Part shown: positions 1-64,000 of the stretch, piece after piece | Layout of the letters: each line of letters opens with the position of its first letter | Position numbering within the stretch: the first letter of the stretch is position 1 | DNA from: Halococcoides cellulosivorans | GTDB lineage: Archaea > Halobacteriota > Halobacteria > Halobacteriales > Haloarculaceae | DNA length: 64,000 nucleotides | NCBI RefSeq assembly: GCF_003058365.1 | Contig: NZ_CP028858.1 | Span: 186,001 to 250,000, forward strand | Reading direction: 5' to 3' | The notes under the pieces: generated by a model | The model's database searches: none | The model's input: only the letters and a program-made list of their open reading frames with translations | Told to the model about the DNA's origin: nothing | Translations under genes and position numbers: made by a program

Positions 1-2
1 GG

Positions 3-488
3 TATCGCGAGCGCGAGGGCGAACTGGACGTGACACACTTCGACGCCGCCGCGGCCCGCCAGTCCGGCATCTACGCCGTCGTCGACGACCTGGACCGGGC
101 GGCGATCGACTGGGTCGCGAGCGCGTGCTGTCGCGACGAGATGTGCCTGAAGCGTCGCGAGTGGGACGCCGGCGAGGAGGATCCGATCGACGTGCCCCGT
201 GGCGACGGGGAGATGCCCTGTCGAGAGCCCTGTTCGCTGGTGGTCGCCGCCGCGCGGGCGTTCACCAAACAGGAACAGGAATCACCCCAGACGTACGAAT
301 TCGAGCTGACGCCGAGCGAGCACGAGACCCTGCTCGACTGTCTCGACGCCGTCGCCGCGGATCGATCGGTCCGCCTCGCGGACCTCGGTGAGGGAGCGAA
401 CCGCTACCGGGCACGATACCTCCAGGCCAAGCGGTTCTCAGCGAGCGGTCCAGGCGATCGCGCCGAGCACGGCCACGAGGACGAATAA
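3..488 (+). CDS. C-terminal part of a DR2241/CbiX-type iron-sulfur protein (partial)
   Basis: The reading frame is open from the left edge of the window, so the gene starts upstream and only about 161 residues are visible. Two cysteine groups, 'SACCRDEMCLKR' and 'PCREPCS', resemble the Fe-S-binding C-terminal region of DR2241-type proteins, which haloarchaea carry with CbiX-like sirohydrochlorin cobaltochelatase domains. The chelatase part, if present, lies outside the window, so a role in cobalamin or siroheme synthesis is inferred from family resemblance only. A GTG at 30 is an internal codon rather than a likely start, because the coding character continues to its left. The last 51 bases overlap the 3' end of the convergent gene that ends at 438. 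Confidence 0.7.
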   Translation, partial: YREREGELDVTHFDAAAARQSGIYAVVDDLDRAAIDWVASACCRDEMCLKRREWDAGEEDPIDVPRGDGEMPCREPCSLVVAAARAFTKQEQESPQTYEFELTPSEHETLLDCLDAVAADRSVRLADLGEGANRYRARYLQAKRFSASGPGDRAEHGHEDE

Positions 489-998
489 CACGCCGACGGT
501 GACGACCAGCGAGTTCGCGAGCACGGCGACGACGACGCCGACGACGAGCACGAGTGCACTCGCGAGCGCGGCCAGCGTGCGCGGATCGTCGACGGCCGCG
601 ACCGCGGGCGAGGGTGTGGGAGGCCGCTCCTGGGGGTGGGCCAGCGACTCGTCGACGCGGACGGTCTGCTCGGCCGCCTCCGGTGGCTCGACGACCACGT
701 CGACGTAGCGGGTACACGACCCGTGGGCGCTGACGAGTTTGACCTTCCCCCGGAACGTCGACTCGGGCGGCGCCATCTCGACGGGGATCGACCGACGATC
801 GTCCGCTTCGAGGAAGTGATTGGTCGCGGGGACGCTCGCGACGTCGGCCAGCGCGTCCTCCAGGTGGACGTGGAGGTGGACGCTCTCGCCGTGGTTGGTC
901 ACGCCGATGTCGAACGCTCCGGTCACCCTGATCTCGGCCGGCACGCTCAGTTCGTGCAGGCCGTCGCGGCTGATCTGAACCGGGAGCGTCTCAGTCAC
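438..998 (-). CDS. DUF7524-like haloarchaeal membrane protein
   Basis: This 186-residue protein starts 'MTETLPVQISRDG'. It has a soluble, beta-rich N-terminal part (about residues 1-110), then a Pro-rich linker and two adjacent hydrophobic segments (about 138-160 and 162-184) that end almost at the C-terminus. This layout matches a conserved haloarchaeal family of unknown function (DUF7524 by recollection). The soluble part probably faces outward or binds a partner; no catalytic motif is visible. It is the last gene of a minus-strand group with purA and the Trm112-like gene (55-base gap), and its 3' end overlaps the convergent DR2241-like gene. Confidence 0.8.
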   Translation of the reverse strand: MTETLPVQISRDGLHELSVPAEIRVTGAFDIGVTNHGESVHLHVHLEDALADVASVPATNHFLEADDRRSIPVEMAPPESTFRGKVKLVSAHGSCTRYVDVVVEPPEAAEQTVRVDESLAHPQERPPTPSPAVAAVDDPRTLAALASALVLVVGVVVAVLANSLVVTVGVLFVLVAVLGAIAWTAR

Positions 999-1052
999 GC
1001 CACTGACTGCGCAGGGCGTGACAAAAAAGGTTCCCGCCGGTGCCGCCCCGTC

Positions 1053-1241
1053 TCACTCCGCGTCGCGCATATCCGGCGGCAGCAGGTTCGGAATCCCCTC
1101 TTCGATCGGGTAGGTCTCCCCACACTCGGTACAGGTCAGCGTCCCGTCGACGATCTCGTCGTCTTCCCGGGCCTCGACTGATAGCTCCAACTCGCTTTTG
1201 TCGAGCGGACAGACGATCACGTCCATGAGGTCCTCGTCCAT
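1053..1241 (-). CDS. Trm112-family methyltransferase activator
   Basis: This 62-residue protein begins 'MDEDLMDVIVCPLDKSELEL' and contains the CP...CTECG zinc-knuckle pattern followed by 'YPIEEGIPNLLP', the signature of the Trm112/YcaR family. Archaeal Trm112 partners with and stabilises several methyltransferases that modify tRNA, rRNA and translation factors. Only three Cys are clear (C11, C37, C40), with an Asp or Lys where a fourth ligand could sit, so metal binding may be partial or lost. It lies 48 bases downstream of purA on the same strand and is probably co-transcribed with it. Confidence 0.88.
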   Translation of the reverse strand: MDEDLMDVIVCPLDKSELELSVEAREDDEIVDGTLTCTECGETYPIEEGIPNLLPPDMRDAE

Positions 1242-1289
1242 ACGCTGGCGTCGAGAGCGACGGCCAAAAGCGTGCCGAACGTCGGAACC

Positions 1290-2657
1290 CTACGCCTCGA
1301 AGGGCCGATCGCGCACGATCGTCTGCTCGCGTCCGGGGCCGACGCCGATCACGGTGACGGGCACGTCCAGCGCGTCCTCGATCGCCTCGATGTACGTCCG
1401 AGCGTTCGCGGGGAGCGCGCCGTATCCCTCGGCGGCGACCGTGTCGCGATCGAACTCCGGCCACCCGTCGAACGTGCGATAGGTCGGCTCACACGCGGCC
1501 CACCGGTCGGTCGTCGCGGGGACCGTCTCGACGGTCTCGCCGTCGAGGCTGTACGACTCGGCCATCCGGAGTTCCTCGAACCCTCCGAGCGTGTCGATGT
1601 GGTTGAGTGCGATTCCCGAAAAGCCGCTGGCCCGGGTCGCGTGTTCGAGCATCGGCAGGTCGAGCCACCCCACCCGGCGGGGCCGTCCGGTGACGGTGCC
1701 GTACTCGTCGCCCGCTTCGCGGATCTCGGTCGCGAGTCGTTCTTCCTCGGGGTCGGCGTCGCCCGCATACCCCGGCGTGTCGCCCTCGACGCCCGCGAGT
1801 TCGGTCGGCATCGGGCCGCTCCCGACCCGCGTGAGATACGCCTTGACGATGCCGATGGTCTCGCCGGACCCGACCAGCGCGGGCGAGAGCCCCGTCCCCG
1901 TGCAGGCCCCGCCCGCGGTGGGGTTCGAGGAGGTGACGTAGGGGTAGTTGCCGTGGTCGATGTCGATCAGCGTGCCCTGCGCGCCTTCGAGGATGATGTC
2001 CTCGCCCGCGGCGTGGCGGTCGGCCAGAAAGTCGCCCGCGTTCACGAGCATGTCTTCCGCAACGAGACGCTCGCCGTAGTCGGCGTACTCGGCGTGGAGC
2101 GCGTCGATGTCGAACGCGTCGTCAGTCTCGACGCCGAGGACGTCCTCGACGAACGCCCGGTGCTGGGGGACGACGTACTCCAGGGCGTCGCGCAACCCCT
2201 CGGGATCGGTGAGTTCCCCGATCCGGACGCCACGTCGGCCGGCCTTGTCCTCGTAGGTCGGGCCAATGCCACGCCCGGTCGTGCCGACTTCCTGGTCGCT
2301 GTCGGCTTTGACGTCCTCTTCGAGGCCGTCGATGACGCGATGGAACGGGAAGATGGCGTGCGCGCGGCGGGCGACCCGGACGTCCGGGTCGAGGCCGCGC
2401 TCGCGCAACTGATCGAGTTCGTCGAACAGCGTTCGGGGGTTGACGACACAGCCGTTGCCGAGCACGCCGACCTTGCCGCGGATCGCGCCGCTCGGGACCA
2501 GAGAGAGTTTGAACTCGTCGCCGTCGCGAACGACGGTGTGGCCGGCGTTGTCGCCGCCCTGGTATCGTGCGACGACGTCGGCGGGGTCGCCCAGAATGTC
2601 GACGACCCCGCCTTTGCCCTCGTCGCCGAGTTGCGAACCGACGATGGTGACGATCAT
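1290..2657 (-). CDS. purA: Adenylosuccinate synthetase
   Basis: PurA joins IMP and aspartate using GTP to form adenylosuccinate, the first committed step to AMP. The N-terminus carries the GTP-binding loop 'GSQLGDEGKGG', then 'GGDNAGHTVV' and the conserved 'QGTLIDIDHGNYPYVTSSNP' and 'TGRPRRVGW' regions. Full length is about 455 residues, normal for the family. I chose the ATG at 2657; a GTG one codon upstream is also possible. It heads a minus-strand group with the Trm112-like and DUF7524-like genes. The later IMP-forming enzyme PurO is also in this window (about 45 kb) but is not linked. Confidence 0.97.
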   Translation of the reverse strand: MIVTIVGSQLGDEGKGGVVDILGDPADVVARYQGGDNAGHTVVRDGDEFKLSLVPSGAIRGKVGVLGNGCVVNPRTLFDELDQLRERGLDPDVRVARRAHAIFPFHRVIDGLEEDVKADSDQEVGTTGRGIGPTYEDKAGRRGVRIGELTDPEGLRDALEYVVPQHRAFVEDVLGVETDDAFDIDALHAEYADYGERLVAEDMLVNAGDFLADRHAAGEDIILEGAQGTLIDIDHGNYPYVTSSNPTAGGACTGTGLSPALVGSGETIGIVKAYLTRVGSGPMPTELAGVEGDTPGYAGDADPEEERLATEIREAGDEYGTVTGRPRRVGWLDLPMLEHATRASGFSGIALNHIDTLGGFEELRMAESYSLDGETVETVPATTDRWAACEPTYRTFDGWPEFDRDTVAAEGYGALPANARTYIEAIEDALDVPVTVIGVGPGREQTIVRDRPFEA

Positions 2658-3009
2658 CACGCACCGTTTTCCTCCTGCCGGCCATACGGATTTCGGTCGG
2701 CCGTCGTGGATCGCGTGTCGATGCGCGTGGCGACGACGGGTCCACGCGACCGTCTGGCCGTCCGGATCGCCTCGAAATGCCGGGCGCAGGCGTGCTGTGG
2801 CCGATCTCGTCTCTCGGGAGGGACCGGGACGGCGTCGCCCGACCGACGCGTCGACAGACAGACCGACCGCCGGGCTGACAGACCCGATTCGGCCCGTTCG
2901 CGGACGTTATCGCTTCCCAAACCCTTATTTACCCGCGGTTGCGACCCTGAAACTGACGGTCGGACCGACGACAACCTTTAAACCCACCGACCACAAGTTA
3001 ACACGTGGC
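2658..3009. other. Divergent intergenic region between purA and a winged-helix gene
   Basis: About 350 bases without a convincing gene. It must hold the purA promoter (reading left) and the promoter of the winged-helix gene (reading right). AT-rich patches are seen near 2905-2935 and 2972-2983. A GC-rich stretch with repeated 'gacagac/gaccgac' steps (about 2852-2885) shows no clear stem or coding potential. Confidence 0.7.
2974..2984 (+). promoter_or_regulatory. TATA box for the winged-helix gene
   Basis: The sequence 'acctttaaacc' is centred about 30 bases before the ATG at 3010, the distance expected for an archaeal TATA box driving a leaderless or near-leaderless transcript. Confidence 0.65.
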
Positions 3010-3315
3010 ATGATAGATCGACTCGAAAAAGAAGTCGACATGCTGGAGCGACACCTCCAGGTGTTACGAATGGTGATCGAGAACGAACCGATCGGCATCG
3101 TGAAGATGTCCAACGAGACCGGCTACCCCCACCACAAGGTCCGGTACTCGCTGCGCGTGCTCGAAGAGGAGAACCTCATCGAGCCGTCCAGCCAGGGCGC
3201 CATCACGACCGAAGAGACCCAGGCGTTCGTCGACGACCTCGACGGCAAAGTCGAGGAGATCGTCGACAAACTCGACGAGATGAAAATCGAAGACGCGACG
3301 GCGATCGAAGGCTAA
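3010..3315 (+). CDS. Winged-helix transcriptional regulator
   Basis: This 101-residue protein starts at the ATG 'MIDRLEKEVDMLERH'. A short N-terminal coiled stretch is followed by a winged helix-turn-helix ('GIVKMSNETGYPHHKVRYSL', then 'LEEENLIEPSSQGA') and a C-terminal helix rich in Asp and Lys (about 75-97) suited to dimerisation. It belongs to a class of small single-domain haloarchaeal regulators; the target is unknown. The start is supported by a well-placed TATA box at about 2974-2984. Its stop codon overlaps by 4 bases the end of the convergent large coiled-coil gene. Confidence 0.85.
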   Translation: MIDRLEKEVDMLERHLQVLRMVIENEPIGIVKMSNETGYPHHKVRYSLRVLEEENLIEPSSQGAITTEETQAFVDDLDGKVEEIVDKLDEMKIEDATAIEG

Positions 3316-5888
3316 CTGCTTTTCAATTCGGGGACGGCGAGGTGGAACTGTTCGTCACGCGCTTCGACCAGACAGAGGTGAAAGCCGTCTTTCCGGGAGA
3401 GCCGGACGTACGATTCGCGACTGTCGCGACTGAACAGGCCGCCGCCGGTCGCGTCCGCCGCCGTTTCGAGCGCTTCGGGGTCGAAGTAGCTCTCGGTCAC
3501 CAGGAATCCGGCCGCGAAGTGGTCGTGTGACCGGCCAACGTCGGTCGCGGTCGTCACGAGCGTCTCCATCATCGCGCCGGTCGCGGCGTCGCGGTCGTCG
3601 TTCAGGTCCGCGACGATCAGCGGGTTGCCCATCCGGTCGCGCACGACGACGTCGAACGCGCGCTGTTCGCGACTGGTCTCTCCGTCGACCTCGACCTGGA
3701 CGCTCACACTCCCCTGAAGTTCCGCCCGATCGATCCGGGGCAGCGCCTCGTAGAGGTCTGCGAGCGCGCGCCCGTGGCCCGTGTCGCGAATCTCGTAGAT
3801 CAGATCCTCGACGAGCCAGGAGACGAACCGGTAGAGCAGACTCGATTCGAGGAACTCGTCGAACGGTTGGCCGTCGACGGCGACGTCGTCGGCCTCGAAC
3901 TGGGTGTGGTGTTCGAGTCGGAGGTTCTCGGTGACGGCCGATCGGTCTGCCGACCCTTCCGCGGCGGCTTCGAGTGTCGCTTCACCGCGAGAGGCGTACC
4001 GTACGAACAGGTTCGTCCCGGCGAGCGCCTCGTCGGCCGAGAGCGTTCGTGTCGCGCTCTGGGCCGCGCCCGTTCCGGCGGACTCGGCGGGCCTAGAGTC
4101 GAGTTGCTCGGCCAGATCGTCGCGTTCGGCCGCTAGCTCGTCGAGTTGGGCCTCGAGTTCTTCGATGCGACTGCGATACTCCCCACGCTCCTCGCGCAAC
4201 CGGTCGACGGTCGATTCGAGGTCGTCGATCCGGCGGTCGCGCTCGTCGATCTGGGCCTCCAGATCGCGAATCTGCTCGGAGGGCGCGCCCGACGCCGGCG
4301 GTCGGTCGCGCGAGACGCCACTCGTCGGTGTCGACGGGTCGCCCGAGTCGTCGCTCGGTGACTCGCTGTTCGCGGGGTCGACCGACGGGATCGATCGGCG
4401 TTCGAGGTCCTCCGGCGAGAGGTCCTCGTCCGACCGGGAGCGCTCTCCGCCGCCTGGGCCGGCGGCGGACTCGCCTGTGTCGGTCTCCGTGCGCGGCGTC
4501 GACGACTCACGCGAGCGGTCCTCCTGGCTCGGCCCGGTCTCCGGTCGCCCACTGGCGTCGCCCTCGCCAGTGCGCCCCTCGCTCGACGCCGCCGATCGCC
4601 GGGGCGACGTGTCGCCCTCGCTGGAGCGGTCCTCGCCCGCCCGGTCGTCCGTGGAGGGTTCACGCGACTGCCCGCTCTGGCTCGTGTCGTGCGATCGGTG
4701 CTGGTCGCTCGTGTCCGCCTGGCGATCGTCTCGCACCGGCCCGCGGTCCTCTCCTCGCTTCTCATTGGCCCGGTCTGGAGGATCGTCCCGTTCGGTGCGC
4801 TCCCGATCCGGCGGTGAGCGCGTCTCGCCGGTCGTGTCGTCGCCCGCGTGGCGGTCCTCGTTCGCACGTCGGTCCTCGTCGGTGCGCTGGTCTTCGTCCA
4901 GTGCGGGGCGGTCGTCGCTCTCCGGTCCGGATCGGTCCGTGGGTTCCCGTGTGGGCCGGTCGCCGGTCTCGGTCGGGTCGGCCAGTGGGTCCCGCTCGAT
5001 CGTGGTGCGCTCCGGGCCGTCCGACGGTTCGTCGCGCTCGGGCGCTGCTGACTCTTGGTCGTCTGACTCTGCGGTGTCTTCGCGCTCGGTCGGCCGTCGG
5101 TCGGCCCCGCCGTCGTCGCGTCCGGCGTCGAGCGGGTCGAGCGCTCGATCGGGGCGATCGCGGTCGGTGTGATCTCGCTCGTCTCGCTCTCCACCGGCGT
5201 CGAGGGGGTCGGTCGCGTCGTCGCTCTCGCCAGGTCGGCCGCTCGATGGTCCTGTGACTCCGTCGCTCGATGGTTCCGTCGTCCCGGAACTCGATGGGCC
5301 TGCGGCGCCGGCGGTCGTGCCGCTCTCGGCGCCAGGCTCGGTTCCGCCCGCCGCGTCGACCTCCTGGACGTCGATGTCGACCTGGTGGACCTCGAAGATG
5401 CCGACCTCGTCGTCGGCGGTCTCGAACGCCTCCTCGTCGGTGATCAATCGCTCGCTCGCGCCGACGAACGCGGCGCTCGTCGACCGGCCGCCGTGGTAGA
5501 CGATGTAGTAATCGCCGCTGAGGACGTTCTCCGAAAGCTCGATGTAGCCCGTAAAACCCGCGTCCGAGAGGCGGCGATCGACGTCGCTGATCGGGGTGTC
5601 TTCGGTGTAGTACTTCGCCCGCGGGCCCTCGGTACGCTCTTGCATCACCGCGAGCAGGGGGAGCGCGTCCGATGGGGCCCGATAGGCCGTGCCCGCCGCG
5701 TCTGCGACTGTGTCGAGGGTGCCGTCGATCACGCCGACGACGCTACCGTCGAGAAAGTACGCAGCCCCGCCCGCGGTCCGGACGCGCCCGGAAAATCCGC
5801 GGTCGGAGAGCTGCTGGAGCCCGTCCTCGCCGCCCTCGTAGGGCACTTCCTCCCAGTCGTCGACGCGGTCGACCGTGCGCGTCGTCAT
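3312..5888 (-). CDS. Large haloarchaeal protein with low-complexity linker and coiled coil (DUF7527-like)
   Basis: About 858 residues from the ATG at 5888 ('MTTRTVDRVDDWEEV'). Residues 1-155 form a globular domain. Residues about 160-530 are an extreme low-complexity stretch of Asp, Arg, Ser, Glu and Thr. Residues about 540-600 are a heptad-rich coiled coil ('EERGEYRSRIEELEAQLDEL'), and about 620-858 is a second globular domain with 'VRYASRGEATLEAAAEG' and 'AFDVVVRDRMGNPLIVADL'. The end domains match a conserved haloarchaeal family (DUF7527 by recollection); the C-terminal domain has a nuclease-fold feel but no clear catalytic set. No membrane helix or signal peptide is seen. An upstream ATG at 5918 adds ten residues and is less likely. 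Confidence 0.85.
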   Translation of the reverse strand: MTTRTVDRVDDWEEVPYEGGEDGLQQLSDRGFSGRVRTAGGAAYFLDGSVVGVIDGTLDTVADAAGTAYRAPSDALPLLAVMQERTEGPRAKYYTEDTPISDVDRRLSDAGFTGYIELSENVLSGDYYIVYHGGRSTSAAFVGASERLITDEEAFETADDEVGIFEVHQVDIDVQEVDAAGGTEPGAESGTTAGAAGPSSSGTTEPSSDGVTGPSSGRPGESDDATDPLDAGGERDERDHTDRDRPDRALDPLDAGRDDGGADRRPTEREDTAESDDQESAAPERDEPSDGPERTTIERDPLADPTETGDRPTREPTDRSGPESDDRPALDEDQRTDEDRRANEDRHAGDDTTGETRSPPDRERTERDDPPDRANEKRGEDRGPVRDDRQADTSDQHRSHDTSQSGQSREPSTDDRAGEDRSSEGDTSPRRSAASSEGRTGEGDASGRPETGPSQEDRSRESSTPRTETDTGESAAGPGGGERSRSDEDLSPEDLERRSIPSVDPANSESPSDDSGDPSTPTSGVSRDRPPASGAPSEQIRDLEAQIDERDRRIDDLESTVDRLREERGEYRSRIEELEAQLDELAAERDDLAEQLDSRPAESAGTGAAQSATRTLSADEALAGTNLFVRYASRGEATLEAAAEGSADRSAVTENLRLEHHTQFEADDVAVDGQPFDEFLESSLLYRFVSWLVEDLIYEIRDTGHGRALADLYEALPRIDRAELQGSVSVQVEVDGETSREQRAFDVVVRDRMGNPLIVADLNDDRDAATGAMMETLVTTATDVGRSHDHFAAGFLVTESYFDPEALETAADATGGGLFSRDSRESYVRLSRKDGFHLCLVEARDEQFHLAVPELKSS

Positions 5889-6092
5889 TACCTCTACAGT
5901 ATCGGCCAGTCGACGCAAATACTTTGTGAAGGGGTGGGGGCACGCTGGTGGTCGGTTGGGGACGCCGCTGGTGATCGGTCGTGGACGCCGTGGGGTTGGG
6001 ACCGTCGTGGACGGGTCGGGCCTCGTGGGGTCTGCTCCCGGCCGTGACGCCCGGGATCGATCTCGGCGCTGGACGCCCGAACCCGATCCTCA

Positions 6093-6102
6093 ACTTATAT
6101 GA
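6093..6102 (+). promoter_or_regulatory. TATA box for the dockerin/beta-helix gene
   Basis: 'acttatatga' lies about 33 bases before the ATG at 6131, an archaeal TATA position. It supports the downstream start rather than the earlier in-frame ATG at 5981. Confidence 0.6.
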
Positions 6103-6130
6103 GTCCGTCGTCAGAACCCCCGCTCAATGC

Positions 6131-9040
6131 ATGATGGCGACTGACGAACACCGTGCGCGTGTCGTGGGCACGCTGATTCTCATGACGCTGGCGGTGACTC
6201 TGATCGGATCAGGGGTGGCGAGTGCTAGCACGACGAACGTGACCGACGCGGCGGGTGTCGACTCGAACGCCTCGCTCGAACCGATCGCGGACCGATTGCC
6301 GACCGATCCCAACGGCGATGGCCTCTACGAGGATATCGACGGGGATGGACGGTGGACGTTCGTCGACGTGAATCTGTTCTTCCAGCACTCCGACGAGCCG
6401 GTGATTCGGAATCATACCGCGGCGTACGACTTCGACGGGGACGGCGAGATCTCCCTGCAGGACACGCTGTCACTGTTCGAAGAGCGCTACGACGGCGACG
6501 GTGACGGACTGTCGACCAGCGAGGAGCGCGCTCTGGGCACCGATCCCCGCCTGGCCGATACGGACGGCGACGGTGTCGACGACGGCCAGGAAGTCGAGAC
6601 CGGGACCGGCCCGAGGGTCGTGAACTTCGACAACGCGGGCGTGGACTGCGGCGGTGACTGTGACGTGAGTTCGCGGTCGGTCGCCGTGGGGCCTTCTGAC
6701 CCGATCACAGCCGCGGGCCCGCGACGGACGGGCCCCGCGGTCGATATCGATCCGAACACAACCTACACGGGCGACATCGAGCCAGCGGATGCGGACATCG
6801 TGGTCGCCCAGGATGGCGGCGGTGACGCCGAGACGATCCAGGGTGGCGTGGACGCCGCAAGCTCGGGTGACGTGGTCTACGTGCGGACCGGCGTCTATCG
6901 CGAACAGGTGACCATCGACGAGCAGGTGACGATCGTTGGCCCGAACGCGACGTTGAGTGGGTCGGGATTGGGGAATTATACCAGGGGATTTACGATCAAC
7001 GAATCGACTACGATATCTGGTCTCACCGTCGAGGAATTTGCTGGAGTTATGGTCGATCGGCAGCCGAACCTCGAAGTCACCCTCAGAGCGGTGACCATCC
7101 GAGAAGCCGGGACGACCGCGTACGCTAGCGGATCATCGGCTGATTGGACGTTTGAAAACGTCACAATGTCAGAATCTGGGGGGATCTTTGCACAAGACTC
7201 CACAGGAGACTGGATGTTCGAAAATGTATCGCACTCTGGGTATTCGAGTATTTTTGCGTCTCGTTCCACTGGAGATTGGTCGTTCGATCGCGTAACGATA
7301 GATGACACTTCGGGTCATTGGATCTATGCATCCGACTCCTCTGGCAAGTGGACGATATCACAGGCCCACGTCGAAACAGCAGGTGCCGGCATCGGCGCTA
7401 CTGACACGACTGGAGACTGGACGCTCACCCGCGTAAATATGACGACTGGGTATGCCGGTGGCGCAATCTATGCTGGTGGATCAGAAGGTGACTGGACCGT
7501 TTTGGAAACGTCGCTTACTGGTGGAAATGTTAGTTATGTACTATCTGCAACCAAATCCCGCGGTGATTGGGTGGTCTCCCACAGCGCATTCTTGATCAAT
7601 GGCTCGGGCTCAGGCAGTGGAATTTCAGCGAGTGGCTCTAGTGGCCAGTGGAGCATATCTCACTCAAAAATATCTGTCCATGGTGATTCTCTGATAGTCG
7701 GACAGACTGGCGACTGGGACGTTAGAGAAACCACATTTAATGGCGGAAATGTTGGTATACAGTCGGGAGATCACCAGGGTACGTTGATGATATCCAACGT
7801 GACGTTCGATCAGGGGAGCGAGTCGGTTGCCATGCACAGTGGCAATCACAGTGGACAGGTCACGATCAGAAACGTCGGTATTGAAGATGGCACCGGGATC
7901 CTTGGCGGCGGGACTGGTGACTGGGAGCTTCGAAATATCCATATATTGAACAAATCACCGACATCAAGCAGACACCTTGGCATCAATATCGACTCCAATG
8001 GGAGCAACGTGACGATTTCGAACGTCGTCACATCTAACGTGGAAATGGCCATTCTGTGCGGGGGAGATGCCGACTCGTGGACGATACACGATACGATCAT
8101 CCAAAACGCCTCGAATGGCCTCATCATCGATGTCGAGGGCCAGACGACTGTCGAAGAGACTCTCATAAAAAACGCGACAAAGGGGATTGTCGCGGATGGG
8201 TCGAGTCACCTCAACGTCTCCAAGGTCACGCTGACTGCGATTTCCGATGTCGGCATTAGCTACGGGAGCGGGCCCGGCAACGCCACCCTGTCGAAACTGC
8301 GAATTGCTGACGCCAATCGGGCAATCGATCTCCGAAACATGGGATCGACGACTGTCTCCCGGACAATCGTTCGGAATGCCTCGACTGGCCTCGCGGTGAC
8401 AGAGGGCTCGGTTCTGGAGGACGCACAAACGAATCAGACGGTATCGGTGCGTCGGTCTCGCTTCTCGAACACCGACCGCGCGATCTGGACCGACACAGAC
8501 GCACTCGATCGCGTCACAGCGACGGAGTTCCGGTGGGTCGATGAAGCGATCAACGCGAGCGAGACGAATGCGACGATCGACGCCCGCGAGAACTGGTGGG
8601 GGTCGGACGGCCTGACCGAGTCGGACACCACGGGCGACGTGCTGACCGGCGAGGCCTGCGACGAGCCCTGTGCGGGATATATTCGGGACAGTGGGGCGAC
8701 CTCGGGGGATATTCTCCCAACGGCCAGCCTGGTCACGGGCGAGGGCGTCGCGGTCTGGAACCAGCGGTTCGGGACGACTGAGAACGCGACGATCGCGATC
8801 GAGTACGAGACGACCGCGCTGGACGACAACGCGACGGCCACGCTGATCGCCGCTCCGAACAGAGAGCCGATGCTCTGGACGCTCGATCCCCCGACGAACG
8901 GAACGGTCGAACGCACCCTCTCGGCTGACCGGTTCCACGCCGACGACTCCGTCGGCGAACGCGTGACCATGATCCTCGAGACGACCGACGCCCGGGTCAC
9001 GGTCGCGAACGTGACAGTCGGGACCGCGACGGCGGCCTGA
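6131..9040 (+). CDS. Secreted dockerin-like / parallel beta-helix protein with GDW rungs
   Basis: About 969 residues. The N-terminus has a Sec-type signal (hydrophobic 'GTLILMTLAVTLIGSGVASA'). Residues about 57-115 hold two EF-hand-like calcium loops ('DPNGDGLYEDIDGDG', 'DFDGDGEISLQDT'), as in type I dockerin. Residues about 118-155 hold thrombospondin-type-3-like 'DGDGDG...DTDGDGVDD' repeats. From about 215 to 850 a right-handed beta-helix has some 12-14 rungs of 22-27 residues, many marked by GDW followed by alternating hydrophobics. The C-terminal about 100 residues look like an Ig-type domain. Sequons (N-x-S/T) are dense. Role inferred: calcium-stabilised surface or extracellular glycan-binding protein or lyase. 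No membrane anchor or PGF-CTERM is seen. The middle is visibly richer in A and T than the ends. Confidence 0.88.
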   Translation: MMATDEHRARVVGTLILMTLAVTLIGSGVASASTTNVTDAAGVDSNASLEPIADRLPTDPNGDGLYEDIDGDGRWTFVDVNLFFQHSDEPVIRNHTAAYDFDGDGEISLQDTLSLFEERYDGDGDGLSTSEERALGTDPRLADTDGDGVDDGQEVETGTGPRVVNFDNAGVDCGGDCDVSSRSVAVGPSDPITAAGPRRTGPAVDIDPNTTYTGDIEPADADIVVAQDGGGDAETIQGGVDAASSGDVVYVRTGVYREQVTIDEQVTIVGPNATLSGSGLGNYTRGFTINESTTISGLTVEEFAGVMVDRQPNLEVTLRAVTIREAGTTAYASGSSADWTFENVTMSESGGIFAQDSTGDWMFENVSHSGYSSIFASRSTGDWSFDRVTIDDTSGHWIYASDSSGKWTISQAHVETAGAGIGATDTTGDWTLTRVNMTTGYAGGAIYAGGSEGDWTVLETSLTGGNVSYVLSATKSRGDWVVSHSAFLINGSGSGSGISASGSSGQWSISHSKISVHGDSLIVGQTGDWDVRETTFNGGNVGIQSGDHQGTLMISNVTFDQGSESVAMHSGNHSGQVTIRNVGIEDGTGILGGGTGDWELRNIHILNKSPTSSRHLGINIDSNGSNVTISNVVTSNVEMAILCGGDADSWTIHDTIIQNASNGLIIDVEGQTTVEETLIKNATKGIVADGSSHLNVSKVTLTAISDVGISYGSGPGNATLSKLRIADANRAIDLRNMGSTTVSRTIVRNASTGLAVTEGSVLEDAQTNQTVSVRRSRFSNTDRAIWTDTDALDRVTATEFRWVDEAINASETNATIDARENWWGSDGLTESDTTGDVLTGEACDEPCAGYIRDSGATSGDILPTASLVTGEGVAVWNQRFGTTENATIAIEYETTALDDNATATLIAAPNREPMLWTLDPPTNGTVERTLSADRFHADDSVGERVTMILETTDARVTVANVTVGTATAA

Positions 9041-9069
9041 TCGACCGGCGACCAGCGACCCGGTCGACA

Positions 9070-9079
9070 GCTTTTATCT
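9070..9079 (+). promoter_or_regulatory. TATA box for the DUF2391 gene
   Basis: 'gcttttatct' sits about 27 bases before the ATG at 9101, fitting a leaderless archaeal promoter. Confidence 0.55.
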
Positions 9080-9100
9080 GGCCCCGGTCGACCGTCCGGC

Positions 9101-9523
9101 ATGGGCCGCCCACCCCGATATCGGATCGCTGACACCGCCCAGCAGATCGTCGGCGGCTTCCTGCTCGCCGGCCCCTTCGTCGTCACCGAGGAGGTCTGGA
9201 ATCTGGCGGCGACGATGACGCTGGTCCACGGAATCGCGGCGGTCGCACTCGTCGCGGCGATCGGCTACGGCGCGCTGTACGCCGCCGACGACGATCGGGA
9301 TCCCGATTCCGAGGCCGAGGTTGCGGGTGTTCCGATCCGGTTCGTCTCCTTGATGGGCGTCGCCTTCGGGTCGGTGACCGTCCTCGCCTTGCTGGTCGCC
9401 GCACCGGATCACTTCCTCGCGGAGTTGCCCGCCGATCAGCACCTGCCGGTGATGGCGCGTGCGATCAGCGTCGGTGCGATCTTCAGCGTCGTCGGGGCGG
9501 CGACCGCCGACAGCGTGTTTTGA
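9101..9523 (+). CDS. DUF2391 family integral membrane protein
   Basis: 140 residues with four hydrophobic segments (about 16-30, 37-60, 80-100, 118-138) separated by an acidic loop ('AADDDRDPDSEAEVAG'). The opening 'ADTAQQIVGGFLLAGPFVVTEEVW' is typical of haloarchaeal DUF2391 proteins, a family of small integral membrane proteins without known function. It is a single gene with its own TATA box and converges on the MarR-type regulator gene. Confidence 0.85.
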   Translation: MGRPPRYRIADTAQQIVGGFLLAGPFVVTEEVWNLAATMTLVHGIAAVALVAAIGYGALYAADDDRDPDSEAEVAGVPIRFVSLMGVAFGSVTVLALLVAAPDHFLAELPADQHLPVMARAISVGAIFSVVGAATADSVF

Positions 9524-9548
9524 GGGGTCGATGTTCGATCGGGCTCGA

Positions 9549-9944
9549 TCACGACTGTTCGCCTCGTTCGCTCGGCTCGAAATCGCCGTCATCCTCGCTG
9601 GGATGTGGCTCGTCCGGTGCACTCGCCGCCCACGCTGCGGCGTCGATGCCACCGTCGAGATCGTCGAGGCGATCGCTGATCGCGTGCAGATCGTACGCGG
9701 AGCGGACGCGTTCACGATCGTCCGCGATCGCCCAGTACTGGCCCCGATGCCGGACGAGTTCGCGGTCTTTCAGCCGCGACAGCGCCGTGCCGACCGTGTT
9801 CGCGCTCGCATCGATGGCCGTAGCGATCTCCGAGCGGGTGAACGCCTGATCGTCGTGGCGGGCGAGATGGGTGACGACTCGCTCTGGAACGCTCGGTCCC
9901 TGGGGCACGTCCCCAGACTCGAACTCGTCGATGCTGACGGGCAT
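9549..9944 (-). CDS. MarR-type winged-helix regulator (antitoxin-like)
   Basis: 131 residues from the ATG at 9944 ('MPVSIDEFESGDVPQGPSVP'). The winged helix is at about residues 20-80 ('FTRSEIATAIDASANTVGTA', 'LKDRELVRHRGQYWAI'). The acidic tail 'WAASAPDEPHPSEDDGDF' resembles haloarchaeal MarR-like proteins that are usually encoded just before a MazF/PemK-type toxin. No toxin gene follows here: the next gene downstream is the convergent DUF2391 gene. It may therefore act alone as a repressor or be an orphan antitoxin. The longer frame starting at 10022 runs back over the promoter and is not used. Confidence 0.82.
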   Translation of the reverse strand: MPVSIDEFESGDVPQGPSVPERVVTHLARHDDQAFTRSEIATAIDASANTVGTALSRLKDRELVRHRGQYWAIADDRERVRSAYDLHAISDRLDDLDGGIDAAAWAASAPDEPHPSEDDGDFEPSERGEQS

Positions 9945-9965
9945 GGTGCTGCATAGGTGTGCCAG

Positions 9966-9998
9966 CGTAATTAGCGTACTGCCGTACTGGATGTACTT
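9966..9998 (-). promoter_or_regulatory. Promoter and possible operator of the MarR-type gene
   Basis: Read on the minus strand there is an AT-rich box ('gctaattacgc', 9966-9976) about 25 bases before the start. Next to it are three spaced GTAC steps (9976-9979, 9984-9987, 9994-9997), two of them forming GTAC-N4-GTAC. Such spacing next to a regulator's own promoter suggests autoregulation; this is inference. Confidence 0.35.
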
Positions 9999-10018
9999 CT
10001 CCTCAGTCGATCGCCTTC

Positions 10019-10108
10019 TCACTCCGCCAGTCGTTCGCGCGCGGCGGCGACGACCAGCGGGAGCGTGATCGTCGCGTCAGCGTACTCCGAGACCATGACT
10101 GAGGCCCG
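10019..10108 (-). pseudogene. Duplicated 3' end of the deoxyhypusine synthase gene
   Basis: On the minus strand this encodes '...VSEYADATITLPLVVAAARE' followed by RLAE and a stop, against '...VSVYADATITLPLVVAAARE', RLA and a stop in the intact gene at 10689-11699. The two copies share a perfect 41-base run (10038-10078 and 10705-10745) and continue after one mismatch. Upstream the similarity fades, and there is no start or rest of the gene. It is a stranded fragment that forms a direct repeat with the true gene end and brackets about 0.6 kb. Confidence 0.8.
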
Positions 10109-10235
10109 CCGGTACGCTTCAGGATGGCACGTTCATTACCCGTGGAGGGAGATAATACATAAAATGATCTAATCCGTAATATATGTATAATTTCAGTATG
10201 AATGGGTAAGTATGCGGGCCCACAACTGAAAATTT

Positions 10236-10583
10236 ATGAAACGGGTCACCTATTCAGTAATTATTGGGGCTGCAGTATTTATTTCAGTCCTGTTATTGGC
10301 TATTATTTTCCTTCCGTCGCTATTGTCTCTCTGGGGTGGAGACGCGGGGTATTCGTCACTGTGGGGTGAGGTACATGTCCAGCACATCGGATCCGACGAT
10401 AGTGTCGGGGAGATCGAGGTCACTCCCTTCGAGAACCTCTCCGAAAGACAGCAACGCGTCTTCGAACGCGCCCTCGATAGCGCCAGCAGTAAAACCCGGG
10501 TCGAGTCCTCGGTCCGATTCGACACGTCGCACGTGTCCTACGAGGGTGAGGTGTACGAGGTAAAGGTCTTGATCCTCGATTGA
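10236..10583 (+). CDS. Small membrane-anchored protein inside the dys-end repeat
   Basis: 115 residues: one N-terminal transmembrane helix (about 6-33, 'VIIGAAVFISVLLLAIIFLP') and a short soluble domain with 'FENLSERQQRVFERALDS' and a C-terminal beta hairpin. The soluble part resembles a small haloarchaeal domain of unknown function (possibly DUF7979; not certain). It is the only gene between the duplicated dys 3' ends. The sequence before it (10140-10235) is very AT-rich, with a TATA candidate 'taatatatgtataat' at 10175-10189. Codon use is less GC-biased than the neighbours, consistent with foreign origin. Confidence 0.7.
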   Translation: MKRVTYSVIIGAAVFISVLLLAIIFLPSLLSLWGGDAGYSSLWGEVHVQHIGSDDSVGEIEVTPFENLSERQQRVFERALDSASSKTRVESSVRFDTSHVSYEGEVYEVKVLILD

Positions 10584-10688
10584 GGGTCCGTCGATTGTGA
10601 CCGCGCTATCCCCTGCTTCACCGCAGACATGACGTTTGTGTTATATTCTTCAGATTGCGAGGAGTATCGCCAGCCGGTGAGTTCCACC

Positions 10689-11699
10689 TCAGGCCAACCG
10701 CTCCCGCGCGGCGGCGACGACCAGCGGGAGCGTGATCGTCGCGTCGGCGTACACCGAGACGTTCTCGGCGTCGGGTTCGAGTTTGCCCCACGACCGGGCC
10801 TCGTCGAGTGTCGCCCCGGTAAGCCCACCCGTTTCGGGTGGATCCATCGTCAACTGGACGGCGTAGTCGTACGCCCGGGGCGTCACCAGCGCGGCCTGGA
10901 GGACGAAGTTCTTCGGGACGCCGCCGCCGACGACAAAGGCCCCGAGTTCGTCGGCGTGGTGGGCCTGATCGGTGATCGTCGTCAGGTCCGCGAACGCGTC
11001 GACGGTGAGATCGCGCGTCCGGCCGTACATCCAGGTCTGCAACCCGAGAATCGAGTCCTGGATCGCCGGACAGTAGATCGGCACGCCAGCCTCGTGGGCC
11101 GCGGCGGCGACGCCCGCGTCGGCGTCGATGTCCTCCTCGTCGTTGACGCGACTGTTCGCCCGCCCCAGCGCGGCGGTCACGTCTTCGATTGAGACGGGAT
11201 CCCCGCCGGTCAGCGGTTCGAAGACGTGCTCACGACAGTGGGCCTCGAACGCGGCGAACTGCTCCTGAGGAAGATACACGTCGTAGATCCGGTCGACTTC
11301 GGCGTCGCGAAGCGCCTCGTCGTGGGCGCGACTCTCCTCGCCGTCGGGCCCGACTGCGCCGTGGTGGTGATGCCCACCGATCGCCTCGATGGTGTCGTGG
11401 GTGAGCGTTGCGCCGGTCGTGACGAGCGCGTCGACGTGCCCGTCGCGGATCAACTCGGCGACGATCGAGCGCATCCCCAGCGGGACCATCGCGCCCGCGA
11501 GGCCGAACAGCGTGGTCACGTCCTCCGAAAAGAGCGACTCGGCGACGTCGACCGCTTCGGCCAGATTGCCCGCGCCCGCGCCGGCCTCGCGATATCCCGC
11601 GACGAGGTCGTCGACGGTCATGCCCGCCCGCGCTTCGGCGTGGCCGATCGGGTCGTGATCGAACGGGCCGCGATCCTCGTGCTGGTGATCCTCGGTCAT
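10689..11699 (-). CDS. dys: Deoxyhypusine synthase
   Basis: This enzyme makes hypusine (deoxyhypusine) on archaeal initiation factor aIF5A. The 336-residue frame from the ATG at 11699 begins 'MTEDHQHEDRGPFDHDPIGH', then 'GMTVDDLVAGY', as in other haloarchaeal enzymes. It contains 'VTTGATLTHDTIEAIGG' and the NAD-site/active-lysine region 'FVVGGGVPKNFVLQAAL'. It is the last gene of a minus-strand series with a small membrane protein, a NIF3-like and a GNAT gene. The longer frame to 12086 is only an antisense artefact across those genes. A copy of its last about 25 codons is stranded at 10019-10108. Confidence 0.95.
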   Translation of the reverse strand: MTEDHQHEDRGPFDHDPIGHAEARAGMTVDDLVAGYREAGAGAGNLAEAVDVAESLFSEDVTTLFGLAGAMVPLGMRSIVAELIRDGHVDALVTTGATLTHDTIEAIGGHHHHGAVGPDGEESRAHDEALRDAEVDRIYDVYLPQEQFAAFEAHCREHVFEPLTGGDPVSIEDVTAALGRANSRVNDEEDIDADAGVAAAAHEAGVPIYCPAIQDSILGLQTWMYGRTRDLTVDAFADLTTITDQAHHADELGAFVVGGGVPKNFVLQAALVTPRAYDYAVQLTMDPPETGGLTGATLDEARSWGKLEPDAENVSVYADATITLPLVVAAARERLA

Positions 11700-11758
11700 A
11701 CCGTGTTCAGGCCGGTCGGGCGCTTCAAGCCCGCGATACGGTGCCTGGGCCCCTGCCG

Positions 11759-12025
11759 TCAGCGGCGGTCGCCGAGCGGCTGGATTCGATACCAGACGAC
11801 GAACCCGGCGAATACGACCGTAGAGCCGAGGAGGAAGCCGACGACGAACACGATTCGACCAGGTGATCCGGTCGTGAGACTGGCCAGGCCGAGTCGTCGA
11901 AGCGCGGCCGCCACGGTGAGCGCCCCGGCAGCCCCACCGAACACGAGAGCGAGAGCGGCGACGACCGTTTCGAGTGCAGACCTCCCTCGCTCGACGAGTT
12001 CGGCGCTGATGCGTTCTGGGTGCAT
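11759..12025 (-). CDS. Small two-helix membrane protein of unknown function
   Basis: 88 residues from the ATG at 12025 ('MHPERISAELVERGRSALET'). Two hydrophobic segments (about 20-45 and 58-80) and a short basic tail are seen; there is no motif I recognise. It starts 15 bases after the NIF3-like gene and ends 59 bases before dys on the same strand, so co-transcription is likely. An earlier in-frame ATG at 12040 would abut the previous stop. Confidence 0.65.
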   Translation of the reverse strand: MHPERISAELVERGRSALETVVAALALVFGGAAGALTVAAALRRLGLASLTTGSPGRIVFVVGFLLGSTVVFAGFVVWYRIQPLGDRR

Positions 12026-12040
12026 GGGTCGAATCGCCAC

Positions 12041-12841
12041 TCACAGCCCGGTCGGATGGTCGATCCAGGTGGTCTCCAGGTCCCACGATTCCATTCGATC
12101 GGCGAGTGCGCGCACGCCGAGCGTCTCGGTGGCGTAATGCCCCGCCGCGATCACGTTCAGTCCGCGCTCGCGGGCCTCGTGATAGACTGGCTGGCTCACT
12201 TCGCCGGTAACCAGGAGGTCCGCGCCCGCCCTCGCGGCCGCTCCCAGGTAGTCCCCGCCCGCGCCGGTGACGATGGCGACCGATTCGACCTGGTCGGGCC
12301 CGTGATCGAGCGTTCGAACCGTCCCGTCGCCGGTGTCGAGGTCCGTGGAAAGGTCCTCGGCGATCGCATCCAGCGGGCGGCCCGCGGGCAACCGGCCCGA
12401 CTGGCCGACCGGGAGGTCGGTCCCATCGAGGGTGATCGGCGCGCGATTGCCCAGATCGAGGCGGTCCGCGAGGCGCGCGGCGTTGCCGAGTTCGGGATGG
12501 CCGTCGAGCGGGAGGTGCATCGCATAGAGTGCACAGCCCCCCTCGATCAGGCGCGCGACGTGGTCGTAGGTCCGCCCGGTCACCCGATCGAGGCCACCCC
12601 AGACGATGCCGTGGTGGACGACCAGGAGGTCGGCGTCGCGATCGACCGCGGTCTCGACGGTCGTGCTCGCGGCGTCGACGGCGACGGCGATGCGGTCGAC
12701 GTCGGGATCGGGGCGGTCCGTGCTCGTGGCGAACGATCCGTCGGGCCCGACCTGACAGCCGTTCGCACTCGGGTCGAGATCGGCGTAGCCCGCGACGTCG
12801 AACGGCTCGGCGAGTCGGTCACAGACTGTCGAGAGCTGCAT
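12041..12841 (-). CDS. NIF3/YbgI-family dinuclear metal protein
   Basis: 266 residues starting 'MQLSTVCDRLAEPFDVAGYA'. It shows the family features 'NGCQVG', 'DLLVVHHGIVWGG' (metal-binding His pair), 'YAMHLPLDGHPELGNAARLA' and, near the C-terminus, 'DLLVTGEVSQPVYHEARERG' with 'IAAGHYATETLG'. NIF3 proteins form hexameric toroids with two metals per subunit; the cellular reaction is not settled, although GTP cyclohydrolase-type and repair roles have been proposed. It sits between a GNAT gene (41 bases upstream) and the small membrane protein. Confidence 0.92.
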   Translation of the reverse strand: MQLSTVCDRLAEPFDVAGYADLDPSANGCQVGPDGSFATSTDRPDPDVDRIAVAVDAASTTVETAVDRDADLLVVHHGIVWGGLDRVTGRTYDHVARLIEGGCALYAMHLPLDGHPELGNAARLADRLDLGNRAPITLDGTDLPVGQSGRLPAGRPLDAIAEDLSTDLDTGDGTVRTLDHGPDQVESVAIVTGAGGDYLGAAARAGADLLVTGEVSQPVYHEARERGLNVIAAGHYATETLGVRALADRMESWDLETTWIDHPTGL

Positions 12842-12882
12842 AGCGGGGCCTTCGACAGCCGACCTGTTGGGTGTTCGGGTCG

Positions 12883-13269
12883 CTACGCGGTGTCGAGGCG
12901 ATACCGGACGGTCTCGACGCCCTCGAACTGCGGGCCGGTCCCGACGCGCTCGAACCCCGCGTTCGAAACCACGTCGCGGACCGTCTGTTCGGGCTGAGGG
13001 ATGAGTACCTCGACGCGCATCGATTCCTGGCGGGCGAATCGGACGGGTTCGTCGAGAAGGCGATCGCAGGCGTCTTCGGCCCCGTCGAGTTGGGTGACGT
13101 GGACCGTCTGATCGCGGGCGTCGAAACTGACGAATCCGCGGATCGACTCGTCGTCTTCGGCCACGCGCACGGTGCGATCGTGGATCAGGTTCACCATCAC
13201 GTCCCGGGGACTGTCGGTGAGGTTCGCCAGCGTCTCGGCGTCGGCTTCGACGGCGTCCCGGATGTCCAT
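12883..13269 (-). CDS. GNAT-like N-acetyltransferase
   Basis: 128 residues from the ATG at 13269 ('MDIRDAVEADAETLANLTDS'). The alpha/beta pattern, with 'VRVAEDDESIRGFVSFDARD', 'VHVTQLDG' and a C-terminal 'VSNAGFERVGTGPQFEG', is that of a small GNAT fold. The acetyl-CoA pyrophosphate loop (Q/R-x-x-G-x-G/A) is not well conserved, so activity is uncertain. It starts 50 bases after the flippase gene on the same strand and leads the NIF3 - membrane protein - dys series. Confidence 0.78.
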   Translation of the reverse strand: MDIRDAVEADAETLANLTDSPRDVMVNLIHDRTVRVAEDDESIRGFVSFDARDQTVHVTQLDGAEDACDRLLDEPVRFARQESMRVEVLIPQPEQTVRDVVSNAGFERVGTGPQFEGVETVRYRLDTA

Positions 13270-13319
13270 GTCGGCGGGACACTCCGCTGGCACTTACCGT
13301 TTGTCACGGGGTGGGTCGG

Positions 13320-14753
13320 TCACAGTTCGAGTGGCGTCTGATCGAAGACTTGATCGAGAAGTCGCCGTGCCTGCGTCCGTGCCGCGGCGGAGCCGACGAA
13401 GACGCCGGAACCGTACACTCCGACCCCGATGCCGACCAGAACGAGCGTTTCGACGTCGGTTACCGACTGGAACTGCCTTCGCAGGAGCGCGACCACGACC
13501 GCCATCGTGGCAGCACTCGCTACCTGGACGCCGATCGTCCGCCAGTCGACACCGAATCCGACGATTCGGTGGAGAATACGGCCCGCGAGGACGGTCCCGA
13601 GAAGCACAGTCACGGCCGTCGCGACCGCGGCTCCGATCGCCCCGAACTGCCAGGCCAGGACGACGTTGAGGGTAAGATTGACTGCGATGAACACGATCGA
13701 GATGCGGAATGTCGCGTCCGGGCGGTCGATCGCATTCAGCGACTGCATCAGGAACGTCTCGTAGGCCTGGCCGAGACGGCCGACCGCCAACACGGCCAGG
13801 ATCGTCGCGCCGGCGGTGAACTCCGGCCCGTAAATCGCGAGGATGTCTTCACCGAGAACGATCGCGCCGGCCACGCCAGGGATGGCGAACAGTCCGGCGA
13901 AGGTGGTCACCGTCGTGAGCGTACTCGCGATTTCGTCGGTCCGGCCCTCGGCCGCGTGGCGACTCAGGTACGGGAAGACGACCTTGCTCATCGCGGAGGG
14001 CAACAGGATGAACGCGGCGCTGATCCGCCACGAGATCTCGTAAACACCGATCGCGGAGTCTGCGACGAAAAAGCCCAGCACGAGGACGTCCATCCAGGAG
14101 TATGCATACGGCTTGATCGTCGTCAGCCAGGCGTACTTGCCGTAGTCGTACAGGTGTCGGAGGTGCTCTCTGGTCGGGCGGGCGATACCGAGCGAACTCA
14201 CTGCGAGGATCGCCACCGAGATGACTGCCGCCGCGGCGATCTCACCCACCAGCAGGCCGACCAGCTTGAACCCGGCGACGACGAGGACGACTTGCAGACC
14301 GATCCGGAGCAGTTCCCAGGCCCCGCCGACGAGCGCGGCGAGTTCGACTCTGTGTTCGCCACGAAGGATCGCCCTGAGAAACGTTCCGATGCCCTTGAAA
14401 ACGAACAGCGCAGCCACGAGCATGGTTCCCTGGAAGCCCAGGTAGGCGTCGACCCGCCCTCGAAAGAGCACGAGCACGGCGACGATCACTGCCAGCAGAG
14501 CAATCTGGAGGGTCGTGCCGGCCGTGAAGTACGCGTCCTGGTCGGTGTCCTCGCTGATGCGCTTCTGGGTCGTCCCCCGGATCCCCTTGGTCGGGATCAA
14601 CAGCCAGTTGACCAGTGCGAGTGCGAGAAAGTACTGTCCGAGCGTTCCCGATCCGAGCAATCGCGCGAAGTAGATCGTCGCGACGAAGCCCACCACCGTC
14701 TGGAGCATTTCGACGCCGAACTGCAGCGCCGAGGACCGAGCGAGTTTCGCCAT
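13320..14753 (-). CDS. Wzx-type oligosaccharide flippase
   Basis: 477 residues with about 12-14 transmembrane helices. The opening 'QFGVEMLQTVVGFVATIYFA' followed by 'RLLGSGTLGQYFLALALV' is characteristic of polysaccharide flippases of the MOP superfamily, and an internal 'VFPYLSRHAAEG' loop is also typical. These proteins move lipid-linked oligosaccharides to the outer face of the membrane. It is the last gene of a tight minus-strand operon (AP-superfamily enzyme, nucleotidyltransferase, kinase, flippase), with only one base between it and the kinase gene. The substrate is presumably the glycan built by the neighbouring glycosyltransferases. Confidence 0.93.
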   Translation of the reverse strand: MAKLARSSALQFGVEMLQTVVGFVATIYFARLLGSGTLGQYFLALALVNWLLIPTKGIRGTTQKRISEDTDQDAYFTAGTTLQIALLAVIVAVLVLFRGRVDAYLGFQGTMLVAALFVFKGIGTFLRAILRGEHRVELAALVGGAWELLRIGLQVVLVVAGFKLVGLLVGEIAAAAVISVAILAVSSLGIARPTREHLRHLYDYGKYAWLTTIKPYAYSWMDVLVLGFFVADSAIGVYEISWRISAAFILLPSAMSKVVFPYLSRHAAEGRTDEIASTLTTVTTFAGLFAIPGVAGAIVLGEDILAIYGPEFTAGATILAVLAVGRLGQAYETFLMQSLNAIDRPDATFRISIVFIAVNLTLNVVLAWQFGAIGAAVATAVTVLLGTVLAGRILHRIVGFGVDWRTIGVQVASAATMAVVVALLRRQFQSVTDVETLVLVGIGVGVYGSGVFVGSAAARTQARRLLDQVFDQTPLEL

Positions 14754-14754
14754 C

Positions 14755-15651
14755 TCAGCCCTCCAGATACGCCGCCCAGACCGTGTCGCGAATCCTCTCG
14801 TGAGTCTGGTCGATCGGCCGTGTCGTGTCGATCACGCGCGTCTGCTCGTTGGCGCACTCCTGGAATAGCTCTCGACGATCGCGGAGGTAGTCGATCGGGT
14901 CGGCGTCGATGTGGAGTCGATCGAGCATTTCGCCGGTGTCGTCTTTCCGGTCGGCGGCGACCTCGGCTGGCACGTCCATCAGGAAGGTCACGTCCGGCGT
15001 CGGCAACCACGAGTCGATCAGCGTCGCGGGACGCTCGCGGTAGAGCCCGTCGTAGTGGAGTTCGACGCACTGATCGAGGACGTAGCGATCGATGCAGACG
15101 ACTCGTCCCGATCGCAGGTGCGGGTAGATGTACCGGGCGAAAAACAGGAGGTGATCGATCAACAGGAAATACCCCCAGATCCGTCTCAGGACTGCGCTGC
15201 GGTGGTAGTCCTTACGTCGCCAGCCCAGCGTGACGTACAGCACGCCCATGAACGGATACGATAAAAAGGGCCGCCACCGCGCCCAGACGTGAGTCGCGTC
15301 GACGCCTGCCGCCTCGAACTCCGCGACGAGTCGCTCGGCCTGGGTCGTCTTGCCCGAGCCGTCGATGCCCGAAAAGCAGATCAGTGCGCCGCCGGTCCCG
15401 ACCGGTCCGACGCCGGCCTCTCGACGGGTGATCCCGACTAGATCACCGAGCGATAGCCGTCGCGTGCTGGGATATCGGAGCAGTTTGTAACTGATCGGGA
15501 CGACGGCGACGAGGCCGCCGAGACCACCGACTGCGAGGAGGGCCCCGAGGATCTCCCGTCCGAGTGCGCCGAGACCGATCGCACCGCCGATCACGGCGAG
15601 CGGTCCCGCGAGCAAAGTGAGTCCGATGGTCGCGTCGCGTCGTCGACTCAT
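14755..15651 (-). CDS. Membrane-anchored thymidylate-kinase-like P-loop kinase
   Basis: 298 residues. Residues 1-60 carry two hydrophobic helices ('TIGLTLLAGPLAVIGGAIGL' and 'LLAVGGLGGLVAVVPISYKL'). From about 95 the protein is thymidylate-kinase-like, with a P-loop 'FSGIDGSGKTTQAERLV', a 'DRYVLDQ' (DR) motif at about 185 and a lid-like 'ADRKDD' at about 240. It is much longer than a normal Tmk and lacks the usual dTMP-site context, so the substrate is probably a sugar or lipid intermediate rather than dTMP. It overlaps the upstream nucleotidyltransferase gene by 4 bases and is followed at once by the flippase gene. Confidence 0.85.
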   Translation of the reverse strand: MSRRRDATIGLTLLAGPLAVIGGAIGLGALGREILGALLAVGGLGGLVAVVPISYKLLRYPSTRRLSLGDLVGITRREAGVGPVGTGGALICFSGIDGSGKTTQAERLVAEFEAAGVDATHVWARWRPFLSYPFMGVLYVTLGWRRKDYHRSAVLRRIWGYFLLIDHLLFFARYIYPHLRSGRVVCIDRYVLDQCVELHYDGLYRERPATLIDSWLPTPDVTFLMDVPAEVAADRKDDTGEMLDRLHIDADPIDYLRDRRELFQECANEQTRVIDTTRPIDQTHERIRDTVWAAYLEG

Positions 15652-16652
15652 GCTTCCCCCAGGAGGACCTTCGAGGCGGCCGTCAGCCCGTGAGACTGGA
15701 AGTCTTTCAGCGTCTCGTGAGTCGTGCACTGTCTCGCGACGCGGGGGACGTGGTGGACTGCCGAGGCCATCGTCGGCAGCCAGGTCGGGAACACGACGGG
15801 GAACGATCGCGGCCGCGAGCGCTCGAACCACCGATCGACGAGCCGCGTGATCCACGATCGTGGGATGGCGTCGAACACTCGATCGGGCACTCCCCCGCGA
15901 CCGGTGGCCGTCAGATACTCGTCGAGAACGAGCAAGTAGGCGTAGAGTGCGTCGACACACCCGTACGAGCGGGCCGCCTCGATCGCGATCGCCCAGTCGA
16001 CCGATTCGGTGTCGACGATTGCGACGCCGTGGTAAAGTTCTGCGAACGTGATCGAGCAATGCGAGTAGGCGTGGGTCGCGACGAGATACAGGTCGTCGGC
16101 GGGGGCCGGCGTCCGCTGGCCGTCCGCGTTCGCGCGCTCGACGACCCGTTCGGCGTCGCAGACGACCTTTCGGATCCACATCGCGTCGGGGTAGATGTCG
16201 ACTGGCCGTGGATCTGCGGGTGAGCGCTTGGCCATGACCTTTCGTGGGTGCGCGAGCAGGCGAAAGCCGTAGAACTCGAACCCCTCCGCGGCGAGAACGC
16301 GGGCCGCGAGCGCCTGCTCGCGAGGGTCGGGGACGAGCAGGTCGACGTCGCTCATCGTCGCGCTGGGCGTCCGGAGGTTCTTCATCGAGGCGTACGCGAC
16401 GCCGGCGTCGTTCAACAGCTCGCAGACGTGCTGGAACCGCTCGCGGCGTTTCCGACGGTGGGCAGCCTGGTCGTCGGCCTCGTCCGGTGGCTCCGGAAGC
16501 AGTTCGAGTGAGAGTTTGTTCGCCCGGAGCACCTCTGCATCCGGTGGGTCGCCAACCCGATCGACCGCCGGGTCGACCAGGCCGGCGATCGCCGCCGATT
16601 CCGGCGCGTATCCCCTCTCTGCGAGCGTGGCGTCTCCAATCGTGTGCTCCAT
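15648..16652 (-). CDS. Nucleotidyltransferase-fold protein in glycan operon
   Basis: 334 residues starting 'MEHTIGDATLAERGYAPESA'. The centre (about 80-190) has the nucleotidyltransferase signature 'TMSDVDLLVPDP' with a preceding 'YASMKNLRTPS' and a later 'PVDIYPDAMW', similar to the uncharacterised nucleotidyltransferase family PF14907. The DxD pair is intact, so metal binding is likely; the substrate is unknown. It overlaps the kinase gene by 4 bases and lies 5 bases after the AP-superfamily gene, arguing for one transcript. The pairing with a P-loop kinase suggests transfer of a nucleotide or phosphate to a sugar or carrier (inference). Confidence 0.82.
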   Translation of the reverse strand: MEHTIGDATLAERGYAPESAAIAGLVDPAVDRVGDPPDAEVLRANKLSLELLPEPPDEADDQAAHRRKRRERFQHVCELLNDAGVAYASMKNLRTPSATMSDVDLLVPDPREQALAARVLAAEGFEFYGFRLLAHPRKVMAKRSPADPRPVDIYPDAMWIRKVVCDAERVVERANADGQRTPAPADDLYLVATHAYSHCSITFAELYHGVAIVDTESVDWAIAIEAARSYGCVDALYAYLLVLDEYLTATGRGGVPDRVFDAIPRSWITRLVDRWFERSRPRSFPVVFPTWLPTMASAVHHVPRVARQCTTHETLKDFQSHGLTAASKVLLGEA

Positions 16653-16657
16653 GGTGG

Positions 16658-18016
16658 TTACCGGTATCCGAGATCACGCAATCGCTGTTCCAGCTCTGCA
16701 TCGACGATCTCGCGATCGTCGGCACTGGCCTCGTGCTCGGTTCGGTGCGTCGATCGCCAGTCGTCGAGGCGGTCGGCCAGCCGCTCGGCCGTCTCTGGCG
16801 ACCGTTCGATCATGTTCTCGCGTTCCTCCGGATCCGAACGCAGATCGTACAGTTCTCGCTCGCCACCGTGGACGACGTGACACCCCTCGCAGACTGCCGA
16901 GTCACCGACCGTTTCGATGTACTTGTACCGGTCCGTCCGGATCGCAGCCTTGCGCTGGGTGTGGGCCTCTTCGACGATCACGGCGTCTCGTGTGGGGTCG
17001 CCGTCGCGGATCGTCCCGAGCAGGGAGTGCCCGTCGACGTCCGGGAGGGGATCGTCGAACAGAAAGTCACAGAGTGTCGGCGCGATGTCGACGTGCTGGA
17101 CGAACTCGTCGACCGTCCGGGCCGGCAGATCGGGGTGAGACAGAATCATCGGGACGTGGATCGTCGCGTCGTAGAGTCCGTGATGATCGAAATAGATCCC
17201 GTGTTCACCGAACGACTCGCCGTGATCGCCCAGCACAACGTACAGCGTCGGCCGGTCCGTCGCTTCGTCGACCCTTTCGTCGAGGCGACGGAGTTGCTCG
17301 TCGACGAATCGGACGGCCCCGACGTACCGGTCGTACGGGTCGTCCGGGTCGCCCTGCACGTACTCGTCTGGCACCTCGTAGGGGGCGTGCGTGTCCCAGA
17401 AGTGAACGAAGGTGTACGTCGGTGACGTTCCGGTCTCGACGGCGTCGATCGCTGCGTCGACGACGTCGTCTGCGGAATCCGGAAGCCACCCACCAGCCTG
17501 GACGCTCGGTTCCGACACCTGGAAGTATGCCCGACGGAACACACTCACGAGACTCGGTGGGGCCCTATCGAGAGACCATTCGAGCAGTGCCGACGGCACA
17601 GACCGCCGTCTACCACCCGATCGGTCGCGGTCCCGTTGGTCGGTCGACTCGTCGAGTTTGCCGCTGTACTGGTCGTACCCCGATTCGTGCCAGTTGCCGA
17701 GCCAGTCGATCGCGCTGGTCTCGTAGCCCTGCGCTCGGAACCGTTCCTGGAGAAAGGGTAGGTCGTCCAGAACCTCAATATCGCGTTCCGTGAGGTTCGT
17801 TCCGTGATTGTAGACGCCCGAAGTCGCCGGATACGTGCCAGAGTACAGCGACGCCAGCAGCGGTTCGGTCGCGTTGATCGGTGAAAACGCCCGCTCGAAC
17901 TCGACGCCACTCACGGCGAGGTTCGTCATCCAGGGGGCAGTCTCCGCTGTGACTACGTCCGGCCTGAGTGCGTCGACGACGACCACCACCACGTTCGGCG
18001 TTTGAGTTTGGTCCAT
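16658..18016 (-). CDS. Sulfatase/alkaline-phosphatase superfamily enzyme, Thr type (1 of 4)
   Basis: 452 residues from the ATG at 18016 ('MDQTQTPNVVVVVVDALRPD'); an ATG at 18076 would add 20 residues. Metal ligands are visible as D15 ('VVDAL') and 'LGDHGESFGEHG'. The nucleophile position reads 'NATEPLLASLYSGTYP', with Thr50 where sulfatases have the Cys or Ser that becomes formylglycine. The protein is thus more likely a phosphodiesterase or phosphotransferase-like member (LtaS and EptA also use Thr) than a sulfatase. There is no signal peptide. The protein ends LRDLGYR, a tail shared with the other three copies. It is the first gene of the operon that ends with the flippase. Confidence 0.88.
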   Translation of the reverse strand: MDQTQTPNVVVVVVDALRPDVVTAETAPWMTNLAVSGVEFERAFSPINATEPLLASLYSGTYPATSGVYNHGTNLTERDIEVLDDLPFLQERFRAQGYETSAIDWLGNWHESGYDQYSGKLDESTDQRDRDRSGGRRRSVPSALLEWSLDRAPPSLVSVFRRAYFQVSEPSVQAGGWLPDSADDVVDAAIDAVETGTSPTYTFVHFWDTHAPYEVPDEYVQGDPDDPYDRYVGAVRFVDEQLRRLDERVDEATDRPTLYVVLGDHGESFGEHGIYFDHHGLYDATIHVPMILSHPDLPARTVDEFVQHVDIAPTLCDFLFDDPLPDVDGHSLLGTIRDGDPTRDAVIVEEAHTQRKAAIRTDRYKYIETVGDSAVCEGCHVVHGGERELYDLRSDPEERENMIERSPETAERLADRLDDWRSTHRTEHEASADDREIVDAELEQRLRDLGYR

Positions 18017-18210
18017 GTATCGAACGAACTGTCGCGATACCGATTCGTAGTCTGTCGGTTTGTGGATGTCCTGCATAACGATTTCGACTGCCGAACGGCG
18101 ACACCTCCCGACCGGTCGTCCTCGGTTCCCACCCAGACCGGTGACGACGGTGTCGCTGCGAGGCGTGATCTCTCATAGCTTTCAAGACCGCCGCCCGCTA
18201 TGGCCGGTAT

Positions 18211-19638
18211 ATGCCGGTCTGGCGCACTCTCGACCGCCTCGCTGATCGATGGGGGGCCGTCCTCGTCGGAACTGCTCTCTTTTTCCATCTCTTGCCGATC
18301 GTTTTCAACGCTGGCCTGCCACCGATCGACGGTGACTCGGCACTCTTTCAGTACATGGGGTGGTCCATGACTCAGGGGGGATTGCCATACGTCGACATCT
18401 GGGATCTCAAACCGCCCCTGATATACTATGTCACGGCTGGCCTCGGGGCGCTCACACGCGGGAACGTCCACGTCTTGCACCTTGCAGGGGTTTCGTTGAC
18501 GACCGCCACGGCGGTCGGATCCGTCCTTGCCCTCGGCACGATCACCCATCGCCAGACTGGTGATCGGAAACTGGCTCTCGCGGCCGGTCTTTCTCTCCTT
18601 TCGCTCCCGGCGTTCTATCAAATTCCACTCGGTGGGGTCCGACCGAAATACTTCGCACTGCTGTTTGGATTGGTTGGCCTCTATCTGATCCTCGAAGAGC
18701 ACCCGGGACTCGCCGGCGCGTCTACGGCCATCGCGGCGGGGTTCTGGCACTGGGCGGCGATATACCCGCTGCTCGCGGTCGCCATCGCGATCCTACGGTC
18801 GAGACGTCAGGCACTCTGGGTCGTCGCCAGCGGGCTGGTCGTCACGATTCTCGTCCTCGTCCCGTTCGCGGTCCGCGGGGCGCTGGACACGATGATCGCT
18901 GAAGTGGTCCTCACGATGCTTCTCGTCGGATCGGAGTCGCAATTCGTCGGCATACGCGTGGTGAAACTGTTCGTGGTGTACGGATACGGCTCGATCGTCG
19001 TCCCGCTGGGCGTGCTCGGTGCAGCGATGACGCTCACACGGCGCTACAGACGGGACTGGTGGATTGCGGCCGGGACTGGGTGGTTCCTCGTCCAGATCCT
19101 CGTCGTCGATTTCGACTGGCGAGCCGACCTCCTTCACCTGGCGGCGTTTTTCGCGCTGGGAATCGGTGTCCTGGGATCCCACCGCGACCTGTGGCGTCGA
19201 CTCTCGGATCGGCTTGTTGATGCGGTCTCTGGTCGGTCGAGTGCTCGATTTCTCGTCGCTGGTCTCGACCGGCACAGTGGGCCATCGATCGTCCTCGGGG
19301 TGGCCATTCTGGCCGCGCTCGCTGGTCCGGTGTGGGCCGGTGGGATGGAACTCGTCGTGGACGTTCTGCCCCTCGGTCCGATCGAGCCGTGGATTCCGCA
19401 CAAGGCACCTGTCGTCGATCTGTTCCGGACGCTGACCAGGGGGTCTGCGACGGTCGAACCACCACCTCGGTATGGGCTGCCCGATCTTCAGGACCTGTTC
19501 CTTTCGAAGTCCTCGGTACCGGAGTGTCACGTTCGTCTCTCTACGACGGAACGGAATCTCATGGAGGCACTCGAGGTCACTCACGAAACGACGCCCTGTG
19601 GCGACTTCGATCGGTACTGGGAGGCTCTGGTGGGGTGA
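18211..19638 (+). CDS. GT-C fold integral membrane glycosyltransferase (GT39/PMT-like)
   Basis: 475 residues with about 9-11 transmembrane helices. The first external loop carries the acidic motif region 'PIDGDSALFQYMGWSMTQGG', then 'PYVDIWDLKPPLIYY', characteristic of ArnT/PMT-type GT-C enzymes that use polyprenyl-phosphate sugars on the outer face of the membrane. The C-terminal about 80 residues form an external domain ('PPPRYGLPDLQDLF', two Cys near the end). It is transcribed divergently from the AP-superfamily enzyme and precedes the FkbM methyltransferase gene by 94 bases. Confidence 0.87.
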   Translation: MPVWRTLDRLADRWGAVLVGTALFFHLLPIVFNAGLPPIDGDSALFQYMGWSMTQGGLPYVDIWDLKPPLIYYVTAGLGALTRGNVHVLHLAGVSLTTATAVGSVLALGTITHRQTGDRKLALAAGLSLLSLPAFYQIPLGGVRPKYFALLFGLVGLYLILEEHPGLAGASTAIAAGFWHWAAIYPLLAVAIAILRSRRQALWVVASGLVVTILVLVPFAVRGALDTMIAEVVLTMLLVGSESQFVGIRVVKLFVVYGYGSIVVPLGVLGAAMTLTRRYRRDWWIAAGTGWFLVQILVVDFDWRADLLHLAAFFALGIGVLGSHRDLWRRLSDRLVDAVSGRSSARFLVAGLDRHSGPSIVLGVAILAALAGPVWAGGMELVVDVLPLGPIEPWIPHKAPVVDLFRTLTRGSATVEPPPRYGLPDLQDLFLSKSSVPECHVRLSTTERNLMEALEVTHETTPCGDFDRYWEALVG

Positions 19639-19732
19639 GGCCCGATCGACGGTCGCGGTCGATTTGTACCGTCGATCGCGGGTCGATCTGCCGAGAGGTG
19701 AATATTTGGGGCAGTGGCGTTGAGTGCAGGCC

Positions 19733-20470
19733 ATGACGAACGTGTTCCGGAAACTCGGTGTCGCCGCCGACGCGATCCGACTCGCGATTCATGGTCCCAT
19801 CTACACGGCTACGCTCGACGATCGATCCGCGTCCTTCCTCGTGACGACGCCACGAGAGTATCATCACGCCCGACGGTTCACGGGCGAACGAGAGATCCTC
19901 CGCACCTTTCTCGACACGATCGAGAGTGACGATCACGTCCTCGACGTCGGTGCCAACGTCGGGGTGTTTTCGGTCTTTGCGCTCGCGGCGCTCGATTCCG
20001 GCCGAGTCACCGCCGTCGAGCCACACCCACCGACGGCGGTTCGTCTCCGGACGAATCTGGCCCAGAACGGACCGGAGTCGTCCTGGACGGTGCGAAATCA
20101 CGCACTCGGGGCCGAGGATACGACGGCCGGGTTCCACCTCGAAAACGATATGAGCGGGTTCCCTTCGAATCACCTCGCGAGTGACGGCGAGACGACCGTC
20201 ACCGTTCGGCGGGCGGCGACACTCATCGACGAGGACGAAATCACCGTTCCCGATGTCGTAAAAATCGATGTCGAAGGGGCCGAAGGGAGCGTTCTCGACG
20301 GCTTCGGGGAATTCCTCTCTGAGGTACGATCGGCGTTCGTCGAGGTGCATCCGACCGCTGGCGTCTCCACCGAGTCGATCGAGTCCCGACTCCAGGCGGC
20401 GGGGTTGACGATCACCGAACGGACGGTTGCCGAGAACGAGAACACGCCGATGCTCGTCGCGGAACGGTGA
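19733..20470 (+). CDS. FkbM-family methyltransferase
   Basis: 245 residues from the ATG at 19733 ('MTNVFRKLGVAADAIRLAIH'). The SAM-binding motif 'DHVLDVGANVGVFSVFALAA' and post-I acidic loop 'VTAVEPHPPTAVRL' are clear, followed by 'VVKIDVEGAEGSVLDGF', the hallmark of FkbM methyltransferases. In glycan loci such enzymes usually O-methylate a sugar hydroxyl. The position between a GT-C enzyme and an AP-superfamily enzyme supports that role. A GTG three codons earlier (19724) is an alternative start. Confidence 0.93.
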   Translation: MTNVFRKLGVAADAIRLAIHGPIYTATLDDRSASFLVTTPREYHHARRFTGEREILRTFLDTIESDDHVLDVGANVGVFSVFALAALDSGRVTAVEPHPPTAVRLRTNLAQNGPESSWTVRNHALGAEDTTAGFHLENDMSGFPSNHLASDGETTVTVRRAATLIDEDEITVPDVVKIDVEGAEGSVLDGFGEFLSEVRSAFVEVHPTAGVSTESIESRLQAAGLTITERTVAENENTPMLVAER

Positions 20471-20695
20471 TAGCCGGACTGTCGTGAATTGGGGGCCGTC
20501 TGTCGAGATCATCGGATCCCGACGGCTGACAGTCTCCGTCGTGTTTGGTGATGATGTGGTACCGTCGGATCGACGTATACCCCGGCCATCGAATGGTGCG
20601 ATTCCCCGATCGATATGACTCTCCAGGCCTCTGGCGAGTCGACCCGAATACGGCCGACAATCTTTTGGTCGAGACAAGCTTTAAATCGTCTATTC

Positions 20696-22012
20696 GTGAC
20701 GAGCGTCGCTTTGGTCGTGCTGGATACGGTCCGGAAAGACCTGTTCGATGAACTGTTCGACTGGCTTCCTGGGGTGGCCGTTGAGAACGCATACTCACCA
20801 GCGAATTTTACGTCCCCTGCGCACGCCTCAATGTTCACGGGCACCTATCCGTCACGGCACGGTGTCACACCACGACAAAAGTCACTTGACTCCGCTGACA
20901 CCGTTCTCGCAGAACGACTCGACGAGATGGGCGTCAAAACTGTCGGAATATCCACCAACACTCATATATCGAGGTACTGGGGATTCGACCGAGGGTTCGA
21001 TCTGTTCTCCGAACGGTCTGAAACGGGTCGGATGCTCTCACAGTCGAACGTCGATTGGATACAGCTCGTCCGGGACGCTGATTCCCGTTCGGTGGTCGAA
21101 GTGTTGGAAGCGTGTCTCCGATCGGGCCACTCAGTCAAATCGCTCTGGGTGGGGGCGGAACTGAAATACTACGATCACCCCGTTCTCGGGACACTGTTTT
21201 CGGGAGCGCAGGATTCTGGAGCAACCGCCGTCCAGAGTTTCATCGAAGACCGGTGCGTCCGCGATCCGGAGTTCCTTTTCGTGAATCTCATGGAGGCTCA
21301 CAGTCCCTATGATCCGCCTGAAAAGTACTGGTCGGGGGATGGCGTTCAGCTGTCTGGCCTCGCTGAGTCGTTGGGTACTGCGCCCTCTACGGAGACGATC
21401 GATCGGGCCTATCGGGCGGCCTGCCGGTACCTTTCCGACAAGTACGAACGAATCTTCGACGATATCCGTGACGAGTATGACTATATTATAACATGCTCGG
21501 ACCACGGCGAACTCCTGGGCGAACACGGGTACTACGCCCACGAGTACGGTCTCTATCCAGAATTAGTTCAGGTGCCACTGGTGATCTCTGGACCGTCGGT
21601 CCGTGATCGGTCAGTCGATAACCTGCTGAGTCTGACTGGTATTTTTGATCTCGTCGTGGACCTTTTCCACGGGGCGACCGTCCGTGACGCCCTCGATGTC
21701 GTCTCCGAAGATCGCTGTTTCACGGAATTTCATGGACTCGATCCGAACCGTCGAGATCGCCTGATTTCTGAGGGGTACTCGTCTGACGTTCTCGCCTCCC
21801 ACGATACGGTTCTCGCGGGTGCTGCTGACTCTGCGGGATACGTGTATGGGGGTGTCGACGGATTCGAGGGCGACTCCGATGACGATGCTCTTCTGTCGGC
21901 CGCCCAGGAACACCGTGATCGTCTCGTGATCGATCCGAGTGAGACTGATACGCACCCGGCTGATTTGCCTGAAGACGTTCGCCGTCAGCTCGATACTCTG
22001 GGGTATATTTAA
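20696..22012 (+). CDS. Sulfatase/alkaline-phosphatase superfamily enzyme, Thr type (2 of 4)
   Basis: 438 residues if translation starts at the GTG at 20696 (VTSVALVVLDTVRKD). That places the first metal-binding Asp (D10) as in relatives; an ATG at 20615 in frame would add 27 unlikely residues. The nucleophile region reads 'NFTSPAHASMFTGTYPSRHG' with Thr39 in place of the sulfatase Cys. The second metal site is 'CSDHGELLGEHGYY'. The protein ends LDTLGYI. The gene uses clearly more A/T-ending codons than its neighbours and is flanked by AT-rich gaps (20471-20695, 22013-22151), hinting at separate arrival. No signal peptide is seen. Confidence 0.88.
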   Translation: MTSVALVVLDTVRKDLFDELFDWLPGVAVENAYSPANFTSPAHASMFTGTYPSRHGVTPRQKSLDSADTVLAERLDEMGVKTVGISTNTHISRYWGFDRGFDLFSERSETGRMLSQSNVDWIQLVRDADSRSVVEVLEACLRSGHSVKSLWVGAELKYYDHPVLGTLFSGAQDSGATAVQSFIEDRCVRDPEFLFVNLMEAHSPYDPPEKYWSGDGVQLSGLAESLGTAPSTETIDRAYRAACRYLSDKYERIFDDIRDEYDYIITCSDHGELLGEHGYYAHEYGLYPELVQVPLVISGPSVRDRSVDNLLSLTGIFDLVVDLFHGATVRDALDVVSEDRCFTEFHGLDPNRRDRLISEGYSSDVLASHDTVLAGAADSAGYVYGGVDGFEGDSDDDALLSAAQEHRDRLVIDPSETDTHPADLPEDVRRQLDTLGYI

Positions 22013-22151
22013 ACATCTCCCGAGTGGTGAGTTATTTTCTGCATACAATTTATCAACTGCCAATTCACCATTTAATTTAATACACCTCCGTCACCATATT
22101 TGTTACTTTATCGGACAGTAGCTTTTTACCTGAATGCTGTGGGTATCCCCT

Positions 22152-23144
22152 ATGATGGAGTGGTGTCGGCCGCCCGTTCGCGCAGATCGGTCGACAGACC
22201 TGAACAGCGGCGTTATGTCGATCGATGCGCCGATCCGATTGGACGACGATCACGCGTCGCTGGTGGGCGACGGGACAGTCTTGAAACCGACCTACGAGGG
22301 GCCTGCGGTCGTCGTGGAGGGGTGTACGTCCGCGTTCGTTTCTGGGCTGATCGTGGAACATATCGGTGGGGAAGCGACCGAGAAAGCCAACGGAATCGAG
22401 GTTCGAGATGCGACAGACACCCGAATCGAGCACTGCCAGATCAGAGACACACCACGGATCGGTGAGCCCGGAACAAACGATGCGATCGGTGGTGGATCGG
22501 GAATCTGTGTCGCGTCCGACGCTCGTGGAACTATCATTCGCGACTGTGCGACCGTCGACTGTGGCTGGCGAGGAATCGAAGTCGGCGGAACGCAAACACG
22601 CATCGAGCGGTGCCGGTCCCGAGGCCAAGTCGATCGCGGTGTGAGTGGTGACGTCCAGTATCCCGGGGTCGATCCAGAGTTCGACGCCGCTGCGTCTCAG
22701 CTGGTCATTCGGAACTCCACTTTCGAAGGTGGCCCCCACCCGGCCGCTCCGATCGGATTTACCGGTGCGCGGCAGGTCCTGGTCGACGATTGTTTCACGA
22801 CCACCGAGTCGGGTCGCCGTGGTGTCGCGGCACGGAACAGCGATCAGGTGACGATCCGCAATTCACATTTCGTCGGCGGTGGGCCCGACCCCCAGGACGG
22901 CATCTTTTCCTCGTCAGATGGGACGAAAATAGTCGACAATGATATCTGTGGCTTCGAATTCGGCGTTCGAGCGAGCGGGCGGAAAACGATCATCTCGGAG
23001 AACGTCATCACCGAGTGTGAATATCCGATAATCGATCGAAAGGATCGGTCGATCCGTCGGCAGAACAATCTCGTGTACGATCGTCGGACCGGACGAACCG
23101 GTGAGCTGATCAAACGCATTCGTTTGCTCTCGCGGAGGTTCTGA
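22152..23144 (+). CDS. Right-handed parallel beta-helix protein, no signal peptide
   Basis: 330 residues from the ATG at 22152 (ATGs at 22134 and 22155 are alternatives). An AT-rich box 'gctttttac' (22121-22129) precedes it by about 27 bases. From residue 60 on, 20-25-residue rungs alternate hydrophobics and Asn/Asp ('GIEVRDATDTRIEHCQI', 'GICVASDARGTIIRDCA', 'GIEVGGTQTRIERCRS', 'GVAARNSDQVTIRNSHF'), the pattern of pectate-lyase-like beta-helices. No secretion signal or anchor is visible, unlike the surface beta-helix protein at 6131-9040. It overlaps the next AP-superfamily gene by one base, so coupled expression is likely. It may be a glycan lyase, epimerase or modifying enzyme; no catalytic residues are assigned. 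Confidence 0.82.
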   Translation: MMEWCRPPVRADRSTDLNSGVMSIDAPIRLDDDHASLVGDGTVLKPTYEGPAVVVEGCTSAFVSGLIVEHIGGEATEKANGIEVRDATDTRIEHCQIRDTPRIGEPGTNDAIGGGSGICVASDARGTIIRDCATVDCGWRGIEVGGTQTRIERCRSRGQVDRGVSGDVQYPGVDPEFDAAASQLVIRNSTFEGGPHPAAPIGFTGARQVLVDDCFTTTESGRRGVAARNSDQVTIRNSHFVGGGPDPQDGIFSSSDGTKIVDNDICGFEFGVRASGRKTIISENVITECEYPIIDRKDRSIRRQNNLVYDRRTGRTGELIKRIRLLSRRF

Positions 23145-24529
23145 TGAACGTCGCCATCATCGTCATGGACTCGGTGCGGGCAGCCGACGTCGACGAGACG
23201 ACGATGCCGACTCTGTCGTCGATGACGTCCCGAACTGCGCTCGCACCTAGCAGTTGGACGCTCCCGACGCACGCATCGCTGTACTCGCTGAAATCTCCGA
23301 TCGCCCACGAGACGACTCGTCCGACCGACCGCCTCACGGATCACGCGTTCGTCGACGCCATCCGGGCGGCGGGGTTCACTGTCGGCGGGTTCTCGGAAAA
23401 TCCGTATTTTAGCGCCCGGTTTGGGTTCGCAGAACCGATCGATTATTTCGACGACGACATCCATCACAAACCTCGGCGGTCTGGGTACTCGTTCAAGCGC
23501 CTGGTCGAACGAGAGCCGTCTCGGCCGAAACGATACGTTCGTGCCGCCCACCACCTGCTCCACTCGAACGAGCGTGTCGCAGACCTCCACAACGGCATTC
23601 GCTTCGTCCGGGGGACGGACGATCGTCGTCGGCAGTTCTACGGTGACCGTGTCCTCTCTCACGCTCGTGACTGGCTCTCGACCGGATCGGAGGACAGCGT
23701 CGCCATCATCAATCTCCTCGACGCACACCAGCCACACGTCCCGACGAAATACAGCGATGCTCTCGGCTACGACTTTTCTGAGCCAGAAATCCGTGCTCTC
23801 GATCGCTTCGATGGCATGGAGTTTCTTTCGGGACAACGGATCGATGATTGTGACCATCTCGCACCGTTCGACACCTGGGACGAACTGTTCGAGCGACTCC
23901 ACGCCGCCTATCGAACGCAAATCAGATACCTCGACGACATCGTCTCCGAGTTCATCCGCTCTTGCGACGACGTCGTCCCGATCGTCACGAGTGACCATGG
24001 CCAGATGCTCGGTGAGGAGGGGTGGTTCGACCATCACGGCGTCCTCCACCCGAAGGCAGTCGAAGTCCCCTTTTTTGTGGGGGAAGGTGCCGAGTCCGAA
24101 CTGACCGGGGAGACGGTTCACGGACTCGTTGCCGAGGTGTTCGCTCATCTGACAGATGGGGTGACTCCGGTAATCGGATCGGGTGAGACGCTCGTCGCAT
24201 CGGACGGCATCGCCCGACAAGTAGACTCAGGGTGGACGCTCGATGAGGGTCCAACGAGTCGCCTTTCGACCGATGATCTGCTCTGTCGGCGGGTCGCTCG
24301 TCCTTCGGACTCGCTCACGACCATCTTCGAGTCTCCATGGTCGAGTTCCGAAATCCACGTCAAACAGTACGAACGCTCCGGAGAGGCCGGCCGACAGTTG
24401 GTCGACCGCTGTCCGTACGATGGCCAACTTGAGGCGTCCGTGGCCTCGTGGCTCCGGGCCAGTCCCGAGGCCTACGGATCGATCGATTCGACCACCGCCG
24501 ACCGACTGGATCGGTTGGGATACCTATGA
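23144..24529 (+). CDS. Sulfatase/alkaline-phosphatase superfamily enzyme, Thr type (3 of 4)
   Basis: 461 residues starting 'MNVAIIVMDSVRAADVDETT', with the first metal Asp at D9. The nucleophile region is 'SSWTLPTHASLYSLKSP', giving Thr39 at the usual Cys/Ser site and losing the 'TG' that normally follows. The second metal site 'TSDHGQMLGEEGWFDHHG' is intact. The protein ends LDRLGYL. It starts one base before the end of the beta-helix gene and overlaps the following GT2 gene by 4 bases, so these three form one operon. It is probably a phospho-group transferase or hydrolase acting on the glycan made here (inference). Confidence 0.87.
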   Translation: MNVAIIVMDSVRAADVDETTMPTLSSMTSRTALAPSSWTLPTHASLYSLKSPIAHETTRPTDRLTDHAFVDAIRAAGFTVGGFSENPYFSARFGFAEPIDYFDDDIHHKPRRSGYSFKRLVEREPSRPKRYVRAAHHLLHSNERVADLHNGIRFVRGTDDRRRQFYGDRVLSHARDWLSTGSEDSVAIINLLDAHQPHVPTKYSDALGYDFSEPEIRALDRFDGMEFLSGQRIDDCDHLAPFDTWDELFERLHAAYRTQIRYLDDIVSEFIRSCDDVVPIVTSDHGQMLGEEGWFDHHGVLHPKAVEVPFFVGEGAESELTGETVHGLVAEVFAHLTDGVTPVIGSGETLVASDGIARQVDSGWTLDEGPTSRLSTDDLLCRRVARPSDSLTTIFESPWSSSEIHVKQYERSGEAGRQLVDRCPYDGQLEASVASWLRASPEAYGSIDSTTADRLDRLGYL

Positions 24530-25314
24530 GTGCCGTCTCAGTGATCATTCCCACGCTGGACGAGGCGGACTACATCGAAGAGTCACTCGACGCCACGCTG
24601 GCACAGACCGTTTCGGACATCGAAGTGATCGTCGTCGATGGCGGCTCTACCGACGGAACGTGCGAAATCGTTGCCGATCATCCCGATGATCGTATAATAC
24701 TTCAGGAGAACGGCGATATCGTCGATTCTCTGAATGTCGGGCTGGAGAAAGCGAGCGGTCGATTCGTCGCTCGTGTGGACGCGGACGCCGTGCCCGACCC
24801 AACCCGGTTCGAGCGGCAGATCGAACTTCTGGAGCGGAATCCGTCGGTCGGTCTCGTCGGGTGTTTCCTTCGGAAGAAAGATCCCGATACCGGGGCGACG
24901 ACGCTCCAACGAGAGCCCGTCGAGTCGGCTGCGATCCGCCGACGACTGCCGTTGCACAATCCGATTCCCCACTCGACGTGGATGGTCAGACGAGAGGTGT
25001 ACGAGACAGTCGGGCGGTATCGGTCGTATCGCTGGGAGGACTACGAACTGCTGAGCCGAGTGATTCAGCAGTACGAAGTCCGAAATCTGGACGCGGCTCT
25101 GGTCACCGAATACGATCGGCCTGATAGCATTATCGAAACGACGCCGACCTGGCGGGCCATCCTGGCGAGCGCCGTCTGCGGACTTCTCGTCACTGCGCGC
25201 GGTTCTTTCAGTTTTATTGATCGGATACTCTTCGGGCTCCGGATCGGGGTCCTTGCCGGTCGTCGGTTCGCGCGGATCCCCGTCCACACACTTTCGGGCC
25301 TCGTGCCCCGGTGA
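24526..25314 (+). CDS. Family 2 glycosyltransferase
   Basis: 262 residues from the ATG at 24526 ('MSAVSVIIPTLDEADYIEES'). The GT-A fold motifs are present: 'VDGGSTDGTCEIVADH', 'ASGRFVARVDADAVPDPTRF' (nucleotide-sugar DxD) and 'YRWEDYELLSR' (acceptor-side acidic ED). A single hydrophobic stretch near 210-235 may associate it with the membrane. The gene is translationally coupled (4-base overlap) to the AP-superfamily gene and is the last of the beta-helix - phosphotransferase-like - GT2 operon. Donor and acceptor cannot be read from sequence. Confidence 0.92.
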   Translation: MSAVSVIIPTLDEADYIEESLDATLAQTVSDIEVIVVDGGSTDGTCEIVADHPDDRIILQENGDIVDSLNVGLEKASGRFVARVDADAVPDPTRFERQIELLERNPSVGLVGCFLRKKDPDTGATTLQREPVESAAIRRRLPLHNPIPHSTWMVRREVYETVGRYRSYRWEDYELLSRVIQQYEVRNLDAALVTEYDRPDSIIETTPTWRAILASAVCGLLVTARGSFSFIDRILFGLRIGVLAGRRFARIPVHTLSGLVPR

Positions 25315-25332
25315 CTGGCGGTCTCGTGACTG

Positions 25333-26700
25333 TCACTCGATATACCCGAGTTGGTCGAGGTTCTGTTCGACGGTCTCGGAGAGATCGTCCCGATCCGCGG
25401 AGAGTGACGCCCGTCCGGCCCCGAGGTCGACCGACTGCAGTTCCGCCTCGTGGTCTCGGAGCGCGTCGACGAGCCGGTCGTGAACCTCGGGGTGATCGTC
25501 GCTGACGTCCTCGCCCTCCGAACCCATGTGAGCGACGCGGTACAGCGCGGGCGAGCCCTGTTCTGGCTCGACGTACTTCCATGGGCCTTCGCGGATCCCG
25601 ACTGCTTCGGTGTCGTCACCGTCCACACAGAAGAAGACTGGAGCGTCACTTTCCCGGTCGAGATCGATCAGTGAATCGCCCGCCATCGAATCGGGAGCGT
25701 CGATCCCAGCGGCTTCGAGTAGCGTCGGCGCGATGTCGAGATGCTGGACGGGATACTCGTCGACCCGACCAGGCTCCAGTCCCGGTGCGCGGACGATGAT
25801 CGGGACCTGTGTGAGTGAGCTGTAAACCGGTCCGGCGTGGAAGGGGGCGTACCGCCCGAACGACTCGCCGTGGTCGGCTGTGATTGCCACGACCGTCCCG
25901 TCGCCCACAGTGTCCAAGAGCCGTCCGACCTGCTCGTCGGCGCTCCTGACGCCGGCGTCGTAGGCGTCGATCGCCGCCTGTGGTGGCTCCTCTCCGACGG
26001 TGATCTGGTCGTGTGGACGGACGACGTGTTCGACGTCGGTGTCGCCACGGATCGCCTCAAGGTGGTCGTCCCACCGCGAGTACGGTGTGTGGGCGTCCAT
26101 GAGGTGAACCCACGTGAAATGGGGGTCGCCGTCGGCCTGGCGCTGGGCAATCCAGTCGCATGCGGCGTCGACGACATCGCGATCGGTCACCGCCTCACGG
26201 TACCCGTCCTCCGTCCCGTCACTCTCGGCCGAGCGCAACGTCTCGACGAGTGGCTCGTAGACGTACTGGCGGAGCACTCGACTGTCGAGGTGACGGTCGA
26301 CCTGATCTCCGAGTCGCTTGATCAGCGGTTTGGTGGCGGCGAACTCGGCCACACCGTCGTACCGGTCGAACCCCTGGTGGTAGTTGTACTCCCGGGACAC
26401 GAAGCCGTTGTTCGCGAAGCCACCAGTCGCCCACCCCGCGGCCTGAAACCGCTCTGCGAGCGTCGTTGCGCCCTCCGGGATCCCGAGTCCGTCGATAGCG
26501 TGCGGGCAGTAGCCGGTGTGCAGCGCCTGCATCGCCCACCGTGTGTGTGCGGCGTTCGCGTAGCTGTGTTCGAACAGTGTTGCATCGGCAGCGAACCGAT
26601 CGATGGCGGGCGTCGTCGGACGGTCGTAGCCGTAACAGCCGGTATGATCGGCACGGAGGCAGTCGACCGTGACGAACAGGACGGAGCGCGTGTCGGTCAT
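25333..26700 (-). CDS. Sulfatase/alkaline-phosphatase superfamily enzyme, Thr type, most divergent (4 of 4)
   Basis: 455 residues starting 'MTDTRSVLFVTVDCLRADHT', with the first metal Asp at D13. The nucleophile region is 'NAAHTRWAMQALHTGYCP': Thr53 aligns with the sulfatase Cys, but the Pro and the Arg/His-Ala-Ser that follow it in other members are replaced. The second metal site 'TADHGESFGRYAPFHAG' is shortened. The protein ends LDQLGYIE. Its own promoter, with 'accatatatcaa' on the minus strand (26724-26735), is well placed. It converges on the GT2 gene. Function is presumably related to the other three, but the altered active site may change the substrate. Confidence 0.87.
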   Translation of the reverse strand: MTDTRSVLFVTVDCLRADHTGCYGYDRPTTPAIDRFAADATLFEHSYANAAHTRWAMQALHTGYCPHAIDGLGIPEGATTLAERFQAAGWATGGFANNGFVSREYNYHQGFDRYDGVAEFAATKPLIKRLGDQVDRHLDSRVLRQYVYEPLVETLRSAESDGTEDGYREAVTDRDVVDAACDWIAQRQADGDPHFTWVHLMDAHTPYSRWDDHLEAIRGDTDVEHVVRPHDQITVGEEPPQAAIDAYDAGVRSADEQVGRLLDTVGDGTVVAITADHGESFGRYAPFHAGPVYSSLTQVPIIVRAPGLEPGRVDEYPVQHLDIAPTLLEAAGIDAPDSMAGDSLIDLDRESDAPVFFCVDGDDTEAVGIREGPWKYVEPEQGSPALYRVAHMGSEGEDVSDDHPEVHDRLVDALRDHEAELQSVDLGAGRASLSADRDDLSETVEQNLDQLGYIE

Positions 26701-26723
26701 CCCGTGGGGGTATCACGTCTGGG

Positions 26724-26735
26724 TTGATATATGGT
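26724..26735 (-). promoter_or_regulatory. TATA box for AP-superfamily gene 4
   Basis: On the minus strand 'accatatatcaa' is centred about 29 bases before the ATG at 26700. This separates the gene from the glycosyltransferase operon upstream. Confidence 0.65.
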
Positions 26736-26757
26736 GCTGGCCGGACTCGATCCGTGC

Positions 26758-27789
26758 TCACTGCACCGCCTCGACGTAGCCTGCGACGCCGTCAGCGAAC
26801 AGTTCTCGCACGGTGACGTCCGCCAGCGCGTCGGCCAGAAGCGATCGTCGGCGTTCTTTCAGCACGGAGGGGTGGACGCGCTGGCCACCGGCGGCGAACG
26901 CGTACAGTGAGAGGTGATACTCCGATGGGTCGAGTTCCATGTCCGTCCCGGTCGCGATTCGAGCGGTCGCGGCGTCTGTCGCGAGCGTTCGATCGTCGAC
27001 TGTCCGACCGCCGTTCAGCACGAACACCCGATCGATGGGCGCGTGGTCGACCACGCGGTCGGCCACGGCGTCGGGGACGACGTTTTCCGAGAGGTCGATC
27101 GAGAAGGCGTGCAAGAGCGCAGCGGAGAGCAGTTCCGAGCGCGCGATCCACCGCTTGAGTCTGACGCGCCGTCGAGTCCCCGCGGGTAACTGATCGTCTT
27201 CGACGGCCGTCCCCGGAAAGACGCCCAGCGTCGCCGGCCAACTGTAGACTGCTCCGTCGTCGTCCACGAGGAGGACGTTGTCGCCCATGAACCCCAGTTC
27301 GGCCGACTCGCGAAGCAACGTTAGAATGGTCGAGGTCTTGCCCATTCGCCCCATCGAGGTCAACACCGTCGCGCGTCCGTCTTCGTCGACGACTGCGCCC
27401 GCGTGAATCAGTGCGACGCCAGCGTCGAGCAGCGCGGTCGTGAGCACGCCCTCGACGATGTCGTCGATCCCCGACTGGTCCCGAAAGGCCGGCGTGAACA
27501 CGACCCGTGTCCGATCGGTTCCGAGGCCCCCAATCCGGACGGCGACGGGCGATCGTGTCGGTGTCGAGGGGTACCGGACGGTCACGGTGTCGTCGTCGAC
27601 CCAAAAGCGGTGACTCGCCAGTCGGCGCGCTCTCGCCGGTGGTGTCGGTGACCAGTCCGGTCGGCGTTCGATCTCGACGACGTGGTCGGCGTCGCCCGAC
27701 CCGCCAGTGAAGGCCTCGGGAATCGGTACGTCGGCGTTCGTCCGGACGGTCACGAAATCGTGGATGTGGTAGGTCTCAGTCGCGTGCAT
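26758..27789 (-). CDS. HPr-kinase-like P-loop protein in glycan cluster
   Basis: 343 residues starting 'MHATETYHIHDFVTVRTNAD'. After an N-terminal beta-rich domain (1-115), residues about 118-300 resemble the C-terminal kinase domain of HPr kinase/phosphorylase: 'GVALIHAGAVVDEDGRATVL', then a P-loop variant 'TSMGRMGKTSTIL' (first Gly replaced by Ser), and 'GFMGDNVLLVDDDG'. HPr itself is not expected in this context; similar stand-alone HPrK-like proteins occur in glycan and peptide-modification clusters. It overlaps the upstream GT4 gene by 14 bases and is the last gene of that operon. A role in phosphorylating a sugar or carrier is inference. Confidence 0.82.
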   Translation of the reverse strand: MHATETYHIHDFVTVRTNADVPIPEAFTGGSGDADHVVEIERRPDWSPTPPARARRLASHRFWVDDDTVTVRYPSTPTRSPVAVRIGGLGTDRTRVVFTPAFRDQSGIDDIVEGVLTTALLDAGVALIHAGAVVDEDGRATVLTSMGRMGKTSTILTLLRESAELGFMGDNVLLVDDDGAVYSWPATLGVFPGTAVEDDQLPAGTRRRVRLKRWIARSELLSAALLHAFSIDLSENVVPDAVADRVVDHAPIDRVFVLNGGRTVDDRTLATDAATARIATGTDMELDPSEYHLSLYAFAAGGQRVHPSVLKERRRSLLADALADVTVRELFADGVAGYVEAVQ

Positions 27790-28939
27790 GGGTCTGGGCG
27801 ATCTCGTAAATCTCGACGAGGCGGTCGGCGACCGCCGACGGACTGTACTGTTCGTGGATCGTCCGGCGGGCGGCCCTCCCGAGGCGATCGCACGCGTCGG
27901 GGTCTGCCCGCAGCGCCCGCAGTCGCTCGACGATCGGGTCGGGCACCCCGGGCGTCACGAGAAAGCCGTTCTCCCCGTCCGTGACGGCATCGGCCATCGA
28001 GAGCGTGTCGCTCGCGATGACTGGCCGCCCGGTCGCCATCGCTTCGAGCACCGTGAGTGGTGGATCGATCACTGGCGTGCGCTCGACGCCCAACTCACGG
28101 AACGGGAACGTCCAGACGTCGGCGGCGGCGTACGCCGCGCGCTTCTCGGTGTCGGTCAGGTGACCCGTGTGGACGGTGAGGTTGTCGAGGTCACGAACGT
28201 CGCGATCCTCGATCTGTTTGGTGACGACGAACAGTTCGACGCCCTCGTCGGCGGCGAATGCGTCGAGTGCCGCTGCGACCTCGAACGGAAATCGGGCTTC
28301 GTTCACGTTCCCGAAATAGCCCGCGACGAAGGCGTCCTCGGGGAGACCGAACTGCGCTCGCGCGGTCGATCGGTCGACACCACCGAACCGGTCGAGAAAG
28401 ACCGGTGGATCGAGACTGTGGCAGTTCGATGACGGAACGCCCATCGCTTCGAGCGCCTCCAGGTCGGCGTCGGTCGTCGAGACGTAGGCGTCGATACGAC
28501 TGGGGGTGTCGAGTGCGTTCAGCAGTCGACCGTGTTCGACGCCACCGAACGTCTGGGCGACCACGGCTGCGTCGCCCACGAGGTCGTTCACCAGTGCGAA
28601 CAGGCTGTGACTCGCAAAGCCCAGATGAACCACGTCGGGGTCCTCACGGGCGAGATGTCGGCCGACACGCCAGGCCAGTCTGGCGAACATCACGGCGTCT
28701 CGATTGTAGCGATACCCACCGAGGGCCGCGACCAGATCTCCGAGGCGGGATTCGCGCGCGTACGACATCTCGAACTCGGGACTGGGCTCGTCGCCCGGTC
28801 TGATCGTCGAGATGCCTCGGACGTCGAGGGCGGCGTGATCGGTGAGCGCTCGCATCTGGTCGCGGGTCAGCACCCGAGTCCCTTCGCTCCACGGCGGGTG
28901 GAGGCCGTAGCCGACGACGCACACCTCCGAGAGACTCAT
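27776..28939 (-). CDS. GT4-type glycosyltransferase
   Basis: 387 residues starting 'MSLSEVCVVGYGLHPPWSEG'. The C-terminal GT-B half is clear: 'DAFVAGYFGNVNEARFPFEV', 'VYAAADVWTFPF'-like text read as 'AYAAADVWTFPFRELG', and 'PLTVLEAMATGRPVIASDTL' followed by the donor-binding 'DGENGFLVTPG'. The N-terminal half has 'EGTRVLTRDQMRAL' instead of the usual Gly-rich loop, so it is a divergent member. It overlaps both neighbours (14 bases with the HPrK-like gene, 4 bases with the nucleotidyltransferase-like gene), so it is in the middle of a four-gene operon. Confidence 0.9.
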   Translation of the reverse strand: MSLSEVCVVGYGLHPPWSEGTRVLTRDQMRALTDHAALDVRGISTIRPGDEPSPEFEMSYARESRLGDLVAALGGYRYNRDAVMFARLAWRVGRHLAREDPDVVHLGFASHSLFALVNDLVGDAAVVAQTFGGVEHGRLLNALDTPSRIDAYVSTTDADLEALEAMGVPSSNCHSLDPPVFLDRFGGVDRSTARAQFGLPEDAFVAGYFGNVNEARFPFEVAAALDAFAADEGVELFVVTKQIEDRDVRDLDNLTVHTGHLTDTEKRAAYAAADVWTFPFRELGVERTPVIDPPLTVLEAMATGRPVIASDTLSMADAVTDGENGFLVTPGVPDPIVERLRALRADPDACDRLGRAARRTIHEQYSPSAVADRLVEIYEIAQTHARD

Positions 28940-30129
28940 CGGACGAGGCGGGTCTTGAGCCCGAACAGCGCCCCCATCACGCGCATGTATCGGGCGCGCA
29001 TCGGGTGATACTTGTAGGCGGCCATCGACGCGTCGCGCTGTCGTTTCGACCGGTCGCGATTCTGCAGGGCCCTCCGGTACGCCTCGGGTGCACTCACCGT
29101 GTCGCCGTCGCGAAGGCGTTCGTTGACCGTCACGGACTGAGGCAACACGGCGGTTCTGACCCGCCCATCGCGGTAGTACTCGCAGGTGTCACGCTCGGCC
29201 GTCTCGACCGACCAGTCCGGGCGGAACTCGTTGTGCGTCGTCTCGTGAGAGTGGACCGTCAGTTCGGTCTCCGGGACCTCGACACCGATCTCGTCAAGGT
29301 AGGCGTCGAGATGGTCGACGAACGCGAAACAGGCGGTGATGGCGTCCTGCAGGCGTTCGATCAGCAGTGTCTCACGCTCCGCCCGGTCCAGATCGAACCA
29401 TCGCTCCCGGAGGTCGGTGATCGAGGCGTCGAAGGCGTCCATCACCGGCGTGTCCCGTCCAGTACTGTCGGCAAACAGCATCATATCGTTGCGCAGGGAG
29501 TTGAGCCGGTGGACCGCAAAGCGGGTATCGAGATCGACGGGGAACCGCTCGGCAACCACTCCCGGGACGGCCAGATCGAACGCGTCACCGAAGACGATAT
29601 CGAGGCGGTGGTGATCGATCGATGGGCCCGGGAAGAAGAGGAGTTCGAGAAACTCCATCGGGTAGGTCGTCGTCACCGAGTCGACCAGGTACGCGAGGTA
29701 GTTGAATCGATCGCGGTTTTTCTCGTATTCGAGTGACTCGCCGTAGTGGAGGACGAGGTCTTTCGGCATCGGGAGCACGTTGTAGTACTCGGGAAACGCC
29801 GATCGAGTGATGACCTCGGGACCGTGGAAAAAGTAGTATTCGTCGGTCTTCGCGGCCGAAATCCCCTCACGAACTGCGGTCGGATCGTCGATTTCGTCCT
29901 CGACCACGACGATCAGGTCGACGTCCGAGATTCCTGGCCGGGAGACCTCTCCAGTCCCCGATTCGTAGACGGAGACGACGCCCGAGACGCTGGCGATCCG
30001 ATCGAGAAACGTGTCGCGAGCGTCCGCGTAGGCTTCCGGGGGCTCGTATCGGGGGTGATCGTAGAACGCGTAGTTCAGATCGGACGATGCGTCCTGCACG
30101 GCCGCAGAGGCGATGCGATCTTCAGTCAT
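28936..30129 (-). CDS. Nucleotidyltransferase-fold protein (second type)
   Basis: 397 residues from the ATG at 30129 ('MTEDRIASAAVQDASSDLNY'). The nucleotidyltransferase motif appears as 'GTGEVSRPGISDVDLIVVVE' (Gly-Ser-like loop, then DxD) at about residues 57-76. The long helical C-terminal portion (about 200-330) and the basic tail ending 'YMRVMGALFGLKTRLVR' are not typical of known families. It is not similar in sequence to the other NTase-fold protein at 15648-16652 outside the motif. It overlaps the flanking GT4 genes by 4 bases on both sides, so all are co-translated. Function is not known; it may transfer a nucleotide or phosphoryl group to a glycan intermediate. Confidence 0.8.
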   Translation of the reverse strand: MTEDRIASAAVQDASSDLNYAFYDHPRYEPPEAYADARDTFLDRIASVSGVVSVYESGTGEVSRPGISDVDLIVVVEDEIDDPTAVREGISAAKTDEYYFFHGPEVITRSAFPEYYNVLPMPKDLVLHYGESLEYEKNRDRFNYLAYLVDSVTTTYPMEFLELLFFPGPSIDHHRLDIVFGDAFDLAVPGVVAERFPVDLDTRFAVHRLNSLRNDMMLFADSTGRDTPVMDAFDASITDLRERWFDLDRAERETLLIERLQDAITACFAFVDHLDAYLDEIGVEVPETELTVHSHETTHNEFRPDWSVETAERDTCEYYRDGRVRTAVLPQSVTVNERLRDGDTVSAPEAYRRALQNRDRSKRQRDASMAAYKYHPMRARYMRVMGALFGLKTRLVR

Positions 30130-31298
30130 TCTGACCACTCTTCGAACCGATCGAACAGTCGATCGACGATTCGATCCCACGTGAACTGCTCTTCGATGCG
30201 CTGTCGGAGTGCGGGCCCGGTGTCGGCGTCGAATCCGTCGGCCATCGCGTCGGCGAGGCCCTCTGGGTCACCCGGCTCTGCGTAGATGCCGAGGTCACCG
30301 AGAACGTCGGGGGCTCCCGCGACGTCGGTCGCGACGACGGTCGATCCACTGGCTGCCGCTTCGAGGACGTTGATCGGACAGCCTTCCGAGTAGGCCGCCG
30401 AGACCGCGACGTCACAGGTCTCGAACCAGCCGAGCAGTTCCTCGCGGGGGACCCGCCCCGTCAGCGTCACCACATCCTCGACGCCGAGTTCCTGGATCCG
30501 CGTTTCGAGATAGTCGGCATAGCCCGAGTGGCCGTGGCCACCGACGTGGACGATGTGGGCCTCGGCGTCTCGCTCGCGAAGCGCCGGTGCGGCGTCGACC
30601 AGCGTGTGGACTCCCTTTCGGGGGATCGCACTGCCGACCGAGACCGCCACGGTGGCGTCCTCCAGGCCGTACGACTCACGAACGTTCTCTGCGGGGGTTT
30701 CACGATCGAACTCCGTGAGGTCCACGCCGTTGGGGATGGCGACCACTCGGTCCGGATCGATCCCCATCTCTTCGAGTTCGGGGACCGCCCGCTCGGCGAC
30801 CGTGTGGACGTGATCGGCAAAGCGGGTGCCGTACTTCTGGATCAGGTGGTCGAGGTAGACACCCGTGCAGTATTTCCACTTTCGGTCGAACGAGGGGTAC
30901 TCCCGGAACGACCGAATCTCGTTGAGATAGGTCCCGTGCGCGGTTTCGACGAGTGGTGTGTCGACCTTTCCCAGGAGATCCGCGAGCACGGGTAACGTGA
31001 TGTAGTTGCCGTGCATGTGGATCAGATCGAAATCGTGGGCCTCGTCCAGTTCCGACAGCGTCGGGAGTGCCCGGACTGCGAACGCGAAGATGTTCAGCGG
31101 GAAGAGTCGGTCCGAGCGCCGGACCGTCCTGATTTCGACCTCGTCCGAGAGTTCGGGCCGAACGTCATCTTCGTGCTCCTGATCGGTGATCACCCAGTTC
31201 TCGACCCCGCGATCGTCGAGTTCGGCAACGATGTTTCGGGCGACGTACGGCACCCCGCCGTGCCGGTTGAACGCCGGTGCGACCGTACAGACCTTCAC
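30126..31298 (-). CDS. GT4-type glycosyltransferase
   Basis: 390 residues starting 'MKVCTVAPAFNRHGGVPYVA', with the acceptor-side Gly-rich loop 'RHGGVPYVARNI'. The C-terminal donor domain shows 'VAVSVGSAIPRKGVHTLVDA', 'VTLTGRVPREELLGWFETCD' and the EX7E-type motif 'YSEGCPINVLEAAASGSTVV'. It is the first gene of the operon running GT4 - NTase-like - GT4 - HPrK-like. A TATA-like patch is seen on the minus strand near 31321-31330. It is a typical cytoplasmic retaining glycosyltransferase; the sugar is unknown. Confidence 0.94.
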   Translation of the reverse strand: MKVCTVAPAFNRHGGVPYVARNIVAELDDRGVENWVITDQEHEDDVRPELSDEVEIRTVRRSDRLFPLNIFAFAVRALPTLSELDEAHDFDLIHMHGNYITLPVLADLLGKVDTPLVETAHGTYLNEIRSFREYPSFDRKWKYCTGVYLDHLIQKYGTRFADHVHTVAERAVPELEEMGIDPDRVVAIPNGVDLTEFDRETPAENVRESYGLEDATVAVSVGSAIPRKGVHTLVDAAPALRERDAEAHIVHVGGHGHSGYADYLETRIQELGVEDVVTLTGRVPREELLGWFETCDVAVSAAYSEGCPINVLEAAASGSTVVATDVAGAPDVLGDLGIYAEPGDPEGLADAMADGFDADTGPALRQRIEEQFTWDRIVDRLFDRFEEWSE

Positions 31299-31352
31299 GC
31301 CCGCGGTTTTACCCGGCGGTCCGAAAAGCGTTGCTGTCTGCCCGTCTGGGGG

Positions 31353-31847
31353 TCACCTGTGCCGGGTAATGTGTCGGCGGACCGACCACGCTCCCCCCGC
31401 CGCGAGCGCCGCAACGACGAGCACGACCGGATCGCCGGAGAGATAGAGCCCGGGCGTGGGTGGCCGATAGCCAGAGACGGGCCAGAACAGCGCATACGAC
31501 GACGTCCCGGTTGGCGTTCGCAACAGCGCGTCCAGCAGGAGATGGCTGGTGACGCCGACGGCCATCCACCTGATGGCGGTCCGCCTGAATCGTCGGCCGA
31601 CGAGGAGTCCGGCGATCCCGATCGACAGTCCGACGCCGAGGAGGGTGTGCCACCCCAGCACCTCGATCGAACCGCCGACGAGTGCTTCGAGTGGGTCGTC
31701 GTCGACGAACAGTCCGACCTTGCTCACGTCGGGGACGATCGCGCCGAAGAGGGCTGCCGTCCGTGCGGCCCGGGAAACGTCGACCGCAAGCGAGACGACG
31801 GTCACGCCCGCGTACGCGAACAGGACGTGCGAGAGCAGATCGACCAT
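31353..31847 (-). CDS. YdjM/DUF457-type membrane metal-dependent hydrolase
   Basis: 164 residues starting 'MVDLLSHVLFAYAGVTVVSL' with four or five hydrophobic segments. Conserved polar residues fit the COG1988/YdjM family: H7 in the first helix, 'GAIVPDVSKVGLF', 'WHTLLGVGLSI' and 'GVTSHLLLDALLR'. Members are predicted membrane-bound metal-dependent hydrolases of unknown substrate. The gene overlaps the preceding OB-fold-like gene by one base and ends a minus-strand operon that begins with the GT2 gene at 35081. Confidence 0.88.
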   Translation of the reverse strand: MVDLLSHVLFAYAGVTVVSLAVDVSRAARTAALFGAIVPDVSKVGLFVDDDPLEALVGGSIEVLGWHTLLGVGLSIGIAGLLVGRRFRRTAIRWMAVGVTSHLLLDALLRTPTGTSSYALFWPVSGYRPPTPGLYLSGDPVVLVVAALAAGGAWSVRRHITRHR

Positions 31848-32296
31848 CAGTCGGCCTCCCGCGGGACGAGTGCGTACGCGTCACGGTCGACGCGCCAGTC
31901 TCGAACGATCAGCGCGATCACGATCAGGCCCGCCAGCGCCGATACGCCGTAGGTGTAGTGGTGTTCGGTCTGCTCACGAACGACGATGCCATCTGCAGCG
32001 ACGGTCCGGTCGGCGGTGACCACGCCCGCCACGTCGAGGTACTGCCCGTCTCGAACTGGCCGGTCGACCCCGGTCAGGCGGATATCGTACGCGCGGTCGT
32101 CGATGTCGACGGTGATGAGTAGCGGGTCGGTCGAACTGACCTGTCCGTAGACGACGGCGCGTTCGCCGGTGATGCCACCCTCGACGACGGCCTCGCTGTC
32201 GAGGTGTGGGGCCTCCGCGTAGGGGGCTTGCCCGAACCCGATCGGGACCCACAGTTGGACGAGGACGAGGACGACGAGCAGTCCGAGGCGCTTCAT
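31847..32296 (-). CDS. Membrane-anchored OB-fold-like protein
   Basis: 149 residues from the ATG at 32296 ('MKRLGLLVVLVLVQLWVPIG'). It has an N-terminal signal or anchor helix, an extracytoplasmic beta-rich domain with 'VVYGQVSSTDPLLITVDIDD', 'YDIRLTGVDRPVRDGQYLDV' and 'VAGVVTADRTVAADGIVV', and a C-terminal transmembrane helix ('GVSALAGLIVIALIVRDW'). The domain layout recalls small OB-fold (NfeD/tOB-like) domains, but this is a weak resemblance. It overlaps the upstream GT2 gene by 4 bases and the downstream YdjM-type gene by 1 base. Confidence 0.78.
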   Translation of the reverse strand: MKRLGLLVVLVLVQLWVPIGFGQAPYAEAPHLDSEAVVEGGITGERAVVYGQVSSTDPLLITVDIDDRAYDIRLTGVDRPVRDGQYLDVAGVVTADRTVAADGIVVREQTEHHYTYGVSALAGLIVIALIVRDWRVDRDAYALVPREAD

Positions 32297-32856
32297 CGCG
32301 GTCGGAGCTTGTTGGCGAGCAGTTTCGCCGCGACGGGACCGAACACGCGGGGATGGCGGCGGAGCAGATACCAGGTCCATTCGAGGTGGCCACGCGTCAC
32401 CATCGTGTCGCCAGTCTCCTCGTCGTAGTGGGGGACGACGTCTCGTTCCAACTGGAGCACGCGCCCGCCCTCCTTCTCGACGCGGATCGCGAAGTCCGTA
32501 TCGCCGCCGTGGTGGCGACGCTCGTCGAACCCGCCGACGCGATTCCAGAGGTCGCGATGGAAGATCATGAGCCGACCGATCACCCATCGCAGTGGGGGAA
32601 AGTCCCGGAGCCCGGCCAGCGTCTGCCGATCCATCCGGCCGAGGGTCTCGGCAACCGTCGCCGTCGGAAACTCGATATCGTCGTCAGCGATGACGATCCA
32701 GTCGGCGGACGCGGCCCGCACGCCCGCGTTCCGGGCGACGTTCAATCCCTCGTCCCGTCGGACGATCACCTCTGCGTCGTCGGGCACTGTCGCTGGCGTC
32801 ACCAGCGACTCTCGAACCGTCGGAATAACGACTGAGACGTCGTCGAACTCGACCAT
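32293..32856 (-). CDS. Short family 2 glycosyltransferase
   Basis: 187 residues from the ATG at 32856 ('MVEFDDVSVVIPTVRESLVT'). The protein is compact: 'NVARNAGVRAASADWIVIAD' leads to the DDD metal-binding motif ('IADDDIEF'), then 'GGFDERRHHGGDTDFAIRVE', the acceptor-side motif of galactosyltransferase-type GT2 enzymes. It lacks the usual length between the motifs and is therefore a minimal GT-A enzyme. The start 10 codons further upstream (32886) is less conserved in style. It lies 33 bases downstream of the GT4 gene and overlaps the next gene. Confidence 0.87.
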   Translation of the reverse strand: MVEFDDVSVVIPTVRESLVTPATVPDDAEVIVRRDEGLNVARNAGVRAASADWIVIADDDIEFPTATVAETLGRMDRQTLAGLRDFPPLRWVIGRLMIFHRDLWNRVGGFDERRHHGGDTDFAIRVEKEGGRVLQLERDVVPHYDEETGDTMVTRGHLEWTWYLLRRHPRVFGPVAAKLLANKLRPR

Positions 32857-32889
32857 ACAGATGTCGGGGGTACTCTCGCCGGACAATTA

Positions 32890-33942
32890 TCAGTTACCCG
32901 TTGGGGCCTGGTAACACGTTTCGACGGCATCGACGACATCGCCCCATCCTGGCAGATCGGTGGGCGCGACCGGCCTCCCGATCGCCCGCTCGACGGCCGC
33001 ACCGATCGCTGCTGTGGTCGCTGTCTCGACGGTGACGACGCCTTCCTGATCGGACCAGCCGCCGAGTCCGCCGTGGGTAGTCGTGACACACGGTGTGCCC
33101 GCCGCGAGCGCCTCCCCGACGGTCATCCCGTAGGCTTCGAATTCGGAGAGTGTCACGTATGCCGCCGCCCCGGCGTACAGCCCTGGCAAGCGATCGTCGT
33201 CGACGTAGCCGAGAAAGTCCACCCGGTCGTCGACGCCCGCCTCGCGAGCGATCCCCTCCAGATCGTCACGGAACGGGCCCGTGCCCGCCACCACCAGGTC
33301 GTACTCGGGCACCTCCTCCAGCGCCCGGATCACGTGCTGGACGCCCTTGTAGGCCTCCAGGCGGCCGACCGAGAGCAGGTACGGTCGGTTCCGTCGCTCG
33401 GGCTCAGCGGCCGCGAACCGCTTGACGTCGATGCCGTTGGGGATCACCGTCGCGTCGACGCCGAAATCTGTCCGCAGGCGTCCCCGTTCCCACTCGCTAA
33501 CGGCGATCACCGCGTCGGCCCGTCCCAGCGCCCACCGACCCAGCGGTCGGTACGCCGACAGCAGTCGATCGCGTAGTCCACTCGCACTCTCGCCGTGATA
33601 GTGTAGTGTGACCACGAAGCGCACGTCGCGAACGCCGAGCGCAGCCATCGCCAGCGGCAGCGAGTGGTAGTTGTGCGCGTGAACCACGTCGGCGTTCGAT
33701 CGCCTGACTGCCAGCGCGATCTGCGGGGCGACGTGTACCGCGCCACCGGGAGCGAGCGACCGGAACCGCCGCACGCGAACACCCTCGACCACAGCGTCAC
33801 TGTCCACATCGCGGCCGGCGTCGGCGCTGAACACCTCGACCTCGTGGCCGCGGTCGGCCAATCGCGTCGCGATCTCGCTGACGTGGGTCTCGACACCGCC
33901 TGTCCGGGGTGGGTATCGATGAGTGGCTTGCAGAATTTTCAC
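32890..33942 (-). CDS. GT4-type glycosyltransferase
   Basis: 350 residues from the GTG at 33942 (VKILQATHRYPPRTGG), which forms a GTGA overlap with the stop of the preceding GT2 gene; the longer frame through that gene is an artefact. Motifs are 'PPRTGGVETHVSEIATRLAD', 'DVVHAHNYHSLPLAMA', 'PYLLSVGRLEAYKGVQHVIR' and the donor motif 'SEFEAYGMTVGEALAAGTPC'. It is a classic PIG-A/WcaA-like GT4 enzyme acting in the cytoplasm, second gene of the operon from 35081. Confidence 0.94.
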   Translation of the reverse strand: MKILQATHRYPPRTGGVETHVSEIATRLADRGHEVEVFSADAGRDVDSDAVVEGVRVRRFRSLAPGGAVHVAPQIALAVRRSNADVVHAHNYHSLPLAMAALGVRDVRFVVTLHYHGESASGLRDRLLSAYRPLGRWALGRADAVIAVSEWERGRLRTDFGVDATVIPNGIDVKRFAAAEPERRNRPYLLSVGRLEAYKGVQHVIRALEEVPEYDLVVAGTGPFRDDLEGIAREAGVDDRVDFLGYVDDDRLPGLYAGAAAYVTLSEFEAYGMTVGEALAAGTPCVTTTHGGLGGWSDQEGVVTVETATTAAIGAAVERAIGRPVAPTDLPGWGDVVDAVETCYQAPTGN

Positions 33943-35081
33943 TCGAAGTCCTCCCGCAGGTCCGTATCGACCTCCCAGGTGCCGTCGCCGTGACCCATCA
34001 ACAACTTCACGCTCGCGCGCATCAGCGACACCTGTGTGTCGAACAGCGAATACAGCGGCTGGACCGGGCCGAGCCAGTCGCGCTGGCCAATAGCGACGAA
34101 CCCGGCGAGCGCGAGGAGCACCGCGAGGCCGCCCCGCCCCACGACCGACACCGCCGCCGCGGTCCCGGCGAGCATGGTCACGACCAGTAGCCACGGCGAG
34201 ACGATCATGAACCACCAGTTGAACGGCAGGACCACGCGCCCGTACGCGCCGTAGCGGCCCAGCGCGTCCCGATGCTGGACCAACAATCGAATCAGGCCCA
34301 TCCCCCGACGGTCTTTCTGCTGGCGACGCCTGACGAACCCCGAGTGGCTGGCCTCCTTGTACTGGACGGCGGGATCGAAGATCACCCGGTCGCCGCCGCG
34401 GCGAATCTTGAGTGCCAACTCGGTGTCGTCGGCCAGCGAGTTCGGGTCGATCGGTCGGATCGAATCCGCTTCGAACGCCGAGAACGGCCCGTGGAAGATC
34501 AGCGTCGAGTCGAGGTGTGACTCCAGCTGTTGGATGTGACTCTGGATCCCCCGATAGCCCGCCTCGACGGCGCTCCCGCCGAGCACCTCGACGTTCGTGC
34601 CGGTGACGGCCCCGACCGCGGGATCGGCCAGCGCCGCGGTGGCCTCCCGGAGCGCGTCCGGCGCGAGTTTCGAATCGCAGTCGGTCTTGACGACGACCTC
34701 GCCGGTCGCCGCGCTGTAGCCGTCGTTGAGCGCCGGCGCGAGACCGCGGCGTTCGGTCTCCTCGATCAGCGTGAGATCTGGCGCGTCTCGATCGGCGAAA
34801 TACTCACGGACGATCTCGGGGGTCTCGTCGGTCGAGGAGTCGACGACGACGAGTTCGACTCGCTCCATCGGATAGTCCAGCGCGAGCAGGTCGTCGAGTT
34901 TCGCCGCGACGATCCCGCTCTCGTCGTAGGTCGGCAAGACGATACTCACCGACGGCGTCCGCTCGACTTTTTCGGTCGGGACGCCCGAGGGCCGAATCCA
35001 GGCGTACAGGCCGAGATAGATGGCGTAGGGGGCCCCCGCGAGCGCGAGGAGCGCGACTGTCGCCCCGACGAGCAGTTGCAT
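33939..35081 (-). CDS. Membrane-bound family 2 glycosyltransferase
   Basis: 380 residues from the ATG at 35081 ('MQLLVGATVALLALAGAPYA'). An N-terminal transmembrane helix is followed by the GT-A domain ('SVSIVLPTYDESGIVAAKLD', 'VVVDSSTDETPEIVREYF', 'GEVVVKTDCDSKLAPDAL' with DxD, and 'DDTELALKIRRGGDRVIFDP'), then 'RRRQQKDRRGMGLIRLL' (a QxxRW-like region). Two more helices follow (about 265-315). The design resembles processive or lipid-linked-sugar GT2 enzymes. It is the first gene of the minus-strand operon GT2 - GT4 - GT2 - OB-like - YdjM-like. Confidence 0.92.
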   Translation of the reverse strand: MQLLVGATVALLALAGAPYAIYLGLYAWIRPSGVPTEKVERTPSVSIVLPTYDESGIVAAKLDDLLALDYPMERVELVVVDSSTDETPEIVREYFADRDAPDLTLIEETERRGLAPALNDGYSAATGEVVVKTDCDSKLAPDALREATAALADPAVGAVTGTNVEVLGGSAVEAGYRGIQSHIQQLESHLDSTLIFHGPFSAFEADSIRPIDPNSLADDTELALKIRRGGDRVIFDPAVQYKEASHSGFVRRRQQKDRRGMGLIRLLVQHRDALGRYGAYGRVVLPFNWWFMIVSPWLLVVTMLAGTAAAVSVVGRGGLAVLLALAGFVAIGQRDWLGPVQPLYSLFDTQVSLMRASVKLLMGHGDGTWEVDTDLREDFE

Positions 35082-35472
35082 GCCTCTCCGTACTGGGCTA
35101 CCCGGCAAAAACACCACCGGACGGTCGTGACCGACTCCCCAGGGAGACGGTAGACGGCTTGGCCCAGGGCCGGTGGTCTGGTGGGGTCGTCGGACGCTCA
35201 CCACGCGGTGGGTTGTCTTCTATCTCTGAGAGGGTTGTTTCAACATCACCGAATAACTCAAGTAGCGTCGGAGTCTGTTCGAAGACAACGATCACGACCT
35301 CGCGGGTGGGGTCGTCGACCCGCCGAGCGGGTGGCAGACACCGGTCTCAGCGACCGGGTGTCCCAACGGCCGCGTCGATCGGTCCGGCGTCTCAACGGGG
35401 GACGGGACCGCCACGGCGTGGGTTGGGCCGCCACCGTTCGGGGGTGGCGACGGGGTCGTGACGGAGGACACG
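35082..35472. other. Divergent intergenic region between two GT2 genes
   Basis: About 390 bases. The promoter of the minus-strand GT2 operon probably lies at 35103-35115 ('ggtgtttttgcc' on the minus strand). An AT-richer island at 35213-35295 could encode, on the minus strand, a short coding-like string (MIVVFEQTPTLLELFGDV) that then runs into non-coding-looking sequence; it may be a gene remnant. The rest is GC-rich, with a small stem 'cccgccgagcggg' near 35322-35334. No complete gene is supported. Confidence 0.55.
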
Positions 35473-36696
35473 ATGGGAGCTGTACAACAGCCACAGGCCG
35501 AGCCCTCCAGCGAGGATCGCGCCGACACGACCGAACCGAGCGAACAGTATCTCGTCGGCCCAGACAGCGACGTGACGCCGACGATCAGCGTCGTCATGCC
35601 GACGTTGAACGAAGCGGGCGGGATCGCGACGTGTATCGAGTGGATCAAAGAGGGGCTCGCAGACGCCGAAACCTACGGCGAAATCGTCGTCAGCGACAGT
35701 TCCGACGACCGGACCCCCGAGATCGCCCGCGAGATGGGTGCGATCGTCGTCGAACCCGACGCACCGGGCTACGGCAACGCCTACAAGTATGCGTTCGAGC
35801 GCGTGCGTGGGCAGTACGTCGTGATGGGCGACGCCGACACGACCTACGATTTCAGCCAGTTGCCCCGCCTGCTCGAACCCGTCGCGGAGGGCGACGCGGA
35901 CATCTGCATGGGGTCGCGGCTGAACGGCGAGATCGAGCCGGGTGCGATGCCACTGCTGCACCAGTACGTCGGCAATCCGCTGCTGACGGCGTTTCTCAAC
36001 GCCTTCTACGACACGAACGTCTCGGACAGCCACAGCGGCTTTCGGGTGTTCGATCGGTCCGTCCTCGACGAACTCGCCCTCGAAACGACGGGCATGGAGT
36101 TCGCTTCGGAGATGGTCATGGAGGCGGGCGCGCGCGATCTGACCATCGAGGAGGTGCCGATCACCTACCACGAGCGCGAGGGTGACGCCACCCTGAACAG
36201 CTTCCGTGACGGCTGGCGACACGTCCGTTTCATGCTGGTCAACGCCCCGGGGTACCTGTTCTTGTACCCCGGTGCGGCGCTGATCGCGCTCGGGGCAGTC
36301 GTGATGGCGCTCGCGGGCACCGGCGTCGCGGTCGGTGACGTCTCCTTCGGGACGCACTCGATCATCGCGGGGAGTCTCTCGACGATCGTCGGCCTTCAGA
36401 TCGCGAGTTTCGGCGTGTTCGCCCGCCTCGCGGGCAACCCCGTCAACGAACCGCGCGACGCGATCACGACGGCCATCGTCGATCGCCTGCGCCTGGAACA
36501 CGGCGTCGTCGCCGGCCTCGCCTTGCTCACGGTCGGTGGCGGCTACGGGGCCTGGCTCGTCGGCCGCTGGGCCGCGAGCGGCTTCCAGCGCCTCCCGCTG
36601 GTGGGGGCCGACGTGGTCGCCTTTACCGCCATCGTCCTGGGTCTCCAGGCTGTCTTCAGTTCGTTTTTCTTCAGCACGCTGGCGGACGACGCGTAG
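35473..36696 (+). CDS. Dolichol-phosphate-sugar-synthase-like GT2 with membrane domain
   Basis: 407 residues from the ATG at 35473 ('MGAVQQPQAEPSSEDRADTT'). A GGAGG five bases before this ATG supports it over the GTG at 35458. The GT-A domain has 'SVVMPTLNEAGGIATCIEWI', 'IVVSDSSDDRTPEIAREMGA', 'QYVVMGDADTTYDFSQLP' (DAD) and 'DSHSGFRVFDRSVLDELA', typical of DPM1/AglJ-like enzymes that load a sugar onto dolichol phosphate. Four hydrophobic segments follow from about residue 265 onward. It is transcribed divergently from the GT2-led operon and probably supplies a lipid-linked donor to the GT-C enzyme or others in the locus (inference). Confidence 0.93.
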   Translation: MGAVQQPQAEPSSEDRADTTEPSEQYLVGPDSDVTPTISVVMPTLNEAGGIATCIEWIKEGLADAETYGEIVVSDSSDDRTPEIAREMGAIVVEPDAPGYGNAYKYAFERVRGQYVVMGDADTTYDFSQLPRLLEPVAEGDADICMGSRLNGEIEPGAMPLLHQYVGNPLLTAFLNAFYDTNVSDSHSGFRVFDRSVLDELALETTGMEFASEMVMEAGARDLTIEEVPITYHEREGDATLNSFRDGWRHVRFMLVNAPGYLFLYPGAALIALGAVVMALAGTGVAVGDVSFGTHSIIAGSLSTIVGLQIASFGVFARLAGNPVNEPRDAITTAIVDRLRLEHGVVAGLALLTVGGGYGAWLVGRWAASGFQRLPLVGADVVAFTAIVLGLQAVFSSFFFSTLADDA

Positions 36697-36705
36697 CGGA
36701 GTCCC

Positions 36706-36761
36706 GGGCACGGTGGTGCGTTCTGGGCACGGTCGTGAGAACTGGGGCAGTGGTGCGTCCT
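36706..36761. repeat. Three imperfect tandem 18-19-base repeats
   Basis: Three units beginning 'gggcacggtggtgcg', 'gggcacggtcgtgag' and 'ggggcagtggtgcg' lie head to tail just after the GT2 stop codon. They show no strong stem. They may be slippage-derived or a binding array. Confidence 0.5.
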
Positions 36762-36904
36762 GGGTGGTCTCGGCCACTCACGACGGCCTGGCGCTGTCCT
36801 GCGCTGGGTTCGACGACGGCGACGTCCCCGGCCGGCACTCTCGAACTATCGAATCTGATTCTCGGGGGCCAACGACTATGTGGGCCATTGGCAAAGATAG
36901 GTCC

Positions 36905-37093
36905 ATGCGTGGACTCGCGGATCCGGACGGGCCGGTGCCAGCGATCGTGACAGTCGCCGTCCTCGGCGTCGTGTACCTCACGGTGCTGTCCGTCTGGACG
37001 GTCCTTCGAGCGGGCCGCCAGGGTGGCGACGCGATCGTGCGTCAGGCGGCCCGGGTCGGCCGGTGGCTCCCGACTCCGTCCCGCCCGGCCTGA
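36905..37093 (+). CDS. Small single-helix membrane protein (tentative)
   Basis: 62 residues starting 'MRGLADPDGPVPAIVTVAVL', with one clear transmembrane helix (about 12-35) and a basic, cytoplasm-type tail ending 'RWLPTPSRPA'. An in-frame ATG at 36878 would add nine residues. The 3' end comes 59 bases before that of the convergent Hsp20 gene. The hydrophobic stretch and codon bias look coding, but no family is recognised. Confidence 0.5.
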   Translation: MRGLADPDGPVPAIVTVAVLGVVYLTVLSVWTVLRAGRQGGDAIVRQAARVGRWLPTPSRPA

Positions 37094-37152
37094 GCCTGAT
37101 CTACCGATCGACTGACTCGGATGGAGCAACGAGAACGGCGCTCGGAACCGGG

Positions 37153-37692
37153 TCAGTCGTCGCTTTTCTCGCCGGCGTCATCGCCGTCGGTCGCGGCGTC
37201 TGCTCCCGTGGCGCCGCTATCGTCGTCACCGTCGTCGATGCTCTCGAAGCCACTCTCGTCGTCGGCCGCCGTCTCGTCGGCGTCGCCAGCATCGATCGGG
37301 ACGTCGGTGCCGCGCTCGACTTTCGGAATCTCGATTTCGAGCGTGCCGTGATCGGTGAGTCGTGCCGTCGCGTCGTCGGTGTCGATGTCGGCCCCGGGCG
37401 GTAACTCGACGCTGCCGTCGAGGGCGAGTGCACGGCCCGGGAACACCGTCTCGAAACCCTCGCGGAACTCCCGGAAGCGGTCGATCTGGACCTCGATTCG
37501 CCCGTCGGTGACGCGGACGGCGACGTCGCTGGCGGTCGCCCCGGGCGCGTCGACGACGGCGAGATAGGCCTCGTCGCTTTCGAGGAGGTCGGCGGGGAGC
37601 GGGCGGTGGCGCTGAGCCTCTGAGATCGCACGACCGATCGACTGGCTGACCTGGTGGCCGATCGACCGGGCGAGATCGCGTGGGTTCGTCAT
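37153..37692 (-). CDS. Hsp20/alpha-crystallin family protein
   Basis: 179 residues from the ATG at 37692 ('MTNPRDLARSIGHQVSQSIG'). The core (about 35-130) has the alpha-crystallin beta-sandwich pattern ('DEAYLAVVDAPGATASDVAV', 'RIEVQIDRFREF', 'FPGRALALDGSVELPPGADI', 'ARLTDHGTLEIEIPKVERGT'). The short IPK lies where the IxI/V oligomerisation motif would be. The final 45 residues are an acidic low-complexity tail, usual for haloarchaeal proteins. It should act as an ATP-independent chaperone. It is separated by 57 bases from the beta-propeller lipoprotein gene on the same strand. Confidence 0.9.
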   Translation of the reverse strand: MTNPRDLARSIGHQVSQSIGRAISEAQRHRPLPADLLESDEAYLAVVDAPGATASDVAVRVTDGRIEVQIDRFREFREGFETVFPGRALALDGSVELPPGADIDTDDATARLTDHGTLEIEIPKVERGTDVPIDAGDADETAADDESGFESIDDGDDDSGATGADAATDGDDAGEKSDD

Positions 37693-37749
37693 GGCGGGCG
37701 CTACGAGCGGCGCTGTCTTATAATCCACCCTCGGCGGGGTCGCCCGCGA

Positions 37750-39066
37750 TCACTCCCAGTCGGTGAACGCGTGGATCTCGTAGGGCTTGTTCGCGCTCCC
37801 GCCGGTCCCCTGGAACAGGCCGACGTCGACCGGGATTGGCGGCGTCGTCGCCCACCCCGAGTCCAGTCCGGCGGTCCAGAGGATCCGCCCCGATCCGAGG
37901 TCGATCGCCATGGACTCGCGGTGGGTGTCGTACCCGCCCGCGTAGACGGTGCCACCGCCGATGGTCGGCGCGGGCGGATCCTCGGCGTACCCGACCGTCT
38001 GTCGCCACTGCTCGCGGCCGTGGCTCGCGTCGAGGGCGACGACGTCGGCGTCGGTCCGGACGACGACCAGCGAGGACGTGACGGCGGGCGTGGCGGCCGT
38101 CGAGGCGCGTTGCGTCCACTGCTGGGTGCCACGGGCGACGTCCCGGGCTTCGACGCCGCGCTGCCCGACGACGTACACCAGGCCGTTGCGCACGACCGGC
38201 GCGTACGGGCCGGCGAACACGCTCGTCGAGCGCCAGTCCTCTCGGTCCTGGAGCGGGTTGATCGCGACGACGTCGCGGTTGCCGTCGCCGGCCCGGGTCA
38301 CGACGACGATCCGGCTCTCGGTGGTCGCGGGCGGGGCGGCGATCTCGCCGTCGATCGACCGCGAGTAGCGCTCGCTTCCGTCGGCGACGTCGACTTCGAC
38401 CAGGCGTTCGGGCCCACCGCTGACGATCCGATCGGAGAGTCGCGGCCGGGGGACGAGCGCGCGCTCGTTGGAGACGTCCGCTCGCCAGTCCTCTTCGCCC
38501 GTCACCGGGTTGAGCGCGACGAGATAGCCCGTTCGCGTGGCGACGACCAGTCGGCGCGTGCCGTCGGTGTCGCGATGCAGCGTCGGCGGCCCGGTCGCCG
38601 CCGTCCCCAGATCGACCGACCAGACGACGCGGCCGGTGTCCGCCGCGAGCGCGAACAGCGAGGGCTGGTCGTCGCGATACCCCTTGAGCGCGGCGAAGAC
38701 CAGCCCGTCGCTGACGATCGGCGCGAACGTCTCGCCCGGGAGTTCGTGACTCCAGACCCGGCGTGGCTGTGCGCGCAACTCGGTGGCCTCGTCCGCCGTG
38801 GCAGAGTTCGATCCCGCGTACCGAAAGGTCGGGAACGCGGTCTCGGTGCCCGCCGCCGCCAGGCGGTCCGCTCCCTGGGGTCGCGGCCCGGTGGTCTCGA
38901 CCGGGTCGGCGGTCAGGGCCGCCGTCGGAGAGCCGACGGTCGCGTTCGTCCCGTTCGTCTCGTTCGCCGGGGCCCCGTCGTCGCCGTCGAGACAGCCAGC
39001 GCCGATCGCCATCGTCCCCGCGAGGCCGGCGAGCAGGGCCCGCCGTGTCGTGTGTCGCTCCACCAT
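37750..39066 (-). CDS. PQQ-like beta-propeller lipoprotein, probable Tat substrate
   Basis: 438 residues from the ATG at 39066 ('MVERHTTRRALLAGLAGTMA'). The N-terminus has a twin-arginine motif (TTRRALLAG), a short hydrophobic stretch and a lipobox-like IGAGC, so export by Tat and lipid attachment at the Cys are likely. Repeats of 40-45 residues follow, each with 'G-x-V/L-A-L-D/N...G-x-x-x-W' (for example 'LFALAADTGRVVWSVDLGTA', 'YLVALNPVTGEEDWRADVSN', 'DVVALDASHGREQWRQTVGY'), giving a seven- or eight-bladed propeller like BamB. It is probably a surface scaffold or sensor; PQQ binding is not shown. Confidence 0.9.
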   Translation of the reverse strand: MVERHTTRRALLAGLAGTMAIGAGCLDGDDGAPANETNGTNATVGSPTAALTADPVETTGPRPQGADRLAAAGTETAFPTFRYAGSNSATADEATELRAQPRRVWSHELPGETFAPIVSDGLVFAALKGYRDDQPSLFALAADTGRVVWSVDLGTAATGPPTLHRDTDGTRRLVVATRTGYLVALNPVTGEEDWRADVSNERALVPRPRLSDRIVSGGPERLVEVDVADGSERYSRSIDGEIAAPPATTESRIVVVTRAGDGNRDVVAINPLQDREDWRSTSVFAGPYAPVVRNGLVYVVGQRGVEARDVARGTQQWTQRASTAATPAVTSSLVVVRTDADVVALDASHGREQWRQTVGYAEDPPAPTIGGGTVYAGGYDTHRESMAIDLGSGRILWTAGLDSGWATTPPIPVDVGLFQGTGGSANKPYEIHAFTDWE

Positions 39067-39183
39067 GGGCGTGTGGTCGCAGGCCCCTCCCATCAACATG
39101 GCGGTGGGGCGGCGCTCGCGTTCCGGCCGTCCATCCGTGACTCGGGGGCGGCGAGAAGGGCCGCGACCGATCCGCCGAACCGA

Positions 39184-39194
39184 CGGTATATACG
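39184..39194 (+). promoter_or_regulatory. TATA box for the radical SAM gene
   Basis: 'cggtatatacg' is centred about 29 bases before the ATG at 39218, so the message is probably leaderless. Confidence 0.65.
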
Positions 39195-39217
39195 CCCGCG
39201 CCCGGTACGGGGCGGCC

Positions 39218-40867
39218 ATGACCGACGTGACGATCGTCGACGGCTACGTCGACGAGCCGGCCCACTTCGGCGTGCCGCCCTACATCTCGACGTATCCGCG
39301 GTACGTCGCGGGCGCGCTCGTGGACGCGGGCGTCGAGAGACGTGCGATCACTTACCACACGATCGACGCGCTCAGAGAGGAGCGCCAGCGCTGGGGTGAC
39401 GTCGCGGACGCCGACCTCGTGGTGTACGTCGGCGGGATGACCGTCCCGGGCCAGTACGTCGGCGGGACGCCTGCCACTCCCGAGGAGGCCCGCGAAGTGG
39501 CCTGGACCGCCGACGGGACGACACTCATGGGCGGGCCGGTTCGATTCGGGGTGGGCGACACCGAGGGGCGCACCGAGACCGAACGCGACGACCTGGACTT
39601 CGATTACGTCGCGGGCGCGGACGTCGAGGCCGCCGCTCACGACCTCGCTCTCAACGACCTGTCGGGCGTCGAACACCGCTATCGCGACCTCGAAGAATCC
39701 TCCCGGTGGGCCCGCGAGGGCGCCTTTATCGTCGAGCAACACCCCACCCATCCCGACTACCTGATCTGTGAGATCGAGACCGGGCGGGGGTGTGCCTACC
39801 GGTGTTCCTTTTGTACCGAACCGCTGTACGGCGACGCGACCTTCCGGGACGCCGAATCGATCGTCGACGAAGTCGACGCGCTGGCCGACCACGGCGTCCG
39901 ATCCTTTCGCCTGGGCCGACAGGCCGATCTGCTCGCGTACGATCACGGGCGAAAACCGAACCCAGCGGCCATCGAACGGCTCTACCGGGGGATCCGTGCG
40001 GCCGTCCCCGATCTGGAGACGTTGCATCTCGACAACGTCAACCCCCGGACGATCGTGGAGTTCCCCGAGCGATCGCGCGAGGCGCTGGCGACCATCGCGG
40101 AGTACAACACGGCGGGCGACACCGCGGCGTTCGGCCTCGAATCGGCCGATCCCGTCGTGCAGGACGAAAACGATCTGCAGGTCTCCGCCGACGAGTGTTT
40201 CCGGGCGATCGAAATCGTCAACGAGGTCGCTGGCTGGCGCCCCGAGACGGGCGACGACACGACGCGCCTTCCGAAACTCCTCCCGGGGATCAACCTGCTC
40301 CACGGGCTGAAGGGCGAACGCGAGGAGACGTTCGCGCACAACCAGCGGTTTCTGGAGCGGGTGCTCGACGCGGGCCTGATGGTCCGGCGGATCAACGTCC
40401 GGCAGGTGATGACCTTCGAAGGCACCGAGATGGCCGAGGTGGGGACGGAGATTGCGGTCGCCAACCAGGACCGCTTCCGGGCGTACAAACGCGAAATTCG
40501 GGAGACGGTCGATCGGCCGATGCTCGAACGGGTCGTCCCGCCGGGGACCGTTCTGGAGGACGTTCACCTCGAATACCACGAGGAGGGCACGACGTTCGGC
40601 CGCCAACTCGGGACGTACCCGCTGCTGGTCGGGATTCCGGGCGAGCGCGATCTGGGTCGGACCCTCGATATCGCGATCACCGACCACGGCTTCCGGTCGG
40701 TGACGGGCGTGCCCTACCCGCTCGACGCGAACGCGGCCTCGATGGACGAACTTGCCACGCTGCCGGGTGTCACGCGCTCTCGGGCGGGCGACCTCGTGGT
40801 CGATCGCCCGTACGAATCGCCCGACGACGTGCCGGGCGTCCTCGATCCGTTCGTCCGCGTGGGGTGA
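39218..40867 (+). CDS. Radical SAM protein with C-terminal helix-hairpin-helix (COG1031-like)
   Basis: 549 residues from the ATG at 39218 ('MTDVTIVDGYVDEPAHFGVP'). The N-terminal about 180 residues resemble a cobalamin-binding-like Rossmann domain ('DLVVYVGGMTVPGQYVGGTP'). At about 192 the radical SAM cluster motif reads 'GRGCAYRCSFCTEPLYG' (C-x3-C-x2-C), followed by a TIM-barrel region with 'RSFRLGRQADLLAY'. The last about 60 residues ('MDELATLPGVTRSRAGDLVV') form a helix-hairpin-helix that may bind nucleic acid. This is a conserved archaeal family without a proven substrate; RNA modification is a reasonable guess. It precedes the aglD-like gene by 51 bases. Confidence 0.92.
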   Translation: MTDVTIVDGYVDEPAHFGVPPYISTYPRYVAGALVDAGVERRAITYHTIDALREERQRWGDVADADLVVYVGGMTVPGQYVGGTPATPEEAREVAWTADGTTLMGGPVRFGVGDTEGRTETERDDLDFDYVAGADVEAAAHDLALNDLSGVEHRYRDLEESSRWAREGAFIVEQHPTHPDYLICEIETGRGCAYRCSFCTEPLYGDATFRDAESIVDEVDALADHGVRSFRLGRQADLLAYDHGRKPNPAAIERLYRGIRAAVPDLETLHLDNVNPRTIVEFPERSREALATIAEYNTAGDTAAFGLESADPVVQDENDLQVSADECFRAIEIVNEVAGWRPETGDDTTRLPKLLPGINLLHGLKGEREETFAHNQRFLERVLDAGLMVRRINVRQVMTFEGTEMAEVGTEIAVANQDRFRAYKREIRETVDRPMLERVVPPGTVLEDVHLEYHEEGTTFGRQLGTYPLLVGIPGERDLGRTLDIAITDHGFRSVTGVPYPLDANAASMDELATLPGVTRSRAGDLVVDRPYESPDDVPGVLDPFVRVG

Positions 40868-40918
40868 GGAGGTCAAATCCCGGAACACTCTTTGTCGTCA
40901 CGCGCCTTAGATGAGCCA

Positions 40919-42745
40919 ATGGACGCTCATCGGGGGGTGAGCGTCGTCCTGCCGGCGTACAACGAGGCCGACCGCATCGCTGAGACCGTCGCGGTCACCG
41001 TCGAGACGCTGGAGGCGTACGATCCCGCGGGCGGGTTCGAGGTCATCGTCGCTGAAGACGGCTGCGAGGACCGCACACCCGAGATCGCGGATCGACTCGC
41101 TCGCGAGGACGACCGCGTGCGACACGTCCACAGCGACGAACGCCTGGGTCGGGGCGGCGCTCTCGAACACGCATTCAGGGCCTCGACTGGCGAGACCGTC
41201 GCGTATCTCGACACCGATCTCGCGACCGACATGGTCCACCTCCAGGAGGTGGTGGGGTCGGTCCACGACGGCACCGCGGACATCGCGATCGGGTCGCGAC
41301 TGACGCCCGGCGCGCAGGCCGACCGACCGCACAAACGCTCGATTCCGAGTCTGGGGTTCAACCTCCTCGTGCGGACGTTGATCGGGTCGACGGTCCAGGA
41401 CCACCAGTGTGGGTTCAAGGCGTTCGATCGCGCGGTCTTGTTCGAGATCCTGGCGGACGTCGAGGACGAACACTGGTTCTGGGACACCGAGGTGCTCGTG
41501 CGCGCCCAGCGTGCGGGCTACGAGGTTCGGGAGATCGCCGTCGACTGGGAGCCAAAAGGCGACTCGAAAGTTGATCTCGTGCGTGACGTCTTCGGGATGG
41601 GCAGTCAGATCGCGCGGACGGCGTGGCAACTCCGGGTGAGCCCGAAGATTACGCCGCGGCGGTCGATGGCCGCGGGCACGCTGCTCGTGATCGCCGTCCT
41701 CCTCGTGATGCCCCAGTATCTGGACTTCGGGGCGGTCCTGGACGAACTCCGCCAGGCCGACCCCGCGCTGGTCGGTCTCGCGGCACTCGTCTACGTCACC
41801 TCCTGGCCGCTGCGCGGGACTCGGTACCGGGACATCCTCGTCAGACAGGGCTATCGCGAGGACTGGGCGTTCCTGACGGGCGCGATCTTCATCAGCCAGA
41901 CGGGCAACCTGATCATCCCCGCCCGGATGGGTGACGCCATCCGCGCGTACGTCATCAAGGCCCGCCGTGGGGTGCCCTACCCCTCGGGAGCGGCGTCGCT
42001 GGCGGTCGAACGCGTGTTCGACTTGCTCACGATCGCGGTGCTCGCGGGCGTCGTCTTGCTCGGCGTGATCGCGACCGGTGGTGCCGACGCGCTCGTGACG
42101 GCACTCACCGAGGGGGTCGGCCTGGAGGCCGAACGCCAGGCGAGCGCGCAGGTGGCGATGGTCGCGGCCGCCGCGGTGTCGCTCGCGGTCGTCGGGGCGA
42201 CGATCGCCATCCTCGTCTCGGCGCGGACCGACCGGAACTACATCGGGCGGGTCGTCCACTCGCTGTCGGAAGACTCCTATGCCCGGTGGGTCGCGGATCA
42301 GATCCGCCAGTTCGTCGGGGACGTCCAGGTCGTCACCAGCGACGGGCGCACCTTCGCACTCGTGGGGACGACGAGTCTCGCGATCTGGACGATCGACGTG
42401 ATCACCGCGGTGCTCGTGCTCGTCGCGTTCGACGTCGCGGTCGCGCCCGCAACGTTGCTCGCGGTCGGCTTTTTCGCGGTCAGCGTGGGCAACCTCTCGA
42501 AGGTGCTTCCGCTCTCGCCGGGCGGCCTCGGGTTGTACGAGGGGGCCTTTACCGTGATCGTCGTCGCACTCACGGGCCTCGGTGTCCCCGTCGCGCTGGG
42601 CGCGGCGATCCTCGATCACGCAGTGAAAAACGCCGTCACCGTCGCGGGCGGTCTGGTCTCGATGCTCTGGCTGAACGTTTCACTCACCGAAGCGGTCTCG
42701 GAAGCGCCGGACGTGGCCGACGAGGCGGCGGTCACCGACGACTGA
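40919..42745 (+). CDS. aglD: AglD-like glycosyltransferase fused to LPG-synthase/flippase-type membrane domain
   Basis: 608 residues from the ATG at 40919 ('MDAHRGVSVVLPAYNEADRI'). Residues 1-230 are a GT2 domain with 'VIVAEDGCEDRTPEIADRLA', 'ETVAYLDTDLATDMVHLQ' (DxD) and 'DHQCGFKAFDRAVLFEIL'. Residues about 250-595 contain seven or eight helices of the UPF0104/lysylphosphatidylglycerol-synthase-type region ('QTGNLIIPARMGDAIRAYVI', 'LPLSPGGLGLYEGAFTVIVV'). Haloferax AglD, of the same layout, loads the last hexose of the S-layer N-glycan onto dolichol phosphate. It is downstream of the radical SAM gene and about 4 kb beyond the main glycan locus. The TTG start at 40892 is rejected. Confidence 0.9.
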   Translation: MDAHRGVSVVLPAYNEADRIAETVAVTVETLEAYDPAGGFEVIVAEDGCEDRTPEIADRLAREDDRVRHVHSDERLGRGGALEHAFRASTGETVAYLDTDLATDMVHLQEVVGSVHDGTADIAIGSRLTPGAQADRPHKRSIPSLGFNLLVRTLIGSTVQDHQCGFKAFDRAVLFEILADVEDEHWFWDTEVLVRAQRAGYEVREIAVDWEPKGDSKVDLVRDVFGMGSQIARTAWQLRVSPKITPRRSMAAGTLLVIAVLLVMPQYLDFGAVLDELRQADPALVGLAALVYVTSWPLRGTRYRDILVRQGYREDWAFLTGAIFISQTGNLIIPARMGDAIRAYVIKARRGVPYPSGAASLAVERVFDLLTIAVLAGVVLLGVIATGGADALVTALTEGVGLEAERQASAQVAMVAAAAVSLAVVGATIAILVSARTDRNYIGRVVHSLSEDSYARWVADQIRQFVGDVQVVTSDGRTFALVGTTSLAIWTIDVITAVLVLVAFDVAVAPATLLAVGFFAVSVGNLSKVLPLSPGGLGLYEGAFTVIVVALTGLGVPVALGAAILDHAVKNAVTVAGGLVSMLWLNVSLTEAVSEAPDVADEAAVTDD

Positions 42746-42821
42746 CTTAAATGGCGTGTGGGTCGGTACCGATCGCCCGATTGACCGATCGATCGTCGGA
42801 TTCTCGACCTGATACCACAAC

Positions 42822-42832
42822 CATTAAATAGG
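42822..42832 (+). promoter_or_regulatory. TATA box of tfb
   Basis: 'cattaaatagg' precedes the tfb ATG by about 80 bases, implying a leader of about 50 bases. The leader (42855-42907) contains short GC stems but no clear riboswitch. Confidence 0.5.
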
Positions 42833-42907
42833 ATTCTAACAAACCGCTCTTTCACCGAACCGCTTTCCGGGTTCTCGGGCGGCCTGCCGGGAAGCACACT
42901 CTTAGCC

Positions 42908-43870
42908 ATGAGCGAGACCTCACTCCGATCCCAGTCGACCGTCGAAGAGGAAGAAGAGACCGAAGAGAGCGATCTTGTCTGTCCCGAGTGTTCGGGCAAA
43001 CTGGTCGTCGACGACGAACACGGCGAGACCGTCTGTGAGGGCTGTGGACTGGTCGTCGAAAGCGGCGAGATCGATCGTGGGCCCGAGTGGCGCGCGTTCG
43101 ACGCCCAGGAGAAAGACGAGAAGTCCCGCGTGGGCGCGCCCACGACGAACATGATGCACGACAAGGGACTCTCGACCAACATCGACTGGCGTGACAAAGA
43201 CGCCTACGGCAACTCCCTGGGTGCGCGCCAGCGCGAGAAGATGCAGCGCCTGCGCAAGTGGAACGAGCGGTTCCGCACGCGTGACTCCAAAGAGCGCAAT
43301 CTCAAACAGGCCCTCGGTGAGATCGACCGGATGGCGTCGGCGCTCGGCCTGCCCGAGAACGTCCGCGAGACCGCCAGCGTGATCTATCGGCGCGCACTCG
43401 ACGAGGATCTCCTCCCCGGTCGTTCGATCGAGGGCGTCTCCACCTCGGCGGTGTACGCCGCCGCGCGCCAGGCCGGCGTCCCCCGGAGTCTCGACGAGAT
43501 CACCGAGGTCTCCCGCGTTGAGAAAGACGAGATCGCCCGCACCTACCGCTACGTCGTCCGGGAACTCGGCTTGGAAGTCAAGCCCGCCGACCCCGAGAGC
43601 TACGTGCCGCGCTTCGCTTCTGATCTCGACCTCTCGGAGGAGGCCGAACACCGTGCGCGCGAACTGCTGCAGAACGCCAAAGAGAAAGGCGTCCACTCGG
43701 GGAAATCGCCGGTCGGCCTCGCGGCGGCAGCGGTCTACGCCGCCTCGCTGTTGACCAACGAGAAGACCACTCAGGCCGCCGTCAGCGAAGTCGCTGACAT
43801 CTCGGAAGTGACGATCCGCAATCGATACCACGAACTGCTGGAAGCCGAGCAGTCGATCCCGATGGCCTGA
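42908..43870 (+). CDS. tfb: Transcription initiation factor B (TFB)
   Basis: 320 residues. A zinc ribbon near residues 22-45 has 'LVCPECSGKLVVDDEHGETV' and CEGCGLVV. The B-reader/linker follows with 'DRGPEWRAFDAQEKDEKSRV' and 'GAPTTNMMHDKGLSTNIDW'. Two cyclin repeats follow (about 115-210 and 215-310), with the BRE-contacting helix-turn-helix 'TTQAAVSEVADISEVTIRNR' near the C-terminus. TFB recruits RNA polymerase to TBP-bound promoters. Haloarchaea have several tfb genes; this looks like a complete, canonical one. Transcribed alone, with a TATA box at about 42822-42832. Confidence 0.97.
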   Translation: MSETSLRSQSTVEEEEETEESDLVCPECSGKLVVDDEHGETVCEGCGLVVESGEIDRGPEWRAFDAQEKDEKSRVGAPTTNMMHDKGLSTNIDWRDKDAYGNSLGARQREKMQRLRKWNERFRTRDSKERNLKQALGEIDRMASALGLPENVRETASVIYRRALDEDLLPGRSIEGVSTSAVYAAARQAGVPRSLDEITEVSRVEKDEIARTYRYVVRELGLEVKPADPESYVPRFASDLDLSEEAEHRARELLQNAKEKGVHSGKSPVGLAAAAVYAASLLTNEKTTQAAVSEVADISEVTIRNRYHELLEAEQSIPMA

Positions 43871-43963
43871 GCACCGCCAAATAGTCGATTCGCCTCTTCG
43901 GACCCGCGACTGCGGCCCGCCCGCGATGGACGCCTTCTTTTCTGTGGCGCTCGACCCAGGGGT

Positions 43964-44977
43964 ATGGAGGGGCCGCTGTGGACGAGTACGCACGCGCCGT
44001 CGATCGAGGAGCTCCCCCAGGCCGAGGTGCGCGAGCACTGCCGGACGCTGCTCGAAGAGCCGATGAACGCGTTCGTCTACGGCCCCCGCGGCGCGGGCAA
44101 GACCGCCGCGGTCGGCGCGCTCGCCCGAGCGGCCCACGACGACCCCGAGAACGACTTCGTCGTCATCAACGTCGACGATCTGTTCGCGATGACGAAATCC
44201 GAGCTGGAAGACGACCCCCGATTCGGCAGCTTCATCGATACGACACGCCGGCGGACCTCTTCGAAGGCCGATCTCGTGAACCACGTCCTCACCGAGATCG
44301 CGAGCTATCCGCCCGTCGCCGGGTCGTACAAGACGATCTTGCTCGACGACGCGGGCGCGATGCGCCAGGACTTCCAGCAGGCGCTCCGGCGTGTGATGGA
44401 GCGGTACCACGAGGCCACGCAGTTCGTCCTCGCGACGCGTCGCCCGGGCGCGGTCATCCCGCCGATCCGGTCGCGATGCTACCCCGTCACCGTTCGTGCG
44501 CCCACGATCGAGGAGATCGTCGGCGTCCTGGAGACGATCTGCGAGCGCGAGGGCGTCGATCGGACCGCCGACGGCCTGGAGTACGTCGCGGGCTACGCCG
44601 ACGGTAACCTCCGCCGGGCGATTCTGTCCGCCCAGACGATCTCGGTCGAGGCCGACGCGATCACCATGGAGACGGCCTACGAGACGCTCTCGGCGGTCGA
44701 GACCGACGACGTCGCCGCCGAGATCCTCCAGGCCGCCGAAGAACAGCGGTTTCAGGACGCCCGTGGGCTGATCGACGATCAGTTGATCGACGAGGGCTAC
44801 TCGGGCCAGGAACTGCTCGGCGACTTGCTCGGGGCGGCCCGGTCACGGTATACGGGCGATCGCCTCGCGCGCGTGGTCGAACTGGCCGCCGACGTGGATC
44901 TCGACCTCGAAACCGGGACGAACGACCGGATCCATCTCGCGCATTTCGTCGCCCGACTCCCCGCGATCACCGGGTGA
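43964..44977 (+). CDS. Replication factor C small subunit paralogue (AAA+)
   Basis: 337 residues starting 'MEGPLWTSTHAPSIEELPQA'. Walker A is 'VYGPRGAGKTAAVGALA'. Walker B is 'TILLDDAGAM', which differs from the DEAD/DExx box of the main RfcS. The SRC arginine-finger motif is seen in 'PPIRSRCYPV', followed by the lid ('YVAGYADGNLRRAILSAQTI') and a C-terminal collar domain. Haloarchaea encode two RFC small subunits, and this fits the second (rfcC in Haloferax naming). It would be part of the PCNA clamp loader. It is transcribed after tfb and converges on purO. Confidence 0.87.
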   Translation: MEGPLWTSTHAPSIEELPQAEVREHCRTLLEEPMNAFVYGPRGAGKTAAVGALARAAHDDPENDFVVINVDDLFAMTKSELEDDPRFGSFIDTTRRRTSSKADLVNHVLTEIASYPPVAGSYKTILLDDAGAMRQDFQQALRRVMERYHEATQFVLATRRPGAVIPPIRSRCYPVTVRAPTIEEIVGVLETICEREGVDRTADGLEYVAGYADGNLRRAILSAQTISVEADAITMETAYETLSAVETDDVAAEILQAAEEQRFQDARGLIDDQLIDEGYSGQELLGDLLGAARSRYTGDRLARVVELAADVDLDLETGTNDRIHLAHFVARLPAITG

Positions 44978-44997
44978 GGGTCGCGCTCGATCCCGAC

Positions 44998-45582
44998 TCA
45001 CTCGTTGACGACCGCCGTCTCGAAGCCCGCGTCGGTGCGGGCGACGCCCGCGGCGGCGATCGGGTGCTCGAAGTCCATCTCGTAGACCTCGCGAGCGGCC
45101 GCCTCGGCACTTTCGGCGTCGAACGCGACCGGTTCGGGCCGATTCTTCTCGTAGGTCGCGACGAGCGTGGGTTCCTCGACGCTCTCGACCAGCAGTGCGT
45201 CACGGCGCACGACACCAACGTACGACTCGTCGACCGCCGATCCGTCCCCGACGACGCCCGCGACGCGGGGCGTGTCGTAGTCGTCTTTCTCGTAATCGAG
45301 TGCGTGCAGCGCCTCGACGAGCGCGTCGCGAGCGGGATAGCCCCGCGCGAGTTTCTCCGCGATCGGATCGACGTGTGAGCCGTTGCCGATCACGGCACCG
45401 CGATCGGTGGTTCGCAGACAGTTGTACGCGATGTAGGGATTCGATGTCTCGGGGGCGTCGGGCGTCGGTTCGACGGTGACGGCCCCCTCGCGGGCGCGGG
45501 CGCGACGGTTCGGGAACGATCGCGAGGAGACGCGATACGCGGCCAGTGATGGTGCGACGACGACGAATCGTCCGACGTACAT
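44998..45582 (-). CDS. purO: IMP cyclohydrolase, archaeal PurO type
   Basis: 194 residues from the ATG at 45582 ('[20 protein letters not shown]'). The archaeal PurO signature is visible: '[14 protein letters not shown]', '[20 protein letters not shown]' and '[15 protein letters not shown]'. The enzyme closes FAICAR to IMP, the last step of de novo purine synthesis. No purine gene is adjacent; purA in this window uses its product. The start upstream at 45630 is not needed. The 3' end converges on the RFC gene (20-base gap). Confidence 0.95.
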
Positions 45583-45663
45583 GCGATAGCGTGGGCCGGC
45601 GGGCGGAAAGTAGCTGTCGGACGGCGACAAGGGCTATACGGTGCCCGGTCGAACCCCACGTCG

Positions 45664-46734
45664 ATGCGAACGGTCACGGTCGCGGTCCTCGCGGTCGCCC
45701 TCGTCGCCGTCGCGACGGCCGGCGCGGCCTGGTCGCCAGCCGTGGACGGCCAGGCCGTCGACGCCGACACGGTGCTCATGGAGGCCGACCTCCAGCCGTC
45801 GGGTACGGCGGTCTGGACCGTCGCGTATCGCGTCCGTCTGGACACCGACAACGAGACCACCGCGTTCGAGGAACTCCGTGCGGACGTCCGGGACAACGAG
45901 TCCCGGTACGCGACCGCGTTTCGCGAGCGCATGTCCGGCACCGTCGACGCCGCCGCCGAGGACACCGGCCGGGCGATGACCGTCGCAAACGTCTCTGCCG
46001 ACGCCCGGATTACGCGCGTGCCCCGCTCGACCGGCGTGTTGACCTATCGTTTCGAGTGGACTGGGTTCGCCCGCGCCGACGGTGACCGTCTGATCGCCGG
46101 CGACGCCCTTTCTGGACTCTATCTCGACTCGAACACCGTGCTCACGATGGCCTGGCCGTCTGACTACGAGACGACGCGGGTCGCACCGTCGGGCGAGGCG
46201 GGCAATCGGAGTGTAACGTGGTACGGGCCTCGCGATTTCGGCCCGAACGAGCCCAGCGTGGCGGTCGCGCCCGCGGACACCGCTTCGGGCCCGAGTGGTG
46301 TCTCCGCGGGGTCGCAGTGGCCTCTGGTGGTGATCGCGCTCGCGCTCGTCGTGCTCCTCGTCGTGCTCGGCTACGGCTGGCACCGACGCGGCGACGACGC
46401 GGACCCGACCACGACCGAAGGGACGTCGAGCGACCACGCGGGCGTCGACGAGACGGCGGCGGACCCTGACCGTGGCGCGTCGGCCGACGACACCGCCGAC
46501 GGCCCGCCGTTCGACCAGTCGCTGCTCAGAAACGACGAGCAGGTCGTTCGCCTGCTCGACGCCAACGACGGGCGGATGAAACAGCAGGCCATCGCCGCGA
46601 CCCTCGACTGGACCGACGCCAAGACCAGCCAGGTCGTCGGCGGCCTCCGCGACGAGGGGCGCGTCGAGACGTTCCGGATCGGTCGCGAGAACGTCGTCGA
46701 ACTGACGACCGACGGGGATCCGGAGTCCGCTTAA
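45664..46734 (+). CDS. Membrane-spanning regulator: extracellular DUF7345-like domain plus cytoplasmic winged helix
   Basis: 356 residues: signal anchor (1-22), extracellular beta-rich domain (about 25-205, 'TAVWTVAYRVRLDTDNETTA', 'TYRFEWTGFARADGDRLIAG', 'VLTMAWPSDYETTRVAPSGE'), a transmembrane helix (about 220-240, 'WPLVVIALALVVLLVVLGYG'), an acidic linker, and a C-terminal winged helix (about 280-345, 'RMKQQAIAATLDWTDAKTSQ', 'LRDEGRVETFRIGRENVVEL'). The layout is that of haloarchaeal one-component membrane sensors (DUF7345/DUF7343 by recollection). The extracellular domain is paralogous to the protein at 47738-48427, which suggests sensing or interaction outside the cell coupled to transcription. 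Confidence 0.88.
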   Translation: MRTVTVAVLAVALVAVATAGAAWSPAVDGQAVDADTVLMEADLQPSGTAVWTVAYRVRLDTDNETTAFEELRADVRDNESRYATAFRERMSGTVDAAAEDTGRAMTVANVSADARITRVPRSTGVLTYRFEWTGFARADGDRLIAGDALSGLYLDSNTVLTMAWPSDYETTRVAPSGEAGNRSVTWYGPRDFGPNEPSVAVAPADTASGPSGVSAGSQWPLVVIALALVVLLVVLGYGWHRRGDDADPTTTEGTSSDHAGVDETAADPDRGASADDTADGPPFDQSLLRNDEQVVRLLDANDGRMKQQAIAATLDWTDAKTSQVVGGLRDEGRVETFRIGRENVVELTTDGDPESA

Positions 46735-46853
46735 GAACGTTCCGGTCGTTCGACGACGGCCGATGCCAGTATCAGCATCGAAACCGCTGCTGTCTGGTGG
46801 TTTTAATCCGGCTTAATCGGGCCCAATCCGGGCTCAGACGGGCTGACGGACTC

Positions 46854-46866
46854 GGATTTATATGCC
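46854..46866 (+). promoter_or_regulatory. TATA box for the DUF7096-like gene
   Basis: 'ggatttatatgcc' is centred about 32 bases before the ATG at 46892. Just upstream (46803-46832) lie three near-direct repeats ('taatccggc', 'taatcgggc', 'caatccggg') that could be a regulator site. Confidence 0.6.
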
Positions 46867-46891
46867 CTTCTGGCTCCTACCTGAGGATGCA

Positions 46892-47695
46892 ATGACCCAC
46901 CGAACGCCGCTGTTGATCGCACTGCTGGTCGTCGTGGGGGCCGTCGGGCTCCTCGCGACCGGCGGGGCGATGGCACAGACCGAGACGAACACGACGAACG
47001 CGAGCGAGAACGCGACCGTCGAGCCCGGCGCTCGCCTCGCTGGCGTCGTCGGCATGCAGGACGCCGAGATCGACGGCATCGTCGATCGACGCGCGTTCGG
47101 CCTACGGGTTGCCGCCGCAGCGAGTGACGACGCGAGAGCCCGCGCGGTCGCTGATCAGACCGACCGTATCGGGGAGCGCGTCGACGCCCTCGAACAGCGC
47201 AAGGCGGCACTCGAACGCGCCCGCGAGAACGGCTCGATCAGCGACTCGCGCTACTCCGCTCAGATGGCCGAGCTGAGTTCGGAACTCGACGCGACGCGCA
47301 ATCTCGCGAACGACACGAACGAGACCGCCGCGGGACTGCCCGAGGAGACGTTGGAAGCCAACGGCGTGAACGCCACGGCGATCCAGATGCTCAAAGACCG
47401 GGCTGACAACATGACTGGCCCCGAAGTCGCCGCGATCGCGCGGACCATCGGCGGCCCGCCCGAGAACGTCGGCCCGCCCGCCTGGGCCGGTCCGAGTGGC
47501 GAGCGTGGCCCGCCCGCTGCGGCCGACCGCGGTGGGACGGAGAGCGGTGAGCGCGGACCGACGAACATGACCGACGGCGAGCGCGGCCCGCCGGGTGACC
47601 GCGGTCCGTCCGGTGACGAGTCCACCGATGCGACCGACACCGCGACCGACGGATCGGAGTCCGCGGCCGAGAACGGGTCCGAATCCGGGCTGTAA
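46892..47695 (+). CDS. Secreted protein with collagen-like Gly-Pro region (DUF7096-like)
   Basis: 267 residues from the ATG at 46892 ('MTHRTPLLIALLVVVGAVGL'). A signal peptide ends near 'GGAMAQ'. A helical domain follows (about 50-175: 'DQTDRIGERVDALEQRKAAL', 'NGSISDSRYSAQMAELSSEL'). From about 185 to 245 there is a run of GPP, GER and GDR steps ('GPPENVGPPAWAGPSGERGP', 'GERGPPGDRGPSGDES') that looks collagen-like. An acidic tail follows, with no anchor. The domain resembles haloarchaeal DUF7096 proteins of unknown function. Two related secreted or membrane genes flank it. Confidence 0.82.
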   Translation: MTHRTPLLIALLVVVGAVGLLATGGAMAQTETNTTNASENATVEPGARLAGVVGMQDAEIDGIVDRRAFGLRVAAAASDDARARAVADQTDRIGERVDALEQRKAALERARENGSISDSRYSAQMAELSSELDATRNLANDTNETAAGLPEETLEANGVNATAIQMLKDRADNMTGPEVAAIARTIGGPPENVGPPAWAGPSGERGPPAAADRGGTESGERGPTNMTDGERGPPGDRGPSGDESTDATDTATDGSESAAENGSESGL

Positions 47696-47702
47696 CTGGC
47701 CA

Positions 47703-47716
47703 GTAGATTTTTTGAC
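47703..47716 (+). terminator. T-rich terminator after the DUF7096-like gene
   Basis: 'gtagattttttgac' follows the stop codon by 8 bases. A run of six T without a strong stem is the usual archaeal intrinsic termination signal. Confidence 0.45.
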
Positions 47717-47737
47717 CGACCTTTGAGAAGCCAACAC

Positions 47738-48427
47738 ATGGACTATTCGACGATCCGAACACAACTGCTCGTCGCGCTGATCGCCGTGGGCGTCGCGAGC
47801 CTCGCGGTCGTGGCCGTCGGGCCCGCTGCCGCGCAGACCGACCCCGGGGCCGTGACGGTCGCGCTCGACACGGACGGTGCGGCGACCGTGTCGGTGACCT
47901 ACCGGTACGACCTCGCGGGCGAGCGGGCGGGCGCCTTCGAAGACCTCCAGGGTGACGCGACCGCACAGGAGACCACCGCCCAGCGATTCGCTGACCGGGT
48001 CCGATCGATCGCGGGCGACGTCGAAAACCAGACGGGCCGCGAGATGTCGATTTCGGACCCCCGTGCGGCGGTGTCGACCGCGGACGGCGTCGGCACGGTC
48101 ACGGTCTCGGTGACCTGGGACGGCCTCGCGGCGGTCGACGGTGACCAGATCAGGCTCGCGGAGCCGTTCGACGCGGGCTTCGAGTCCAATCGTCCGCTCG
48201 TCGTCGACTTGCCGGACGGCTACACCGCCGTCGAGACGACGCCCGAGCCGGACAGCGCCGCCGACGGCGAACTGCGCTGGACGGCCGATCAGTCGCTGAC
48301 GGACTTCGCGGTGACCGCCGCGCCCGAATCGACGCCTACGGCGGCAGGCGGGCCGGGCTTCGGGGCCGGCGCTGCAGCGCTCGCGCTGGTCGTGACGCTG
48401 GTCGCAGTCGGGCGATCGAGATTCTAG
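47738..48427 (+). CDS. Secreted DUF7345-like protein with PGF-CTERM-type tail
   Basis: 229 residues from the ATG at 47738 ('MDYSTIRTQLLVALIAVGVA'). A signal peptide (cleavage after about 'AAAQ') is followed by one beta-rich domain ('VTVALDTDGAATVSVTYRYD', 'VTVSVTWDGLAAVDGDQIRL', 'PLVVDLPDGYTAVETTPEPD') with the same order of motifs as the extracellular part of the gene at 45664. The C-terminus has a PGFG motif, a hydrophobic helix and basic residues ('AAALALVVTLVAVGRSRF'), the archaeosortase-processed PGF-CTERM layout, so it should be lipid-anchored on the surface. Its TAG stop lies in the sequence 'ctagttcc', a motif repeated in the downstream hairpin array. Confidence 0.87.
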   Translation: MDYSTIRTQLLVALIAVGVASLAVVAVGPAAAQTDPGAVTVALDTDGAATVSVTYRYDLAGERAGAFEDLQGDATAQETTAQRFADRVRSIAGDVENQTGREMSISDPRAAVSTADGVGTVTVSVTWDGLAAVDGDQIRLAEPFDAGFESNRPLVVDLPDGYTAVETTPEPDSAADGELRWTADQSLTDFAVTAAPESTPTAAGGPGFGAGAAALALVVTLVAVGRSRF

Positions 48428-48594
48428 TTCCTGGTCGCCCCGGGGGCACGACCCTGATTGTTGGTCGCCCTCTGTCGAGCGCGACCCTACTTTCCGGTCG
48501 CGCCCTGACGGGCGCGACCCTCGTTGTAGGTCGCGAAAAACCGCTCGCGACCCTAGTTTCCGGTCACCCTCTGTCGAGGGTGACCCTAGTTCCC
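48424..48594. repeat. Array of five tandem palindromic 30-33-base units between two convergent genes
   Basis: After a leading 'ctagttcct' (48424-48432), five units start with 'ggtc' at 48433, 48463, 48496, 48529 and 48562; the last four are 33 bases long. Each has inverted arms around a short loop (for example 'ggtcgcgccc'/'gggcgcgacc' and 'ggtcaccctc'/'gagggtgacc') followed by a spacer such as 'ctagtttcc', 'ctactttcc' or 'ctcgttgta'. Loops and arms vary with compensating changes, so the fold rather than the sequence is kept. The TAG stop codons of both convergent genes are inside copies of the 'ctagttcc' spacer. It may be a bidirectional terminator or structured 3' end for both mRNAs. Confidence 0.85.
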
Positions 48595-49158
48595 CTGGAT
48601 CGCGTCGATGACCATGCTCGCGGCGATGATCGCTTCTTTCGGGACCGAACTCGCGTCGTCGATCGTGATGTCGTATTTATCCTTGAGCGAGACGCGGCCC
48701 TCGATCGAGCCGACGTGGCCGCCCTCGGCGTCGGTGATCTCGTATTTGTGGGGGATGAGCCAGCCCAGCGGGAGGTAATGACGCGTGAGCGTGATCAGGG
48801 CGCCGCGGGAGTCGATCTTCGCGAGCACCTCTTCGGTGTCGGCGTCACGAACCCGCCAGGTGTCCTGGAAGATCGAGAAGTCGTTGTCCAGCACGACGAC
48901 CTCCTCGCCGGTCTGGGCGTCGCTCAACACGTAGTTGCCTGCGACGTCGATGATCCCCCCGGCTTTGACGGTGAACACCTCGGTGCCGTCGCCGTCGGTA
49001 AAGGGGAACTCCTCTTTCATCTTGAACATCTTCTGTTTCCCCCGGAGTACGACGTTGCCGGCGGCGTCTTCGGCACGGTACTTGTTGCGAATCATCGACT
49101 GGACGACGGTGTACTCGTCGTCGTTGAGATTCACGCCGGCGATTTCGTATTTGCCCAT
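48586..49158 (-). CDS. LURP-one-related / scramblase-like protein
   Basis: 190 residues from the ATG at 49158 ('MGKYEIAGVNLNDDEYTVVQ'). The protein has the repeating short beta strands of the Tubby-like LURP-one (DUF567/YxjI) fold: 'YRAEDAAGNVVLRGKQKMFK', 'SDAQTGEEVVVLDNDFSIFQ', 'TWRVRDADTEEVLAKIDSRG', 'YEITDAEGGHVGSIEGRVSL' and 'KDKYDITIDD', with a C-terminal hydrophobic helix ('KEAIIAASMVIDAIQG'). Function in archaea is unknown; phospholipid binding is suggested by family. It ends inside the palindromic repeat array and is transcribed away from pheS. Confidence 0.9.
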   Translation of the reverse strand: MGKYEIAGVNLNDDEYTVVQSMIRNKYRAEDAAGNVVLRGKQKMFKMKEEFPFTDGDGTEVFTVKAGGIIDVAGNYVLSDAQTGEEVVVLDNDFSIFQDTWRVRDADTEEVLAKIDSRGALITLTRHYLPLGWLIPHKYEITDAEGGHVGSIEGRVSLKDKYDITIDDASSVPKEAIIAASMVIDAIQGN

Positions 49159-49254
49159 GTGCGAGGGGACTCCGGCATGGCTCAAAAAACCAGACCATCG
49201 GGGCCCGAGACCGAGTGAGAACCGTTAACTGCCGATGCCGCAGTATCACAACCA

Positions 49255-50754
49255 ATGGAACTTCCCGACACGCAGGCAGCGGTCCTCGACGCCGCGAGTG
49301 CGACCGAGCGGCGGTCGGTCGAGGTGATTGCCGACGATATCGGCGTCCCACCGGCGGCCGCGCGCCGGGGGGCGCTCGAACTCGCGGATCGGGGCCTGCT
49401 CGACGTGGACAGCGAGACCGAGGTGTCGATCAGCGTGACCGCGGAGGGCCAGCAGTATCTCGACGAGGGCCTCCCCGAGGTCCGCCTGTATCGGGCCGCC
49501 GTCGACGCCGGCGCGGACACCGATCCTGTCGAGATGGGGCCGCTCCTCGGCGCGGCCGCCCTCGACGGCCCGGCGGTCGACATCGCGCTGTCGAACTTCG
49601 CGCGGAAAGGCTACGGGTCGATCGACGCGGGCGCGGTCGAGGCGAGCGACGCCGATCCCGACGCCGACCCGGAGGCGGCGGCGCTCGCGGCGGTGGCCGA
49701 CGGCGAGAGCGCCGACGAGGGCGTCCTCGATCGCCTCGAATCGCGCGGCCTGATCGAGCGCGCCGAGCGGACCGTCGATCGAGTGACGCTGACCGAGGCG
49801 GGCGTGACCGCGATGATGGAGGGCGTGGAGGCCGTCGACCGCGTCGATCAGGTCACCGGCGATCTGCTCGCGAGCGGTGACTGGCGCGACGTCGAGTTCG
49901 CAGCCTACGACGTCGAAGCCGACGCGCCCGCGCGTGATCCGGGGCGGATGCACCCGCTGCGCGCGATGGCCGAGCGCGTCAAGGAGGTCCTCGTCGGCAT
50001 GGGGTTCGAGGAGATGGACGGGCCCCACGCCGACGCGGAGTTTTGGATCAACGACTGTCTGTATATGCCCCAGGACCACCCCGCGCGCACGCACTGGGAC
50101 CAGTTCAAACTCGACGTGCCGCCGATGGCCGAGTTGCCCGACGAGGTGCGTGACGCCGTCGAGCGCGCCCACCGCGAGGGCGTCGGCCCGGACGGCGACG
50201 GCTATCACTCCCCCTGGGGCGAGGAGATGGCCCGGGAGGTCGACCTGCGTGGCCACACGACCTCACTCTCGGCCCGGCATCTCGCGGGCGTCGCGCGTGG
50301 CGACCTCGAACCGCCACAGCGGTTCTTTTCGGTGCAGAAAGCCTATCGGAACGACGAGATCGACCCGACCCACCTCCTGGAGTTCTTCCAGATCGAGGGG
50401 TGGGTGATGGCCGAGGACCTCTCGGTGCGGGATCTGATGGGCACCTTCGAGGAGTTCTACGCGCAGTTCGGGATCACTGACCTGGAGTTCAAGCCCACCT
50501 ACAACCCCTACACCGAGCCGAGTTTCGAGCTGTTCGGGGAGCACCCCGTCACGGGCGAGGTCGTCGAGATCGGGAACTCCGGCCTGTTCCGCCCGGAGAT
50601 GCTCGACCCGCTCGGCGTCGACTGTTCGGTGATGGCGTGGGGGCTCGCGCTCGAACGGCTGATGATGCTCGTCACGGGGGCCGAGGACATCCGTGACGTC
50701 CACGGGACGCTCGTGGATCTGGAGTATCTGCGGACCGAGGAGGTGCGATACTGA
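49255..50754 (+). CDS. pheS: Phenylalanyl-tRNA synthetase alpha subunit
   Basis: 499 residues starting 'MELPDTQAAVLDAASATERR'. The N-terminal about 230 residues contain winged-helix modules ('VEVIADDIGVPPAAARRGAL'), as in archaeal/eukaryotic PheS. The catalytic class II core has motif 1 near 'HPLRAMAERVKEVLVGMGFE', motif 2 'FFSVQKAYRNDEIDPTHLLE' and motif 3 'VMAWGLALERLMMLVTG'. With PheT it forms the (alpha-beta)2 enzyme that charges tRNA-Phe. The stop overlaps the pheT start by one base, so the two subunits are made together. Confidence 0.97.
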   Translation: MELPDTQAAVLDAASATERRSVEVIADDIGVPPAAARRGALELADRGLLDVDSETEVSISVTAEGQQYLDEGLPEVRLYRAAVDAGADTDPVEMGPLLGAAALDGPAVDIALSNFARKGYGSIDAGAVEASDADPDADPEAAALAAVADGESADEGVLDRLESRGLIERAERTVDRVTLTEAGVTAMMEGVEAVDRVDQVTGDLLASGDWRDVEFAAYDVEADAPARDPGRMHPLRAMAERVKEVLVGMGFEEMDGPHADAEFWINDCLYMPQDHPARTHWDQFKLDVPPMAELPDEVRDAVERAHREGVGPDGDGYHSPWGEEMAREVDLRGHTTSLSARHLAGVARGDLEPPQRFFSVQKAYRNDEIDPTHLLEFFQIEGWVMAEDLSVRDLMGTFEEFYAQFGITDLEFKPTYNPYTEPSFELFGEHPVTGEVVEIGNSGLFRPEMLDPLGVDCSVMAWGLALERLMMLVTGAEDIRDVHGTLVDLEYLRTEEVRY

Positions 50755-52499
50755 TGCCCACCGTCGACGTCGATCCCGACGACCTTCGGGACCTGACCGG
50801 CCACGAGGAGAAAAGCGACGACGACCTGCGCGCGGACCTGTTCGAACTCGGCCTCGAATACGAGGGCGAGACCGAGGAGGGCCTCCGTTTCGAGTTCGAG
50901 CCCGATCGCCTGGATCGCCTCTCGGTCGAGGGTGTCGCGCGATCGCTGCGGTATCAGTACGGCGACGATCGCGGGGTGTACGTTCCACCGACGAACGACC
51001 CCGAGTGGACGATCAGCGTCGAAGACGTGCCCGACGAGCGGCCCTACGTCACCGGCGCGGTCGTCCGGGGCCTGGACCTGGACGAGGCGACACTCGACTC
51101 GCTGATCCAGTTGCAGGAGAAACTCCACGCGACGATGGGGCGCAAGCGCGCGAAAGGCGCGATCGGTGTCCACGACCTGACGATGCTGAAAGGCGAATCG
51201 ATCGCTGCGGACGAGGGCGACGATTCCGAATCGGGCGCGCCAACCGACGGGGAGAAGCAGATTACGTACACCGGGGTCGCCCCCGACGGCGATCGGTTCG
51301 TCCCCCTGGAGGGCGACGCGGAGCTAACGCCTGGGGAGGTCATCACCGACCACCACATCGGCCAGGAGTACGCCAGCCTCGTCGCAGACATGGACCGCGT
51401 GCCCGCGATCTACGACGCGATCGGCCTCTTTTCGTTCCCGCCGGTGGTCAACGGCCGCCGGACGGAGGTGACGACCGAGTCGCGCGATCTGTTCATCGAG
51501 ATGACGGGGACCGACCAGTGGACGATCGATCGGATGCTCGCGATCGTCTGTTATGCGCTGTCGGCCCGGGGCGGCACGATCGAATCCGTCCGCGTCGAGT
51601 ACGAGGACGCCCCCGACGAGTACCCCGCCGAGTTGGTCCGGCCCGATTTCGAGACGACGACGAAGACGGTCTCCCACGAGCGCATCGAGACCACGCTCGG
51701 GGTCGGCCTCGCGGAGGATCGTGTGATCGACCTGCTCGAACGGTCGGGCCTCGACGCCACCGTCTCGGACGGCGAGTATACCGTCGCGATTCCGCCCTAC
51801 CGGGTCGACGTGCGCCACCCGGTCGACGTGGTCGACGACGTCGGGCGCGCGTACGGATTCAACGACCTCGACTCGCGGTACCCGGACGTGAGTACGATCG
51901 GCGGGCGCCACGACCGCTCGCGGCTCGAAGAGGCGGTCCGGACCGCGCTCGTCGGCCACGGCTTCCAGGACCTCCTGAACTTCCATCTCACGAGCGAGGC
52001 CGACGTCCTCGACCGGATGGACCTCGCGCCCGACGACGAGGCGTTCGGCGCGCACTCGCCCGCGTGCGTGAAGAACCCCTATAGCGAGGCCTACACTGTC
52101 GTCCGGACGTGGCTGTTGCCCTCGATCGTCCAGGTCTTCGAGAACAACACGCACCGACGCTACCCACAGGATCTCGCGGAGGTGGGCTTCGTCGCCCATC
52201 GGGACGACGATCGGACGACGCGGGTCGCGGAATCACACCACGTCGCGGGCGCACTCGCGCGTCACGACGCCTCCTACGAGGACGCGAAATCGCGGCTCCA
52301 GGCGCTCGTCGCGGACTTCGGTGGCGAGTTGGCGACGCCTCCGATCGACCATCCGAGCTTCCTCGACGGTCGCGTCGCGGCAGTCGAGATCGACGGCGAG
52401 CGCGTCGGCGTGATCGGTGAACTGCACCCCGCGGTGCTCGTCGAGCACGACCTCGAAGTCCCCGTCGCGGCCTTCGAGTTCGACCTCGCGGCGCTGTAG
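50754..52499 (+). CDS. pheT: Phenylalanyl-tRNA synthetase beta subunit
   Basis: 581 residues starting 'MPTVDVDPDDLRDLTGHEEK'. The B3/B4 tRNA-binding and editing region ('IQLQEKLHATMGRKRAKGAI', then 'HHIGQEYASLV') and the B5 domain ('YRVDVRHPVDVVDDVGRAYG') are visible. A catalytic-like core without active residues follows. Length is usual for the archaeal, shorter beta subunit, which lacks the bacterial EMAP-like N-terminal domain. Translationally coupled to pheS; the next gene is convergent (MC1). Confidence 0.97.
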   Translation: MPTVDVDPDDLRDLTGHEEKSDDDLRADLFELGLEYEGETEEGLRFEFEPDRLDRLSVEGVARSLRYQYGDDRGVYVPPTNDPEWTISVEDVPDERPYVTGAVVRGLDLDEATLDSLIQLQEKLHATMGRKRAKGAIGVHDLTMLKGESIAADEGDDSESGAPTDGEKQITYTGVAPDGDRFVPLEGDAELTPGEVITDHHIGQEYASLVADMDRVPAIYDAIGLFSFPPVVNGRRTEVTTESRDLFIEMTGTDQWTIDRMLAIVCYALSARGGTIESVRVEYEDAPDEYPAELVRPDFETTTKTVSHERIETTLGVGLAEDRVIDLLERSGLDATVSDGEYTVAIPPYRVDVRHPVDVVDDVGRAYGFNDLDSRYPDVSTIGGRHDRSRLEEAVRTALVGHGFQDLLNFHLTSEADVLDRMDLAPDDEAFGAHSPACVKNPYSEAYTVVRTWLLPSIVQVFENNTHRRYPQDLAEVGFVAHRDDDRTTRVAESHHVAGALARHDASYEDAKSRLQALVADFGGELATPPIDHPSFLDGRVAAVEIDGERVGVIGELHPAVLVEHDLEVPVAAFEFDLAAL

Positions 52500-52648
52500 T
52501 CATTCGTTTTCGAGCGGCGACGCTCTCCAGAAGACTGTCGCGCGGCCGGAGAGCGACCGGTCATACCACGCTCTCACGTCGGGTCCCGGCCGCGTGGGAT
52601 GCCGCGCGACCGACGGGAGGAGCCGAGTACGGATAGGCGATGCGAACC

Positions 52649-52966
52649 CTAGATCTCTTCGAGGTGCTCGACGCCCTCCTTCGAGACGTTGCCCTTGGTG
52701 ATCTCGGTGGGCATCCAGTCGGGCTTGTCGTCGGGCGCGCGCTCGTTCCAGGCCCAGCCCTCGTAGACGTGGACCTTGGTCGTGCCCTTCTCGCGGAGCT
52801 GGATCGTCGTCGAGTTCGCCTTCGCGGCGACCTCCGAATCCGCCGGATCCAGCCGTCGCGCGGCCTTCAACGCGGCTTGCCGCGGTGTTCGTCCGGAGAA
52901 TACGCTCGGTTCCTCGCCGCCAGTTTCCCGCAGCGCGAAGTTGCGCTTGTCGGTGTCTTGTGCCAT
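52649..52966 (-). CDS. MC1-family non-histone chromosomal protein
   Basis: 105 residues from the ATG at 52966 ('MAQDTDKRNFALRETGGEEP'). The MC1 core is plain: 'KRNFALRETGGEEPSVFSGR', 'TPRQAALKAARRLDPADSEV' and 'TKVHVYEGWAWNERAPDDKP'. MC1 bends DNA and packages the chromosome in halophilic and methanogenic archaea. A TATA box on the minus strand (52999-53014) precedes it. It converges on pheT and is divergent from the small AbrB-like gene. Confidence 0.93.
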   Translation of the reverse strand: MAQDTDKRNFALRETGGEEPSVFSGRTPRQAALKAARRLDPADSEVAAKANSTTIQLREKGTTKVHVYEGWAWNERAPDDKPDWMPTEITKGNVSKEGVEHLEEI

Positions 52967-52998
52967 GGGATGGCCTCTCCATGCAAACCCAGCGCAGG

Positions 52999-53014
52999 AT
53001 TCATAATAAAAATA
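52999..53014 (-). promoter_or_regulatory. TATA box of the MC1 gene
   Basis: On the minus strand 'gtatttttattatgaa' lies about 33-48 bases before the ATG at 52966, an AT-rich island in GC-rich surroundings. Confidence 0.6.
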
Positions 53015-53153
53015 CCCCCCAGACGACGGAGGGGTCGCCGTGAAGTTTATACGCTGTCGGTATTCACCCGGTCGATCACCGCTCGATCGGGCTTCGAACG
53101 CGTCCAGGGCGGCCGATCGAGGGTGCGCGCTGGCGTCCCGCGCACCGAGCGCG

Positions 53154-53167
53154 GTACACTTAAGTTC
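53154..53167 (+). promoter_or_regulatory. TATA box for the small gene before pyrD
   Basis: 'gtacacttaagttc' is centred about 41 bases before the ATG at 53201. A second AT patch 'gaagtttatacg' at 53042-53053 could be an additional upstream promoter. Confidence 0.45.
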
Positions 53168-53200
53168 GTCCTGCGGCGAGCATGCACCCACGAGTGCCCG

Positions 53201-53398
53201 ATGGTCCGAAAGAAGAAGCTCAGCCCGAGTGGGGCCAAAGACGAGGACGGCGAGTATCACAACGTCCATATCAATCTCCACGAGGACGAACTGTCTGTCG
53301 CGGGCATGGAGATCGGTGACGAGGTCTTCGTCCGCGTTCGTGATAACAAGATCATCATCCAGAAAGCCGATCAGGATGACGTCGAACACGACTTCTAG
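53201..53398 (+). CDS. Small SpoVT/AbrB-like protein
   Basis: 65 residues starting 'MVRKKKLSPSGAKDEDGEYH'. The core 'HNVHINLHEDELSVAGMEIG', 'DEVFVRVRDNKIIIQKADQD' is a single swapped-hairpin AbrB-like unit, as in many small haloarchaeal proteins; it probably dimerises and may bind DNA. The first residues are basic, as expected for a DNA-binding arm. It lies 9 bases before pyrD and is probably co-transcribed with it, so it may regulate pyrimidine genes (inference). Confidence 0.82.
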   Translation: MVRKKKLSPSGAKDEDGEYHNVHINLHEDELSVAGMEIGDEVFVRVRDNKIIIQKADQDDVEHDF

Positions 53399-53407
53399 GG
53401 TGGATCA

Positions 53408-54454
53408 GTGACATTCTACGAAGCCGTTCGACCACTGGTTTTTCGACTCGACCCCGAGCAGGCCCACCACCTCGTCGCACGCGGCCTGGGGCTCGTCGAC
53501 GGGACGCCGATCGAACGGGCCATGGGGGCCGCGCTGACCGTCGAGGACGACCGATTGGGGACCGAAGCGTTCGGCTGTGAGTTCGCGTCGCCGGTCGGCG
53601 TCGCCGCGGGCTTCGACAAGAACGCCGAGTTCCCGAGCGCCCTTGGGGCGCTCGGGTTCGGACACCTCGAAGTCGGTGGTGTCACGCCCGACTCGCGCGC
53701 GGGCAACCCTCGCCCACGGATCTTCCGCCTCGTCGAGGACGAGGGCGTCATCAATCGGATGGGGCTCAACAACGACGGGGCCCGCGTCGTCGGTGATCGC
53801 CTGCGCGGGCGGGCGATCGATCACCCCGTGGGGGTCAACCTCGCGGTGGGCGATCACGCCGAGGACGAACCGGCGGCCTACCGCGAGAGCTACGAGGGCG
53901 TCGCGGGCGCGGGCGATTTCTATGTGATCAACGTCTCCTGTCCGAACGCCGAGGGCGTGCGCGATTTGCAGGACCGCGAGAAACTGGAGGCCATCGTCGA
54001 GACACTCCAGGACGCGGGCGCTGCACCGTTGCTCATCAAGGTCTCGCCCGACCTCTCAGAGTCCGCGCTCGCGGACGTCGTCGAGGTCGTCGAGCAGTTC
54101 GATCTCGCGGGCCTGGTCGCGACGAACACCACGACCGACCGGCCCGAGGGCCTCTCGGGGCCCACGGAGGAGGCAGGCGGGCTCTCCGGGCGGCCGTTAG
54201 CCGATCGATCGACCGAAGTCGTCCGTCAGCTGGCCCGCTGCACGGACAAACCGATCGTCGGCGTCGGTGGCGTGTTCACCGCTGCGGACGCCTACGACAA
54301 GCTCCGCGCGGGCGCGTCGCTCGTGCAGGTCTACACCGGCCTGATCTATCGGGGCCCGACGGTCGCCCGCTCGATCAACACGGGACTGCTCACGCTCATG
54401 GAGCGCGACGGATACGAGTCGATCGACGCCGTCGTCGGTGCGGACCTCGAATAG
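53408..54454 (+). CDS. pyrD: Dihydroorotate dehydrogenase, quinone-type (class 2)
   Basis: 348 residues from the GTG at 53408 (VTFYEAVRPLVFRLDP). The N-terminal helical extension ('RLDPEQAHHLVARGLGLVDG') that contacts the membrane in class 2 enzymes is present. FMN-site motifs are 'GVAAGFDKNAEFPSALGALG', 'INRMGLNNDGARVVGDRL', 'FYVINVSCPNAEGVRDLQDR' (with the catalytic Ser region) and 'KPIVGVGGVFTAADAYDKLR'. It oxidises dihydroorotate to orotate in pyrimidine synthesis, passing electrons to quinone. It is preceded by the AbrB-like gene and followed by the rRNA promoter region. Confidence 0.96.
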   Translation: MTFYEAVRPLVFRLDPEQAHHLVARGLGLVDGTPIERAMGAALTVEDDRLGTEAFGCEFASPVGVAAGFDKNAEFPSALGALGFGHLEVGGVTPDSRAGNPRPRIFRLVEDEGVINRMGLNNDGARVVGDRLRGRAIDHPVGVNLAVGDHAEDEPAAYRESYEGVAGAGDFYVINVSCPNAEGVRDLQDREKLEAIVETLQDAGAAPLLIKVSPDLSESALADVVEVVEQFDLAGLVATNTTTDRPEGLSGPTEEAGGLSGRPLADRSTEVVRQLARCTDKPIVGVGGVFTAADAYDKLRAGASLVQVYTGLIYRGPTVARSINTGLLTLMERDGYESIDAVVGADLE

Positions 54455-54591
54455 GCGCTTTTCGGCGGTGTATCGGGCGGTTTGTGACGTTCCACAGCGC
54501 CAGGATTGCCGATCTGATTCGCCCGTCCGAACGTGGGTCGTTCACGTACCCCTATCCATTGTAATCGCATGACGGGGCGGCGACGAGACGA

Positions 54592-54609
54592 CGCACTTAT
54601 ATGCATGCC
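54592..54609 (+). promoter_or_regulatory. rRNA promoter element 1
   Basis: 'cgcacttatatgcatgcc', the most distal TATA-like element, with the same 'gacgc-ctta' lead as the later copies (one base different). Confidence 0.65.
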
Positions 54610-54680
54610 CCCTCTCGGATGAAATACGTCGCGGCGCAGGCCCGCAACGGTCTGCCCGGACGCGATCGAACGCACTCCGA

Positions 54681-54699
54681 TCCGACGCCCTTAAACGGA
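54681..54699 (+). promoter_or_regulatory. rRNA promoter element 2
   Basis: 'tccgacgcccttaaacgga', first of three elements that start exactly with 'tccgacgccctta' and are spaced by about 80 bases. Confidence 0.8.
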
Positions 54700-54761
54700 A
54701 CGGGCGATTCGGAGTGGAACACGCGCGGTCCGACGTCGGACGCGATTCCGACTCGGATCGA

Positions 54762-54780
54762 TCCGACGCCCTTATATGGT
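54762..54780 (+). promoter_or_regulatory. rRNA promoter element 3
   Basis: 'tccgacgcccttatatggt', the best TATA match, again followed by 'aagggcgattcgga' as in element 2. Confidence 0.82.
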
Positions 54781-54840
54781 AAGGGCGATTCGGAAATAAA
54801 CACGCACGGCCCGACGTCGGGCGAATCCGACGAGGGACGA

Positions 54841-54860
54841 TCCGACGCCCTTAAGTGTAA
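54841..54860 (+). promoter_or_regulatory. rRNA promoter element 4
   Basis: 'tccgacgcccttaagtgtaa', third exact copy of the 13-base lead, followed by 'aggggcgctcgga'. Confidence 0.8.
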
Positions 54861-54935
54861 AGGGGCGCTCGGATGTGATGCGAACGCGGCCGGTGGAGGC
54901 CGGACGGTCTCCCGCCGCACGGATCGCCACGCCGG

Positions 54936-54955
54936 TTCGAAGGGTTTATGCCCTT
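54936..54955 (+). promoter_or_regulatory. rRNA promoter element 5
   Basis: 'ttcgaagggtttatgccctt', a proximal TATA-like element that differs from the repeated family in its lead sequence. Confidence 0.55.
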
Positions 54956-55027
54956 CACCGGAGTAAGACGCGATCCGAACGGAATGAGGATTCCACCCCT
55001 GCGGTCCGCCGTAAAGATGGGATCTGA

Positions 55028-55061
55028 TGTCAGCCTTGATGGTTCGGTGACACTCGGTCGG
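55028..55061 (+). other. 5' strand of the 16S processing stem (bulge-helix-bulge)
   Basis: This stretch pairs with 56669-56702: 'cagccttgatggttc' and 'ctcggtcgg' are perfectly complementary to the partner, with unequal unpaired bases between the helices, as expected for the archaeal tRNA-splicing-type endonuclease cut site. Confidence 0.85.
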
Positions 55062-55141
55062 CGGGTGTCGTCGAGCTCCCAAACGATAGCACCACACCAG
55101 TTCTGGTGTGGACCCGCCTAACCCCTGGCTTTGCCAGGGAC

Positions 55142-56613
<1,472 letters not shown>

Positions 56614-56668
56614 ACTGACCGGGACTGGGGTTCGCCCCAGCCCACCTTTCGGGATCTCGACGATCTCA

Positions 56669-56702
56669 CCGACCGAGCACTTCAGAACCATCAAGGCTGA
56701 CA
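56669..56702 (+). other. 3' strand of the 16S processing stem
   Basis: Complementary to 55028-55061, through 'ccgaccgag' and 'gaaccatcaaggctgaca', with a bulge ('cacttca') between the two helices. Confidence 0.85.
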
Positions 56703-56712
56703 CCGCAGGGAC

Positions 56713-56784
56713 GGGCCCATAGCTCAGTGGCAGAGCGCCGCCTTTGCAAGGCGGAGGCCCTGGGTTCAAATCCCAGTGGGTCCA
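56713..56784 (+). tRNA. tRNA-Ala (anticodon UGC)
   Basis: The 72-base cloverleaf starts 'gggcccatagctcagtggc', has the anticodon loop 'tttgcaa' (TGC at 56745-56747), the T loop 'ggttcaaatcc' and a closing 'tgggtcc' plus discriminator A. CCA is not encoded. Its place in the 16S-23S spacer is typical for archaea. Confidence 0.97.
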
Positions 56785-56808
56785 TACACCGTCCCCGACT
56801 CGAAGTCG

Positions 56809-56826
56809 CTCCCCTTAAGTGTGGGA
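56809..56826 (+). promoter_or_regulatory. Possible internal promoter in the 16S-23S spacer
   Basis: 'ctccccttaagtgtggga' matches promoter element 4 ('gcccttaagtgt') over most of its length and sits after the tRNA, where a spacer promoter has been described in halophiles. Confidence 0.5.
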
Positions 56827-56925
56827 AGACGTTCGATCGGGTACGGACGACCGATGCACCACCCCGTGTGAGCGCGGGTGGGAAGGGTTGATGCATGCCC
56901 CTCACCGAGGGTATGCGGATGACAC

Positions 56926-56968
56926 CGTGTGTACGTGCGATCCAGGCGTCAACTGGACGTGTTCATCG
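56926..56968 (+). other. 5' strand of the 23S processing stem (bulge-helix-bulge)
   Basis: Pairs with 59938-59980: 'gtgcgatccag' and 'tggacgtgttc' are perfectly complementary to the partner and are separated by unequal bulges ('gcgtcaac'). Confidence 0.85.
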
Positions 56969-57005
56969 AAGTGCAGTGAAGTGAAGTACCGAAGCCACAC
57001 CTGAC

Positions 57006-59918
<2,913 letters not shown>

Positions 59919-59937
59919 CATACACCATGTGGCTCCG

Positions 59938-59980
59938 GACGAACACGTCCAGGCGTTCACTGGATCGCACATACACGCGG
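59938..59980 (+). other. 3' strand of the 23S processing stem
   Basis: Complementary to 56926-56968, with 'gaacacgtcca' and 'ctggatcgcac' forming the two helices. Confidence 0.85.
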
Positions 59981-60026
59981 AAACCGACTGCTGGCCATTC
60001 GCGCGGTTCGACTCCGCGAGTCGGCG

Positions 60027-60148
60027 TTAAGGCGGCCACAGCGGCGGGGCAACACCCGTACCCATTCCGAACACGGAAGTTAAGCCCGCCTGCGTTCCGG
60101 TGAGTACTGGAGTGGGAGACCCTCTGGGAAACTCGGATCGCCGCCTTT
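60027..60148 (+). rRNA. 5S ribosomal RNA
   Basis: Begins 'ttaaggcggccacagcggcg', contains 'cccgtacccattccgaacac' and 'ggaagttaagcccgcctgcg', and ends 'ggatcgccgcctt', which pairs with the start. About 122 bases, as expected. Confidence 0.95.
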
Positions 60149-60170
60149 CATTCTTACCACATTCACGTTC

Positions 60171-60200
60171 GCGAGCGACGGCTATGTCGCTCGCAGTTTT
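60171..60200 (+). terminator. Hairpin terminator of the rRNA operon
   Basis: The stem 'gcgagcgac'/'gtcgctcgc' with loop 'ggctat' is followed by 'agtttt'. A second stem, 'ggctgcac'/'gtgcagcc', follows at 60216-60232. No tRNA is present between 5S and this hairpin. Confidence 0.7.
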
Positions 60201-60253
60201 CGTACCACGAAGAGCGGCTGCACCGTGCAGCCCACTCCTTACCCGTAGTCGTC

Positions 60254-60264
60254 ACGCTTTACCC
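60254..60264 (+). promoter_or_regulatory. TATA box of gatB
   Basis: 'acgctttaccc' is centred about 28 bases before the ATG at 60287, giving gatB its own promoter after the rRNA terminator. Confidence 0.5.
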
Positions 60265-60286
60265 CGTCCCTGTCGAATCCGTCGCC

Positions 60287-61795
60287 ATGAGCGCGGAGGC
60301 GGCCACGAACACCGTCGTCATCGGCCTGGAGGTCCACGTCCAACTCGACACCGCGACGAAGATCTTCTGTGGCTGTGCGACCGAGAGCGCGGACGAGCCG
60401 AACACGAACACCTGCCCGGTCTGTCTCGGCCTGCCGGGATCGCTGCCGGTCCTCAACGAAGCGGCCGTCGAGGCCGCCGTCAAGGTCGGGCGGGCGATCG
60501 ACGCGACGATTCCCGAACGAACCCGATTTCACCGGAAGAACTACTACTACCCCGACTTGCCGAAGAACTTTCAGATCACACAGTACGACGCGCCGATCTG
60601 CCAGGCGGGCACGCTCGAATTCACCCACGAGGGGACGCGCCGATCGATCGGCATCGAGCGCGCCCATCTCGAAGAGGACCCCGGGAGCGTCCGCCACATT
60701 CGCGAGGGGACCGGTCCGATCGACGTCCGGGACTGTTCGATCGACCGCGCGGACTACACCCTGATCGATTACAACCGCGCGGGCACGCCCCTGATGGAGA
60801 TCGTCACCGAACCGGACTTCCGCGATCCCAGCGAGGTGCGGGCCTTCCTGGAGAAACTCGAAGAGATCCTCCAGTACCTAGGCGTCTACGACCCGACAGC
60901 CGACGGCTCGCTCCGTGTCGACGCGAACCTCTCGCTCGTAGACGCGTCGGCGGTCGGTCCCGACGGATCGATCCCCGACGACGTGCTCGTCGAGGCGAAC
61001 CGCACGGAAGTCAAGAACATCTCCAGCCACCGCGGCGCCGAGCGCGCACTCGCCTACGAAGCGTCGCGCCAGCGCGATCTCCTCGCCGCGGGCGAGACCG
61101 TCGCCCAGGAGACCCGCCACTTCAACGAGACCCACGGGAACACCGTCGCGATGCGCTCGAAAGAAGAAGAGAAGGACTATCGCTACTTCCGCGAGGCCGA
61201 CCTCCCACCGCTGGAGGTCAGTCACTGGATCGAGGAGATCCCGATCCCGGAACTGCCCGACGCGCGTCGCGAGCGATTCGGTGCGGAGTACGGCCTCGAC
61301 GACGAGACTGCCGAGAAGTTGATGTCGCGAAAGGCCGTGGCGGACGTCTACGAAGAACTCGCGGGCGCGTACGACCCCGACCTGGTCGCCACCTGGGTTG
61401 CCGACGAACTACTGGGTGAACTCAACTATCGCGATCTGTCGCTCGACGCCGTGACTGATCGCCTCGACGAGGTCGAGCGCCTGGTCGAACTCGTCGCCCG
61501 CGAAGCGATCACCGCGAAAAACGCGCGCGAAGTGGTGCTGCGCGAGATGCTCGACGCGGGCGCAGATCCCGATACGGTCGTCGAGCGCGAAGGCCTGGGC
61601 ACGGTCGCCGACGACGCAGTCGCCGAGGCCGTCGCCGCTGCGATCGCGGACAACCCCGACGCCGTCGCGGACTACCACGACGGCGAAGACGGCGCACTGA
61701 ACTTTCTCGTTGGCCAGGTCATGCAACAGACGGGTGGCTCGGCCGACCCGGGAACGGTCAACGAGCGGCTACGCGAACGCCTCGACAGCGAGTGA
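60287..61795 (+). CDS. gatB: Aspartyl/glutamyl-tRNA amidotransferase subunit B
   Basis: 502 residues starting 'MSAEAATNTVVIGLEVHVQL'. Kinase-domain signatures are 'GLEVHVQLDTATKIFCGCAT', 'NTCPVCLGLPGSLPVLNEAA' (zinc-type Cys pairs CxC and CxxC), 'HRKNYYYPDLPKNFQITQYD' and 'DYNRAGTPLMEIVTEPDF'. The C-terminal tail domain (about 350-500) has the YqeY-like 'LVGQVMQQTGGSADPGTVNE'. GatB phosphorylates and amidates mischarged Glu-tRNA-Gln or Asp-tRNA-Asn with GatA and GatC, which are not in this window. Confidence 0.97.
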   Translation: MSAEAATNTVVIGLEVHVQLDTATKIFCGCATESADEPNTNTCPVCLGLPGSLPVLNEAAVEAAVKVGRAIDATIPERTRFHRKNYYYPDLPKNFQITQYDAPICQAGTLEFTHEGTRRSIGIERAHLEEDPGSVRHIREGTGPIDVRDCSIDRADYTLIDYNRAGTPLMEIVTEPDFRDPSEVRAFLEKLEEILQYLGVYDPTADGSLRVDANLSLVDASAVGPDGSIPDDVLVEANRTEVKNISSHRGAERALAYEASRQRDLLAAGETVAQETRHFNETHGNTVAMRSKEEEKDYRYFREADLPPLEVSHWIEEIPIPELPDARRERFGAEYGLDDETAEKLMSRKAVADVYEELAGAYDPDLVATWVADELLGELNYRDLSLDAVTDRLDEVERLVELVAREAITAKNAREVVLREMLDAGADPDTVVEREGLGTVADDAVAEAVAAAIADNPDAVADYHDGEDGALNFLVGQVMQQTGGSADPGTVNERLRERLDSE

Positions 61796-61857
61796 CGGCC
61801 CACGTCCGCAATTGACGCGACGATCAGGTTCTTTCTCCTCGCGCTCGAACACCAGCT

Positions 61858-62622
61858 ATGCCGTCGATTGTCGATGCCGCGTGGGTGGAGGCAAACGATC
61901 CGGTCGTGATCGACGTCCGCGAGTCGTGGGCGTACGACGCACTCGGACACGTCCCCGGCGCGGTGAACGTCCCCTTCGAGACGATTCGGTCGGGCGAACG
62001 CGGCGCGGGCGACATGCTCCCCGACCGTGCGGACTGGATCGCACAGATGCGCGCCGCGGGACTCCGGACCGACCGTGACCTCGTCGCGTACGACGACGAC
62101 CACGGGGTCTTCGCCGCCCGACTGCTGGTGACGGCGCTCCTCTTCGGGCACCCGCCCGACCGGCTGCACCTGCTGGACGGCGATTTCAGCGCGTGGCAAC
62201 GCGACTGGCCCGTGAGCGAGGAGTGCCCGTCCCCCGATTCCACCGACTACGACCCCGACCCACCAGTGGCGACGCCGTTGATCGGCCGGGCGGGCGTCCG
62301 TTCGGCGGTCGAGAACGACGTGACGATCGTCGACACGCGCACGCGCGAAGAGTTCGACGACGGCCACATCCCGGGTGCGATCCACCTCGACTGGCGTGAC
62401 CTCGTCGACGACGAGACCCGTGGCGTGCGCGCGCCCGAGGAGATCCGAGCGGTCCTCGCTGATCGCGACATCGCCCTCGACGATCGGATCGTGCTGTACT
62501 GTAACACCGCACGCCGGATCAGCCACACCTACCTCGTGCTGTGCGAGATGGGGGCCGCCGACGTCGCCTTTTACGAGGGAAGTCTGACAGACTGGGAGGC
62601 CGCGGGCGAGCGCATCGAGTAG
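61858..62622 (+). CDS. Tandem rhodanese sulfurtransferase
   Basis: 254 residues starting 'MPSIVDAAWVEANDPVVIDV'. There are two rhodanese domains (about 1-125 and 135-254). The N-terminal one has 'DLVAYDDDHGVFAARLLVTA', with Asp where the catalytic Cys belongs, so it is inactive. The C-terminal one keeps 'RIVLYCNTARRISHTYLVLC' with the active-loop Cys. This active/inactive pairing is normal for thiosulfate or 3-mercaptopyruvate sulfurtransferases. It transfers sulfane sulfur to a thiol acceptor. It is 62 bases after gatB and may be read through from it. Confidence 0.93.
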   Translation: MPSIVDAAWVEANDPVVIDVRESWAYDALGHVPGAVNVPFETIRSGERGAGDMLPDRADWIAQMRAAGLRTDRDLVAYDDDHGVFAARLLVTALLFGHPPDRLHLLDGDFSAWQRDWPVSEECPSPDSTDYDPDPPVATPLIGRAGVRSAVENDVTIVDTRTREEFDDGHIPGAIHLDWRDLVDDETRGVRAPEEIRAVLADRDIALDDRIVLYCNTARRISHTYLVLCEMGAADVAFYEGSLTDWEAAGERIE

Positions 62623-62872
62623 CCCCGCATGTCGGTCTGGTGGGTACTGCCCCGTCGAGTCTTGTGGGGGGTCGGTCACAGGGAGCGTACCGGATCGCGT
62701 GTCGTGCCCGACGACTCGTCGATCTGCCGATCGTTCGGGCGGTTTTCGCGACGAGAGCAACTGGTCGACCGTCGATGTGGGCCCGTTTGCGGGCGTTTAG
62801 GGCGGCCTAATCGAGCACGTATGAATATCACGGTCTACCCAATATTTTCTCAAGGCCTGGGAAGCCGCCGCC

Positions 62873-62883
62873 CATCTTTACGC
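62873..62883 (+). promoter_or_regulatory. TATA box of the NuoE-like gene
   Basis: 'catctttacgc' is centred about 26 bases before the ATG at 62904. The upstream gap (62623-62872) has another AT island 'caatattttctc' at 62840-62851 and no gene. Confidence 0.55.
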
Positions 62884-62903
62884 AGTCTGCCGAATGAACA
62901 CAT

Positions 62904-63473
62904 ATGGAGGCCCTGGAGCGCGTTCAACGGTCAGTCCAGGGCGGTGACGGCCCGCGTCACGACCGCGAGAGCGGCGTGATTCCCGCCGACGCCGGCCTGG
63001 ATTCGGTCTGTGACGACGAAATCGAGACCGTCGAGGCGATTCTCGACGGGTATCCCGCACGGACCGAGAGCATCATTCCCGCACTGCAGGACGTACAGGA
63101 CGAATACGGCTACATCCCGCGGTTCGCGATGGAACTGATCGCCAGCGAGTGCGACTCGACGATGGCCCACGTGTACGGCACGACGTCGTTTTACTCGCAG
63201 TTCTATCTCGAACCACGGGGCGATCACACCATCAAGGTCTGTACCGGGACGGCCTGTCACGTTCAGGGTGCCGACGAGGTCTCGGAGTCGTTCTGTGACG
63301 AACTCGACGTCGACCTCGAAGAGATCACCGAGGACGGCACCTTCACCGTGAGCCACGTCCGGTGTATCGGCGCGTGCAGCCTCGCGGTCGCCGTGATGGT
63401 CGGAGACGAGGTGTACGGCGACGTCGAACCAGACGGTGTCGACGATATCATCGAGGAGTACCGCGACTCATGA
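62904..63473 (+). CDS. NuoE-like [2Fe-2S] subunit
   Basis: 189 residues starting 'MEALERVQRSVQGGDGPRHD'. After a polar leader, the helical domain has 'IPALQDVQDEYGYIPRFAME' and 'TMAHVYGTTSFYSQFYLEPR'. The thioredoxin-like domain follows with the four cluster cysteines: 'VCTGTACHVQGA' (C-x4-C) and 'VRCIGACSLAVAVMV' (C-x3-C). This is the 24-kDa subunit of NADH dehydrogenases, NAD-linked hydrogenases and formate dehydrogenases. It overlaps the NuoF-like gene by 4 bases. Haloarchaeal complex I is generally reported to lack NuoE/F/G, so this pair probably belongs to another NAD(P)-dependent enzyme. Confidence 0.92.
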   Translation: MEALERVQRSVQGGDGPRHDRESGVIPADAGLDSVCDDEIETVEAILDGYPARTESIIPALQDVQDEYGYIPRFAMELIASECDSTMAHVYGTTSFYSQFYLEPRGDHTIKVCTGTACHVQGADEVSESFCDELDVDLEEITEDGTFTVSHVRCIGACSLAVAVMVGDEVYGDVEPDGVDDIIEEYRDS

Positions 63474-64000
63474 GTGTCACCACGTCCGCCGTCGATCGCA
63501 TCGGCTCTCGATCCGACCTGGATGCCCTCCGTCGCGAGGGCGAACGGTCGCTGTATCCCGACGACCCGAAGGTCATCGTCGGGATGTCGTCGTGTGGCCA
63601 GGCCGCCGGCGCCGACGACGTCTACGAGGCGTTCGTCGAGGCGACCGGCGACGCGGTCCGGGTGGGCAAAACCGGCTGTCTGGGCTTCTGTGACGCCGAA
63701 CCGCTGGTCGAGATCATCCAGCCAGACGGCGCGAGCGTCATCTACGAGAACGTCGAAGTGCGTGACGTCGAGACGCTCGCTGCGGCCGCGCGCGAGGGGC
63801 ATTTCCCCGAGGCCGGCCGCCTCGCGGCCCGCGACCACGCCGACTCGTGTGCTCACGACGACGATCACCCCCACATGGACGACGTCGCCTTCTACGAGTC
63901 CCAGGACCGCGTCGTCATGGGGAACTCCGGGCTGGTCGATCCGGTCTCGATCGAGGAGTACGTCGCCCGCGACGGCTTTTACGGGCTCTGGGAGACGCTC
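63470..64000 (+). CDS. NuoF-like NADH-binding subunit, N-terminal part (runs off the window)
   Basis: 177 residues are visible from the ATG at 63470 ('MSVTTSAVDRIGSRSDLDAL'). The first about 100 residues are a thioredoxin-like [2Fe-2S] domain ('VIVGMSSCGQAAGADDVYEA', 'GKTGCLGFCDAEPLVEIIQP') fused ahead of the start of the NuoF domain ('FYESQDRVVMGNSGLVDPVS', 'IEEYVARDGFYGLW'). This fusion is the HndC/HydB-like layout of NAD(P)-reducing hydrogenases and formate dehydrogenases rather than plain NuoF. The FMN, NADH and 4Fe-4S motifs should follow to the right of the window. Translationally coupled to the NuoE-like gene. Confidence 0.9.
   Translation, partial: MSVTTSAVDRIGSRSDLDALRREGERSLYPDDPKVIVGMSSCGQAAGADDVYEAFVEATGDAVRVGKTGCLGFCDAEPLVEIIQPDGASVIYENVEVRDVETLAAAAREGHFPEAGRLAARDHADSCAHDDDHPHMDDVAFYESQDRVVMGNSGLVDPVSIEEYVARDGFYGLWETL

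Follow-up and report, generated by a model that had tools for sequence, protein, structure and literature searches.

A glycan-assembly locus of Halococcoides cellulosivorans contains, as its distinctive element, a pair of overlapping genes that encode a kinase related to dTMP kinase (Tmk) and a PF14907 nucleotidyltransferase (NT5). The linkage of the two is real and conserved, and the NT5-Tmk unit is present in nine genomes, in 4 of them as a fusion. We propose, with a confidence that falls somewhat short of even, that the unit performs a phosphorylate-then-glycosylate step that would introduce a phosphodiester into an exported glycan.

Organization of the locus

The locus lies at positions 13320–31298 of the window, the whole 64,000-nucleotide stretch of DNA that was analysed. 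There are two operons of overlapping genes, with flippase, glycosyltransferase, kinase-like, NTase-like and PF00884 genes, all of them found where an earlier note on this DNA had placed them:

13320..14753, minus strand: Wzx/MurJ-type flippase, wzx (PF13440 E 2.4e-15, PF03023 E 3.9e-15)
14755..15651, minus strand: membrane-anchored Tmk-like kinase, tmk, 298 aa (PF02223 E 1.1e-19)
15648..16652, minus strand: NT5, PF14907 nucleotidyltransferase (31.8 bits; DxD and a third Asp)
16658..18076, minus strand: sulfatase-superfamily protein A, sulA, TEP, Thr70 (PF00884 E 2e-34)
18211..19638, plus strand: AglS-like DolP-mannose mannosyltransferase family protein (PF15971 E 2.8e-29)
19724..20470, plus strand: FkbM-type methyltransferase (PF05050 E 1.8e-16)
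20615..22012, plus strand: sulfatase-superfamily protein B, TSP (PF00884 E 5e-17)
22215..23144, plus strand: right-handed beta-helix protein (PF13229 E 1.7e-14)
23144..24529, plus strand: sulfatase-superfamily protein C, TLP (PF00884 E 2.4e-11)
24526..25314, plus strand: GT2 glycosyltransferase (PF00535 E 2.5e-29)
25333..26700, minus strand: sulfatase-superfamily protein D, TRW (PF00884 E 4.7e-40)
26758..27789, minus strand: HPrK-like P-loop protein (13-sequence alignment; no Pfam match)
27776..28939, minus strand: GT4 glycosyltransferase gt4a (PF13692 E 1.9e-16)
28936..30129, minus strand: NT2, putative NTase-fold protein (motif only; no Pfam match)
30126..31298, minus strand: GT4 glycosyltransferase gt4b (PF13692 E 1.4e-27)

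The earlier description of overlapping operons with glycosyltransferases and a flippase is borne out by these Pfam matches and by overlaps of 4 bp (NT5/tmk, gt4b/NT2 and NT2/gt4a) and 14 bp (gt4a/hprk). One operon has the order sulA-NT5-tmk-wzx, with the flippase gene last; a longer listed frame at 14755–16725 is a mere upstream extension of the Tmk-like frame. G068, the closest relative, has orthologues of the flippase (65% identical; L020, 5505–6920) and of gt4b (85%). The AglS-like Mannosyl_trans4 protein, Wzx and the GT2 and GT4 enzymes support a role of the locus in glycan assembly, apart from the aglB region, which is distant on the chromosome (2.14 Mb versus 0.2 Mb).

The Tmk-like kinase

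The kinase has several informative features. First, two TM-like segments (residues 9–27 and 34–52) precede the PF02223 domain, in agreement with its earlier description as membrane-anchored. Second, it passes the PF02223 curated cut-off (71.2 bits versus 27) and retains the P-loop GIDGSGKTT and the DRY motif, and it scores below the curated threshold for dTMP kinase (TIGR00041, 57.5 versus 83.25 bits). Third, the thymidylate-binding REP and SR.AYQ motifs, each present in 4/4 canonical haloarchaeal Tmk proteins compared, are absent, by alignment, from the window and G068 kinases, which have lost the dTMP-kinase signatures. Finally, a canonical tmk is present elsewhere in the same genome, so that the Tmk-like gene is an additional copy. 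A tblastn search of plasmids with tmk returned ordinary Tmk-like matches only, one of them in a glycosyltransferase cluster on a Herpetosiphon plasmid.

NT5 and its linkage to the kinase

NT5 lies narrowly above the PF14907 (NTP_transf_5) cut-off, a marginal match at 31.8 versus 31.2 bits, and has a Polbeta-type acidic triad (D102, D104 and D152) that is invariant in the window, G068 and G109. Among relatives with the same linkage, those of G042 (44.9 bits), G318 (35.9 bits) and G377 (56.1 bits) are over the cut-off, and the remainder score 18.8–28.4 bits, under 31.2. The DxD of the G042 protein is degenerate (DLN), so catalysis need not be a property of every NT5 copy. Neither an NT5 alignment profile run against genome contigs nor tblastn of NT5 against plasmids found a relative, and a search of the published literature for PF14907 or NTP_transf_5 gave nothing relevant.

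The Tmk-like and NT5 genes, overlapping in the window, lie side by side in G068 (where the kinase and NTase genes are intact), G042, G476 and G318. In G298, G377, G472 and G479 they form one fused gene, with either domain first, and the neighbours are glycosyltransferase genes. The G377 fusion is a single open frame with both domains over their Pfam cut-offs. The G472 order is gt4a-like gene, NT5-Tmk fusion, Wzx, and gt4a of the window is related to the GT4 gene immediately upstream of the fusions in G472 and G479 (131 and 155 bits). Since fusion of the two occurs in distant archaea, joint action is suggested. The motif SYPxM..LY..GWRRKDYH is clearly common to the aligned window kinase and the G472 and G479 fusion kinases; a tree groups the window kinase with the fusion kinases at weak support (68/87). 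The kinase-NTase linkage of the earlier note is thus supported, the NT5-Tmk unit recurring in nine genomes, and the note's suggestion of an unrecognized pathway agrees with our literature search for Tmk together with an NTase and a flippase in archaea, which found no description of a Tmk-PF14907 pair.

The setting of these genes also bears on a different explanation, in which the unit makes an activated donor: the kinase would phosphorylate a sugar, alditol or nucleotide, and NT5 would convert the product to an NDP-sugar for the GT4 enzymes of the locus. The unit adjoins GT4 genes. Moreover, a small nucleotide is the normal substrate of Tmk, and sugar-activation routes usually employ a kinase and a nucleotidyltransferase, sometimes fused (Fkp, HddA/HddC). 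However, the usual NDP-sugar-making enzymes have a GT-A-type fold, whereas PF14907 proteins carry a Polbeta-type triad; the two TM-like segments of the window kinase suggest a membrane substrate, and the reported PsmK/PsmN case uses a phosphorylated acceptor (PMC9266682). We regard donor synthesis as rather unlikely.

The HPrK-like protein and NT2

The second operon encodes a further kinase-like and NTase-like protein, each more divergent. The HPrK-like protein has H129, K151 and D170 invariant in the 13-sequence alignment, with the second catalytic Asp replaced by Asn171 in the window and G068 only, and may therefore be inactive as a kinase. It falls under the cut-offs of PF07475, TIGR00679, TIGR04352 and TIGR04355 (the best, at 13.4 versus 200 bits), and a PDB sequence search gave chance matches only. 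The earlier assignment as an HPrK-like P-loop protein is thus retained for the H-K-D residues, without a Pfam match or the second Asp. Orthologues are present in G068 (80%) and G109 (25%), and the three strongest HPrK-like matches come from the very 3 genomes, of 242, that have window-type NT5; in G109 the genes for both adjoin aglB.

NT2 was scanned for the NTase superfamily motif hG[GS]x(7-13)Dh[DE]h, and its NTase-like motif is GTGEVSRPGISDVDL. A remote homologue in G434 has a clearer motif (GS-x7-DxD) and adjoins a Polbeta-type NTase and Wzx. Comparison of the NT2 and NT5 profiles showed no relationship, a PDB sequence search with NT2 gave chance matches only, an NT2 alignment profile found no relatives in genome contigs, and the AlphaFold model is unusable (pLDDT 45). 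Of the two NTase-fold proteins proposed earlier, NT5 is therefore established by PF14907 and NT2 is only likely.

Strong PF14907 proteins have other partners elsewhere. Of 16 loci with strong PF14907 proteins that were read in other haloarchaea, 15 have an HPrK kinase together with lasso-peptide-type genes, the partners in these clusters being AsnSyn, PqqD, B2 and ABC genes. For the bacterial lasso peptide pseudomycoidin, a review reports that the kinase PsmK phosphorylates and that PsmN, annotated as a nucleotidyltransferase, attaches a hexose at the phosphorylated Ser (PMC9266682); PsmN itself may act as a glycosyltransferase or as a nucleotidyltransferase. The haloarchaeal clusters would be compatible with modification of a ribosomal peptide or protein Ser by the HPrK-like protein and NT5, their position in a glycan locus being incidental. 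Yet searches of the window for AsnSyn (C), the B2 peptidase and PqqD (B1) gave no match, and NT5 of the window is paired with a Tmk-like kinase, and we consider this explanation highly improbable. As a lasso-peptide cluster the locus itself was rejected, the partner genes not being found in the window.

Four Thr-type AP-superfamily proteins

Proteins A–D were correctly recognized earlier as sulfatase-superfamily proteins with a Thr nucleophile: all have PF00884 matches and, in alignment, Thr in the nucleophile column (4/4), and the Asp, DHG and His residues are conserved as well. Thr thus replaces the Cys/Ser of the formylglycine (S1) sulfatase pattern C/S-x-P-S/A-R in all four. Membership of the LtaS/EptA families was rejected: none of the four has a TM-like segment, all being predicted soluble, all score under every LtaS/EptA curated cut-off, and the nearest solved relatives of protein A by sequence are S1 sulfatases (its AlphaFold model is of low confidence, pLDDT 47).

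The earlier view that these enzymes are diagnostic is not sustained. Thr occupies the nucleophile site in about 63 of 87 (~72%) sampled haloarchaeal PF00884 proteins, so that Thr in 4/4 is no more than chance expects (p ~0.27), and as a locus-specific signal it was rejected. Of the four, G068 retains a 74-residue remnant of A and a copy of B that a DDE transposase interrupts; neither C nor D was found there. On linkage of AP-superfamily genes to the kinase and NTase genes, which the earlier note had made its touchstone, the outcome is divided: they are linked in G068 and G109 (as PF01663 phosphodiesterases) and in G042 (as sulfatase-like genes), three haloarchaeal relatives, and unlinked outside the haloarchaea, where the stretches read around Tmk-NT5 loci contain no PF00884-like gene.

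The locus might instead be a hypervariable glycan island in which kinase-, NTase- and sulfatase-like genes have gathered without forming a single pathway. A fall in GC to 0.58 from sulfatase B to sulfatase C, the transposase and broken sulfatase genes of G068 and the commonness of Thr-type genes across haloarchaea would all fit. Nonetheless, the recurrence and fusion of the NT5-Tmk unit across nine genomes, and the co-occurrence of window-type NT5 and the strongest HPrK-like matches in the same 3 of 242, make such an accidental assembly improbable.

A proposed pathway

The best reading, drawn from the kinase-NTase pairs and not from the AP enzymes, is that this surface-glycan locus would make a phosphate-containing polymer. 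In the phosphorylate-then-glycosylate scheme, for which the HPrK-PF14907 loci of other haloarchaea and the reported PsmK/PsmN case also speak, glycosyltransferases would assemble a lipid-linked glycan, which may receive a hexose from DolP through the AglS-like enzyme. Anchored by its two N-terminal membrane helices, the Tmk-like kinase would phosphorylate a hydroxyl of this glycan or a sugar precursor, not dTMP, although a free sugar or a nucleotide is an equally conceivable substrate. NT5 would then attach a sugar through the kinase-made phosphate, or a nucleotidyl group first, giving a phosphodiester-linked substituent before Wzx flips the finished product. The HPrK-like protein and NT2 may form another kinase/NTase pair of like logic, and the Thr-type AP proteins may provide cytosolic tailoring or editing of phosphate (or sulfate) esters, exchangeable among strains.

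PF14907 is labelled in Pfam as an uncharacterised nucleotidyltransferase, and its recurrent pairing or fusion with kinases, in archaeal glycan loci and haloarchaeal lasso-type clusters, gives it a concrete, testable function. Such a function, if true, predicts phosphate in archaeal surface glycans, of which we know of no description for haloarchaea. A broader generalization, offered more tentatively and on balance doubtful, is that Tmk-PF14907 is an undescribed bifunctional archaeal enzyme installing phosphodiester-linked sugars on lipid-linked surface glycans, and that PF14907 proteins as a rule take what a partner kinase has produced as their substrate, peptides with HPrK-type and glycans with Tmk-type partners.

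Comparison with known systems

The Tmk-like kinase shares the GIDGSGKTT P-loop, DRY and PF02223 domain with dTMP kinase, but lacks REP and SR.AYQ and has gained a membrane anchor. Proteins A–D resemble LtaS and EptA in the Thr nucleophile and the AP-superfamily metal-ligand residues, but lack the N-terminal multi-span membrane domain, and protein A is closest to S1 sulfatases. The locus is akin to archaeal N-glycosylation (Agl) loci in its AglS-like Mannosyl_trans4, Wzx and GT2/GT4 genes, and its G109 relative adjoins aglB, whereas aglB of the host genome is remote; to our knowledge, kinase/NTase pairs are absent from described Agl pathways. Finally, PsmK and PsmN likewise combine a kinase with a partner annotated as a nucleotidyltransferase, by which annotation PsmN is likened to NT5; with PadeK, the kinase of paeninodin, they are the closest lasso-peptide systems. 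Of the His-Lys-Asp-Asp motif of lasso kinases, all but the second Asp is retained in the HPrK-like protein. In contrast to these systems, the window is without lasso genes, a Tmk-like kinase adjoins NT5, and the neighbourhood is one of flippase and glycosyltransferase genes.

Organization of the glycan locus

The 2.72 Mb chromosome is haloarchaeal, and the window covers its 186–250 kb interval. The glycan region consists of plus-strand genes flanked by two minus-strand operons.

Operon 1, minus strand, in transcription order: sulfatase-like A (16658–18076), NT5 (PF14907 nucleotidyltransferase), Tmk-like kinase, Wzx flippase
Between the operons, plus strand: AglS-like Mannosyl_trans4, FkbM methyltransferase, sulfatase-like B (20615–22012), beta-helix protein, sulfatase-like C (23144–24529), GT2
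Operon 2, minus strand, in transcription order: GT4b, NT2 (putative NTase-fold protein), GT4a, HPrK-like, sulfatase-like D (25333–26700)
40892–42745: GT2 protein with an LPG_synthase_TM region

Operon 1 has gaps of 5 bp (A/NT5) and 1 bp (kinase/Wzx) and a 4 bp overlap of the NT5 and kinase genes. More GT2 and GT4 genes lie beyond the region, up to 36.7 kb of the window; upstream, a 1019-aa frame (5981–9040) has a beta-helix match (PF13229).

Linkage of Tmk-like and PF14907 proteins

Tmk-like and PF14907 proteins are firmly linked in archaeal glycan loci, both by adjacency and by fusion. Distant loci were reached by profile search across the phylum. A 586-aa fusion in genome G298, Tmk-like domain then PF14907-like domain, lies near split copies of both domains and several GT4 genes, and a G377 fusion has the same order (36.6 and 56.1 bits, both above the Pfam cut-offs). 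The order is reversed in G472 and G479, where the PF14907-like part scores 25.9 and 18.8 bits, under the cut-off of 31.2; the gene before each of these fusions is a GT4 related to the window gt4a (131 bits in G472, 155 in G479), and in G472 the fusion is followed by Wzx. In G476 and G318 the two are adjacent, unfused genes.

Canonical Tmk, a separate copy of which is encoded elsewhere in this genome, carries REP and SR.AYQ signatures, whereas the window kinase has neither. The latter shares SYPxM..LY..GWRRKDYH and DGLY motifs with the G472 and G479 kinases, a grouping with which the tree agrees weakly (68/87).

Among 242 genomes of the class, NT5 matches occur in three (its own, the closest relative G068, and G109), NT2 matches in two (its own and G068) and HPrK-like matches in 18, the three strongest being in the same genomes as NT5. 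HPrK-like relatives also lie close to glycosyltransferase genes in G102, G107 and G212; some of the remainder are in unrelated surroundings. G068 retains wzx-tmk-NT5 and hprk-gt4a-NT2-gt4b at 65–85% identity, its kinase and NTase genes intact; A is a 74-residue remnant there (L020 8845–9135), and B is broken by an intervening DDE transposase (L020 11056–14948). C and D were not found in G068, where a PF01663 phosphodiesterase precedes hprk. In G109 two PF01663 phosphodiesterases, HPrK-like, NT5, GT4 and a Wzx-like piece adjoin aglB, and in G042, of another family, a stretch of ~20 kb carries sulfatase-like genes, HPrK-like and Wzx as well as an NT5 whose neighbor is a Tmk-like gene. The earlier note's linkage of these genes to the AP superfamily is therefore partly upheld, through PF01663 in G068 and G109 and sulfatase-like genes in G042, but no PF00884-like gene was found in the non-haloarchaeal loci read.

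In the glycan locus of G042, a 579-aa protein (L035 2016–3755) encoded beside a sulfatase-like gene matches APH phosphotransferase weakly (E 4.5e-5). In G434 an NT2-like gene overlaps Polbeta-type NTase and Wzx genes (L124 8797–10904), with NeuB and a cytidylyltransferase close by, possibly a second NTase pair within a glycan locus.

Thr-type sulfatase-like proteins

All four window PF00884 proteins have Thr in the nucleophile column, with Asp, DHG and His conserved. The earlier note drew on this residue in inferring a phosphate- or nucleotide-decorated polymer. Thr is not unusual here: in ~87 sulfatase-like proteins gathered from haloarchaeal loci, including these four and a few doubtful rows, the residue is Thr in 63, Ser in 14 and Cys in 10, so that four of four Thr is expected with p ~0.27. 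LtaS and EptA are membrane enzymes, whereas none of the four has a multi-span membrane domain; the solved structures nearest to A are S1 sulfatases.

An unexpected correlate is a C-terminal L..LGY(I/L/R/K) tail, present in 61/67 Thr-type and 14/14 Ser-type proteins (75/81 combined) and 0/10 Cys-type (Fisher p 1e-9, which overstates independence as the sequences are related). Examples are 16658–18076, 20615–22012, 23144–24529 and 25333–26700 in the window, and 8054–9619 and 13763–15562 in L022. Two PF01663 phosphodiesterases also have this ending.

Comparison with lasso-peptide-type clusters

Strong haloarchaeal PF14907 proteins are located in lasso-peptide-type clusters; the lasso-tailoring protein PsmN is a putative PF14907 member. 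Of 16 strong PF14907 loci read outside this genome, every one has NT5 and ABC-exporter matches, although two of the ABC matches are weak. HPrK and PqqD are each found in 15 (exception L053), B2 in 14 (exceptions L053 and L055) and AsnSyn in 10. Of the partners searched, this genome's own strong PF14907 locus has only NT5 and PqqD. Clusters of this type are common in haloarchaea (L040–L055), several adjoining sulfatase-like and flippase genes, and one occurs in another family of the phylum (L126).

The simplest common logic would be that the kinase acts first and that its PF14907 partner then works on the phosphate just added; where the glycan genes include a flippase, the product expected from this order is a lipid-linked glycan bearing a sugar in phosphodiester linkage. 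Sugar activation by the kinase/NTase unit would be nearly as simple. Confidence is limited by Asn171 of the HPrK-like protein and the uncertain fold of NT2, and the chemistry itself is a proposal. In a review of lasso-peptide tailoring, PadeK and PsmK are reported as kinases acting on the C-terminal Ser and PsmN as responsible for one or two hexoses on the phosphorylated Ser, its own part as glycosyltransferase being left open there (PMC9266682). Lasso clusters in which HPr kinase and PqqD stand together with an 'uncharacterized nucleotidyltransferase' are documented (PMC7533575).
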